A stretch of 64,000 nt of DNA from the NCBI RefSeq assembly GCF_905475395.1, contig NC_058338.1:7392935-7456934 (forward strand), given 5' to 3'. Every line of letters begins with the position of its first letter. Within the stretch, counting starts at the first letter, position 1. Of this stretch, positions 1 through 64,000 are shown one piece after another. The position numbers and the translations under genes are program-made. The notes beneath the pieces are model-generated. The model ran no database searches, was not told where the DNA came from, and worked only from the letters and a program-made list of their open reading frames with translations. The DNA is from Chrysoperla carnea (taxonomy: Eukaryota; Arthropoda; Insecta; Neuroptera; Chrysopidae).

Positions 1-159
1 GATAATATTGGTCCGAGGAATAGTACTCTTTTTGTTAAATGATTATTATACTTGAAACTTCGTGAGTGGCTTCCTTTTAGTGAGCCTACCACAATTTCTC
101 TCGAATCGAACGAATTTTTCCGAAATTGCTGGGTTTTTTATATGACCATGATAACGTCA

Positions 160-307
160 AGTTATTGGTCTGAAAACACGCAGCAGGGAATTTTTCAAAC
201 TCAAGTTGATTGGTAAATTTTGTAAAATATATATTTTACTTGTAAAATCGTATCCCTGGTCAAAGTGTTGACAAATTCCCTGCTGCGTTTTTTTCAGACC
301 GATAGCT
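160..307. repeat. MITE with ~30-bp terminal inverted repeats
   Basis: The left end (GTTATTGGTCTGAAAA, then CGCAGCAGGGAATTT) is repeated inverted at the right end (AAATTCCCTGCTGCG, then TTTTCAGACCGATAG). The element is about 150 bp and has no coding capacity. It sits in the intron before exon 8 of the partial FAR0 gene. The superfamily was not determined. Confidence 0.7.
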
Positions 308-445
308 TAACTATGCTATGCTGATTTGAAAACGTTACACGTTCGAAAAAAGATCGTAGAGAGAATCTTGGTAAAAAGGGTGCTATCCAGCGGAATATAT
401 ACCATTAAATTGAACTATTACGTTTATTTTGTGTTAAATTTATAG

Positions 446-1072
446 ATAGAGTATATTGGGATGTCAAATCAAGAACGATTTGATCTCGTAAGAGACGGCT
501 CACTACGATATCTATTAAAAGATAAGAATTTTTCGGAAAAAACACTTGATCAACGATTATTCAATTTAAAAATGTAAGTGATCATTATAATTTTTGTCTA
601 TTTTCTTAATGCCAGAGATTCTGCTTTAAAACGGGCGTGACGTCCTAGTATGTGGCTTGTCAGACTTTTTGACATACCGTATGGTATTAATTACTTATAT
701 TTAGTATGGTATTACCATGGATATATACTATAATTACTACATACGTGGATATTACACCTGTAGTAAAAAGTACATTGAACTGTCACCAACTAACAGATTA
801 CATATTAATACGTCATCAACAGAGAGCGCCAAAAGGACTACGTTTAAACATCTCAAACTTATTTTCTATTTTAATAACTAGCCATTTCATTATGAGCTTA
901 CGAGCTAAGTTGATATATAACTATAAGCAAAATATGTTTTAATAATCGCTATTTTTTTGTTTACAGAAAATTTTATCTTCATGTTGCATTAATGAGTGTT
1001 ATAATTATTGCTTCTATGTTTATTATAAATTTAATGACTGTTAAATTTGTGTATACTGAGCGTCATATATAA
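446..1072 (+). CDS. Fatty acyl-CoA reductase FAR0, 3' end only (exons 8 and 9)
   Basis: These are the last two coding exons of an eighth FAR gene; the rest lies left of the window. Exon 446-573 aligns with exon 8 of the complete genes and carries the RYLLKDKNFSEKTLDQRL segment of the FAR C-terminal domain. It ends in phase 2 (AT|GTAAGT). Exon 967-1072 encodes the C-terminal membrane segment and ends with residues YTERHI and a TAA stop. The first exon starts with I-E-Y where the other copies have V-D-Y-S. No exon-7-like sequence is present in 1-445. The final four residues (ERHI) lack the KR pair that several sister copies keep. FAR identity is certain from the matches to exons 8 and 9 of the other copies; whether the missing part is intact is unknown. 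Confidence 0.85.
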
Positions 1073-1076
1073 TAAA
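1071..1076 (+). terminator. Poly(A) signal AATAAA of FAR0
   Basis: An AATAAA hexamer overlaps the FAR0 stop codon. FAR1, FAR4, FAR5, FAR6 and FAR7 also carry one at or just after the stop, which implies very short 3' UTRs. Confidence 0.55.
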
Positions 1077-1472
1077 TAACGAAAAAAGTTGTAATTTTAT
1101 TTGTACCCTAAAATCCTTACTATCAAGCTATATCCACCAAGTCATGGGACACCCTGTAGGTATACAGTATTTAAATTGTGTTGAATCATATAGTAAATTA
1201 TTAATGGATAGTATGCAAAACTGAGCCGCAGAAACGGTTTTGTTTAGTAAAAATAATTAAAATGGATTCTGTGCAATTTGGAAATGTGAAAATGAGTGTG
1301 AATGGGAATGTGTGAATATAATCTAACGGGATAGAATGTAAACTACAACTTTTCTGGAAATCGGCCATCTATCGACCTGGAAGTCGAAGTATTTTTAATT
1401 TAGCAAGGTATTCAACCATACACATTTTTATTTTTTTATTTTTGTATGAGTATTTAACTCATGAAGGTTATA

Positions 1473-1696
1473 AAGAAGGAGAACGATCGCAATAGAAAAT
1501 ATTGTCCCCAATATTTTGAAAAAATAAGTGAGGCGCTGGGATCGCTAAGTTGTATCATTAAATGCGGGCTGTTGTGCGCTAATAAACTACTTACCGACGA
1601 CAGCGCGGCTGGTGGTTGAAAATGAACTATAAATTCTCCAAATTTTCAGGGACAGGTGCGCTAATGCTTTAGTACATAGCGATCGTTCTCCTTCTT
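1473..1696. mobile_element. MITE with TIR AAGAAGGAGAACGATCGC
   Basis: An 18-bp terminal repeat at 1473 is mirrored exactly at 1679-1696 (GCGATCGTTCTCCTTCTT). The interior is non-coding and somewhat richer in GC than its surroundings. The size and structure fit a non-autonomous DNA transposon. Confidence 0.75.
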
Positions 1697-1798
1697 GATT
1701 TAACTAATGAAACCATAGATAAAATAATAGTATTACTATTAAAATATCTTTGAATGAAACTCAACCCAACGTATGTTTGTTGAACAGATCACTCTTAA

Positions 1799-1864
1799 TT
1801 AGATGCGTTGCTTAACGCATGTATTCTGTTATACTCGTGATATTTATATGCCTAGATGTAAATC
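1799..1864. repeat. Half copy of the GATGCATTGCTTAAC MITE family
   Basis: This matches the right arm of the complete MITE at 10466-10712, from GATGCGTTGCTTAACGCATG to CCTAGATGTAAATC. A third partial copy lies at 21510-21575 in a FAR3 intron. Confidence 0.7.
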
Positions 1865-2565
1865 GAACATTCTGTATAGTAATGATCATTTAATAAATTT
1901 AATTACGATAAAAAATTATTTTATGGACGTTTTCGTAAAATTAATAAGCATAAAATCATATCAAACTTTTCAATAATTAACAGTTACGAATTTTATTGTA
2001 ACGAAATATTAAATTTCGTTACTACTAAGTAGCAGTAGACTACTGGAGAGTATCTTAGAGCAAATGCAGGTTAGTTATTTTGTTACCTAACCTAAAATAT
2101 GACGCCACGCACTGGCCAGTATATTTCGGAACGATTCACCAATATGGCGTCGTACTGGCCAGTATACTGGTGAATATTAAGGAACACACCCACGGTGTGG
2201 TACTATACTACTGTAGATTGTTTCTATTTGGAAAATTTTAAATTTACATCAATTGTTAACAATATTACATGAATAATAATTAGTATTGTTATTGGACGTT
2301 CCAAAAATGTTTTCTACGTTCCAAAAATGAGTTGCTATCTAAACTTGTAAATGGTAGCCAAGAAAAAAGTAGAAAATAATGGTAAAATTTAGTACATTTA
2401 AGTCAAATTCTAAATGTACTCTTTCCACATCGAATGTTATAGTAATAACATTTATACTTTATGCGTTTTATCAAGGTCAACTTTTTGAACTTTAAAGTGT
2501 GTTTTTGACTCTAATAGTATGTATGTACAATTTAATTGATTTAAATTTATATTTTTTCTAAGTTA

Positions 2566-3123
2566 CTAGCAGACCCGGCCACGCGTTGCTGTGGTCAAGG
2601 TTCTTGTTTTATTACAGTGTGATTTGATGCATAGCAATTTTAATAATATAACTATGTGATAATACTTACATGTATAATATGTTAATTAAACAGTTTTAAA
2701 CAATAAAACACAAATAACTAAATAGCAGAAATAATTTCACTGTATTTCGTTGATTACAAAATAAATTTAGGTTATACCTTAAACATCAGCAACACGTGGT
2801 GGTTATGCTATTAAATTGTAACTTAAATGAAACGTTTGTATTTTTAACATAGTGCCATCTATATTGAATACTACTCAATCCAGTCAACAGATATCACCAT
2901 CTGTTAGAATCGTTTGGAGCTAACAGATAATTGTAACTTTCAAATAATACACAAATATTTTGCAATAAAATAATATTGCGAATATAAATTGAGATGTAGG
3001 TTATCCTATTTTTCAAGTTGGATCAAATTGCACACGGTGTGCAAATCAAATTTGAAATCGGTTCAGTAGTTTAGGAGCCCATCGCGGACAAACAACGTGA
3101 CACGTAATTTTTATATATAAAGA
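2566..3123 (-). mobile_element. Non-autonomous Helitron, complete ends
   Basis: On the minus strand the element starts TCTTTATATATA directly after an A and ends ...GTCTGCTAG directly before a T. That is the Helitron rule: a 5' TC, a 3' CTRR, and insertion between A and T. It is about 558 bp with no open frame. The 3' end family (CACGCGTTGCTGTG...CTAG) recurs truncated at 14882 inside FAR2. Confidence 0.8.
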
Positions 3124-3423
3124 TTTTAAATCAGAATTAGGTAAATGATCGAACTACTTAAATTAAACTGTGTACTTTAAAAATTTACTTTATGTTTATT
3201 GAAATGTTGGCCTCGATAAAATGCATCAAGTATAGAATGTTTTTGATTCGTTGTTTGATTCAAGGTTTTTTGATGCACACATTTTCAAATTTGACATTCT
3301 GAACAATTTACGTTGTGTTTAAAATTGAAATATATGGTAATGAATGTGATTTAAAACACAAAACACAATAGCCATGGCTTGTAAATAAATGAGTAGTAAA
3401 CGCAAAATTTTTTACTAAACAAC

Positions 3424-3575
3424 TTAGGCGTTGCGTTAGCTAAGAAAATTACCTCAGATATTGAAAAAATAACATATTTTTCTTAAAATCGAATAATGCA
3501 TTTTAGAGGGATATTTCATTTCAAGAATTTTCATTTCAAAAACTAAGCGCGGCCTAGAGAAAAAATCACTTTTTT
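3424..3575 (+). repeat. Dispersed repeat, copy 1
   Basis: The segment from TTGCGTTAGCTAA to AACTAAGC is similar to 43823-43963 in the FAR6-FAR7 interval. It directly precedes the repeat at 3581, so the two may belong to one larger element. Confidence 0.5.
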
Positions 3576-3580
3576 ACTTT

Positions 3581-4128
3581 TATACCATGTATATATGAAA
3601 TATACATAGTATATTAAGTTTAATCCCAAGTTTGTAACGCTTAAGAATAATGATGCTAGGAAAAAAATTTAGTCATAGGTGTTCATAAAATCACCTAATT
3701 AGTCCATTTCCGGCTGTCCGTCCCTCCGTCCGTCTGTGGACACGATAACTCAAAAACGAAAAAAAATATCGAGCTGAAATTTTTACAGCGTACTCGCGAC
3801 GTAAAAAGTGAGGTCAAGTTCGTAAATGAGCATCATAGGTCAATTGGGTCTTGGGTCGTTAGGACCCATCTTGTAAACCGTTAGTAATAGAACAAAAGTT
3901 TAAATGTAAAAAATGTTCCTTATCAAAAATTAAACAACTTTTGTTTGAAACATTTTTTCGTAAACATCCGTGAGGGCGCCAATTAGGCGGAAATTTTATA
4001 TACTATACTTGATTATCAGTTATGTATGTGTCACATGTTTGTATGTGTAATGTTATAAAGAAATCAACACTGACTATGCATGGTATTTCAACAATTAACT
4101 CAGTCAATTGTTTGTTTTCACTTGTTTT
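3581..4128 (+). repeat. Dispersed repeat family A, near-full copy
   Basis: This copy runs from ACCATGTATATATGAAATAT through a CCGTC-rich stretch (GTCCGTCCCTCCGTCCGTCT) to TCAATTGTTTGTTTTCACTT. A second long copy is at 29783-30312. Fragments occur at 12293-12452, 31855-31930 (-), 49410-49680 (-), 52125-52160 and 55815-55920. No protein frame persists across the copies, so this is a non-autonomous family of unknown class. Confidence 0.75.
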
Positions 4129-4678
4129 GCTTAAAATTGATCATAAAATACGAAATGTGTCGTTAAACTCCTAGAAACGAGGAGTATACTGACCCGCTCT
4201 GGGCATTAAGTATCTAAGGGGCCATTTTTGTTGTGATATTCAAGTTCAGTAGCCCCAAAAATCTCCGAGTAACAAAATCAGACTCATTTCTATCGATATT
4301 TAGTTTCCACTTTTTCCAGTTTTTCATTTCTTCCTCGTCTCTTTTATTAACAACGCCCTCACGAATGGAATCCAAAAACCCCCGTCGCGTCGGTATCAAT
4401 GATTTTCTCATTCTTTGATATAACAGCTTTCAGCGCCTGGTCTAATTAACTGATTGCACTATCGTAGTAAAATTGTTTGGAAACTTTAGAGAGACGTACG
4501 CATAAATAATTAATAAAAATCATTTGAATAATTAATTAAATTAAGTAAATTTGAATAATATAAAAACAATTTACTTTCATTAAAATCAATTATAAATGGT
4601 TACATTTTCAACACAAAATAAATTGAACAGTGACAAGTTTTTGTTTTCGGTGTACTGTTTCACTGTGATTCCATCATC

Positions 4679-7600
4679 ATGATTTATAAAATGAGTCATA
4701 TTCAAGAAGAAAATAATAATATTGTTAAATCGAAAAAAAGTGTATTTGTGGAGAATGTTACGTTATCACAATTACCAAAGAATGCACCATCGATTTGTGA
4801 ATTTTATGCTGATCAAAATATCTTGATTACTGGCGGTACTGGTTTTATGGGCAAAGTTTTAATTGAGAAATTACTTCGTTCATGTCCAAAAATTAAGGGA
4901 ATTTATTTATTATTACGTTCGAAGAAAAATTATACGGATGAACAAAGATTAAGTAAACTCTTAGATATACCTGTAAGTTTTGATTTTATTTATCCCTAGT
5001 TATGAGAAGCCGGTTGAAAGTTTTCTTAAGGACATTCCCAAAAAATGACTGTTTTTTTTTTTTAAATTTCGTTTAACTTCCGATACCGAAGTAATAGTTG
5101 TACGACATTTTCAACGCTGTAGATATTTGCTGGTACCTACAGGGGTGAGATACCAAGGGGTGTGACATCCATTTTTTCATCTGTATTCATAAGAGCATCT
5201 TTTTCAACATGGGTCTTTCTCCGTGGGTCTTTCACCCTCAAAATTTCAGCATAGGCTTGTGGTCTATGAATGCAATAAATTATATATGTTTTGTGCCGAA
5301 CGTTCATCTTCAAAATTTGATAAGGTGTCTTTAAGTTGATAATGTAAATGAAAACATTCATTCCCCAAGTCTTCGTCAGGATAAAATTACTGACGAATTC
5401 ATTTTGCGTAGTTTTTCAACTCATTTGTATTGATTTCAGTAAAACTATCAAAAATATGAAAGTTAATGTAAAATGAGATTAATTTGACAGAACATACAAA
5501 TATTAAAAAACATTACATAAAATAAAGAAATTTTTCTCAAAATTTTTTAATATATCTTCTTTTTTTAAAAAATAATCCTAAGTATTTATCGATAAAGACA
5601 TTGATAATTATTTTAAAAGCCTATTGATCTATTAAAAAATTAATATTGCGGCAGATTAAAAAGTAAATTCAATCATTTGATAATTCAACAAATGAAAAAA
5701 ATCGTATTGCCCTTGAATTATTTCGCCCTAGACAATTGCCTCACGTGCCTAATCCTAAATTCAGCACTTACTCCTCAACTTTCTTACGCCCATCCCGTCA
5801 ATAATCGTATATTAAAAAAAAGAATTTTCCGCATTTTAAAAATTAATTTTTTTATTTTTATTTTCAGTTATTTGAAAGATTAAGAAACGAGTTCCCACAA
5901 TCATTATCAAAACTAAAAGTTATTAAAGGAGATGTTAGCGAAATAGAATTTGGATTATCTGGTTCTGATATGAAATTTATAATAAATGAAATAAACATTG
6001 TATTCCATGTGGCAGCGTCTGTTCGTTTTGATGATCCTTTGAGAGAAGCCATTTTAATTAATACACGAGGAACTAGAGAAATGTTAAGAATACTTAAACA
6101 AATGCAAAATTTAAAGGTAATTCTGCAAAGATTTTCGCATTGAAAGGCAAGTTTCTAAGGTATCGATTGACGAAATTGGTACTGATGTCATACTCAGTAA
6201 TTACTCGTTTTTATAGGCAAATTCGAACGTATTGCTTTTTCTGGGACAGAAAATAACTCTAGGAAAAGATTTTTATCCAAATCGGAAACAAAATAATTTT
6301 TCCGGTTTTTTGCAATTATTTTAATGGCCCTGCGGTCCTTGCTGAATGTTCCTTGCGGTCCTATAAACCGTTACAAAAAAATTCATTAAAATTGGTGCTG
6401 TTTCTCAAATATTCTACTATCGACACTTTTTCCGGCTTATTTACTGTATTAAAAATAGTAAAATAGGAAGAGAACCTTTATTTCTATTTTTTCTGCTATT
6501 AGGTTTTCTTGCATACGTCAACCACTTATTGTAATGTTGATAAGGACGTAGATGCTATTGAAGAAAAGGTTTACAAAGCAACAACCAATTGGGAAACTAT
6601 GATCAATGCAGCTGAAAATATGGATACAAATGTGCTCAATTTTCTGGAACAAAAGTATGTGGTTTGTAAAGTTTGCTTACGTTTACAAGCATGATTTAAA
6701 GAAATAATTTTTATAAATTTTTAGAATTTTAAATAAGTATCCAAATACGTATACATTTTCCAAAAATCTGTCTGAAGAACTTGTGTCTGAAAATTGTGGA
6801 GGTATACCAACTGTCATTTTTCGTCCAACAGTCGGTAAGATTATTTACAACTCTAATGTTCATGGTTTCGATACCCACAAAGATATAAGCTTGTTTTGTT
6901 TAGATTATTTTTTATTCAATGAATGAATTGTTTTAGTGGTTGGCTCAGACAAAGAACCAATACCTGGATGGGTAGATAGCTTTAATGGACCAATGGGCCT
7001 AGTTGCAGGAGTTCAAGTTGGTATACTTCATACAGTGTATATTGACGGTGATAAGAAGTTAGATTGGGTGCCTGTTGACGTAGCAATTAATGGAATGATA
7101 GTATCTGCATGGTATAAAGCGTTGGAACAATCGGAGCGTAATAAATGGTAATGTTTTCATTCTATGATCTTTTTTTCCGAGGAGGTATACGACTGGCCAA
7201 ATTGTACTTGCGTGAAACCCACTAAAGCACAGTTGAAAGGGCACTGGGACTCTTGAATGAACACAATCGTCGATTGGTAGTTAGTTTTAATAACATGCGT
7301 ATCTCTGATGATCCCACTTGTAGGGCCTATGTGAAGAACAATGAAACCTACATACATGTTATTTGCACCTCCAGGGCGATAGGTATAGAAGGTTTGGTTT
7401 GGAAACCTGGATCCCATAAATATTGGGAGCAATTCCAGTGCAGAAAATTTTTTTATCTCCAATTTCGATAAAACTCAGTATATAAGGTAATTTTGACCCA
7501 AAAAGTACAAAAATCGGGTGCATTTGTTGACTGGTCGAAAGGTACCCCTTAAAAAAATTCCAAAAAATCGAAAAATTTTTTTTAGCTCCAATTTCGATAA

Positions 7601-9819
7601 AACTCAGTATATAAGGTAATTTTGACCCAAAAAGTACAAAAATCGGGTGCATTTGTTGACTGGTCGAATAGTTTTTGAGATACTTACTAAAATCGATCCA
7701 AATATTGCGATATCTCAGAAACTCTGCATCCAATCATTAAATTAACCGGATTTTTATACTTTTTGGATCAAAATTACCCCATCCACCGAGTTTCATCAAA
7801 TTCTAGGACAAAAATATTTTTTCCGATTTTCTCAATTTTTTCAAAGGGGTACCCCTTAAAAAAATTCCAAAAAATCGAAAAATTTTTTTTAGCTCCAATT
7901 TCGATAAAACTCAGTATATAAGGTAATTTTGACCCAAAAAGTACGAAAATCGGGTGCATTTGTTGACTGGTTGGATAGTTTTTGAGATACGGACTAAAAT
8001 CGATCCAAATATTGCGATATCTCAGAAACTCTGCATCCAATCATTAAATTAACCGGATTTTTATACTTTTTGGATCAAAATTACCCCATCCACCGAGTTT
8101 CATCAAATTCCAAAACAAAATTTTTTTTTGCGATGTGGACGGTAGGAAATTGATGATGTAAATCGTCACAGCCTCTTTTTTCCATCGATTTCATGATATT
8201 ATTGAAGTATATTTTGGAAATTTTACTTTCCAATATCAACTGTTTAATCAATTTATATTTGCAGCCTAATAATCAATTCATCAACTGCTGACTTTGTAAA
8301 ATTTGAAAATAAATCGATGTTTGAAGATGGATTACGTATAGAAAATGCAAAAAATCCACCAAGTCAATTATTATGGTATCCATTTTGTTTTTATACGCCC
8401 AATAAATATTTTTATTGGTTTTATTTTGTAACACTACAATTAATTCCAGCAATATTTTTAAGTGTTTTATTGAAATTAGCTAATCAAAAATTGAAGTAAG
8501 TACAAATAATAATCTTAATTCTAACTAATATTATAAATGTTCTTGCCTAAACCGCTGAACCAATTTTGTTGACCTACGTTATTTAAATAGATATGATTTT
8601 GGGAAGAGACGTAGGCTAATTTTTGTAACGAAAATAAAACTTGAAGGGGGTAAAATAGGGGATGGCAGTTCTTATAGGCCATAACATAGTTTTGTATAGG
8701 CCATAACATCATATATGGCAAATAGTTCTGTTTAGTATTCATAAGTGGTACTATATGTATTGGATCATAGCTTCGATAATAGTTTCGTTAAATATTTTAG
8801 GTGTCGTTGTATATAAAAAAAAATTTTTTATCTGATAGTATTTTAAAGAGATTGATGAAAGCTCTTGATTGAAGATATTGATTGGAGGAGAAAAAATTGA
8901 AAACTCTCTATAAGCTTAGACCCAGGCGAGTAACGGCTCGTTAAGAAATATACCTATTCGATTTAAGGCAATAAAATTGATGCCTGTTTCCAAAGTCGTA
9001 GTACCTCTCTACCATCAATCTATAATTTCAAAAGAATTTTAGGTCTATCTTCTTATTTGAATATCGACCTCAATAAATATTAATCAAATTTAGGCTTACC
9101 TAATTAAAAATTATCTTTTAGATTATTTAAGTTATATCGACGAGTATTTTATTCAAATATGAAGCTTGCACCGTTCACATTAAATGAATTTAAATTTAAA
9201 AATGATAATTTTAAATCGTTGCATGCAATGTTGAAATTAGAAGACATGGACAAATTTTCAGTGAGTGAAAAAAATAAATTATTTGCAATTTAATTAAATA
9301 ATAATAACATTATGCTAATAATTTCATTTTAAAATAGGTGGATTATTCTACAATTGAAATCCAAGATCGATTTGCTACGTTAGTAGATGGTTCAGTGAAG
9401 TATCTATTAAAAGGCAAGAGCCATACAAAAGAAACACTGGATGAACGATTATCGAATTTTCAAATGTAAGATTACAAATTTGATTTATTTTTTCTTCGGC
9501 TATCTAGGATTATTTACTACAAATTGGAAAAAATAAGGCCGATTATTAATAATTTACCTAGCGTCAGAGATGGTTAGAGATATCGAAAAAAAAAAATTAT
9601 TAGAAAATGCTGCTTAGAATATTTTTATATTTTCCAACCATTTATCAATATTGCCTTAATACCATAAAAATTGAAAAACTTCGATTATCTAATAAAATTT
9701 TTTTTTTTTATTACAGGAAATTTTACCTGCATGTAGGGTTAATGTGTTTTTTAATGATCTGTTCCTTATTCATTATGAATTTTTGGGCTGGAAAATTTTT
9801 GTATAAACGTTACATTTAA
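4679..9819 (+). CDS. Fatty acyl-CoA reductase FAR1 (9 exons, 538 aa)
   Basis: The product should reduce long-chain acyl-CoA to fatty alcohol with NADPH on the ER membrane. Exons: 4679-4972, 5868-6116, 6503-6654, 6725-6834, 6937-7147, 8265-8495, 9122-9260, 9338-9465, 9717-9819. The joined frame is open. The Rossmann motif TGGTGFMG is at residues 51-58, HVAASVRFDDPL lies in exon 2, HTSTTY in exon 3, and the catalytic pair in YTFSK is Y241 and K245. The C-terminal FAR_C part has LLWYPF, a hydrophobic segment (~387-411), LYRRV, NDN and KYLLK motifs, then a C-terminal membrane segment (~510-530) and the tail KRYI. An in-frame ATG at 4691 matches the start of the sister genes better and may be the true start. 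The usual insect-FAR stretch after the ALE helix (a YN...S..NPITW type) is replaced by CLIINSSTADFV. Intron 5 carries a satellite. Confidence 0.93.
7447..8120. repeat. 307-bp tandem satellite in FAR1 intron 5
   Basis: Units begin near AGCTCCAATTTCGATAAAAC. The second and third copies start at 7584 and 7891 (period 307 bp). A first copy at about 7454 has lost roughly 175 bp internally. The copies are close to identical. Minus-strand open frames across the block repeat the same residues and are by-products of the tandem repeat. Confidence 0.85.
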
Positions 9820-9829
9820 GTAGTTATCG

Positions 9830-9835
9830 AATAAA
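9830..9835 (+). terminator. Poly(A) signal of FAR1
   Basis: AATAAA lies 11 bp after the FAR1 stop codon. Confidence 0.6.
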
Positions 9836-10465
9836 AAAATTTAAGTTCAATTAAATTGTTGTTTCATTTTAAATTTTCGATTTTTTAGTTATAGGTCCAA
9901 GATAAATAATTCTTAAGATTAATTTGGAAAACTAATATTCATTAGTTAAAAGCATGACAAATATTTTCCTATAAAGAAAATTATAACAACTGACACTTTT
10001 CATTTGTTTTTCATTTGTGTGTGATTTCTTCTATAAGTGATTTTCTTTAAATCTTTTGTCATCAATATTTCAAAAACTATGGTATATATCGAAAAATTTT
10101 ACTCTTAATTTTCGTCTAATTTTCTCAATTTTCTCAAGTTCTAGCAGGGTCCACCCTCAAAATTTGAAACGTAAGTATCAAATATTTTCATACACCCATT
10201 TTTTTGGGAATGTTCTTATATACTTTGATCTAATTATTAGATATTGGCAAGGAATGCCAAGCCAAGGCAATTCTTAATAAATCAAAGCTTGATTTATTAG
10301 ATATTATTCTTAGGTCAAGCTAGCAAATGAAAGGTTAAAATGAATTAAAATGTACATTGTTTTATATTCCAAAATTTGTTTTTCGATTCAGGTCAAGTTC
10401 ATTTGACCATAAATGTCTAGGTAAATGAACTAATTTTCAAGGATGTTAGTATACCTAGTGTTCAG

Positions 10466-10712
10466 TTTATATCTAGGCACAGGCCTACCACTAGTATGGC
10501 AGAATACATACGTTAAGCAATGCATCTAAGAAAGAAGTGTTATAGACATGTGTTGAAGCTTCGATACGCTTTGAGTTAGTTCTAAGACGCTTGGAGTTGT
10601 AAGACATACTTTTGCAATTTCATATAACATCTATAATACCTCTTGCTTAGATGCATTGCTTAACTCATGTACTCTGACATACTCGTGGTATGTGTATGCC
10701 TAGATGTAAATC
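10466..10712. mobile_element. MITE with ~65-bp TIRs
   Basis: The left arm (TATATCTAGGCACAGG...GCAATGCATCTAAG) is the inverted complement of the right arm (CTTAGATGCATTGC...TGTATGCCTAGATG). The total is about 247 bp and non-coding. Single arms of the family occur at 1799-1864 and 21510-21575. Confidence 0.75.
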
Positions 10713-10773
10713 TCTAAAAAATTTACGTTCTAAAGCCGCAATTCCACTGAGGCAAATTTTAGGCAACATGTAG

Positions 10774-11042
10774 TATGCGGCGCTACACACAGCCGCATGC
10801 TACAAGCTGACTGTTGAAGACGACAGAACAGTATCGTCACTGTCGTCGTACATCCAACAGTGAGCGGATCGGAGGACCATGTGCAGTCCGCCACCAAATT
10901 AGCAACGAGTAACATACACAATGATGATGCATTCGTCGAAGATCCTTCATATGATGAACAGAGATGACTATAGTTCAAGTATTGATGATTGAAGAGAGAT
11001 ATCTATTTTATCAAATTTATAAGCAGCACTTGTGCACAATAT
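10774..11042 (+). pseudogene. Decayed coding-like segment, probable transposase 3' end
   Basis: The segment is CpG-richer than its surroundings. One frame reads YAALHTAACYKLTVEDDR and on to a TGA near 10863. The next frame is then open through ATKLATSNIHNDDAFVEDPS to QR and a TGA near 10966. A hairpin (GTAGTATGCGGC / GCCGCATGCTAC) lies at its start. The last ~115 bp (10925-11042) recur in inverted orientation at 53106-53220, where the reverse-strand frame reads EFIEDPSFDGQRRL and stop. A repeated C-terminus with conserved residues suggests a transposon-encoded protein with a frameshift. I cannot name the family. Confidence 0.4.
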
Positions 11043-11230
11043 ATTATATATTTTTGTAGTTGCGAGGTATTATAAAGCTAGAAATAACACATTATTAGAC
11101 TACAAAGCATGTATTTGATTTATATGTATGTCCCGTGCAATATAAACCAAAACAATATTTTACAATACTGTAGCGAAACAAACACTTTAAGAATATTACA
11201 TTTTGCATAACTTTTTTAGAACTTAAGTTA

Positions 11231-11392
11231 GGAAACTCAAATTGAATCACTCTTTATTCACGCTGTAAAATATGTATGTATTTAAATTAAATCAAAATTA
11301 TTTCGTATAAAATAAAATTTTAGAATATTTCATTAATTTAAAATCAATGAAATCATTTACAATTTTTGTTGATTGTTCTCGAGTGTTCCAAA
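11231..11392 (+). promoter_or_regulatory. FAR2 upstream/promoter block, duplicated at FAR3
   Basis: This block is nearly identical to 17640-17802 upstream of FAR3. It contains a TATAAAAT box at 11306-11313, about 87 bp before the start codon, and a CCAAAATG start context. Sharing the whole block implies that both genes inherited the same proximal control. The TATA box is a sequence match only; no initiator is certain. Confidence 0.45.
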
Positions 11393-14300
11393 ATGTTTGA
11401 TAAAAAAGAAAATAATCATGAAGAACATAATAATATTGTTAAATCAAAAAAGAAAATATTTATTGAAAAAGTAACTTTATCACAATTACCAAAGAATGCA
11501 CCATCGATTTGTGAATTTTATGCTGATCAAAATATCTTGATTACTGGTGGTACTGGTTTTATGGGCAAAGTTTTAATTGAGAAATTACTTCGTTCATGTC
11601 CAAAAATTAAAGGAATATATTTAATAATGCGTTCGAAGAAAAATTATACGGATGAACAAAGATTAAATAAAATGTTTAATATACCTGTAAGTAGTACCTT
11701 CCTGATTTATTAGTATTTATGGAACTTTTCAAGAAGTTAATGAAATGGAACTTTGTGTGTTCATATTTCGAAAATGTTTGCAAGATTAAATTAAAGATAA
11801 AATGTTAAAGCCAATCAAAAGGCTAATCTGTCGTTGCACCATGTTTTTTTTCTTCTTAGCGTTTACATGATGAACATCTCTCCATACAATTTTTACCAGG
11901 CAATATGAACCTGGTGATACAATCTTAAATTCACTGTTGTTTTTACTTTTAGTTATTCGATAAACTAAAAGAACAAAATCCAGAATTTTCCACAAAAATA
12001 CAAATAATTAAAGGAGATATCAGCGAACTACAATATGGTTTATCTGATTCTGATTTAGAATTTATAATAAATGAAATAAACATTGTATTCCATGTGGCAG
12101 CATCGATTCGTTTTGATGATCCTTTGGCGAAGGCAATTTTAATTAATACACGAGGAACTAGAGAAATGTTAAGAATACTTAAACAAATGAAGAATTTGAA
12201 GGTAATCAATTTATCAAAAATATTTAGACAGGCTTTGTTTATAAAATCTTCTACAGCAGAGCTTGAAAATTTTAGTCCCAATTTTTTGGCTAAGTTTAGC
12301 CCCAAGTTCTTAACGCTTAAAAATATTGATACTAGGAACAAAATTTTGGTATTGGTGTTCATAAAACTGAATTTGTCCATTTCCGGTTGTCTGCTTGTCT
12401 GCAGTCGTCTATTTCAGCAATTAACTCAGTCAATTATTTATTTTCACTTGATTTATTATTAGGTTTACTTGCATACATCAACCACTTATAGCCAGATTGA
12501 TAAGGACATAGATGCAATTGAAGAAAAGGCTTACAAAGCAACAACCAATTGGGAAACTATGATAAAAGCAGCTGAAAATATGGATGCTAATGTGCTCAAT
12601 TTTCTTGAAAAAAAGTATGTTGTTTGTAAACTTCGCTCCAATACCATCAGAAATAAAATTTAATGAATTCGTCTTATTTTAGAATTATAAATAAATTTCC
12701 AAATACATACAATTTTTCCAAAAATCTATCTGAAGAAATTGTGGCAGAAAATTGTGGAGATATTCCAACAGTTATTTTTCGTCCAACAGTCGGTAAACAT
12801 TTATGTATTATTTAAATTTATTTATCAAATTATGTCATGCCCTTACTTGCTATATAAAACCGTTTTTATAAATTTATCTTTTACGAATTCTCGTACTCGT
12901 GAGCCGTTGTCTTTAACGGAGCCCGATAAATTTTAGATAGCGAGATCATTTACTTCCCTAAAAAGAATTCACTAACAAACTTGGTTTATTTTAGTGGTTG
13001 GTTCAGAAAATGAACCAATACCTGGATGGGTGGATAGCTTTAATGGACCAATGAGCTTAATTACAGGAGTTCAAGTTGGCATACTTCATACAATCTTAAT
13101 TGACGGTACTAAGATTTTAGATTGGTTACCTGTGGACAGAGCAATAAATGGAATGATAGCATCTGCATGGTATAAAGCGTTGGAGCAAACTCAGAGGAAT
13201 AAATGGTAATGGATTACTTACTCTAATACATGATGTTTCAGAATTGCATGGCAGTATTTAAGATTCGTGTTTTCTGGATATAAATATAAATATCCAGAAA
13301 GGATATAAATTATGAAGGATCCTTAGCTCATAATGCCCAATTTTCAAATTTTTCTAAGCTGGTATTTTGGTAACATCATCCTGTATTAATAAATATTATT
13401 ATTGCGAGTTTTATTAGCTGATGTAAAACTATAATGCACAGATAAGTCATAGAAGATTTCGGCTATTTTACTAATACTAATATTTTTGTAGCTTAGTAAT
13501 TAATTCATCAACCAGTGACTTTATACCATTAAAAAATAGTATGATGTTTGATTTTGGACTAAAACAAATTCTCAAAAATCCACCAAGTCGATTAATATGG
13601 TATCCATTTTGTGTTGGTACGCCGAATAAATATTTGTATTGGTTTTATTTTGTAACACTTCACTTGATTCCAGCCATATTTTTAAGTGTTTTATTGAAAT
13701 TTAGTAATCAAAAATTAAAGTAAGCAAATATTCTTATTTATTAATTTTTATTCCTAAGTAGGATATATCATGATATATGTTTTTTGAAGCCTCAGATAGT
13801 TCTCAATTTTAGGTTTTTAGTGTTATTTTATCTCTAAAATTTATGCTGCATTTATACGAGTGAACCGGATTGAAAGTAGAACCAAATTCGTAGATTCGAT
13901 CCAAAAATCACTCGTTATAATAATTTTGTGGAAATGCAAAGTAAAAAAAAACAGTATTTTGTCGATCATCAAATGTTTCTTCACATCTTTATACTAACTC
14001 GTAGAAACTTTATAAACTTGTAGACTTTATTCGAGGTATTTGATGACAAATGGCCCAGTTTCGTAAAAATCCATGTTAAACATTGTAAAAATAGGAAAAA
14101 AGTTTGGTGAAAAAAATCGCAACATTTGTCTAGGGCTTAGTTCTTGGATTTATTCTTCTTAAACTGATTTTGATCCTCACTATTATCTAAAGCAATAAAC
14201 TTTCAGACCAGTTTATTTAGAAAATAGAATATTGGATAATTAGGGCTTTGACGATATCAACAGGTCAGTTTTCAATTTACAAAGACAATTATGTTTAACT

Positions 14301-15680
14301 CTTGTAGTCCTAGAAAAAAAATGTAGGAAGGTCGAGGCTACTCCAATTCAGATCAACATTCAATTTAGGGCTCTCAAAAAATTCTGTTGATTTACCAATG
14401 GTTAATCTTTTTTTTAGTTTATTTAAATTATATCGCCGAGTATTTTACTCAAATATGCAGCTTCTTCCGTACATGTTAAATGATTGGATATTCAAAAATG
14501 ATAATTTTAAATCTTTGCATGCAATAATGAAACTAGAAGACATAAACACATTTTCGGTGAGTCAAATTAAGAATATCTGAAATTGAATTACCTTAATTAC
14601 TTTGTGCAAAATTTCTAGGTTGATTATTCTAATTATGATATCAAAGAACAATTGAATAGCCAAATGGATGCCTCAGCTTTGTATTTATTAAAAGAAAAGA
14701 ACTTTTCAAAAACACTTCATAGGCGATTATTAAATTTAAAAATGTAAGTTAAAAATTTAGATTTTTATTTCTTATCCCTTAGACTTGTTGATGAAACCAA
14801 ATATAACTGTTGAGTATCGCAATGCAGTGTTTTTCAATCTTTTTCATGTCGCGACCTCTTACTTCTGCCCTTATTATTATACTAGCTGATACGGACATGC
14901 GTTGCTGTGCAGCGAAGTAATTCTATCAAATGTGTATATTAACTCGAATCTTAGTCAAAATAAGTAGCCAACTTCGGAATCAAACGGAATAAGCTGAATT
15001 TTTGTACAAACCTTTATTTTGATAGTAAAAAAGTTGTCTCAAAAGTCACATATGCGGTCACGCGTGCGCGTCCTAAGATATTCAAGGTTAAAGGTCCCGG
15101 AAATCAGTTTTTTTGTTAATATCGTTTTTTTTTGCCATCAATGGTTTTATTTATTGTAAATAGAGGACGCAGAAGATGGTGCGCACTTCCTATAAAAAGA
15201 CGAACGAAAAAGTTATTTACCAAATTTCGATCTGAGGCTTAATTTCGAGATAATTAACCAAATCAATTAATAAATTTATCCAATGACAGAGTAGTTATGC
15301 ATATAGGGATGTCTTTAGCGTTGCATTTAATTATCATATTATCAATCTCACTTTTTTAAATTTTTATTAAATCAAACCCAGTTACGATAAAGACATGGTT
15401 CCGTTTCTCATTGATCTGTCATTGGATACATTTATTAATTGTTTTGGTTAATTATCTCGAAAATTAGGTCTCAGATCGAAATAAGCTTGTTTAGGCAAGC
15501 AAGAGTTTTGCAGTCAATTCTAGAATACTTTGTAAAATAATAAAACTTGTTTTTGTTTTTTTTTTTTTCAGAAAATATTATATGCATATTGCTTTAATTG
15601 GTTTTTTAATTATAAGTTCATTATTCATTGCGAATCTGTTTGCTAGAAAAATTTTCTATGATCGTTCCACATATAATTAA
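11393..15680 (+). CDS. Fatty acyl-CoA reductase FAR2 (9 exons, 538 aa)
   Basis: Exons: 11393-11686, 11953-12201, 12463-12614, 12683-12792, 12995-13205, 13492-13719, 14418-14556, 14619-14743, 15572-15680. The start ATG (MFDKKENN) is in a CCAAAATG context; the longer upstream frame has only a TTG. The cofactor motif is at residues 51-58. The catalytic segment is YNFSK (Y241, K245), where every other copy has YTFSK; the catalytic residues are kept. Exon 1 differs from that of FAR3 at three residues only. The C-terminus is unusual: it ends KIFYDRSTYN, so the basic KR tail of FAR1, FAR3, FAR6 and FAR7 is gone. A family-A repeat abuts the acceptor of exon 3. Intron 8 holds a Helitron end and an inverted-repeat element. 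Confidence 0.93.
12293..12452 (+). repeat. Family A repeat fragment next to the FAR2 exon 3 acceptor
   Basis: This is an internally deleted copy of the 3581-4128 repeat. It starts AGCCCCAAGTTCTTAACGCTTA and ends TATTTATTTTCACTTG. Only 10 bp separate its end from the exon 3 boundary at 12463, so it supplies most of the sequence upstream of that splice acceptor. Confidence 0.7.
14882..14935 (-). mobile_element. Helitron 3' terminus, truncated
   Basis: On the minus strand it ends CACAGCAACGCATGTCC...AGCTAG before T, the same 3' end type as the Helitron at 2566-3123. The extent of the rest of the element in FAR2 intron 8 is unclear. Confidence 0.6.
15223..15482. mobile_element. Inverted-repeat element in FAR2 intron 8
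   Basis: AATTTCGATCTGAGGCTTAA...GAGATAATTAACCAAA at the left is mirrored by TTTGGTTAATTATCTCGAAA...CTCAGATCGAAAT at the right. A related copy lies in the same intron of FAR4 (28536-28782), and an end fragment lies at 20383-20412 in FAR3. It is non-coding. Confidence 0.7.
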
Positions 15681-17183
15681 ATGTCTATTTAAATATTAAA
15701 TTAAATATATATATAAAACTTAAATTTAATTGTGTTTTATTTTCATTACATTTTTCCACTAATAATACCTACAGCTTTCCTCTTTTAATGGAATGCAGTT
15801 CTTTACGATTACCTAAACCTGTGTAAATAAGATTTAACGTATTTCTAACAAAATGCGACTGAATAAATACATATAGTTTTGCACGGAAAATGAAAAATAT
15901 CATGAAGGTTTCAATGGATCTAAAAAAAAATCGACTGGGAAAAATATCCCGAAAAAATAGATCCAGAAAAAATAAACCTAAAAAAATAGATCCCGAAAAA
16001 AAGTAACTGAATGTAATTGATAGTAATGAGAGTTAAATATTAATAAAATCGTAAATTTTTTGTGTTTCGTAGGCAAATTATTAATTATACGTAAAATTTC
16101 GTTTTTTGTGTTTGTTTTTACCGGCTGGTTGTTTTACTCTTAGTTACTGTATTTTCTGTATTAAAATGACTTTTAATAATATTTTGATAGGCGTATAATT
16201 AATTTTAAGGTCAGTTTATGATGATATTCAAATATGTCGTTACGGGTAAAATGATCCCTATTTTGTGTGTAAAATTATAATAGGTAAAATGATCCCTATT
16301 ATGTGGCGGGTTTTGCTTTTTAACCACCTTCTGAATGTACCTAATACACAAAATTCTTACGAAAAAAAAGGGTGGATGTGCCGCCATTTTAAGAAAAGCC
16401 ATTTCTATATCTTCGTAGCCGTGCACTTTAGATCGAAAATGGTAATTACCTTTATTTTAGATAATAAAATTTCCTATCTTTTCTGTCTGCTTTTCCTTTT
16501 TTTTTTGTATCACTTAGCGGTTATTTATGATCGATATCTCTTCTAATATTTGTTTAAACAATAAAATGCTAATAACTTAATTTTTAAATCTACAAATTTC
16601 CTAAAACTTTTACTTTAAACTTCGAAAACTAATATTTACAAAGTTATAATGCGTTCAATGTTCCAACCACCGGGTTCAAGGTTCCGGGGTCAAAAGCGGT
16701 CCGCATAGTGAAATGATGAAAATTCAATAAACATATAAAAAATATTAATGGCGCTGTACCTAAACTCGATTCGTCCTTGGATATAGACAAAGAGAATTAA
16801 AATTTTATTTATTATCTCGTATTTATTAAAAATAATATTCTAATGAATTAAAATATACATTAATATTTTATCGATTCAGGTCAAGTTTATTTGACCATTA
16901 ACGTTGGTCTGTCAAGTCCGTGTGTAGGAATCATCCAAGGGGAGGTTCAAACTATTGTTTATCATGTTAGATTATAAAGTAATTAAAAACAAGAAGCAAT
17001 TTTTTATAATAATATAAATACCGAAATAAAAAAAAGGGTGTTATAAGTTTGACCGCTATGTGTGTGTCTCTGTCTGTCTGCCTGTGGCATCGTAGCGGCT
17101 AAGCGGGTGAAACGATATTGATTTTTTTTGTTTCGTTTGAAAGGTAAGTTGACTCTAGGGTTCTTTCTCACTTTTATAAAAAC

Positions 17184-17277
17184 GTCAGTTGACGATCTGG
17201 AAATGATCGTCAACTGACATAGTCTGTACTACGTTCGAGTATTGAGTCTATTGTGACGTAGCCTTGGCTACGTCACA
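17184..17277. other. Two adjacent perfect hairpins
   Basis: Stem 1 pairs GTCAGTTGACGATC (17184-17197) with GATCGTCAACTGAC (17205-17218) over a 7-base loop. Stem 2 pairs TGTGACGTAGCC (17252-17263) with GGCTACGTCACA (17266-17277) over a 2-base loop. They are GC-richer than the flanks. They could be transposon ends or a structured RNA; their function is unknown. Confidence 0.5.
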
Positions 17278-17639
17278 CAGTGTGCACAGTGTGCTTCCAC
17301 AATTAAATGTCCTATCCATCGCAAATTTCTTACCAATATTTCTGAAGTCTTTTCCAACGTTTACTCTTCTTTCAATCAAAATCTTTTCGTAGCATCATCC
17401 AGTTCGATAGCCTCGACAAAATATTATGGTCTTATGGATCATTTTGGCCCATTTTGAATAGAGATTCAAACCTAAATCCGTATAAACCATCGTATCTACC
17501 GCTACAGAAAGTTCAGAGGCAGCCATTTGGCTGATGTTATTATTATTAATTTATTGAATTATACTTAATATTCGATTAATAAAAATATAACTAAGATTTT
17601 ATTTCATTTTTTTGTGCTTTTTAAAACTAAACTAAAATT

Positions 17640-17802
17640 AGGAAACTCAAATTGGATCACTCTTTATTCACGCTGTAAAATATGTATGTATTTAAATTAA
17701 ATCAAAATTATTTCGTATAAAATAAAATTTTAGAATATTTCATTAATTTAAAGTCAATGAAATCATTTACAATTTTTGTTGATTGTTCTCGAGTGTTCCA
17801 AA
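17640..17802 (+). promoter_or_regulatory. FAR3 upstream/promoter block
   Basis: This is a near copy of 11231-11392, with TATAAAAT at 17716-17723 and the same CCAAAATG start context. The duplication breakpoint lies near 17640, where similarity to FAR2 upstream sequence begins. Confidence 0.45.
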
Positions 17803-20800
17803 ATGTTTGATAAAAAGGAAAATAGTCATGAAGAACATAATAATATTGTTAAATCAAAAAAGAAAATATTTATTGAAAAAGTAACTTTATCACAATTACC
17901 AAAGAATGCACCATCGATTAGTGAATTTTATGCTGATCAAAATATCTTGATTACTGGCGGTACTGGTTTTATGGGCAAAGTTTTAATTGAGAAATTACTT
18001 CGTTCATGTCCAAAAATTAAAGGAATTTATTTATTAATGCGTTCGAAGAAAAATTATACGGATGAACAAAGATTAAATAAAATGTTTAATATACCTGTAA
18101 GTAGTACCTTCCTGATTTAATAGTATTTATGGAACTTCTCAAGAAGTTAATGAAATGGAACTCTGTGTGTTCATATTTCGAAAATGTTTCCAAGATTAAA
18201 TTAAAGATAAAATGTTAAAACCAATCAAAAGGCTAATCTGTCGTTGCACCATGTTTTTTTTCTTCTTAGAGTCTCTTATCTGGCATGATGAACATCTTTC
18301 CATACAATTTTTACCAGGCAATATGAACCTGGTGATACAATCTTAAATTCACTGTTGTTTTTATTTTTAGTTATTCGATAAACTAAAAGACGAAAATCCA
18401 GAATCACTCACAAAAATAAAAATAATTAAAGGAGATATCAGCGAACTACAATATGGTTTATCAGATTCGGATTTAGAATTTATAATAAATGAAATAAACA
18501 TTGTATTTCATGTGGCAGCATCGATTCGTTTTGATGATCCTTTGAAAGATGCCATTTTAATTAATACACGAGGAACTAGAGAAATGTTAAAAATACTTAA
18601 ACAAATGCAAAATTTGAAGGTAAGTAGGTATTCAATTTATCACAAATATTTAGGCAGCTTTTATTTTTAAACTAAAATTGAATCCACTAAAGCCATTTCT
18701 TTATATTTTATCATCTTCTACATCAGACCTTGAAAATTTTCATTATTATTATAGGTTTACTTGCATACATCAACCACTTATTGCAATATTGATAAGAACG
18801 TGGATACAATTGAAGAAAAGGTTTACAAAGCTACAAGCAATTGGGAAACGATGATAAAAGCCGCTGAAAATATGGATGCAAATGTGCTCAATTATCTTGA
18901 ACAAAAGTAAGCTGTTCTTAAACTTAGTTTTAAATACCATTAGAAATAAAGTTTAATGAATTCGTCTAATTTTAGAATTATAAATAAGTATCCAAATACA
19001 TACACGTTTTCCAAAAGCCTAGCTGAAGAAATTGTGGCGGAAAATTGTGGAGATATTCCAACAGTTATTTTTCGTCCAACTATCGGTAAAATTAAACAGT
19101 TATTTAATTTAATTTATCAAATTATGCCATGCCCTTACTTGCTATATAAAACCGTTGCCAAATTTATAAATCTATCTTTTACGAATTATTCGTGAGCCGT
19201 TGTCTTTTTCGGAGTCCGATAAATTTTAGATAGCGAGATCATTTACTTCCCTAAAAAGAATTCATTAACAAACTTGGTTTATTTTAGTGACTGGCTCAGA
19301 AAATGAACCAATACCTGGATGGGTGGATAACTTTAATGGACCAATGGGCCTAGTTCCAGGAGTACAAGTTGGTATACTTCATGCAGTGTTAATTGACGGT
19401 GCTAAGAAGTTAGATTGGTTACCTGTGGACAGAGCAATAAATGGAATGATAGCATCTGCATGGTATAAAGCGTTGGAACAAACTCAACGAAATAAATGGT
19501 AATATCTTAGGGACCTTATTTGGTGGAAGACAGAAATTTTTCTCAATTATTTCTAATTTTATTTCCCCCATCCCATCTGCCTCGAAAATGGCCGCTTGTT
19601 TCCTATGAAAGAAAATGCTCCACATCAACTCAGGAGCTTATTTACTACGCTGCAGAAAGTTGGGGATCATAGACTTTTTGCGTCCCATTTCCTTGAATAT
19701 AATTAAAAATGTCAATTCTGAAACATGTTTTTCTTGGGGGGATCATTATAGGACACTTTCCTCCAGTGTTGTTATTAATTGCGTGAAAGCTTAAAATAAT
19801 TTATTAATATTTCACTAATAAAAAAATTTAATTTATGAATTATTTATTTAAAAAATGATTCTCATTATAATCAATGACAATTAAAAAAAAATTAATAACA
19901 AAATTGAAACTTCCTACACGCGCCCTTTTATAACCTCGCGCCTGTAGACGCGTGCCTACTTTACCGTACAGAGAATCCGCCTTTGCAGATAAGCCTTAGA
20001 AGATGATTTTATGTTTTACTTAATACTAATATGTTTGTAGCTTAGTAATTAATTCATCAACCAGTGACTTTATACAAATTAATAATTGTATGGCGTTTGA
20101 TTTTGGGAGAAGTCAAATCGAAAAAAACCCACCAAGTCGATTAATATGGTATCCATTTTGTGTTTATACGCCGAATAAATATTTGTATTGGTTTTTTTTT
20201 ATAACACTTCACTTGATTCAAGCAATATTTTTAAGTGTTTTATTGAAATTTAGTAATCAAAAATTAAAGTAAGCAAACATTCTTATTTATTTATTTTTTA
20301 GCTAAGTAATCATGATATACAGGGTGTTGGGTTATTGATAGCAGAAAATTATATCAGTAAATTAAGCTTATCAAGACAAATGGAAAAGCTCTTTACCAAA
20401 TTTCGATCTGAGGCCTGCCTCGGGAGATGTGGCTATGAGAGAAATAGTAAGCCCTATTACTAGCCTTAGTTAAATTAGTTAAATACTGTCGAAAAGTGGG
20501 TTTTACCATAGCAGCTTGGGAACTGCAAATATCATGCTGGAAATATCGTAAACATTTTGTTTTCGGGGGAACATATTATGGGTAATTTTAAATGTTGTAA
20601 TCTTTTAAACTTATTAATCTTGGTTCGAGAAATAACAATAAATATTTAAGCTTTCAAAAAGTTCTATGCACTTTTCCAAAAATCCGTGCTTAGCTTTGTA
20701 AAAGTAGGGGAAAAGTTTGGTAGAAAAAAAAATAGAAAGGGGTGTTTGTCTTGGTCTTGATTCGTGTACTTATTCTTCGTCTTACAAGTCTTACGATATT

Positions 20801-21734
20801 AGTCTTACAAGTGGCTGAGATCAAGAGCTAAACTGATTTTGTTCCTCGCTATTGTCGAGAGCAATGAATTTTCAGACTGAATTATTTACAAAATAGAATA
20901 ATAATAGTTAGAGCTTTGACGAAATCTAGAAACCAGTTTTCAATTTATAAAGAAAATTTATTTTTATCACTTGTATAGTTCTTTTAGAAGGGTTCAAGAG
21001 CCCAAAGCAAGGAAGAGCTTGGAAAATTCATTTGATTTCTCACCTTTTTTTTAGTTTATTTAAGTTATATCGACGAGTATTTAATGCAAATATGAAGCTT
21101 TCGCCTTTCACGCTAAATGAATGGACATTTAAAAATGATAATTTTAAATCTTTGCATGCAATATTGAAACCAGAAGACATAGACACATTTTCGGTGAGTA
21201 AAATTAAGAATATCTGAAATTTAATTACCTAATACTTTGTGTAAAATTTTTAGGTGGATTATTCTAATTTTGATCTCGAAACACAATTTGATAGCCAAAT
21301 GGTTGGTTCAGCACTGTATTTATTAAAAGATAAGCACATTTCAAAAGAAACGCTTCATGGACGATTATTAAATTTAAAAATGTAAGTTAAAAATTTAGAT
21401 TTTTATTCCTCATCCCTTAGGCTTGTTGCTTTCCAAGCAAAATTAATACTTAAAAACAACAATCTCAACGCATATCGAAGCTACAACACATGTATATAAT
21501 ATCTCTCACTTAGATGCATTGCTTAACGCTTGTATTCTGTCATACTCGTAATATTTATATGCTCAGATGTAAATCGAAAATTCTGTATAATACATATTTA
21601 ATAACTTATAAATCAAAACTTTTTTTTTCAGAAAATTTTACATGCATATTGCATTTTTTGGTTTTTTAATTATAAGTTCATTATTCATTGCGAATTTGTG
21701 TGCTAGAAAAATTTTGTATAAACGTTTTATTTAA
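17803..21734 (+). CDS. Fatty acyl-CoA reductase FAR3 (9 exons, 537 aa)
   Basis: Exons: 17803-18096, 18371-18619, 18755-18906, 18976-19085, 19288-19498, 20041-20268, 21055-21193, 21254-21381, 21632-21734. TGGTGFMG is at 51-58 and YTFSK places the catalytic pair at Y241 and K245. This is the closest relative of FAR2: introns 1, 4 and 6 are alignable as well as the exons. It differs from FAR2 where it matters for the tail, ending ILYKRFI, the KRxx form. FAR2 has GVQVGILHTILIDGTKILDW where this copy has GVQVGILHAVLIDGAKKLDW. Intron 6 carries extra repeat sequence near 20329-20540 that FAR2 lacks. The frame is open throughout. Confidence 0.93.
21510..21575. repeat. Half MITE in FAR3 intron 8
   Basis: It runs from TAGATGCATTGCTTAACGCT to CAGATGTAAATC and matches one arm of the MITE at 10466-10712. 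Confidence 0.65.
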
Positions 21735-22021
21735 TTTAAATATATAAAAGTATTAATATTAATAATAATTTTGCGTTTTTTTTTTTAAAACTTTTTTACT
21801 TATAGTACAAGCTTTTTCCTTTTAGTTTTAATGGAATTGATTACAGTTACTGTAGAACTTCGGTAAGTTAAAAACCAACGGAAATGTTAAGTTAATTTAA
21901 TTATTTGTTATAACTTCATTAATGTAGACGAAAAATAAGATAATGTAGACGAAAAGATAAGAACTAGAATAACACTTTAAGTCAGAAAATTAATCGTAAA
22001 TATAATATTTTTTATTTAAAA

Positions 22022-22349
22022 CGTTTTTTCGAAAATCGTTAGCTTTCAGAGGAAATGTTACTTAAAAATATGTAATATATTGCATTTAATCGAAAGGCAC
22101 GCAAACTAGCTATACAAAAAATGCTTTAGCCAAAAGGTGACAAGAGCAATAGAGAAAGTTCGCGTGTGTCCATGACTTTGACCTGAAATTCTAGTTTTAA
22201 GGTCATTTGGCCTTGATCTTCGGATGATGTTGAAAATTTAACCTGGGCTTAAAATTTATTAAAACAGGCGAATGCTAGCGTCTTTTCTTTCGATTAAATA
22301 TATTTTTAGGTCGCATTTCTTCCGAAAGCTAACGATTTTCGAAAAAATG
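22022..22349. mobile_element. MITE with ~33-bp TIRs
   Basis: The left end CGTTTTTTCGAAAATCGTTAG, then CTTTC, is mirrored by GAAAGCTAACGATTTTCGAA at the right. The interior is non-coding. A weakly related stretch lies at 35811-35960 in FAR5 intron 8. Confidence 0.7.
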
Positions 22350-23405
22350 TTTTAACTAAAAAAATGTTAGTTTTGAATCAACTTTCTAATTTAAATTGTT
22401 ATTCTATTTCTTACCTTTTAGGATTGAAATTGACTATTGAAGCAACCCGGATTTCTAGTTCCAATCTGATGCTAGAACATCGTCCCCCACCAAACTCTGT
22501 AACTTTACTTTAACTAGAAAACATGCTATTAGCCATAATAGATTAGCCATATCGTTCGTTTTAACAAGTTTTAAATAAAAGAATTTTTGCAATGAATTCG
22601 AATAATAAAAAAAATCAAATATACAATTATAAGCATGAAGTGAAATAACAAAAATTTTCGGGCTTCGTGAAAGAAAACACAGCCAATATTAATAATTAAT
22701 ATAAAATTTATTAAATTATTTATTAAAAACATTAAAAGCATTGTAGACAACAATCAAATGTATTGTATTCAAATTGTGCGGTCACATTATGTAAAATTTT
22801 TCCATTTGGGGGCTTTGTATTCGTTATAATTATAATTATCATGATCACGACCATTCGATCAGGGCTGCACAAGAGATTTCATAATTAAGAATATGATAGA
22901 TTTTAGACCCGTATGCAGGAATCATCCAAGACCAGGGTCAATTTTTTGTTTATTAAGTCAGTACAATATAAAAATACTCTTTTTTCGAGTAAGATAACCT
23001 TTCATTATGCTCGCTAAGATCCTGATTTTCTGTTTGCTTGAACTACGGTAAAGCCCACTTTTCGACAGAATTTAACGAATTTTCTTCCAAAGAATATGAA
23101 TAGGGCTTACTATTAAATACCAAAGTTTCAGAAGTTTTGACAATTTCAAACTCGAGATAATTAATGCCTAAGTTCCTAAATTCCACAATTTATGTCTAAA
23201 TTAATATCACGAAAACAAAACGACTTGATGCTATTTTTTTTTATTCTAAAAGCATTTCTTTGACCTCTTTTACTTTTTTTCTCAATTCTGTTGAAAGAAT
23301 TTTTTAATATCGTGAAAAATAGTTGGGATGACAGTAAGTTTTGCATGCTTTAACACTTGAAATCGCAAACTTTGCAGCTGATTATCTCACAGCAAAAAAA
23401 ACTTT

Positions 23406-23543
23406 TTCTGTTACTGCCCGGCGCTCATACAGCAGCGAAGGAAATGGTTTGGTCCAGCCATAGTCGAACCAGAAGAAATTAGAAAACTCAGCGCTAGGCA
23501 AATCCTGGGTTTCAGCACATCAGTTGGTTATAATAGCCACTGA
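23406..23543 (+). pseudogene. LINE ORF2 C-terminal fragment
   Basis: The frame reads FCYCPALIQQRRKWFG, then EPEEIRKLSARQILGF and a TGA. This matches the zinc-knuckle tail that follows RNase H in insect non-LTR retrotransposons (CxCPAL...RR...LG). It is 5'-truncated and belongs to a different family from the LINE in FAR4 intron 6. Another CpG-rich stretch follows to about 23650. Confidence 0.6.
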
Positions 23544-24072
23544 AAAGCGTAGCGGGGATAGAGTACAAGGGTCTTTTTGGTTAGGTGCTCTGAACCATTG
23601 CTTCGAGGCGCGATGCTCGAGCATGGCCCGCTAATCTCCATACCCATACCCCCCATACCCATCTCACAGCAAATATTATTTTGAGTCTGTAAAAAAAGGT
23701 CACAACCGTCAACGTGAAAGTTTGCGAAATAGATTGAACAGCTAATTAGTCAGGGGAAATGCGTTTCATAAATAGATGCATCTACATGACTATATTGTTA
23801 AAGTTAATGTGGAGAGATTCTTAATCAGAAGGATTTGACCCCCAAAACCCCCTGCCTGATTGCACCAGTTTGTGAAAGATTACTTTTAAAATTTAAGAAC
23901 AGTGGTATTTGTACCACCCTGTACCAAATACTTGCATTTACGTAAGATTATGTGTTACATATGCATCTAAACAAATATTTTTGTCTTTATGTATACATTT
24001 TGTTTAATATTAAGGCAATAATCCATCAAAACAGTTCGTACGAATTTCGCTTGATGTTTCAGTTATCTCAAA

Positions 24073-27000
24073 ATGTCTGAGAATAATAATTATATTCATG
24101 AAAATAATGATAATATCGTTAAATCGGAAAAGAAAGTATTTGTGGAGAATGTAACATTATCACAATTACCAAAGAATGTACCATCAATTAGTGAATTTTA
24201 TGCTGATCAAAATATTTTGATAACTGGCGGTACTGGTTTTATGGGAAAAGTTTTAATTGAGAAATTACTTCGTTCATGTCCAAAAATTAAAGGAATGTAT
24301 TTATTATTGCGTTCGAAGAAAAATTACACGGATGAACAAAGATTAAATAAAATCTTTAATATACCTGTAAGTTTACTTGATTTATCAATATAATTATTAT
24401 TGAGAGAAGTTTTAGGAATTTTTCGGTAATTCGCTTCTCGCTTAGGCGAAGAATATAAAACCATTGCAATAATTTATGCATAAATTCATCTTTCGTATTA
24501 GCGATTAAACTTCCTAAAATATTTGGCAATGTTTTCATTTTACAAGTTTTTGTTTAGTTTACTCTGTCCGTTGTTTGAAATCAAATCTTGATCTGAAATT
24601 ATGCATCCATGTGTAAATCGGATGACATTGAATTTCGATGGTAAGTATTTTGATTGAAAGACGCACATTTATTGTACTTAAAAGTAGAAAATAATTTCTT
24701 TAATGAGCCACTCATAGATGATTATTTATAAAAACTAGAAGCACTTCGAATCATCTTTGAGGCTCATTTTTTTTCTAAAACCTGGTAGAATGTTTCTTAG
24801 GTATGAAATATATTTCCTAAACCATGAATTAGTTACGCAAATGTTTCTATTTGTTCATAAACAATAAATTGTTAATTGGAAATGTCCATGTAAAAGTTGA
24901 CTTAAAAAAATAAATAAATAGGCAACTTGTTTTACATATATGTTATACATGTATAAGATTTGTTTTTTTTACGTAACACAAGTTGCCTATTTATTACTTT
25001 TTTAAAGCCCGTTTCTTTTAACGAACAATTTATTGATAATTGAATAAATGATATTTGAAATCAATGAATGATATTTGAACCCTTAGAAACACATTTCAGC
25101 AGGCTTTAGCAAAAAGTCAACGATTTATTTTATTTACCTTTATAAGTCGACTTTCGTTACTCCTTTTACTGTACCACTAGCTATTAACCAAACATAGCCA
25201 ACTGAGGCTAATCCATTTGATCCTTAAAAAAGCTTCTTCTTTCTATTTGCAGTTATTTGATAGATTAAAAGAAGAGAATCAAGAATCATTATCAAAAGTG
25301 AATTTAATTAAAGGAAATATTAGCGAAATAAAATTGGGTTTATCAGATGCTGATTTGGAATTTATAATAAATGAAATAAATATTGTATTCCATGTGGCAG
25401 CATCTGTTCGTTTTGATGATCCTTTAAAGGATGCCATTTTAATTAATACACGAGCAACCAGAGAAATGCTGAGAATACTTAAACAAATGCAAAATTTGAA
25501 GGTAATCAATTTTTACTCAAATCGTACAAAGTTTCATGTTTTTAAAGTTGCATTGAATCTTCTTAAGGAAAGCGAAACAAACTAAAATAAACATCCTTAA
25601 GGATAGAGAATAGATTGGAATAAGGATAACATTTTTTTTTATTACATCTAGGTTTTTTTGCATACATCAACCACTTATTGTAATGTTGATAAAGACGTAG
25701 ATGCGATTGAAGAAAAAGTATACAAAGCGACAGCTAATTGGGAAACTATGATTAGTGCAGCTGAAACCATGGATAAAAATGTGCTTAATTTCCTGGAACA
25801 AAAGTATGTTGTTTGTAAAATTTGTTTGAGATTACAAATAAATTTATTTTTGTCTTAATTTTAGAATTTTAAATAAATTTCCAAATACGTATACATTTTC
25901 CAAAAATCTTGCTGAAGTAATTGTATCGGAAAATTGTGGTGAAATACCAACAGTTATTTTTCGCCCAACAGTCGGTAATATTTTCTGATTTCTATTTTAA
26001 ATAGACAATTTGAATAATTGAACTTTAATTGAAAAATATTGGTCAGGGAACTATGAAATGTTATTGGACCTGAGACCTACCATTTAAAAATTTTGATTTT
26101 GATACATTTTAGTAGCTTGGTTGAGTCAAATTTTAAATTTTTTCTATTAAAACTGTAAGGAAATTTTCATTCTTCTTAATCAAAAGGGAAATACTTTTCA
26201 GCAGCCTCTGAGCTAAAAATTAAGGCGAAGCAAGAAAATAAGGTCTTCAAAAATGTCAATATCTTATGATCTAATATGAACCATATAGGCAAATTATTTC
26301 ATATTAACTTACATCTGAATTAATTTAACGGTTTGCTATAGTGATGGGCACCGAAAAAGAGCCAATGCCTGGCTGGGTTGATAACTACAATGGACCAATG
26401 GGCTTAATTACAGGAGTTTTAAGTGGCATACTTCATACAGTTTATATAGCCAAAGAAAAAGTTTGTGATTATGTGCCTGTTGATATAGCAATAAATGGGA
26501 TGATAGCATCAGCATGGTATAAAGCTTTAGAACCAACAGGAATTAAGAAATGGTAATTTAAATTTTTACTTGAAAGTGTAAATCCATGAAAATAAAACAA
26601 AGGTTGTATGAGCTTATGTACGCACATACGATGTAATAACAAATATAATAATTTATAAATAATGTAAACAAATAATACATACCCCATTAGCTAATCCATT
26701 TATTGTGTTCATAGATGACACTTACTCTGTTATCTATCTATTTTGACCGTAATTATATGATAAAATTTTTTCGCGAAACAATTCGGTCAATATATTTATT
26801 TCTTTAAACAAATGTGAACAATACCCTCCCAGATTACCCGCCGGAAACCTGCACTTTTCCGTTCAGAAGCGGGATTCTCCAAAAATACAATGCAAATTAT
26901 AACTCTTCCTGACATATATTGGTGTATATCGTAGTTAATGAAATAAAATACATTACCGGGACATTCAAATTGGTATTTGTGTGGAGACATTTAAAACGGT

Positions 27001-28949
27001 CTTCTATTAGTGATAAAATTTGTGTCTTTTTAAGAATACCGAGCAAAGCTCGGTCATCCAGATATTGTATGTAATATTCTATGGATTTAATATGTTTGCA
27101 GTCTGGTGATTAATTCATCAACCAGAGATTTCATACAGGTTGATAATCGAATGTTTTTATATTATGGAGTAAAAGTGGTTGGATTGGCAAATCCATTTAG
27201 TCAGTTATTGTGGTATCCATTTTGTTTCCACACGTCAAATAAATATTTATATTGGTTTTTGTTTCTAACATTACACTTGATTCCAGCAATATTTTTAAAT
27301 ATTTTACTGAAATTTAACAAACAAAGATTAAAGTAAGTTTATATTTTTTTTTTACAAAATTCATTGTCACCAAGTTCATTTTGTCCGGTCCAGGCCAGCT
27401 TTAATCCGTCAGCACTCGCGTCAAACTGTCGGTAATCTTTAGTCGCATGATGAGAAATTTATTCACGCCTTGTGCACATGCGTCAAATATTTCGTGGGTT
27501 AAATATTCTTTAAGTTTGTAAATCATAACTTCCGGGAGTTCCATTTGCGAACTGCAAGTTGCTCCTCAAAGAGGATATCTTAAAAAGAGCCAATCTTAGA
27601 TGGAGGGAGGAATGTACTTGTTGTACTACAAGACAGATATGGTCTGAGTACAATCGCAGGCGTTCCGAAGATCTTATATCACTTCCAAGGGCCTTTGTTC
27701 GCAAAGTTGTTGCGGCTATTACAGGACACTGGTTGGGCGGCAGGTATGCTAAACGCCTGGGCCTGGCAGTGTATAACGACTACTGCAGAAGCTGTCATAG
27801 TGGTGAGGAGGAAGAGACATTGTTTCATCTTCTCTGTCACTGCCCAGCTCTTGTCATGAGGAGATGGACTTACTTGAGCCAGTCTCTCTTTGACGACTTC
27901 TCCGACCAGGAGTCCGTCGACGTCAAAGTTCTCCTGCTGTTCTTATTTCTCCACTGGTTCCAGCTCCAAATGGTTCATGGAGTAGTGGCCGGGGATGGGC
28001 CAACCCCGGGAGTGGCTGTCCTGGAACGGAACACACATAGACCATAGGGTCCGTTGTGATATCGATAAAAGTGGTGCCCTATACTTTTACGTTAATATCA
28101 TGTTCTCTAAATGCTTCAAAACTATAATATTTTTTTAGCTTATTTCAATTATATCGACGAGTATTTTATGCAAATATGAAGGTTGCACCGTTTTCGTTAA
28201 ATGAATGGACATTTAAAAATGATAATTTTAAATCGTTGCAAGCAATTCTAAAAATAGAGGATAAAGAAAAATTTTCAGTAAGAATAAAATTTTATACACT
28301 TTTTTTTACAACCAATTATGCGATTTGATTTTTCTGACCTTTTGTTTTTGTATATATAGGTAGATTATTCTAAAAGCCCAATTATAGATCGATTTGAAAG
28401 TGGAATGAAAGGATTGGCATTGTATCTATTAAAAGATAAAAATTATTCGAAAGAAACATTGAATCAGCGATTATACAATTTAAAAATGTAAGATATTCTA
28501 TGAAATTTTAAACAGATCATTTAGAAATAGAAGAATGTCTTTATCGTTGCATTTAATTATCAAATTATCTATCTATTTTTTAAATTTTTATTAAACCTCA
28601 CCCAAAAATTACCATGATATGTAATAAAAGACATAAGTTACTGGGTTGGGTTTAATAAAACGAGAGATATTTTATAATTAAATGTAACGATAAAGACAAC
28701 CTAAAAAATTTGTTAATTGATTTGGTTAATTATCTCGGAAATTAGACCTCAGACCGAAATTTGGTAAAGAGCTTTTTCGTTTGTCTTTATAAGCTCATTT
28801 AAGGAAGTGAACAGATTATAATAATAATAAAAGTTTTACTTATATTTTACAGAAAATTTTATATTCATGTTGGATTAATTGGTCTTCTGATTGTTGGCTA
28901 TTTGTTTGCCATAAATTTGTACATTGGAAAATTTAGATTGAGATATTGA
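24073..28949 (+). CDS. Fatty acyl-CoA reductase FAR4 (9 exons, 536 aa)
   Basis: Exons: 24073-24366, 25253-25501, 25652-25803, 25865-25974, 26342-26552, 27102-27332, 28139-28277, 28360-28487, 28853-28949. The start ATG (MSENNNYIHEN) has a CTCAAAATG context. The cofactor motif is at 51-58 and the catalytic pair is Y241 and K245 (YTFSK). Exon 5 is the most divergent of the array: GVLSGILHTVYIAKEKVCDY, and ALEPTGIKK instead of ALEQTxRNK. Exon 6 has WFLFLTLHLIPAIFLNILLK. The last exon is short and ends GKFRLRY, another departure from the KRxx tail. Intron 6 contains half of a TIR element plus a LINE fragment, and intron 8 an inverted-repeat element. All junctions keep the array's phases. Confidence 0.92.
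24860..25045. mobile_element. Inverted-repeat element in FAR4 intron 1
   Basis: ACAATAAATTGTTAA and AAATAAATAGGCAACTTGT on the left are mirrored by ACAAGTTGCCTATTTATT and CAATTTATTGATAA on the right, about 100 bp apart. It is a small foldback/MITE-like element. Confidence 0.55.
27402..27530 (+). repeat. Left arm of a TIR element, followed by LINE cargo
   Basis: The arm starts AATCCGTCAGCACTCGCGTC and ends TTTGTAAATCATAAC. The same arm begins the complete TIR element at 34866-35234 and occurs inverted at 55628-55740. In this copy the arm is followed at once by LINE sequence, and no right arm is seen. Confidence 0.65.
27531..28060 (+). mobile_element. 5'-truncated LINE, RNase H / zinc-knuckle end, in FAR4 intron 6
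   Basis: A 162-codon frame (27559-28047) encodes a non-LTR retrotransposon tail: ITGHWLGGRYAKRLGL, then CRSCHSGEEEETLFHLLCHC, then PAL. This is the typical end of RNase H plus a CCHC-like knuckle. The protein is in the same direction as FAR4. Codon use is much richer in GC than the FAR exons. The 3' segment (GTCCTGGAACGG...GGGTCCGTTGTGATATCG) is inverted relative to the related copy at 55387-55445. Confidence 0.8.
28536..28782. mobile_element. Inverted-repeat element in FAR4 intron 8
   Basis: TGTCTTTATCGTTGCATTTA at 28536 is mirrored by TAAATGTAACGATAAAGACA ending at 28699. The tail to 28782 (TTTGGTTAATTATCTCGG...CTCAGACCGAAATTTGG) matches the arm of the element in FAR2 intron 8. Confidence 0.65.
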
Positions 28950-28954
28950 ATAAA
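28949..28954 (+). terminator. Poly(A) signal of FAR4
   Basis: AATAAA overlaps the last base of the TGA stop codon. Confidence 0.55.
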
Positions 28955-29108
28955 ACAAAAAAATTATTATATCAATTATTGCGTTTTTATTATTTCTTTT
29001 TTTTTACTTATCAATTTTTAAGAAATTTTTCTAAGGTATTTTATTCTTGATCTGATCTTCTACATATTTGTGTTTCGAATGCAGTAAAGCACATTGTCTT
29101 AGATATAG

Positions 29109-29602
29109 ATTTATGGCCGGTTCTTCGAAAAGACGTCGGATGACGCAACGCGACTAGAATCCCGAAAACCGAAATGTATACTGCCAGTGAGCCCCTTAGA
29201 CGATTTCCGAAAGAAAATTGCTATTATTTTTCCCGATCAAATTGTAAATCGATTACGCTTACCTCGCGCTCGCACCTACAGCGGATTCTCAATGTGCCTG
29301 ACAAGATGTGAAAACCCGGCCTTTGAGGTAACATTTTTTTATAGGTCCCAATAACATTATATTATAACGAAAGTATAATTATAATTTATTACTATTTAGG
29401 GGTGTCTAGCAGGGGATAGCAACTGTAAAAAGTGTCCGGCAATGAACCACGTGATTTCTAAAGTTATCCTGAAGGTACTATTTTATAAAACTTTATTACC
29501 TGTTACTTGCCCAAGTATCCATAATCCAAATTCTATAGTCTTTAGTCGTTCTTACCTGTGTTGGAGACATACACAGAGAAACCTTCAGCTTTTCTAAAAT
29601 AA
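29109..29602 (+). CDS. Three-exon 3' part of an unrecognised cysteine-containing protein
   Basis: Three exons join in phase 0 with good splice sites: 29109-29327 (73 codons, donor GAG|GTAACA), 29400-29474 (25 codons, acceptor TATTTAG, donor AAG|GTACTA) and 29546-29602 (acceptor CTTTAG, ending TAA). The product reads YGRFFEKTSDDATR, then DDFRKKIAIIFPDQIVNRLR, GFSMCLTRCENPAFE, GCLAGDSNCKKCPAMNHVIS and ETYTEKPSAFLK. Exon 1 is rich in CpG compared with its surroundings, as real coding sequence often is. At least five cysteines cluster around the exon 1-2 junction. No start codon is visible: an acceptor-like AG precedes 29109 and a stop lies in frame before it, so upstream exons are expected or have been lost. 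It is not FAR-related and I cannot name the family. It may be a gene fragment. Confidence 0.5.
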
Positions 29603-29782
29603 CGAATGTCTGTCCGTTCTGGCTCTTGGACTATATAAATACAAATTTAATATTCAAAATAATAATTTGCTTTAATTCTGTGAGTTCTAATTAAAACTAT
29701 TACATATTAATGAATATATATGACGATAATCTTTATTGTTTTTTTCTTCTTGTCATTTTTGTGATTTCCTTATTGTCATTTT

Positions 29783-30312
29783 TATACCATGTATATGAAA
29801 TATATCATAGTATATTAAGTTTAGTCCCAAGTTGGTAACGCTTAAAAATATTGATACTACGAAAAAATTTTGGTATAGTTGTTCATAGAATCATTTAATT
29901 AGTCCATTTTCGGTTGTCCGTCCGCCCGTCCGTCTATCAACACGATACCTCAAAAATGAAAAATCATATCAAGCTGAAATTTTTACAGCGTACTCATAAA
30001 AAGTGAGAGCGGACATAAAAAGTGAGATCAGGTTCGTAAATGGGCAACATAAGTCAATTGGTTCGTGGGTCCGTAGGACCCATTTTGTAAACTGTGAGAG
30101 ATAGAACAAAAGCTTAAGAAAAGTTAAAATTTTTAGTTTACCCGTGCGGGCGCAAATTGTATAGTATGCATTAAATGGGAATATCAGTTATATATGTGCG
30201 ACATGTATACCCTATACATGTATAGGGTATATGTGTAATGTGATAGAGTAATGAACACTGTCTATACATGGTATTTAAACAATTAACTGAGTTAATTGTT
30301 TGTTTTCACTTG
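29783..30312 (+). repeat. Dispersed repeat family A, long copy
   Basis: It is parallel to 3581-4128: ATACCATGTATATGAAATAT at the left, then GTCCGTCCGCCCGTCCGTCT, GTAGGACCCATTTTGTAAAC and a right end GTTAATTGTTTGTTTTCACT. It has a CCCTATACATGTATAGGG palindrome near 30210 that the first copy lacks. Confidence 0.75.
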
Positions 30313-30486
30313 TTTTTTTGTAAACGTATTCTAATTTTTCAATAATATTGTTTTAACTTTTTTTTACGTACTTGTACTATAGAATGCCTTAAATTTAAAA
30401 GATCTTTACATATCTTTTTTTTTGTTCCATTTTATTATATCACATATTTCGCCAAGTAAGTCTTAAATTTTAAACTTAAGAGTAGG

Positions 30487-31200
30487 CGAGTTTTGAATTT
30501 CTGATCAAAAATTGGGTAAAATTTGAGAAAGGTAGAGCAAAATTAAATTTTTTGGATTTTGATGACGTCATGAAGTTAAAAAATTCAATCTTTTTGATAA
30601 CAGAGGCATATTTGATCCGATTTTATTGGAATTTTTTTTGAAACCCACTAATTTTGGCTCGAATTTTTCAGCTGTGATGTCAGTTTTTTGCTAGCTATCA
30701 TTTATTGGCTTAATTTAGGGACCAGGACTCCAAATTCTTGAAATCTATTATAGCAAGGTTAATTTTGACCACAAATTTGAAAAGTATGACCCAAATTTAG
30801 TAAGATTCCATATTTGGTTTATCAAAATTGTGTAAAATTTGGGAAAGATAGAGCAAAATTAAATTTTTTGGATTTTGATGACGTCATGAAGTTAAAAAAT
30901 TCAATTTTTTTGATAACAGAGGCATATTTGATCCGATTTTATTGGAATTTTTTTTGAAACCCACTAATTTTGGCTCGAATTTTTCAGCTGTGATGTCAGT
31001 TTTTCGCTAGCTATCACTTATGTTCTTAATTCCGAGACGAGGACTCCACATTCTTGAAATCTTTTATAGCTAGATTAATTTTGACCACAAATTTGAAAAG
31101 TATGACCCAAATTTAGTAGGATTACATACTTGATTTATTAAAATTGGATAAATTTTGGATGTGATAGAGCAATATTAAATTTTTTTAGATTTGGTATATT
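30487..31200 (+). repeat. ~316-bp satellite, two and a half units
   Basis: Each unit contains GATTTTGATGACGTCAT, starting at 30555 and again 316 bp later at 30871; a third unit is partial. Other motifs in each unit are TTTGACCACAAATTTGAAAA and TTTTTTTTGAAACCCACTAA. The same satellite occurs at 48690-49110, 59690-60420 and 62985-64000. Confidence 0.85.
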
Positions 31201-31513
31201 TTATTTTCGAAAGAATTACTCCGAATATCAGAGAAATTGAATGCAAATTATTGAATTAGGTACATGTTGGATATACGCCTATGAGTGGGCGTGGGGTTTT
31301 TTATTTCTTAAAAACTTTTTTTTATGTAAATTGGTGCAAAAATCGACCACCCTGTAATTTGTTTAATTTGTAAAACATTTGTTTTTTGATAGTTAAAATT
31401 TGTATAAATTTAAATCTAATCTGTATAAATTATATCAAAAAGCATTTACATTTCAATATTTTGCTTATAATCAACCAAAAAAGGTTTTTGCTCGTTGATT
31501 CGTGTGTTTCAAA

Positions 31514-34500
31514 ATGATTGATAATAAAAACGATATTTTTAAAGATAATAATCGTGTTAAATCGAAAAAGAAAGTATTTGTGGAGAATGTAACATTATCA
31601 CAATTATCAAAGGATGTACCATCAATTCGTGAATTTTATGCTGATCAAAATATTCTGGTTACTGGCGGCACTGGTTTTATGGGCAAAGTTTTAATTGAGA
31701 AATTACTTCGGTCATGTCCAAAAATTAAAGGAATCTATTTATTAATGCGTTCGAAGAAAAATTATACGGATGAACAAAGATTAAATAAAATTTTTAATAT
31801 ACCTGTAAGTTCGAAAATAATTCTAAAATTTTGTTCTTTTATCAATTTCATTATAAAAACAAGTGAAACGAAACAATTGACTGAGTTAGTTGTTGAAATA
31901 CTCTGTATAGAAAGTGTTGAATGTCAGTGCTTGAATTATTTTTAATAAATTAGAAAATTTTACACACATAACATCAAAGTTCTGATATTTACCACATGCT
32001 TATTTTTAGTTATTTGATAAATTAAAAGAAGAATGTCCAGAATCGTTATCAAAAGTAAAAATAATTAAAGGAGATATCACCGAACTAGAATATGGTTTAT
32101 CTGATTCTGATTTAGAATTTATAATAAATGAAATAAACATTGTATTCCATGCAGCAGCATCTGTTCGTTTTGATGATTCTTTGAAGGACGCCATTTTAAT
32201 TAATACCCGAGGAACCAATGAATTGTTAAAAATACTTAAACAAATGAAAAACTTAAAGGTAAAAATCACTTATCTTCAAAAGCATCGAATTCTTTTAGCT
32301 CTTATTTCTCCATTTTTATGTCGAAAAATCATGGATTATTTTTTTGTTTTATTGCGCGACCTCTAAAGCAAATTTTGAAATATTGAGTTAATGTTAAAAA
32401 AGTGCCGTTTTCCGGATTCGATTCCAGCCCTTTTGCGTAAACATTTCATGTGTTCAAAAACATAGAAACACCAAAAATCGCATTTCAATAGAAAGGAAAT
32501 AGGATAAAATAGACCGGAGAAAAACGACCAAAAAAATTAAAAAACTTATCAGAGAAAGTTGAAAATATGAGGTTACAGCGGTTTTGAGATTATTTCACTA
32601 TGTTTGGGGTTCCATAGCAGGCAAAGTCGATGTAGAAATCCTTAATAAAAAATTCTTTTTGTTTATTCGTCTCAATCCGATCAAAAGAAGCAGAGATATT
32701 CAAGGAAACGTCACCATAGAAAACAATGTTAAGATAAAATCAGAAGTCCGGTTCCGGAATCGGAAAACTCATTTACTGTATTTATTTCTGGAGGAAATAT
32801 AACCGTAGTAATAGAGCTCAGTTGATAATTTTTTTTTAATTATTAGGTTTACTTGCATACATCAACCACTTATTGTAATATCGATAAAGACGTGGATGCA
32901 ATCGAAGAAAAGGTTTACAAAGCGACAACCAATTGGGAAACTATGATAAAAGCAGCTGAAACTATGGATAAAAATGTGCTTAATTATCTTGAACAAAAGT
33001 ATGCTTTGTTTGTAAAGTTTGCTCAAATTATGAATTATAAATGAATTTAATAAATTCGTCATATTTTAGGATTTTAAATAAGTATCCAAATACGTATACA
33101 TTTTCCAAAAATTTAGCCGAAGAACTTGTGTCAGAAAATTGCGGAGATATACCAACAGTTATTTTTCGTCCAACAGTTGGTAAATATAATATTTCTAGAT
33201 TTATAATTTTACGTAGCTGACTGGAATATTAATAAAACTGATTTGTTTTAGTATGTTGCGCGGAAAATGAACCGATACCCGGCTGGATTGATAACTTTAA
33301 TGGACCAGTGGGCCTAATTGCAGGAGGTCAAGTGGGTATAATACATGTAGTTTATATAAACGGTGAAAAAAAGGTTGATTGGGTGCCCGTGGATCGAGCA
33401 ATAAAAGGAATGATAACATCAGCATGGTACAAGGCTTTAGAACAAACTGAACGTAATAAATGGTAATATTTTATCAGTCATATATCTCCTCCAAAACTAT
33501 AGGCTAATGTACTGTATTCGAAGATGGCATGGGAATGGTGCTATGGGTTTACAATCCTCTTACTCAGTCTGAGAAGTCAATAAATGTGTATAAAGCCTTA
33601 AAAACCGCGTAAAAACATGATTTTCTGGTATGAACAAGAATTAGGGGGCTGGGAAGTTGATATCCCTAAAAGTCACATCTTTGGCACTAATGCCACCTAT
33701 GGCACCTATCTTACATAAAAAGAGGATTTCTCCTTAAAATCCCTGTCAAGTTGCTATATATAAGCCCTGCTTTTATAACTCAATTTTTGCTGGAGTATTT
33801 GTGAACACCAGAGCTTATCGACAATGTCAGTTCTTATTAAAAAATTAAAAAATGAGAGAGGGGGGGGGGAATTTTCATGTATTTTCTTATATTTTCAATT
33901 CATTGTTTACACCGTTATAACAAAGTAAAAAACATAAATACTGCTTAAAAATGCTGTATTTAAGTGTAAAAAAATATTAAAAATACATTATAATTTTGAG
34001 ATATTTAAACGCAGTTTTTTGGCACTCTCTGTTGATGACGTATAAGTACGTGATCTGTCAATTGGTGACAGTTCAATGTATAATTTACACTTTTAAAAAA
34101 ATGAATTTACAACATAGAATTTACACTCGTTATTATTAAGTTTTCTAATAAAAAGCCGTAGAATAGTATAATTTAATGAAATACCATATAAAATGTAAGT
34201 AATTAATATCATACAGTATTTCAACAAATTTGACAAACCCGTACTATGATGTCACGTCCGTATAAATGTTTGAATTTCCGTTTTAAAAATTTTGAAATGC
34301 CCTAACTGAATTTGTACTTTGATTAATTAATTTTAAGTAATTAAAAAGATATTAATTACTAAAATAATGGTTTAGTTGAAATGTTCAGTCATTAAAGTTA
34401 CGGAAGAAAAATATTTGAACCAAATTCAAATTTCATGAATATTCCCTATTGCTAAAGCTACTTGTTATGTCTGCTGTATTCTGTTTTCATTTGGAATTTT

Positions 34501-36155
34501 CACTAAAAACCATAATTGTTTGATTGTAGCCTTGTAATTAATACATCAACCAGAGACTTTATAGACTTTAACAATAGTGTGATATTTGATTTTGGATTAA
34601 AAACAGCAATCCAGAATAATCCATCTGGCAAACTATTATGGTATCCATTTTGTTTTTATACGCCAAATAAATATGTGTATTGGTTTTATTTTGTAACACT
34701 GCACTTGATTCCAGCAATATTTTTAAGTGTTTTATTAAAATTAGCGGGTCAAAGATTAAGGTAAGCAAAATTTAAATATTTTTAGGGCATAAGGGATACC
34801 CAAAATGGCTATGGTATAGACCACAGTTTAACTTTTAACTCATTTATCTCTACGTTTATATTATTAACCCGTCAGCACTTGCGTCAAGCGTTCGGTAATC
34901 TTTAGTAGCATGATGAGAGATTTGCTCACGTGTTCTACACATACGTCAAATATTCTTTAACTTTGTAAATTATAACCTATATATAATATAACAAATTTCG
35001 TGACACGGTGTTTGTATTTGAACTCCTCCGAAACGGCTCGACCGATTTTAATGAAATGTTTTTGTATGTTCGGTAGGTATGACAATAGGCCGTAAATTTA
35101 TTTTTCACCCTTCTACACACATAGCAGTCAAACTTATAAGACCCCTTTTTTTAGTTCGGGTGTTAAAAATAAATTGTATTTATGTTTTAAATCGAGCGTG
35201 GTCAAAATGCAAATAACGCGAGTGCTGACGGGTTCATGTTAGTTCGAAATTGGAAAGAAAAAGTTTAAAATGCTCCAATCTTGACCTATCTACAGAATAA
35301 TAGTTTTTTGAAAAGATTCATTTTATTTTCTTACTTTAGTTTATTTAAATTATATCGAAAAGTATTTTATTCAAATATGAAACTTGCACCGTTTACGTTA
35401 AATGGATGGATATTTGAAAATGATAATTTTAAATCGTTACATGCAATATTGAAACCAGAAGATGTCGAAACATTTACGGTGAGTAAATATAAAATGTAGA
35501 AATTATTTTGAAGTATTATGCTTATTTATTTTTTTCACATTTATAGGTGGATTATTCTGATTTTGTACTTGAAAAACGATTTCATGAGGTATTAGATGGC
35601 GTATCAATGTACCTTGTAAAAGAGAAAAACTTTCAAGAAACACTTGATAAACGATTGTACAATTTAAAAATGTAAGAAGGCGTTATATTTAATTTTTTAT
35701 TTTTATGGCCCTTTAAAAAACGATCAATAAAATCAAAAAGAATACTTTGATGGCGTACCAAACGGCAAATGATTAGTAAAAATCTATCGATATTGCCGTT
35801 GACAACTTTTGGCTAAAGCATTTTTCCGTTGTTAGCGTGTTTTCTTTCGATAAGATACAATAATGACATATTTTTAAGACTTTTTTTTTTACCTATTACC
35901 TACTGTTTAGGGTCTTAATTGACTATAAAGGAAACCAAAAGAACTAGCCCCAATTTGATATCAGAAAATGATGTCCGGCTTGATTTTCGACAGATTTTTG
36001 TTGTGTTAAATAAAAACTATACTTTTTATTCCTTTTTTTTTTACAGCAAGTTTTATCTGCATCTTTTGGTAATGGGATTTTTAGCCATCAGTTCATTATT
36101 CATTCTGAAAATGTTTGCTGGAAAATATATTTACAAACGTTACATGAACATCTAA
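31514..36155 (+). CDS. Fatty acyl-CoA reductase FAR5 (9 exons, 538 aa)
   Basis: Exons: 31514-31804, 32010-32258, 32847-32998, 33070-33179, 33252-33462, 34530-34760, 35340-35478, 35547-35671, 36047-36155. The ATG (MIDNKNDIFKD) follows TTTCAAA; the longer upstream frame has a GTG, not an ATG. The cofactor motif is at 50-57 (preceded by ILV, not ILI) and the catalytic pair is Y240 and K244. Exon 5 has no internal long ATG frame but is intact: CCAENEPIPGWIDNFNGPVG, then GGQVGIIHVVYING. Exon 2 has FHAAASVRFDDSLK where the others have FHVAAS. Residues at the exon 6-7 junction (RLSLFKLYRKV) also differ. The tail is KRYMNI, two residues longer than the KRxx form. Intron 2 (32259-32846) contains an unexplained segment (see findings), and intron 6 a TIR element. 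Confidence 0.93.
31855..31930 (-). repeat. Family A repeat end in FAR5 intron 1
   Basis: Reading on the minus strand it gives the right end of the family (TCAACAACTAACTCAGTCAA, then TTGTTTCGTTTCACTTG). It is a short solo fragment. Confidence 0.55.
34866..35234. mobile_element. TIR element carrying Helitron-like cargo, FAR5 intron 6
   Basis: The terminal repeats AACCCGTCAGCAC (34866) and GTGCTGACGGGTT (35222-35234) are perfect. The left arm ends TTTGTAAATTATAAC near 34978. Next comes a Helitron-type 5' end (CTATATATAATATAAC...CGTGACACGGTGTTTGT, then CCGAAACGGCTCGACCGATT). The right arm resumes with TTATGTTTTAAATCGAGC. The total is about 369 bp. Confidence 0.7.
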
Positions 36156-36160
36156 ATAAA
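36155..36160 (+). terminator. Poly(A) signal of FAR5
   Basis: AATAAA begins at the last base of the TAA stop, and more A-rich hexamers follow. Confidence 0.55.
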
Positions 36161-36269
36161 AAAATAAAATAAAACCTGTTAAAACCCGTTAATTATTCTC
36201 TCATTATTTTAAGTTTTCATCTTCCCAATTTCGTTTCAGTGGGGGTTTTAATCAGTCAAAAATAGGTGT

Positions 36270-36474
36270 ACACCGATACGCTCTGATGGTGTCGCTGATT
36301 CTTTCGAGTGGATGAAGGAGGATAATTGCCGAAAATTGGGGAGAATAATTGCCGAAAATACACTTTGTAAAATACGTTAAACTTAGTAAAGAAGAGCCTG
36401 TTTTATTACTGCTAGACAACCATGACTTGCATTTGTCCATGGAAGTGTACTGGATTATTTCAATTGTATTTTGA
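36270..36474 (+). pseudogene. Tigger/pogo-type DDE transposase fragment, frameshifted
   Basis: The frame from 36349 reads LPKIHFVKYVKLSKEEPVLL, then LLDNHDLHLSMEVYWI and a TGA. This is the DDE_1 signature in which LLLDNHxxH holds the second catalytic aspartate. Just upstream another frame gives SFEWMKEDN, fitting the preceding part of the same domain, so at least one frameshift is present. It is not functional. Confidence 0.65.
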
Positions 36475-37145
36475 TTCATTTATGCTTAATTAAGATGTTG
36501 AGAGGATTGACACTTTATTTTCTTAATTAATATCAATGATTGCATACATTTGATGTTTCTAAACCCATTTTTCTCATTCATCAGGTCAACATACCCCTAG
36601 TGATTAGTCAACTTAACTCAAGAACGGGGTAGGTTGACTCGTTTTTCTCATTCTATAAAATCGAGTTTGTACACTATATTGTAATTGGTAGCGAACTAAT
36701 TGGCATTTTTTCCAAAGCTTAATAGTGTCACTATCGATAGAATTGCTTCTTATAAAAATAAATACTAAAGCAATAAAAATACAAACGTTTAAACTGAAAA
36801 TTGGTCCTCGGTCTTCGGTCTGCCCTAGCTTGATATATTTCATATATTCATGGTATAAACATAACTCCTGTTATTTAAAGCGGAAAAAAAATTTCTCTAG
36901 TCTGTATTATAGATTCTTAAACTTCGTAAAAAAGTAAGTAAAGCAAATTCTAATTATCAAAAGTCGAACTTTATGCGACAGATTTAAAACGTTTGCTACG
37001 AAAGCACTACCTGCACTGGCCACTTTATGTTGTTTTGTATGAGCGTAGAAGGATTTGAAAGTATTCCGTTTGACACGACGCAAAAACCTACTTCTAAATG
37101 ATTGGCATTTTATAAAACAATTGTAGCAAATAAATTATTTAATAA

Positions 37146-37250
37146 CTAGTCGTAACCCGCTCGCTTCACTAAACGATACCAGTTCAAAGACTCGTATATG
37201 TATTTGATAGACTATAGCGAAAGCATACACAGGTAAACCTTTAATTTCAA
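37146..37250 (-). mobile_element. Helitron-like 3' end
   Basis: On the minus strand it ends GAAGCGAGCGGGTTACGACTAG before T, a CTRR end preceded by a short GC-rich stem. The same end type occurs at 42983. The left boundary is certain; the extent into 37250 is a guess. Confidence 0.5.
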
Positions 37251-37915
37251 GCTTAATTCACCTATTCTCAAGTTTTTAAGGCTTTACGAACACTAGGACA
37301 ATTTTATATTTTTTATTTGAAGTTGGACTAGGTCTAAATCAGTTCTGAAAATTTTAGGGCGCATGCCCGATTATTTAAATAAATAAATGACTTCAAAAGT
37401 AGGCATATTCAAACTTATTTTTTTCATGTAAGGTCATAAAACTAATTAAAACAACTAACTCCTTTTTCGAGTAATTCTAATCTTCAAGCATTGTCGATCT
37501 AAGTACTTTTTTCTTTGAGTATTTGGTAGGCATTTGAAAATGTATCTTCTTTACAAATATTGATACTATCCAATACGTTTTCGCCAAAATTTAACTTCAT
37601 CGTCCTGTTCTTGTTCTGCCTTTCATAAATGGCTGCATAAACAGGACTGTATTATTAGTGCAAATTTATGTGGAGAGATTCTCAATGGGGGGGGGGGGGA
37701 GCCTAAAATAACTTAACTACTCACACGCACGGGCTGGACGTAAAAAAGTCCGTTTTCGTGAGAAAGGCAGACAGACAGACTTGTTTTCGAATTTATATTA
37801 TTTGTTAGAAAGAATATAAAACAAATTTTACACCAAAATTTAAATTAAACATGTATTGTTCCGTATTCCAAAATTTATGTTTGTGGTTTGACTGGGTCAA
37901 GGCCATTTTTTTATA

Positions 37916-38237
37916 CAGTAGAACCTCGATAAGTTAAAGTCCAAGGGAAACACAAAATATTTTAAGTTATAGAGGTTTTAAGTTATCAAGGGTCTATGTT
38001 AGGTAAAGGTTAATATAGAGGTATGTACATGTTTCTATGTACCCTAGTTAATATAGAGGTATGTACATGTTTCTATGTAGTTACTGAGGGCCTATACAGA
38101 GATTATTTATTTAAGTTATAGAGGTTGCGTCTTTTAAGTTATAGAGGTTTTGGGCTCTGATGGGAAGGGAACATAGTATTTTTTGAAGTAACAGAGGTTT
38201 TTATGTTACCGAGGTTTAAGTTATCGAGGTTCTACTG
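37916..38237. mobile_element. Tigger-type MITE with TA target duplication
   Basis: CAGTAGAACCTCGATAA at the left and TTATCGAGGTTCTACTG at the right are perfect 17-bp TIRs flanked by TA on both sides, as in pogo/Tigger elements. Inside, a ~45-bp unit (TTAATATAGAGGTATGTACA and on) is directly duplicated at about 38009 and 38047. The motif AAGTTATAGAGGTTT recurs several times. Confidence 0.85.
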
Positions 38238-38473
38238 TATACAAATTTAAAGTAAATGAATTTCAAAAAATATGAATATTATTGTTATTATTAGAAAATT
38301 TATGTTATTATTAGAAAATTTATTACAATGTATTCCTATATTACCGGAAAAAATCTAATATAACTACGCAAATTATTAAAATAAAATTTGAATTGTTCAA
38401 TATTTTGGTACAAGTGTTTTAAGCAGAAAAGTTTTGTTCTTTGTGTGATTCTTTGTGTTCCGGGTGTTACAAA

Positions 38474-41400
38474 ATGTATGAAAATATCGTTAAGCCAACG
38501 AAGAAAAAGTTTGTGGAGAAAGTAACTCTATCACAATTATCACAGAATGTACCATCAATTAGTGAATTTTATGCTGATCAAAACATTTTGATTACTGGCG
38601 GTACTGGTTTTATGGGCAAAGTTTTAATTGAGAAACTACTTCGTTCATGTCCAAAAATTAAGGGCATTTATTTATTATTGCGCTCAAAGAAAAATTATAC
38701 GGATCAACAAAGATTAAATAAAATCTTCGATATAGCTGTAAGTTTTCATGATATTCCTAGTTATTGATAGTTATTAGGGATTCAAATTTGTGATAAAGTG
38801 TAAGACTGAGAAATATTTTTCCACATATTTTAGTCAGTTTATACTTGACTTGTTACCTGACATGCACTACTTTCTTCCAGTTTCACAATATACGTATTTC
38901 AATACCACTTTCTTTTAGTTATTTGACAGAGTTAAAGAAGAATGTCCAGAATCGTTCTCAAAAGTAAAAATAATTAAAGGAGATATCAGCAAACTAGAAT
39001 ATGGTTTATCTGATTCTGATTTAGAATTTATAATAAATGAAATAAACATTGTATTCCATGTGGCAGCATCTGTTCGTTTTGATGATCCTTTAAAGGATGC
39101 CATTTTAATTAATACCCGAGGAACCAGGGAAATGTTAAAAATACTTAAACAAATGCAAAATTTAAAGGTAATAAATTAAACATATATATCGAATCTTCCG
39201 TAAAATTGACTGCTCCCCATTAACACATTGCAAGATTTAACCCGTTGTGTATCAATTTTATCCAAACAGGATCACTAATAATTAAACTTGACGTCATAGA
39301 AAGTGCTATTAACGCCCACAAATGATAATCCATTTTCTTCTTTAAGATAAATCCGTTGCAAGTAGTATATTTCTGCTCAGTGACTCATTTCGGTTTGACG
39401 CAGCCGCTATTTTTGAGGACTTATGTTTGATACATTAATAGACCAAAACAAGGAACAGTATAATTATAAAGCAGTTATTTTTTCTGGATATAGTTGATTA
39501 CTGCATTGATCGCGAATTATAAAGTTTTTTCTGTGATTAGGTTTTCGTGTACACGTCAACCACTTATTGTAATGTCGATAAAGACGTGGATGAAATTGAG
39601 GAAAAGGTTTATAAGGCAACAACGGATTGGAAAACAATGATAAAAGCAGCTGAAAATATGGATGAAAATGTACTCAATTTTCTTGAACAAAAGTATGTCA
39701 TTTGTAAATTTTGCGCTCAAAGCTAGCATTATAAATCAATTTAATGAATTCGTTTAATTTTAGAATTTTAAATAAGTATCCAAATACGTATACTTTTTCC
39801 AAAAATCTTGCTGAAGAAATTCTATTTGAAAGTTGTGAAGATATTCCAACAGTTATTTTTCGTCCTACAGTCGGTAAAATTTTAGTTACTATTTTCTTTC
39901 TTTAATGTTCATGGACTTGGCCCTAGAGGAACCATCCGATTAGACCAATAAAAGATTGAATGTTGAACTGGCTACTTAGAAAAATGATTTTTTCATTAAT
40001 CATTTAAGGCTGCTCTTTCCAGAAGCGCTCAAAAGAAGAATATTCTATCCGGACTTCCCAGAAGGCTAACATGGAAAAGCATGTTCTAGCTTCACTCTAA
40101 TCTGAGCTCGAATTTGATATATAAAGTCTTGCAATTTATTTTATGACTCCAAATGCTTCTGAAACATTTTTTACAATACAATATTTATGTTTTGCCTTAG
40201 TGGTTGGTTCGGAGAGGGAACCAATGCCTGGATGGGTTGATAACTTCAATGGACCTATGGGTCTAGTTACAGGAGTTCAGACTGGCGTACTTCGTACAGT
40301 GTTAATTGACGGTGCAAAAAAGGTAGATTGGGTTCCTGTTGACAGAGCTATAAATGGAATAATATCATCAGCATGGTATAAGGCTTTAGAACAGACTGAT
40401 CGTAATAATTGGTAATATTTTATAACCAGTAACTATAATTTCATGTTTTCCCAAACAGCGAATAGTATAGAAGAAGGATGGTATCGTAAATTTCAGTAGC
40501 TGCTAACAGTAGGCGTATGGGTCGTGTTGCACGAAATAAGTTTGAGTATCTTTATGCTTCTTGGGCGGTTAAATCAAAATTCAGTTAGTCTTACAAAAAA
40601 AAGTACTTTAATGTTTTTTGTTGGAAATTTCCTAATATACAAACTTGATAATTCCTATTTTTACAATAACAGTGACCGTTTATTTTGTGTTATTTGATTC
40701 CGATTTGGGATTTTGTTTAGAACCACAAATAAAAGGTTCATGCAAAAATCCTGCTTTCCGGAAATTTTAATCAATCAAAAAACAAATATATACTCGCGAA
40801 AAAATAACTGTCTCGAAGCAACCTAGCCAACGTGTATTAGGTACTTATTTAATAATTTAATGTTTGTAGCTTGGTAATTAACTCATCAACCAGTGATTTT
40901 ATACAATTTAATAATAGCGTATTGTTTGATCCTGGTACTGAGATAGCTAAAAGAAATCCACCGAATCAACTATTATGGTATCCATTTTGTTTCCACACGT
41001 CAAATAAATATTTATATTGGTTTTACTTTGTAACACTGCACTTGATTCCAGCAATATTTTTAAGTGTTTTATTGAAAATAAGTAATCAGAGATTAAAGTA
41101 AGCATAAATTGAGTATTAAAATTTTAAAATAAAAAACAGTTAAGTATTTTTGGTCGGAAATTGTTTCTTGGCGCAGCCGGTAGGATCAAGATTCAATCCA
41201 AGATGCCTATGACATGCCTTTCTTTGGCTTGAAAGAACTATCTCATTAAAGGCTGGCAGAGGAATTCTGTCGCGTACTGCAAACAGCGTTAACGCTTTTG
41301 TTTTTACGTATGTCAACTACACAAAATAGATTCATTCCCATCAAACTTGTTTCAATTATAAGTTCTGTTCTAGAAAGCAAAACCGACTTTCGAAACTTTT

Positions 41401-42697
41401 TTCAATTCTTGTAAATAAAATTTTTTTTAGATTATTTAAGTTATATCGCCGAATATATTTTGCAAATATGAAGCTTGCACCGTTTACATTAAATGAATTT
41501 AAATTTAAAAATGATAATTTTAAATCTTTGCAAGCAATATTGAAACCAGAAGATGTTGATAAGTTCTCGGTGAGTATATTAAAACAAAACAGATAGTTTG
41601 AAATACGTATAAATGAAACAATTTTATTTAAAATTTATAGGTGGATTATTCTGGGGTTGTAGTTTTGGATCATTTTGAATTGCAAATAGATGGCATAATA
41701 CGGTATCTATTAAAAGATAAGAATTATTCAAAAGATACATTTGATAAACGAGTGTTTAATTTAAAAATGTAAGATTTTATTTTGATCTACATAAATTATA
41801 TTCTATAATTCTTCCATGATGCAGTGACCATGATCAGTAAATAATCTTTTTTTTAAGCAGATGTTCTCTCTGTATACGGCGTCCACTTTAAAAAGTGCAT
41901 TCGTTGTATGAGCGAACTATTTTCTCACCACGGCCATTATTATAATAACAGCCGATTCGTTAGCGAGGAAAATGATTCCAAACTCGTTACTACTCGGGGG
42001 TTTTTGGGGTCGAATATTGTAACAGAACACGAATATTGTAACAGAATTGATATCCGAGGTACTTGGTGGCGAAGGTGAACGGTATTCGTGGAGGACACGG
42101 GAAATTTGTTAAATAATTAGTCCAAACTTCTCCTAAATAATTAATTGCCTTTATATAAATCTAGCAAATGTAAGCAATACTCGCGTATTGAATCAAAAAT
42201 TGATGCCAGTTTCCCAGAATTTTCTTGGACGATAGTTGAAACGTAATGGTCTTGATTTAAGTCACTGCGTCATATAAAGTTTTTAAATGAGTGCGTGATG
42301 TAAAAGAACCCCGCAACATACGTATGGAAAATAGCATTTGGCTGTCGAACATACATTTTGAAAATTTGAGAAATGTTAGTGTTATAGTTCTTGAAGAGTG
42401 TAGAACAAAAGTTGCTTTGGTCATAAACCTAAAAAATTTTCGATTTATTTAACTCTAGTTTACCTGTTTTATCACAAATTCTAATTGAAAAATCAAATTT
42501 GTAGAATGTTTGGCCGAAATCTATTTCCCTAAGCATTGTACCGAATCCTTTGTTGATATATTTAAAAAAAATACTAATTTATCTTTATTTACAGAAAATT
42601 TTTTCTGCATGTTGCGGTAATTAGTCTTTTACTTATTGGTTCTATGTTCGTTTTGAATCGTTATGTTGGAAAATTTGTGTACAAACGATACTTTTAG
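38474..42697 (+). CDS. Fatty acyl-CoA reductase FAR6 (9 exons, 527 aa)
   Basis: Exons: 38474-38737, 38919-39167, 39541-39692, 39764-39873, 40201-40411, 40870-41097, 41431-41569, 41641-41768, 42595-42697. It has the shortest N-terminus of the array: MYENIVKPTKKKF starts ten residues later than FAR1-4, so the cofactor motif is at 41-48 and the catalytic pair at Y231 and K235. The ATG follows TTACAAA. Exon 1 ends DIA instead of the usual NIP or DIP. Exon 3 has VFVYTSTTY in place of VFLHTSTTY or VYLHTSTTY. Exon 7 has LYRRIYFANMK. The tail is YKRYF. Introns 1 and 8 align with those of FAR7. Confidence 0.93.
41168..41290 (+). repeat. SINE-like dispersed repeat, FAR6 intron 6
   Basis: TTGGCGCAGCCGGTAGGATC resembles a tRNA A-box region, and AGATTCAATCC resembles a B box. 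Similarity continues to GAGGAATTCTGTCGCGTACT. The 3' two thirds recur at 44660-44795 and the first 20 bp at 47658-47677 in the same intron of FAR7. A tRNA origin is a guess from the boxes. Confidence 0.45.
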
Positions 42698-42703
42698 ATA
42701 ACG

Positions 42704-42709
42704 AATAAA
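42704..42709 (+). terminator. Poly(A) signal of FAR6
   Basis: AATAAA lies 7 bp after the TAG stop. Confidence 0.6.
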
Positions 42710-42982
42710 ACTTTTACTTAAAATTAATTGGTATAATTTTTTTTTTTTCATCAAACATCTCTTATTTAGAAAACTTGTTTTGAGACGTTCCAATTTCGAT
42801 GGCTTCAAATTGTCCAGGTTTTGTATTTACATTAGTGTATCAACCTGAATACAATACATTTGATACCGGACGCTTTTGATATTCATTTTGGGGTAAAATA
42901 AAAAACAATGGTGGGAAAAAAAACAAGGTTAAAATAATTATCATTTTATTAAAATACTGAAACTATTAAAATTATTTAATAA

Positions 42983-43060
42983 CTAGGCGTAACCCGTCCG
43001 CTTCGTCGAACGATTTTAATTATTCGAAGGAAAATACGCTAATACGAGTGTTCTTAGCTA
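42983..43060 (-). mobile_element. Helitron-like 3' end, second copy
   Basis: On the minus strand it reads CGAAGCGGACGGGTTACGCCTAG before T, like 37146. The distal boundary is not resolved. Confidence 0.5.
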
Positions 43061-43822
43061 TGTTTCAAGTGCGAGATTAGTGTTCCGCACCCGAAAAAAT
43101 TAACAAATTGGCGATGATCTTCAAAATTGATTCAGTTTGGAAAAGGCATGACATATAACTTTAACATATAAATAATTACTATGGAAATGAATGATCAAAT
43201 AAACCTGGCTCAATTCATTTTGAAAAGTGAAATGGTAAAATAATTAGATAATTCAAAATAATAATTCAAAAGAACAAACTCAACTCATAAATTTCCATTT
43301 TAAATTAAAATATTTCCAAAAATTTGTCCCAAAAAATGATAGCTCTCTAAGTATCCTTTTCATCTCATCTGATATCCTTGACCATCACTTTGATATTGGT
43401 TTAAGAAGGAGTGTTATAAGTTTAAAGTGTCTATCTGTGCGTCGGTGCGTTTCTCAGTGGCATCGTAGCACCTAAACGGTCAAACCGCTTTGATTGAGAA
43501 GGTTTTGTCGGGGGTTTTTTAAATTTCAATTGTTTCAAGTTTTTAAATTTCAAGTGATATTTTCAAAAATAAACCACCACCTTGTTTATTCACCGATTAC
43601 TAGGTATTTCCATAATTAAATTCTTTGAAATACAAACAACGAAACATACAGAAAGTGTTACTATCGAATTTATAATATTAACAAGTAAAATAAAATTGAA
43701 AGTATTAACACGTATTGTTTCGTATTCCAAAACTTGCACTTCTGGCCTGGGCCAAGGATATTGAATAAGTAGATATGTAAAGCATTCAAACTTTCAAAAC
43801 ATATACAATTATATTTTAAAAA

Positions 43823-43963
43823 TAGCGCAAGAGTTGCGTTAGCTAACCGAATTCCCCCAAAGATTGAAAAAAATTACAAATTCTTAAAATCGAATATTAC
43901 ATTTTCAAGAATTTTTATTTCGAAAACTAAGCATCTAAAGAAAAAAAATACAGCAGTACTTTT
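43823..43963 (+). repeat. Dispersed repeat, copy 2
   Basis: It pairs with 3424-3575: GTTGCGTTAGCTAACCGAAT at the left, then TTCTTAAAATCGAATATTAC and CGAAAACTAAGCATCTAAAG. Confidence 0.5.
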
Positions 43964-44659
43964 TTGCTTAAAACTGATCAACAAATACTAACATATTTTT
44001 TATTTAATAAATCTGTCGATTTTAGTCTCATTAGCGAACTTGACCTTTCAAATATCAAAACCCTTCTTCAGACCAAATTTTATTCAAATCGGACTTAAAT
44101 TGCGACGACCGCTGGAGAACATCTATTAGGTATGAAATTTTTCAAAATTCCATCATCAGTACAAGAGCAATAGCTCCATTTCCTTCGGAAATTCCCTAAT
44201 ATGCAAACCTATGCATAAGTATTGCTGTTAAATATTAATTAGATAAGTGAGTGAGTCTCTAAAAGGCTCTTACCCCGTGGCTAATTTTACCTTTTATACG
44301 CCCTTTTGTTTAATAGATGAAAATAGATTATTATTATCTACGTTGAATTGACTTTGATTTTCTTCTTTTCATGGCTAAATCGGTAAAACGTTTGGTAAAT
44401 GTTTAATGATTATGCTAATTGACTCGACAGTCGTCGATTAAGGTGCCACTACCTAACAATCTTCAAAAGATTTTTTTTTAGGAATTTTTTTAACACTATT
44501 GTTCTTGGATCACCTTATATTTTGCATCAATTCTAAAGAACTAAATTTTAATTTTTTGAGTAGATTATTACAAATATTTCAATCAATTTTTGTGGAATCT
44601 ATTAAAATTGCGAAAAATGACAAACTAATGTTCGTGTTTTTATTAGAAACCTGTAACGA

Positions 44660-44795
44660 CGTGCATATTACTAACTTCCAAGGACAAGACTCAATCCAAG
44701 AGGTCTATAGGAAATGTCTTTCTTTGATTTGAGAGAAAAATCTCATTACAGAGGTAGCAGAGGAATTCTGTAACGTACTGCAGACACCAGTATAA
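44660..44795 (+). repeat. SINE-like repeat, 5'-truncated copy
   Basis: Similarity to 41190-41290 starts at GACTCAATCCAAGA and runs through GAAATGTCTTTCTTTGATTT to GAATTCTGTAACGTACTGCA. Confidence 0.45.
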
Positions 44796-45390
44796 ACTTT
44801 TTTAACACTATTGTTTTGAGTCACCTTATATTTTGCATCAATTCATCAAAAATTGCATCAATTTCAATACAATTGTTCTTAAATATTAAAAAAAAAAACT
44901 CGTGAGCAGCAGAGCTCCATCAATAAAGTCATATTTTCCCCTAGTTATTCAATTATTTAATTTTTTCTACTGAAATGGAATTTTGATATTTTCATGTTTT
45001 TGAACGTATAAAACATTAACATCAAATTGCTGAAAGAAAAGCTGGAGTTTCGCCACTATCAAAAGGCTGTTTTGAAGCCCCGTGAAAATAGCATAATTGG
45101 ATTCGTTTGTTCATCATTTGTCCACATTTATACACCCAAAATTTTTATCCTTTAATTTTCAGGAAATTCATATTTTCTTCAGCTCCTCCAAATGCGAATT
45201 TTCACAAAGTGAGAATGTCATTCGTTAGACAACGGTTTGTCCACCCAAAACAGTGCGTAAGACTACATTTTCGGAGAAAATATAACTAAATTAAATATTG
45301 CAAATAAAAAAAAATATATTTTAATAATCGTGGTTTAAAGCACAAGATTTATTCTTTGTATGGTTCTGTGTTCTGTGTCGAGTTCTCAAA

Positions 45391-48300
45391 ATGTTTGTAA
45401 ATTATATTGTTGAAGAAAATATCGTTAAGCCAAAGAAGAAAGTGTTTGTGGAGAAAGTAACTCTATCACAGTTATCAGAGGATGTACCATCAATTAGTGA
45501 ATTTTATGCTGATCAAAACATTTTGATAACTGGCGGTACTGGTTTTATGGGAAAAGTTTTAATTGAGAAATTACTTCGTTCATGTCCAAAAATTAAAGGA
45601 ATTTATTTAATAATGCGTTCGAAAAAAAATTATACGGATGAACAAAGATTAAATAAAATGTTTAATATACCTGTAAGTGTTAAACAAATATACTGATAGT
45701 TATTAGGGGTTCAAATTTGTGATAAAGTGTATAATCCTGGGAAATGTTTTTCCACATTTTGACCTGGCATGCAATCCTTCATTCTCCTTTCACAATATAC
45801 GTAATCAATTCCACTTTCTTTTAGTTATTTGACAGATTAAAAGTTGAATATCCAGAATCATTATCAAAAGTAAAAATAATTAAAGGAGATATCAGTGAAC
45901 TAGAATATGGTTTATCTGATTCTGATTTGGAATTTATAATAAATGAAATAAATATTGTATTCCATGTGGCAGCATCTGTTCGTTTCGATGATTCTTTGAA
46001 GGATGCCATTTTAATTAATACACGAGGAACTAGAGAAATGTTAAGGATACTTAAACAAATGCAACATTTAAAGGTAATCAATTAAAAAAATTTATATCGA
46101 ACGTTCCGTGAAATTGACTGCTCCCCGTTAAAATACTGAATGATTTAACCCGTTGTGCATCAATGTTATCCAGATTGAATATAACGGTTTACTTCCTTGA
46201 TCGCAAATTATAAAGTTCTTTCTGTGACTAGGTTTTCCTGTATACGTCAACCACTTATTGTAATATCGATAAAGACGTGGACGCAATCGAAGAAAAGGTT
46301 TATGAGGCGGCAACGAATTGGAAAACTATGATTAAAGCGGCTGAAAATATGGATGAAAATGTGCTCAATTTTCTTGAACAAAAGTATGTTGTTTGTAAAG
46401 TTTGCTCAAAGTTAGCATTTTAAGTGAATTTAATGAATTCGTTTAATTTTAGAATTTTAAATAAGTTTCCGAATACGTATACATTTTCAAAAAATCTTGC
46501 TGAAGAACTTCTCTCTGAAAGTTGTCAAGATATACCAAAAGTTATATTTCGTCCTACAGTCGGTAAATTTTTAAGTTATAATTATTTTTGTTTTTTTAAA
46601 TTTTGCTAGACTTGCGGGTGTAAGAAAATCTGCGTAGGTACATTTTTGATAGAAAAGTCTATTCTAGCTTCAGCTTAAATTGAATTTAAATTTCATATAC
46701 CAACAAAGGTCAAGCAATTTACTTTATGACTCTAAACTAAATGCTTATGAAAGATTTTTTAACAGTATAAAATAGCTATATCTTGTCTTAGTGATTGTTT
46801 CGGAGAAGGAACCAATGCCTGGCTGGGTTGATAACTACAATGGACCAATGGGTCTAATTAGTGGAGTTCAGACTGGCGTACTACATACAATTTTCGTAGA
46901 CGGTAATGCTAAGTTAGATTGGGTGCCTGTTGACAGAGCTATAAATGGAATGATAGCATCAGCATGGTACAAGGCTTTAGAACAAACTGATCGTAATCAA
47001 TGGTAATATTATATGATTTGTAAACATAAATTCATGCTCATTGACGAATCTAAAAACGCTTCCCATGTTTTCACAAAGTGTAGAAAAAGGATCGGTATTT
47101 TCCGTTTGGAAATCTAAAATATGGTACCTTTATGCTTTTTGGGCAGCTGAATCAAAATTCAGAAGTTATCAAGATCAAAACTTATCCAGTCTTTTGTTTT
47201 GAAGAATTTCGTTTCGCTTGAATCTTTCAAAAAATTCACCTGAGGATACAAATTATAGGAAGCTTGTGAAAATATATATGAATACCACGAAAAATTACTG
47301 TCTAAAAGTACCTTTCAAAGGAAGTGTTACTTAAAGTATTTTTTTTTTTTAGCTTAGTAATTAACTCATCAACCAGTGATTTTATAAATTTTAATAATAG
47401 CGTATTATTTGATCTTGGTGTGACTAAAATAATAAAAAATCCACCGAATCAACTATTATGGTATCCATTTTGTTTCCCTACTTCGAATAAATATTTATAT
47501 TGGTTTTATTTTGTAACACTGCACCTAATTCCAGCAATATTTTTAAGTGTTTTATTGAAAATAAGTAATCAGAGATTAAAGTAAGTAAAAATTGTTAATT
47601 AAATAATCTTAAATTAAAAATAATCAGATTATATTTAGGTAAAATCACGAAAAAATTCTTGGCGCAGCCGGTAGGAGAGTAACTTTTAGCAAAAAATAAA
47701 TATTATTAAAAAATAATCAATAATAATTACCCTTTCATAAAAAATCGATTAAAAAATAATTTATTTTTGAATAAAAATAGTTTTTTTTAATGGAAATAAT
47801 TTTTGTTTTTAAATTTTCAAAAGTAACATTGTTTTAGTTTATTTAAATTATATCGCCAAGTATTTTATGCAAATATGAAGCTTGCACCGTTCACGCTAAA
47901 TGAGTGGACATTTAAAAATGATAATTTTAAATCGTTGCAAGCATTATTGAAACCAGAAGATATGGATAAGTTCTCGGTAAGTATTAAAACTAAAACAGAT
48001 AATTAGAAATATTTATAATTGAATAAAATTTATTTAAAATTTATAGGTAGATTATTCTGGGTTAACAATTCCGAAACTATTTGAAACTCAAATAGAGGGG
48101 ACAAAACGGTATCTATTAAAAGAAAATAACTTTTCAGAAAAAGCATTTCATAAACGAATGGTTAATTTAAAAAAGTAAGATGTTTTTAAGTATAGTTATT
48201 GAAATAAATATCACGATACTCGAAATAAAATCATTTTATTTCGAGTATCGTATCGCATCATACATACGTATGGAAAATAGCTTTCGTCTGTCGAACATAC

Positions 48301-48614
48301 TTTTTGAAAATTTGAGAAATGTTAGCTCTGAGAAAAGTAAAATAGGAGTTCCTATGGTCAGAAACCCAAAAAATTTTCAATTTATTTTTTTATTTTTACT
48401 AGTTTAACTGTTTTATCACAAATTCTATCTAAAAAAAGCTATTTTCCATAAGCATAATCCTTTGTTGATATTAACTAATAAAAAAATATATCGATTTTTC
48501 TTCATTTACAGAAAATTTTTTCAGCATGTCCTGTTAATAAGTCTTTTAATTATCGGTTCTCTTTTCGTCATTAATCGTTATACTGAAAGTTTTTTGTATA
48601 AACGTTACTTTTAG
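45391..48614 (+). CDS. Fatty acyl-CoA reductase FAR7 (9 exons, 533 aa)
   Basis: Exons: 45391-45672, 45825-46073, 46232-46383, 46453-46562, 46792-47002, 47353-47580, 47838-47976, 48047-48174, 48512-48614. This is the last and most compact gene of the array. The ATG (MFVNYIVEEN) follows TTCTCAAA. The cofactor motif is at 47-54 and the catalytic pair is Y237 and K241. Exon 5 opens VIVSEKEPMPGWVDNYNGPM. The junction of exons 8 and 9 gives NLKKKFFQHV: the split codon is AAA here, whereas the other copies have ATG, ATA or ATC. The C-terminal segment has NRYTESFLYKRYF, ending in the KRxx form. It shares intron 1 and intron 8 sequence with FAR6. No FAR sequence is found to its right. Confidence 0.93.
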
Positions 48615-48616
48615 AT

Positions 48617-48622
48617 AATAAA
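48617..48622 (+). terminator. Poly(A) signal of FAR7
   Basis: AATAAA begins 3 bp after the TAG stop. Confidence 0.6.
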
Positions 48623-48689
48623 TCGAATAGTTAAAATTACTTTTAATTTTTTTAATTTTTTCCCATAATATTCCTTTCCCCAGTAGTGT

Positions 48690-49110
48690 TTTTCTGGTAA
48701 CCCCCTAATTTTGGATCATACTTTTCAGCTATGATGTCAATCTATCAATTATGTGCCTAATTCCGGGACCAGGCTTTCTTGAAATCTATTAGAGCTAGGT
48801 TAATTTTGAGTTACCTACCCAAAGTTAGTAGGATTACATACTTGGTTTATCAAAATTGGATAAAATTTGGATGTGATAGAGCAAAATTAAATTTTTGGAT
48901 TCTGATGACGTCATAAAGATTTTTTGATAACAGAGGCAACTTTGATCCGATTATATTGAAATTTTTTTTGAAACCCACGAAGGTTGGCCCATTCTTATCC
49001 TTTATGTGGATAATTCCGGGACCAGAACTCCACATTCTTGAAAACTATCAGAATTTTAATCACAAATTTGAAAAGTATGACCCAAATTTAGTAGGATTTC
49101 ATACTTGCTT
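48690..49110 (+). repeat. ~316-bp satellite, about 1.3 units
   Basis: It carries the unit motifs GATGACGTCAT (48904), TTTTTTTTGAAACCCACGAA and GTATGACCCAAATTTAGTAG, with small internal deletions relative to 30487-31200. Confidence 0.75.
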
Positions 49111-49409
49111 TTCGTAATCGTCTACCAATACGTGTCCGATTAGTATTTGTTTTTTTATTGAACCATAACATTTAAAATGTGCGATGGCATTGAATAAATT
49201 CGAATCATAAATAATTATTTAACTTATCTAATGGTAAACATTGCTGAACAAAGAAAACGCTAATTAACAAAAAAAAATTTTTTTTAAATAGAACATCTGG
49301 TCTGACTATCTCTGTTATTCACCTTGAACATCTGACTATTTGTCATAGATTTTTTTCTATTTCAAAACAATGATGTAGTTATTTCGATAAATAGAGTGAT
49401 TTATTTATT

Positions 49410-49680
49410 TGTAAAAAACTCGTGGGCAATAGAGCTTCATCACTAAGGTGATGTTTACGAAAAATGTATCAAACAAAAGTTGTTAATTTTTTTATAAGGA
49501 ACATTTTTTACATTTAAACTTTTCTTCTATCTCTAACAGTTTACAAGATGGGTCCTACGGATCCAAGACCCAACTGACCTATGTTACTCATTTACGAACT
49601 TGACCTCACTTTTTACATCCTAAGCACGCTATAAAAATTGACATATCTTTTCGTTGTTGAGTAATCGTGATGACAGATTA
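49410..49680 (-). repeat. Dispersed repeat family A, inverted partial copy
   Basis: The reverse complement contains ACGTAAAAAGTGAGGTCAAG-type sequence, GTAGGACCCATCTTGTAAAC and AAAATGTTCCTTATAAAAAA, in the order found in 3581-4128. Confidence 0.7.
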
Positions 49681-50028
49681 TAAATTTTCACTGTAACTAA
49701 TAATACAAGTGTACTTATAACTGATAATAATTATTATTATTTATTATTACAATTGACCACCTTTTTGATTTATTCGTGACCAATCATATAAATTCTTCTA
49801 AATAATAGATAGTTATAATATGGATAACATTGTATTTTTATGACAAAACAATAACAAATAAAACCTAAAAATTATAAACTATTTTTTTTTGTAATCATAA
49901 ATATAACCTTGACATAATTATGATTTATTTATTTAAAAAATTAAATAAACATTGAAGTTTTATTTAGGATGAAATATAGGCACCATCGTTAAAGTAATTT
50001 TTGTTAAAACTTTTTATTGATAACAGTC

Positions 50029-50297
50029 ATGAAAATTGTTGTATATTTAATTTTGTTCTGGCAACTGTTGTTACTGATATGTAATGATATTTGCATAAAA
50101 ACACAAATGAACTATTTATATATACAACTGATTGGAATGAAAAAATGTATACTCTGTTCTCCGAAACAGCTTAGATTTTTTCGGCTCATGATAATTTTTC
50201 GTGTTTGTCCCAGCAGTTAGAGCCAATCATCGATATGAAAGTGGATATCGTGAGGTCTTCAAAAATATTAGTATAAGATCTGTTAGTGACCAAGTAA
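50029..50297 (+). CDS. Weak candidate: secreted-protein 5' exons
   Basis: The ATG at 50029 opens MKIVVYLILFWQLLLLICND, a good signal-peptide shape (one K, a long hydrophobic core, small polar residues after). The frame stays open to a TAG at 50218-50220. Just beyond, after an acceptor-like TTTGTCCCAG, another frame reads AVRANHRYESGYREVFKNIS, then IRSVSDQ, up to a donor-like GTAAGA near 50298. I could not fix the splice that would join them. There is no family match in memory, and it may be chance in AT-rich sequence. Confidence 0.2.
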
Positions 50298-53105
50298 GAT
50301 TAAAAGCCTGGAAAATGTAATGGAAATTTTTCGACATGTTCCAAAGCTGTTCACTTGCAAGTTTCTCTTTAAGTTAATCAATCAATCTCTTTAAAAGTAA
50401 AAGACACCGAAAATTTTCAATTTTTGAAGTTAATTAATAAGACATTCCTAAAAAAAACGCGATTTTTTGGGATCATCTTTAGATTGTGTTTATGCATTCT
50501 CATTAACGCCCTTTATAAGCAAGTAAATTTTTTAATACCCCTTAGGTTGTTAAAATCATAGATTCGAGCTGTTAAAGTTTTCAATCATAGATGTTTATAC
50601 CGAATCTAAAAAGCTGAACAAGTAAAAACAAATTTTGTTATACTTCATTATAGAAATACTAAAATAATCAATATTTATACTATTGTTGTATCAAGGACTT
50701 GATCAAGTGCAGCTTCTCATTTTTCGCCTACAAGAACCTTTAAATTTAACATTCAAAGACAATCTTCTAATTTTGTTATGTTATAATAAACATTTTGATA
50801 AAATTATTATAAAATTTTGGAATGGAATGTTGAATCCTAAATTAGGTAATGTTTTATTATGAATCATACACAATAACACAATTGATTCAACACAAAAAAA
50901 GTAAAATAATTAAATAAATAATGAAGAAGAAACCTACTTTACCTTCAATAATAAAATATTTCTTTGTTTTAAAATTAGTTCACGCATTATTTTATTTTTT
51001 TATTAAACAAAAGTTTCAATAAAAAATTGATTTGTCCATGATTTTATTTTGAAAGAAATGTGTTTTAATTCGAAACGTCTTAATTTTTAGATTAAAAGAT
51101 TTAGGTAACAGTATAAACTATTAAATTTTATTACATGTTTGACAAACATTGTTATTACGATAAAATTGAGCAAATAAAGGCGTGGAAATGAATTTTATTT
51201 GACACAAAAAAACACAAAGGAAATCTAGATTAAAATTCCAAGGAGAAAATCCATTTTTATGTTCATTGGATTCATTCAATTTTAAGTTTATAGATCCGAC
51301 GTACTTTTATCGAGACACAGCTTCACTAATTAACGTTGTTGAGAGTAAAAGCTCGTTAAAAATTACGAAAATCTAGCCTATTTTTCACCTCCTAGACAAA
51401 TAGTTTCTGAAATCCATTTCAAGACAAATATCGAAAAATTAACTTATTATATTTCGTCTACATTCATGCAGTTTTAACAAAAAAATCATCAAAATTGGGG
51501 CTGTTATTGAGGACTCCCTAAGAATGGCTATTTTACGTATTCCTTAATCCGACTATATTATAGTTCTCAAATAGTGTGGTATTTTTAAATGGATATATCG
51601 ATCGATCACATGAAAAATATGAAATATGATATTTCAAACACACCACATAAAATACCTAATTATTATTATAATTAAGTATGAATCATATTTTATGTTTGAA
51701 AACAAATTTTTTTTTAAATTCTTTTGTCAGAAACAATAACAATAAAATTAAGTAGAAAATATATATATCAGTAAATAAAATGTATCAAATTCTTGTAAAA
51801 GTATATTAATTGTAATTATAAATTATTAAATTACTAATAATTTTATTTATATATATTTCAATATAGATACAGAGTGTACCATTAAAAGTTAACCCAAAGT
51901 TGCAGAGTTAAATGTGGGACATCTTGTTCTGACATCAGATTTGAAAATTATGATGAAATATTCTCGAAAAACGACAAAAAATTCTTGAAAATACTTTCGA
52001 AAATTTTCGAAATTTCTGAAAACCAAATTAATGGTGACTGAAATGTTGCCATAATTGTGTTGGTTGTTTAAACCCTTCTAATTTATTTATTTTAAATGCA
52101 AGCACTGATATTGAATACTTTCTATAAAGGGTATTACAACAGTTAACTCTGTCAATTGTTTTCTTAACTTTTGAGAAATTTTCTAATGACATCAATCAAT
52201 CAATATGGTAGCCATAAGCAGGCTTAATTTTTTTAAATCTTAAACAAAAACAATGGTTTATGGAATAACTCCCATTAAAAGAGATAACTATTTCGTTCCG
52301 TACACGAAGGTTTACCAACGGAACCGTATTACCAAGACTACTCTATCCGCCCGCTTGTCTATTGACAGACTTTACTATTCCCGATAAAGAAATATCAATC
52401 ATTATACATTACTATAATCTTATATGGTAGCTTACTTATAATGCATACTTGTTGTGTGTGTTGCATAAGTAAACAATTAAACATATATGTATATTACATT
52501 AGATTAATAATTTGTTAATAAATAGTGATAGGTATATCTTGTACGATGGTTCGGATCGCTTCATGTGCAAGCCATTGATGCATTTTATCAGTATTGTTGT
52601 AAATTACTATGGTTTCTTATATCCATTTATTTAACGCCTATTGAAACCTAGTTTAAGCATCTGATCGGAATTATCTTCTATAAACGATTGTTGTATGTCA
52701 AAATAATTTTTCCCAATTGATTTTATATTCATTTTTATCATTGTCAACGAGTATATAAATTTTAAAAATGAATTCTAAAAATAATAAGTATAAATTTTTA
52801 CGATGAGTAATATTATACCTATTTTGTAAAGTAAGTATTAATATTTTATTGTAAGTATATAAATAAGTCATCGTTTTACCTTAGGATTGGTATTAGGTGA
52901 CTAGTAAGGTATTAATAATAATTAAAGTAACCCTGATAATACTATTCCATATTGATAAGAATTTAAATAAAAGAATTTGGGAAATTGTTGTACCATAGGT
53001 AAAAAAATATATATCTTCATTTATTCAGTTTTTTTTTTCACATACAATATACAAATTCAGTTTCTCAAAATTATTTAAGGGTGCGAATAATATTGAAAAC
53101 TATAT

Positions 53106-53220
53106 TGGTGTACAAGTGCTGCTTATAAATTTGATATTATAGATATCGCTCTTGAATCATCAACACTCTAACTATAGTCGTCTCTGTCCATCAAATGATG
53201 GATCTTCAATGAATTCATAA
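53106..53220 (-). repeat. Inverted copy of the 10925-11042 segment
   Basis: The + strand reads GTGTACAAGTGCTGCTTATA and on to GTCTCTGTCCATCAAATGAT, matching the reverse complement of 10925-11042. The minus-strand frame YEFIEDPSFDGQRRL and stop parallels DDAFVEDPSYDEQR at the first locus. Confidence 0.6.
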
Positions 53221-54235
53221 TTAAATTAAAATTTTGTTTTTATATCATCGACAACCTTATATTATTATAAACTACAAGATTGTCTAAATATTTTAGATAG
53301 TTTTTTATCACACTCTCTAGATTTTTTGACATAGAAATATCCAATTGAAAAAGATAACCTATATGATTCATCATTTTTTCAGCCAACTTTGAACGATAAA
53401 ATAATAATAAAAAGCCTGATGACCTAGGAATTTTTGGTGATTTTTGAAAACTTTGTTAATCAAAAAATGTATTTATAAAGTTTTGTTGAAATCCCTAGTA
53501 TAATTCAATCCATGCATATCTCCTTAAATGTTAATATTTTATGGAATACTTTTCTTTTCATCTTTAATTGTTAATTGTAATTGTAAAGGTACACAATGAT
53601 CAAGGTACCACAGTTTCTCCTATTAAATATAAAATATGATATATGAATCATACATCTTTTATATCGATAATAACATTATAAATATAAATTAAGTGAGCAA
53701 AATTTCACTTTTATATATATATTTTTTTTTTATAATACCATCAATATGACATGTTTAATCTTTTTATGATGATACCTGAAAATAAAATATATTAAAAGAG
53801 TGTGTTAAATAAATTTCTGTTGCAAATTTTTATAATTAATATCTTTATTATCTTTGTACACAGACCTTTAAAATGGATTATAAATAAAAATTGGAAAATT
53901 TTTGTAAAAGAAATTGCGTATTTAATTTTATTTTTATTTTTTTTAAGGTCAATACCATAAATTTTGGAAGTTTTTTTTTTATATCATGGTTAAAAGATAT
54001 GTAAATTACTTGTTGTTAAGGTTGTTGAGGCACTACAGATTAAGAAGCCACTATTAATTTTGTTTTACAGTTAAGAGGCCACTAATAATTGTCTGAAAGT
54101 TATACAAGTTTTTTAGAAAATAAGTTATCGTAAATTAACATATATTTCTATGGGAATTAATCATTCAAATCATTTTAGTACGGTTGTTCAAGCTTCAAAT
54201 TTTAATTTTTTATACATCTTTGTATTATAGCTTCA

Positions 54236-54723
54236 CTACATATTATAAAACAAAGTCGCTTTTTCTGTCCCTATGTCCCTATGTCCCTATGTACGCTTAA
54301 ATCTTTGAAACTACGCAACGGATTTTGATGCGGTTTTTTTTAATAGATAGAGTGATTCAAGAGGAAGGTTTTTATGTATAATACATCCATATTATAGTAG
54401 AGTAAGGGGTTGAAATAGGGGTTGAAAGGGATATATGCTTCAAAAAATAAAAAAGTTGTGCATCGATTAAGCTCAAATATTGGCACGATATACAACCAGC
54501 TTCAAAGATCTATTGTTTTTATCTACTTTTAACCTTCGGAGGGTAGAAAGGTGTAGCGAGAAAGTGGGAAGGAATTATCGAATATTTACAAATATACCTA
54601 AGTGGGGTATCAAATAAAAGAGCATGACGTGTACATTACAAAACTGTTATCCCACGCAAGGAAATGTGGAGGGAGGGGTGCAAGTGGGGATGTTGCCCAG
54701 CAAAGCGGGTAGTTCATAGCTAG
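54236..54723 (+). mobile_element. Helitron-like element, forward copy of an inverted pair
   Basis: The 3' end is GCCCAGCAAAGCGGG, then TAGTTCATAGCTAG before T, which fits the Helitron hairpin plus CTAG rule. Near the 5' end, TCCCTATG occurs in three tandem copies, followed by ACTACGCAACGGATTTTGAT. The 5' boundary is approximate. It has no open frame of note. Confidence 0.7.
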
Positions 54724-55262
54724 TGTATAATAAAAGATTACAAAAATGAGTGCTGATTTCACTAAACTATTTCCCATCTCGATACTTCTATACTTCTTTA
54801 AGTCTACGCAAAACTGAATCCAAAAAATTAATTACGCGTTATTTAATTTCAACAGCAGAAGTCAATGAAACATTAAATTTAGAGATAAAAAATTATTCGC
54901 AAAAAAAAGAAACATATAAAAAACGTATTATCATATGTTGAAATTTACAACGCAAAAAAAAAATTATGATACAAAGTCGATGATAAATTCTGTCTGTTTA
55001 ATTTTTTTTTGCCAAATATAAATAATAAATATTGCATAAATTTTTATTAATTTTTTGTTTTCATTTAATCATCTTGTTAAGAATTTCATAATGTTTTTGT
55101 TTTCATTAGAATATAATAATGATGTCTACGAAAATAAGTCTAAAGTTTTTATTTTTAATTTTTATAATAGGTACAAAAATTTTGCAATAAACTTCGTATT
55201 GATTTAATAAACCTATACTTAGTGTGTGGAAATTCATGTATTATGTAAAAAAAAAAACTGTT

Positions 55263-55740
55263 TAACCCACTAGCACTCGCGTTATGAGCATTTGAATCGA
55301 TTTCGATTTAAAACATAAATAACTTTTATCTTTTATTTTTTCTATCTTTAAATAATTTCTAATCTAATTAGGTTAGGTTAGGTTAGAGTGGTTGTCCTGG
55401 GGTGGGACACACTTAGACCATAGGGTCCGTTGTGATACCGAAAAAGGGTTGAACCATCTCCGGCCACTACTCCATGAACCATTTAGAGCTGTTTAAGAAC
55501 AGCAGGAGAGCTTTGACGTCGACGGACTCCAGGTCGGAGAGATCGTCAAAGGGAGGCTGGCTCAAGCAAGTCTATCTCCTCATGACAAGAGTTGGGCAGT
55601 GAGAGAGAAGATGAAACATTGTCTCATCGTTGTCATGATTTACAAAGTTTAAGAATATGTACGTGTGAAATATTTGACACATATACAGAACGTGTGAGCT
55701 AATCTCTCATCACGCGACTAAATATTACTGACGGATTTAA
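55263..55740 (-). mobile_element. Composite TIR element with inverted LINE cargo and TTAGG repeats
   Basis: On the minus strand the left arm (AAATCCGTCAGTAATATTTA...TTTGTAAATCATGAC) matches the arm at 27402 and 34866. Then comes LINE sequence (AGACAATGTTTCATCTTCTC, CTCTTGTCATGAGGAGATAG) as in FAR4 intron 6, then a tail, then the right arm ending GCGAGTGCTAGTGGGTT. Between the LINE tail and the right arm, the + strand has 3.8 copies of TTAGG (55368-55386), the insect telomere unit. Confidence 0.6.
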
Positions 55741-55814
55741 TAGTACAGGAGGTTTTAAAATATTAAAGAATGATAGTTTGTTGAGTTCATATATTTGTAA
55801 GCCTTATACATATA

Positions 55815-55920
55815 TAAAGTTCAAGTTATATTAATAAGTTTAGTTCCAAGTTTGTAACGCCTAGAAATATTGATGTTATAAACCAAATATTGGTTTAAAT
55901 GTTCATAAAATCACATGTAA
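55815..55920 (+). repeat. Family A repeat, 5' fragment
   Basis: It contains AAGTTTAGTTCCAAGTTTGT, then AACGCCTAGAAATATTGATG and GTTCATAAAATCAC, matching the left part of 3581-4128. Confidence 0.6.
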
Positions 55921-56083
55921 AACTACACGTAGTTGATGCCGCAGGTAACATTTTAAAAAATTTTGCACACCATTCAAGGTCAAATATTATTATGTCTGGA
56001 AAAAAGAATTTTAATTGAACTATTGTTTATATAGAGTGATCCAAGTTATAGCAAAATAATTCTAATTTCTCTTTTATATTTTA

Positions 56084-56531
56084 ATAGCTGTGAACTACCC
56101 GCTTTGCTGGGCAACATCCCCACTTGCACCCCTCCCTCCACATTTCCTTGCGTGGGATAACAGTTTTGTAATGTACACGTCATGCTCTTTTATTTGATAC
56201 CCCACTTAGGTATATTTGTAAATATTCGATAATTCCTTCCCACTTTCTCGCTACACCTTTCTACCCTCCGAAGGTTAAAAGTAGATAAAAACAATAGATC
56301 TTTGAAGCTGGTTGTATATCGTGTCAATATTTGAGCTTAATCGATGCACAACTTTTTTATTTTTTGAAGCATATCCCTTTCAACCCCTATTTCAACCCCT
56401 TACTCTACTATAATATGGATGTATTATACATAAAAACCGTCCTCTTGAATCACTCTATCTATTAAAAAAAACCGCATCAAAATCCGTTGCGTAGTTTCAA
56501 AGATTTAAGCGTACATAGGGACATAGGGACA
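56084..56531 (-). mobile_element. Helitron-like element, reverse copy of the pair
   Basis: It is the nearly identical reverse complement of 54260-54723, from AACTACCCGCTTTGCTGGGC to GCGTACATAGGGACATAGGG. Its terminal CTAG is mutated (CTAT), and the TCCCTATG tandem has two units, not three. Confidence 0.7.
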
Positions 56532-57988
56532 TTATTTTATACTTTATATTTTATACTATGTAGTGATTTATATTTATTTGCTAAATTTTGTGTACAAATT
56601 TTAGTTATCGTATGGATATTGTCATGGAATACAAGAGCGTCATTGCATGATTATCAACGGCGGTTGCCTGAACGAATAATTCCTAATAAATAAGTGTTAT
56701 TATATGTGCATCGTACAGCAAGAACTTTCCGGGGAAAAAGTTATCATTAACATGGTCGAAAATAGTTCCTCTAGTAGTGTACGAAGGAAAAATTTTAATT
56801 AATAAAACAATAAACTACTTTAATCAGCAATGCTTTTACTTTATTGGTTAAATTTAATAATACTCATATAACTTCTTAGCTATTGGGTTTTGGAAAAAAG
56901 TATATAGGTCACTTTCGACTTTAAATTGTCCGTTGAGTTACGGAAGACCCCATATATATTATTTTGGAAGAAAAACAGCCGTTGATGAAAACGCCTGCTT
57001 AAAAAAAATTGTTAATTTGACAGTATGAGCTAAGAATTCTTCATGATTTAAGGCAAATCGAGATAACTAACGAAAATTAGCGAGAGAAATACGGATGTAC
57101 ATTCACTCCGTTTCGAGAAAAAATCCATAGCAACACTGACTTTATTGCTGATACAATTAACAATGCATCATGGCTGGATATTGTGTGCAAAATTTCCTTT
57201 TTTCAGAACTATAAAAATAAATCGATTCTCTTGGTCACAAAGCAAAGGAGTTGAACAATATCGCTAATAAATGTTTCAGAACAGAACGGCCGAGGTATCT
57301 ACTCTTCTTACTAAAAATAAAGTTACTAAAAAACAAAGTTCTTTTCACCTTTGTAGGTCATTTCCATGAAATAAAAATTTATTTGAGATAATTCAGTTGA
57401 ACCACTTTATAAAAACAACACAATTATTTATTCATAGACTTCACAACAAAAAAAAAACTATTGAATAAATAATTTTATTGTGAATGAAATGAAAGAAACC
57501 AAATTTTTTTTTTATTAAATTTTAATCGAAAGATTATTGAACTTCAAAAAATAAAATCAGTAATAATATAATTATCATACAAATTATTTATTTTTAGAAA
57601 TTTACATAAAATTACTTTTCTAGTAGTCTTTTTTATCCTTTATTGTATATAGTAGGATTCCTAGGATTCCGTACCCCAAAAAAAGGCTGTTAGCGAAAAA
57701 TAGACCGAAAAATATAGAGGAGTTAATTGGGTTCTGAAGTTCTTGTACCTTGCGTTAAAAAATGGGACACTATTCCAGAATTTGTTCGTTCTATTTGTTC
57801 TTAAGTCCAGTAAAAATATATGTAAGAAAATAATATAAATTTTTTAACCCGAAAATCAAGTTAGCCACTCCTTGGACCTTATATACTTACATCATCAGAT
57901 TTATATTTCGAGCGTGAATCCGTAGAGAATCAAAACTTCTATGATTATTTTAACCTGTATTTGATGGTTTATTATGTAACCAGTTTTT

Positions 57989-58515
57989 TTGCAATTTAAA
58001 AAATTGATGGTTTCGATGACAGTACTCGTATATTGCGAGTTTTGCGATAAATATTGTAAAATTTACAATTCGTACACGATTACCCGCGGGTCTTTTCTTC
58101 AAGTACTTCAAACAGAAAACCAGGGTAAACTTTTTAAACCATACTCTTCAATTGAGCACTATGATTTCCGTGACATCATTGTGACGAAGTTCAACTTAGA
58201 CGAAAACGCATTGCCAGACAGGGCGTCAAAAATTCACTTCAAGCCTTCGAAATTTATAATGAAGATAAGTTTCTATATGTCTACTAAATGCTTCGCGTTC
58301 TGGCAGCTTCATCTGTGACTACCGAGACATATGATCGCCCCTTCTCAACTTTGTGTCGTCTCAAAACATACCTTAGATCGACAATTATATCTGAAAATCG
58401 GCTAAACGATTTAGCCTCGCTCAATGTACATCTTAGTGAAGATTTTGATGAGCACAGAATTTTGGAAAAGTTTATTTCGATACCTCACAGTATTAACTTA
58501 TCGACTGGTGACTGA
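57989..58515 (+). pseudogene. hAT transposase C-terminal fragment, frameshifted
   Basis: Frame 58288-58515 reads LRVLAASSVTTETYDRPFST, then LCRLKTYLRSTIISENRLND and LASLNVHLSEDFDEHRI. This is the hAT dimerisation region (family form: LPVTxATxERSFSTLRRLKTYLR). The upstream frame 57989-58318 probably holds the preceding part after a frameshift near 58290; its link to the domain is weaker. The element is inactive. Confidence 0.65.
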
Positions 58516-59689
58516 ATTTCGCATTTTGATATAATTAAATGTTCTCTTATTAGAAAAAGGAGAAATAGTTCACCCTAGTAGTTGGTCAAACCCTGACCAA
58601 TTCCGTACGCGGTATGCTTAGCCTGTTGTATAAAAACAATACCGACAAAATCGATCTTTCCATGATATCACGGGAAAAAATGGTTACAGTGTTCAAACTT
58701 ACAACACCTTGATATTGTCATCGAGTGTTAAAAATAAGTTTTTGAATATTTGACAGATATTGAGATAGCTTCTACATCTCGAGTTAAATTCGCACTTGAT
58801 TCATTTTCCATAAATTTTTTTTTATACGAATAAAAAAAAGTAGTACGTAAGTTCAATGGCTATTTTATTGAATATTTTGATTATTAGCAGTTCAATAACC
58901 TTTTTGCCTTTAAGTTAACAAAACAAAACAAAATTATGTCTCGAATCATAAAAAAATTTATTATTTTTTATTTATTTAAAATTCAAATATTTACAACAGT
59001 CATATACAATTTTCAGTAAATAAATATTATAAAGAAAAATTATTGTTTGTTTATAAATTTATGAAAATTTACAACTTAAAATGTTTCTAATATAGGGGAA
59101 GGTGTAATACCTAGAATCAAAATTTACGTTCATGTGTTTTTTATAGTCATTCTTAAAAATATCGCAATGGAAATTGATTTTGTTTATTGCACTGTTATTC
59201 CTCAAAATTATAGATTATTTTTCGAGAGTTTAAATACTAAACAACTATCGATAAAGATTCTTTAACTTTGTAAATCTTAATCTCTACATAATTATATATT
59301 TTATTCTCAATCAATATTCAGTTTTTTTTTTCAGTATTGTTTAATATAAGTAAAAAATGCAATTTTTACAAGGAGAAATGCTTTTTTTTTCAGAAAATTC
59401 ACTAATATAGCCTTTATTTTATTTACACACAAATACATGATTGAGTGAAAGTTTGATTAAAATTCGTTCAGTAATTTTTATATGACGTGTGCGTATAACA
59501 AATTTCCAGACTGTTATATAAAAAGAAAACAATACCTAAAAAATTATTATGATTTATATAAAAATGATGCAATAATTTATATTATGAAATAAGAATTAAT
59601 CAAATAAAAACTTTCTTTATGCTTAACTAAACTAATCACACTAGCTTTTCAAATCTCCCAATATATATTAAACAAAAAACTATCATTTA

Positions 59690-60420
59690 TATGGCTAGCT
59701 ATAATTTATATGGCTTAATTTCGGGACCAGGACTCCAAATTCTTGAAATCTATTATAGCAAGGTTAATTTTGACCACAAATTTGAAAATTATGACCCAAA
59801 TTTAGTAGGATTCCATATTTGGTTTATCAAAATTGGGTAAAATTTGGGAAAGATAGAGCAAAATTAAATTTTTTGGATTTTGATGACGTCATGAAGTTAA
59901 AAAATTCATTTTTTTGATAACAGAGGCATATTTGATCCGATTTTATTGTAATTTTTTTTGAAACCCACTAAACCCACTGTGGCTCGAACTTTTCAGCTTT
60001 GATGTAAGTTTTTTGCTAACTATCACTTATGTGCTTAATTCCGGGACGAGGACTCCACATTCTTGAAATCTTTTATAGCTAGATTAATTTTGACCACAAA
60101 TTTGAAAAGTATGACCCAAATTTAGTAGGATTACATACTTGATTTATTAAAATTGGATAAATTTTGGATGTGATAGAGCAAAATTAAATTTTTTGTTTTA
60201 AACCCAACCCAACCCAACTCAACCCAACAGTTAAAAAATATATAATTTCGGTATATAAATTCGATTTTTTTGATAACACAGGCAAATTTGTTCGGATCTT
60301 ATTGGAATTTTTTTTGAAACCCACCATTTTTCGGTCATTCTTTTCAGCTGTGATGTCCGTTTTTCGGTAGCTATCACTTATGTTCTGAATTCCGGGACGA
60401 GGACTCTACATTCTATCGTT
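59690..60420 (+). repeat. ~316-bp satellite, two to three units
   Basis: The first unit has GATGACGTCATGAAG at 59882. The second is interrupted near 60200 by an AACCC-type simple repeat (four to five units, AACCCAACCCAACCCAACTC). Other unit motifs match 30487-31200. Confidence 0.8.
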
Positions 60421-60749
60421 ATCTATTTTAAAGATTTGTCCTATGACCTGACCTTCTCTTGTCCACATCAGAATAGCCTTTAATTCATTTTATGGAGAAT
60501 AAATATTTCCATGGACAATTTAAACAAAGAATATTAAAACTAAACTTAAAATGAAATAAATAAATAAAACAAAGAATGGATTATAATAAATTGAAATGGA
60601 TTTACGAAGCGTATAACTAAGTAATAGGAAATACACAGATTATTTTATTATTTTGATAACATTTTAACATTGACATTTTTTTTTTTTTTCATGTATTTTA
60701 TATATTTGCAAGAAATTTATTGTAAATAATCAGGTCATTAACTTTTTAC

Positions 60750-60820
60750 TTGAAATACTATTATTTATTTATTTATTTTATTTTATTTTATTTTATTTTT
60801 TTAATTATAATGCATTTTTT
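60750..60820. repeat. TTTTA/TTTA simple repeat
   Basis: A run of ATTTATTT followed by TTTTATTTTATTTTATTTTA. It is low-complexity sequence. Confidence 0.8.
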
Positions 60821-60973
60821 TTTATTATTTCACAATTAAATTTAATTGTTTTAAATATATATAAATTAAATTGACCCCCTGTAAAGACAATCGGATCAAG
60901 TGTTAATAATTATAAAACGCTAATTTGTATACAGGTAAAAATTGTATGCATTTTAAATTTAAAATTTTTTTTA

Positions 60974-61503
60974 ACAAAATAAAAACCGACTTCAAAAGAA
61001 AAAACTATTCCAAAATAAATTAATATGCACTAAAAAGTAAAAAAATAACGATAATATAATTACAATTATTGTTATTTTTGGAGTCGGTGTCAGCTAAGGA
61101 AACAACTGTGACAGAATAACAGTATTTGTAACTAAATTATATTATCGTTATTTTTTTATTTTTTAGTGCATATTAATTTGTTTTGGAATGGTTTTTTCTT
61201 CTGAAATCGATTTTTATTTTGTGATTTTTTGTGAATCTGATGTACACTAACCAATTTGTCACTGAAAAAAGAATCACGGAAATCGGTTGGAGTGGTATTG
61301 AGTTATTTGACAATTTCTCGCGCACATACTTAATGTAAATTTAAAACTTATAGGGTTTTCTCATGGATGTCATTGTCAAAACTTGACCAAAATGAAATGG
61401 GACCACACGGAAAGCACCAGCTTTCAAATAGATAAAGAATCATGAAAATCGCTTCGCCCAGTCGAATTGAAAACCCGCTCCTCTTTTTTTTTAAGTCGGT
61501 TAA
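60974..61503. mobile_element. CCGACTTCAAAAG element, copy 1
   Basis: An internal inverted repeat (AAAACCGACTTC... / ...GAAATCGATTTT, arms ~95 bp) is followed by a ~280-bp tail. The tail contains GTGAATCTGATGTACACTAA and GGGACCACACGGAAAGCACC and ends AAGTCGGTT. It is directly repeated by 61650-62294. Confidence 0.65.
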
Positions 61504-61649
61504 AAAGAAAAAACGATGCATTCATTCTTTTAGTTTTAAAATTTTGCTGGGATAGATTTTACCGGGTCTAATAATGAAATCTGGTTTCCGCGATACTTCC
61601 GGCTGTTTGAAACCAATATATCTTTGAATTTGGTATTAAAACGATAAAT

Positions 61650-62294
61650 AAAAAAACTTTTAACAAAAAGAAAACCGACTTCAAAAGAAAATCTTTTCCA
61701 AAACAAATTAATATTCACTAAAAAGTAAAAAAATAACGATAAAATAATGCAGTTAAAATTATTGTTATTTTTGGAGTCGGTGTCAGCCAAGGAAACAACT
61801 CTGAAAGAACAGTTTGCTACATTAGCTTGGCTGACACCGACTCCAAAAATAACAATAATTTTAACTGCATTATATTATCGTTATTTTTTTACTTTTTGCA
61901 TATTAATTTGTTTTGAAAAAGATTTTCTTTTGAAGTCGGTTTTCTTTTTGTTTTTTTTAAAGTTTTTTTATTTTGTGATTTTTAGTGAATCTGAAGTATA
62001 CTAACTAATTTGTCACTAAAAAAAGAATCATCGAAATCGGTTGACGTGATATTGAGTTATTCGTTCTCTTGTCGTGCATAATGAATGCAAATTTAAGACT
62101 TTTATGGTTTTCTCATGGATACTGTTGTCAGAACTAGACCAAAATGAAAAGGGACCACACGGGAAGCCCCAGCTTTCAAATAGATAAAGAATCATCAAAA
62201 TCGGTTCACCCAGTCTAAAGTTCTGAGATAACAAAAATAAAGAAAAATACAGTCAAATTGAGAACCTCCTTTTTTTTGGTTTGAAATCGGTTAA
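61650..62294. mobile_element. CCGACTTCAAAAG element, copy 2, near-perfect palindrome
   Basis: Arms of roughly 110-130 bp mirror each other around about 61805. The inner part pairs ATTTTTGGAGTCGGTGTCAG with CTGACACCGACTCCAAAAAT without mismatch. The tail (GTGAATCTGAAGTATACTAA, GGGACCACACGGGAAGCCCC) matches copy 1. The open frames on both strands across 61536-62004 arise from the palindrome and are not genes. Confidence 0.7.
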
Positions 62295-62780
62295 AAAGGT
62301 ATCCACTATTTGGGATAAATTTTAACCAATCACACCCATGAAATAGGTATGCTGAGCCTTTCCGAGTAAAAATCGCTCATTCCATTAAATACAATGTCAA
62401 TGATTGAGCCATTGCATGTACAATACAACCGTTGTTGCGTTGTGGTACAGTGTGTTATTGCGCATAAATTTTTCTTGATGTCTTGTTTGAATTGAATTGT
62501 ACTGTTAGCTTGTTGCTGTTAGCTAGCTTATTAATGTAATGACCTAGGTCACTAGAACAAATTCAATAATAACATTTTATTTATAAAACATTTATTATTA
62601 TTTTACTTACAATCACAACGCAAGTACAGCATACGAACGAGCAGACAAAGAGGTGGAACACGAAATACAATTGAATGTTTATTATTTATTATTTTTGAAA
62701 GGCTATCATCACATTATGTAAAAATTCATTGAATTATTGCAGACATAAAAAAATTATTTAAGAAAAATCATAAAATCCTA

Positions 62781-62984
62781 CGTTAAATAAAAACTGAAGA
62801 GAAAAAACAGCGAGCAGAAGGTCCAGGAAGTCCAGCAGTTTACATAGCGTCTAAAACAATAGGGACCTATTATTGGGAAAATTGAAGCCTGTATAGATTT
62901 TAATGGTAATGGATTTTCCGACTGTTAAAGTCGCTATGTAAACTGCTGGAATTTTTTTTGTTTCTTTTCAGTTTTTATTTAACG
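62781..62984. mobile_element. MITE inserted at the satellite edge
   Basis: CGTTAAATAAAAACTGAA at the left and TTCAGTTTTTATTTAACG at the right are perfect ends. The inner blocks CCAGCAGTTTACATAGCG and CGCTATGTAAACTGCTGG also pair. It is about 204 bp long, and satellite sequence starts directly after it. Confidence 0.8.
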
Positions 62985-64000
62985 GAGACCCAAGATCTCA
63001 CATTCTTGAAACCTATTAAATCTAGGTTAATTTTGACTACAAATTTGAAAACTATGACCCAAATTTAGTAAAATAACATATTTGATTTATCAAAATTGGA
63101 TAAAATTTGGATGTGTTTGAGCTAAATTCAATTTTTTGGATTTTGATGACGTCATAAAGTTAAAAAATCCATTTTTTTGATCAAATAGCCAAATTTAATC
63201 CGATCGGAATGAAATTTTTTTTGAAAACCACTAACTTTGAGTCAAACTTTTGATCCATGATGCTAGTTTTTCGCTACCATTTACCCTTGTGCTAGATATC
63301 AAGACCAAGACCCCACATTCTTGAAACCTATTGAAGGTAGGTTAATTTTGACTACATATTTGAAAAGTATGACCCAAATTTAGTATAATTACATACTTGA
63401 TTTATCAAAATTGGATAAAATTTGGATGTGCTAGAGCTAAATTCCATTTTTTTTATTTTGATGACGTCATAAAGTTCAAAAATAGATTTTTTTTTATAAA
63501 ACAGCTAAATTTTATCCGATCGGAATGAAATTTTTTTTGAAAACCACTAACTTTGGGCCAAACTTTTGATCCATGGTGCTAGTTTTTCGCTACCATTATT
63601 CCTTGCGCTAGATATCAGGACCAAGATCCCACATTCTTGAAACTTATTAAAGGTAGGTTAATTTTGACTACAAATTTGAAAATTATGACCCAAATTTAGT
63701 AATATTACATACTTGATTTATCAAAATTGGATAAAATTTGGATGTGCTAGAGCTAAATTCCATTTTTTGGCTTTTGATGACGTCATAAAGTTCAAAAAAA
63801 GATTTTTTTTGATAAAACAGCTAAATTGTATCCGATCGGAATGAAATTTTTTTTGAAACCCACTAACTTTGGGTCAAACTTTTGATCCATGATGCTAGTT
63901 TTTCGCTTGCATTGACCCTTATGCTAGATATCAGCACCAAGTTCAAACAATCATGAAACCTATTCAAGGTATGTTAATTTTGATCACAAATTTGAAAAGC
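62985..64000 (+). repeat. ~316-bp satellite array, runs off the window
   Basis: TGATGACGTCATAAAGTT occurs at 63144, 63459 and 63775, spacing 315-316 bp. This subfamily reads GATCCATGATGCTAGTTTTT and CCGATCGGAATGAAA, and differs from the one at 30487. At least three units are present and the array continues to the right edge. Confidence 0.85.

Follow-up and report, generated by a model that had tools for sequence, protein, structure and literature searches.

Eight genes for fatty acyl-CoA reductase (FAR) follow one another head to tail along the + strand of chromosome C2 of Chrysoperla carnea, forming a 51.7 kb array within a 100.7 Mb contig. The seven complete copies (A to G) all lie between positions 4679 and 48614 of the window, i.e., the 64,000-nucleotide stretch that was analysed (Table 1), and each has nine exons, GT...AG borders at 8/8 introns, intron phases 0,0,2,1,2,2,0,2, no internal stop and a product of 527–538 aa. 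Exons 2, 3, 4, 5 and 7 measure 249, 152, 110, 211 and 139 bp in all eight array copies, which are neighbouring paralogues on one strand with common intron positions (8/8). The first-pass annotation had described seven intact tandem FAR genes with these phases and exon lengths and without stops, and the gene models bear this out in 7/7 copies. Its limits for the array were also exact, 446 being the first base of exon 8 of copy O and 48614 the last base of the copy G stop codon. The "partial eighth" gene that it reported is, in contrast, whole: the window edge cuts copy O, whose exons 1–7 fall within the adjoining 10 kb on the left side, and the intact 539-aa model with GT/AG at 8/8 introns rules out a relic. 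Leftward extension, proposed as a way to count further copies, completed copy O and brought the count to eight, but yielded no ninth gene; tblastn detected no additional FAR in the 40 kb left flank or in the 20 kb right of the window. Of ten other open frames in the window that were compared with Pfam (seven of them right of the array), none matched a family above its cut-off. An exact sixfold TCAGG repeat is absent and a sixfold TTAGG repeat present.

Table 1. Positions of the FAR gene copies and of the B/C 5′ tracts in the window
Feature	Position	Strand	Product or remark	Basis
Copy O (leftmost gene)	exon 8 446-573, exon 9 967-1072; exons 1-7 left of window from G000:C2:7389847	+		gene model, Pfam
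Copy A	4679-4972, 5868-6116, 6503-6654, 6725-6834, 6937-7147, 8265-8495, 9122-9260, 9338-9465, 9717-9819	+	538 aa	gene model, Pfam
Copy B	11393-11686, 11953-12201, 12463-12614, 12683-12792, 12995-13205, 13492-13719, 14418-14556, 14619-14743, 15572-15680	+	538 aa	gene model, Pfam
Copy C	17803-18096, 18371-18619, 18755-18906, 18976-19085, 19288-19498, 20041-20268, 21055-21193, 21254-21381, 21632-21734	+	537 aa	gene model, Pfam
Copy D	24073-24366, 25253-25501, 25652-25803, 25865-25974, 26342-26552, 27102-27332, 28139-28277, 28360-28487, 28853-28949	+	536 aa	gene model, Pfam
Copy E	31514-31804, 32010-32258, 32847-32998, 33070-33179, 33252-33462, 34530-34760, 35340-35478, 35547-35671, 36047-36155	+	538 aa	gene model, Pfam
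Copy F	38474-38737, 38919-39167, 39541-39692, 39764-39873, 40201-40411, 40870-41097, 41431-41569, 41641-41768, 42595-42697	+	527 aa	gene model, Pfam
Copy G	45391-45672, 45825-46073, 46232-46383, 46453-46562, 46792-47002, 47353-47580, 47838-47976, 48047-48174, 48512-48614	+	533 aa	gene model, Pfam
Copy B 5′ tract (upstream, exon 1, intron 1, exon 2)	11220-12245	+	94.3% identical to copy C 17630-18671	
Copy C 5′ tract, partner of copy B tract	17630-18671	+		pairwise comparison

The assignment of these genes to the FARs, also made in the first reading, is confirmed by the presence of both family domains in 8/8 spliced products: the N-terminal PF07993 (NAD_binding_4) is matched over positions 1–257 of 258 (1–256 in copy E) and the C-terminal PF03015 (Sterile) over positions 1–93 of 93 (2–92 in copy A), the latter with scores of 57–77 bits against a cut-off of 35.4. 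A cofactor motif TGxTGF and an active site YxxxK are what we take to be the FAR signature; the former is present as TGGTGFMG in 8/8 copies and the latter as YTFSK, or YNFSK in copy B. All eight also carry a C-terminal hydrophobic stretch (Kyte-Doolittle 19-residue mean 2.2–2.5). Judging from family membership and sequence, each copy would encode a membrane-anchored, NADPH-dependent enzyme converting fatty acyl-CoA to fatty alcohol.

Protein identity among the eight copies ranges from 69.0 to 85.4% (a difference of 15–31%), their introns are mostly unalignable with one another, and dS is as high as 0.17 in B/C, the pair that is closest. These three observations make it exceedingly improbable that the array is an assembly artefact or a set of unmerged haplotypes of fewer genes, and the degree of divergence together with the unalignable introns excludes the artefact that had been named as the refuting case.

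The array is under purifying selection, as a codon model with omega of 0.307 fits far better than one with omega fixed at 1 (lnL −7174.3 vs −7323.7, 2 delta lnL ~299). Pairwise dN/dS lies between 0.29 and 0.52 (28 pairs), a moderate level that partly relaxed copies would fit as well. Decay does occur in the FAR family, since elsewhere in the genome the exon-2 donor site is gone from a copy at C3:5.969 Mb and another at C3:5.834 Mb carries a TAG within its exon-1 match; together with the dN/dS values of up to 0.52, this could be taken to mean that the array copies are recent relics, intact through youth and not through selection. Such a reading is nevertheless very unlikely, as array dS reaches 0.17–0.58, the 95% intervals of omega (codon bootstrap) stay below 0.7 in all seven pairs tested, and no stop occurs in any of the eight copies, against 3.7–13.7 expected per copy in a neutral simulation at 0.05–0.25 substitutions per site. 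Neutral decay is not expected to leave the copies intact, and their being kept by selection is supported, in agreement with the first-pass annotation. Equal exon lengths, by contrast, are poor evidence of selection when taken alone, because a FAR cluster far from the array, at C2:70.15-70.23 Mb, also has exons 2, 4 and 7 of 249, 110 and 139 bp (in six, six and seven genes, respectively); exons 3 and 5 differ slightly there from the array lengths, in a scan of exons 2, 3, 4, 5 and 7 that considered only lengths near the expected ones. Overall, the locus is very probably a genuine array of eight functional-looking FAR genes that arose by tandem duplication and were kept by purifying selection.

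Within the array, the neighbours B and C, and likewise F and G, are mutual closest relatives; both groupings receive 100% support in the eight-gene DNA tree and recur in regional trees. The array would thus have grown by tandem duplication, with purifying selection keeping the copies intact. The 3′ halves of B and C have diverged, unlike their 94.3% identical 5′ tract, for which conversion or recent exchange is the likely origin. No conserved 5′ tract was found in the non-exon sequence of F and G, where identity is 64.9% in the 5′ part vs 67.9%. Across all eight copies, exons 1–2 have lower dS than the rest of the gene (label permutation, 0/5000; labels rotated along the gene, 28/523; fourfold sites, 0.189 at 35 sites vs 0.301 at 43 sites), which is only suggestive of regional conversion. 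No paper on gene conversion among insect FAR genes was found in the open-access library searched.

Protein change is lowest in exons 1–4, which encode the cofactor-binding part and YxxxK, and highest in exons 8–9, where mean dN/dS rises to 0.76 and 0.63, respectively, values that loosened constraint fits as well as diversification. This contrast makes differences in chain-length preference, anchoring or tissue of expression more likely than a plain gain in dosage, and the large protein divergence, peaking in exons 8–9, leans towards diversification over pure dosage. If dosage were the reason, the copies would have near-identical activity in the same cells and their sequence differences would be neutral; the core motifs and gene structure common to all copies, the lower synonymous divergence in exons 1–2 and the homogenised-looking B/C 5′ tract agree with this, but the 15–31% protein differences, the largely unalignable introns and the lack of homogenised 3′ halves in B/C or F/G do not, and we consider it unlikely.

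The eight genes make up one part of a larger FAR family that evolves by birth and death and has members on other chromosomes. The genome contains 54 matches to exon 1 of copy G, and 11 of the 12 related genes read at other loci cluster with copies F and G (tree support 100/99 for F+G plus the 11 dispersed copies). An F/G-like gene therefore probably seeded the copies on four other chromosomes; it would later have been copied together with its introns to C3, C4, C5 and C6, with most of the amplification taking place on C3. A single clade of array genes is rejected on DNA (AU p 0.003; 0.002 without exon 2) but not by the protein tree (AU p 0.066), making the direction of dispersal less sure. Retrocopying is ruled out by the retained introns. 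The dispersed copies, which group with two array members, are also more alike. Among the dispersed F/G-like genes, 8/15 full exon 1 matches stand in head-to-head inverted pairs; in the C4 pair exon 2 is identical and exons 3–5 are 88.6–90.9% identical.

The FAR units on C4 and C6 are bordered by a DNA transposon whose inverted ends are long (end sequence TCCGTATACTTAGCAG...). An intact element at C6 14718906-14722806, flanked on both sides by the 9-bp repeat GCAACACAC (read by eye), sits within intron 2 of one gene and represents a recent insertion of independent origin; the outer border common to the C4 and C6 units holds an older copy of this transposon end. No such end was found in the one C3 unit examined with its flanks or in the window, so carriage of the FAR units by this transposon is unsupported. 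We offer only tentatively, as a rather doubtful scenario, that a burst across the genome drew on the right end of the array (F/G) as its donor, with conversion keeping the 5′ parts of inverted pairs alike, the 3′ halves diverging and a DNA transposon perhaps helping. If true, a common NADPH-binding 5′ cassette combined with diversifying 3′ halves would represent a conversion-driven route to new FARs.

FARs have reportedly been discussed in wax-making insects in work on scale insects and mealybugs (PMC6743827, PMC9582030). FAR expansions are already known in insects such as bees, and the array is a well-resolved further example; new here are the 54 matches to copy G exon 1 and the dispersed genes grouping with F/G. 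According to PMC6361591, FAR-A of bumble bees and stingless bees is a large, lineage-specific and partly clustered expansion with transposable elements nearby, as here; many predicted FARs are described there as incomplete and B. terrestris FAR-A lies mostly on short unlinked scaffolds, in contrast with the single ordered eight-gene array without a broken copy. In Drosophila, PMC6546124 describes FARs that duplicate, get lost and include fast-evolving "unstable" members, with 14–21 per genome as opposed to the 54 exon-1 matches and whole-gene copies found here; CG30427, with single exons 1–2 and exons 3–6 in three tandem cassettes, parallels the array genes, whose 5′ halves evolve more slowly than their 3′ halves. 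The locus thus provides a chromosome-level case of FAR family growth, with an ordered intact array, dispersed kin and signs of exchange only in the 5′ half, and is a good place to ask whether product diversification or dosage drives FAR expansion.

Exon search and splicing resolved copies A-G of the tandem array as seven complete fatty acyl-CoA reductase (FAR) genes, each with nine exons, intron phases 0,0,2,1,2,2,0,2 and no internal stop, as the first-pass annotation had described; all have GT/AG borders at 8/8 introns and a product of 527-538 aa. The eighth copy that it reported is indeed present at the left edge of the window, but is partial only through being cut there: copy O, completed from the adjoining 10 kb, is intact, and the array is therefore composed of eight genes in the order O-A-B-C-D-E-F-G, all on the + strand within 51.7 kb of a 559 Mb genome. 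The further copies envisaged leftward did not appear: tblastn with the seven window proteins found no additional FAR in the part of the adjoining 10 kb that precedes O or in the 30 kb to its left, nor in 20 kb beyond the window on the right. Within the window to the right of G, neither the PF07993 nor the exon-1 search listed a match, and exon matches are absent from the window self-comparison.

All eight spliced proteins cover positions 1-257 of 258 (1-256 in E) of the N-terminal domain NAD_binding_4 (PF07993) and 91-93 of 93 of the C-terminal domain Sterile (PF03015), and all carry TGGTGFMG, which we take to be the cofactor motif, YxxxK at residue 231-242, presumably the active-site motif, and a hydrophobic stretch at the C-terminal end. 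The closest solved structure to copy C is a fatty acyl-CoA reductase (7eoz, E 4.3e-34).

Across the 28 pairs of copies, protein identity is 69.0-85.4%, dS 0.17-0.58 and dN/dS 0.29-0.52, and omega is estimated at 0.307 under a one-ratio codon model (lnL -7174.3 vs -7323.7 for omega 1). At 0.05-0.25 random substitutions per site, 3.7-13.7 stops per copy would be expected, against 0 observed. Exons 3-4 have the lowest mean dN/dS (0.17), and exons 8 and 9 the highest (0.76 and 0.63). In the self-comparison, between-copy matches are mostly exon-sized; introns are crossed in B/C and F/G, and short introns 2-4 also in a few other pairs, e.g., A/E, C/D and C/G.

Synonymous divergence is lower in exons 1-2 (pS 0.233) than in exons 3-9 (0.373), with permutation giving 0/5000 and rotation 28/523; the contrast is therefore real for codons, and only borderline as a regional effect. 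In the 5' part, identity between B and C is 95.4% in exons and 95.0% outside them; the corresponding 3' values are 89.0% and 62.4%, a trace such as conversion or recent exchange limited to the 5' end would leave. No such 5' tract is seen in F/G (outside exons, 64.9% in the 5' part and 67.9% in the 3' part).

The window also contains an open frame that presumably resembles a retrotransposon tail, for which a Pfam search gave just a sub-threshold match to another family, together with other repeats (Table).

Genome-wide, the NAD_binding_4 model has at least 145 matches with 126/168 candidates scored, and exon 1 of copy G has 54 with 57/57 scored, part of them short, an exon-1 match being no proof of a whole gene. 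In 26 of the 54, the match spans 84 or more of the 94 residues with an identity of ≥74%; eight of these are in the array and 18 dispersed elsewhere (Table). Among 13 strand-specific targets at dispersed loci scanned for exons 2-8, with exons 6-8 only partly within the stretches scanned, exons 2-5 with GT/AG were found in 11; the C3:5.969 Mb copy has exons 3-5 and a lost exon-2 donor, and the C6 + strand gene gave exon 2 alone because a transposon, then the end of the stretch scanned, come next. At C3:5.834 Mb, a TAG lies within the exon-1 match. A more diverged second FAR cluster shares the array's intron positions where tested. The cytochrome oxidase gene on C1 is Rickettsia DNA, either inserted in the chromosome or joined to it by assembly.

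Table. Location of FAR copies and other sequences (C1-C6, chromosomes of genome G000; the window is C2:7392935-7456934, and window positions count from its start)
Feature	Location	Strand	Detail
Copy O	C2:7389847-7394006	+	539 aa
Long exon-1 matches	C3:5.83-5.98 Mb		10 of 18
Long exon-1 matches	C4:68.33		2 of 18
Long exon-1 match	C4:58.03		1 of 18
Long exon-1 matches	C6:14.72		2 of 18
Long exon-1 match	C5:64.99		1 of 18
Long exon-1 matches	C2:47.66-47.67		2 of 18
Head-to-head exon-1 pair	C6:14.715/14.718
Head-to-head exon-1 pair	C4:68.329/68.331
Head-to-head exon-1 pair	C3:5.843/5.844
Head-to-head exon-1 pair	C3:5.880/5.881
DNA-transposon-like repeat	C6:14718906-14722806		intact; in intron 2 of a C6 FAR gene
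Second tandem FAR cluster	C2:70153000-70231500	minus	about seven genes
Open frame	window 27529-28047		inside intron 6 of copy D
Inverted piece related to open frame	window 55446-55628		from self-comparison
Related ~316 bp repeats	window 30508-31185 (directly upstream of E), 59694-60414, 62990-63999 (right flank)
Inverted repeat	window 54273-54737, 56070-56532		465 bp, 97.8% identical
Bacterial cytochrome oxidase subunit I, open	C1:138886126-138887466		532 aa; protein 95% identical to Rickettsia tamurae

The DNA tree of exons 2-5, which C3:5.969 entered without exon 2, unites F and G with 11 of 12 dispersed copies (100/99), C2:47.66 falling outside, and rejects the array as a single clade (AU p 0.003 with exon 2, 0.002 without). 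In the protein tree, rooted on the second cluster at C2:70 Mb, with C3:5.969 left out and C4:58.03 represented by exons 2-4 only, G and then F adjoin 10 dispersed rows (94/95, 96/88, 97/91). C4:58.03 and C2:47.66 branch outside the genes of the array in this tree, and an array clade is not rejected on protein (AU p 0.066). The array is likely older, with a gene resembling F and G as the likely source of the copies on the other chromosomes; spread in the opposite direction is less likely.

Some dispersed copies form head-to-head pairs. The C4 pair has a 3.9 kb palindrome (98.6%) at its centre, and its genes are identical in exon 2 and 88.6-90.9% identical in exons 3-5. The C4 and C6 units have 6.2 kb in common at 95%, and the border of this shared stretch falls at the end of a DNA-transposon-like repeat. 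The intact copy of this repeat on C6 has inverted ends of 1,579 bp (identity 99.94%) and is flanked by a 9-bp target duplication; it is a recent DNA-transposon-like insertion, past which the sequence picks up again with 194 bp matching a C4 gene at 100%.

FAR expansion is a known phenomenon. One study describes how FAR-A genes have expanded massively in bumble and stingless bees, with transposable elements enriched and many copies incomplete (PMC6361591). Another describes birth-and-death evolution of Drosophila FARs (14-21 per genome) and oenocyte expression of most fast-evolving ones (PMC6546124). The array is a clean additional case, the less ordinary features being the apparent exchange limited to the 5' half and the inverted pairs.
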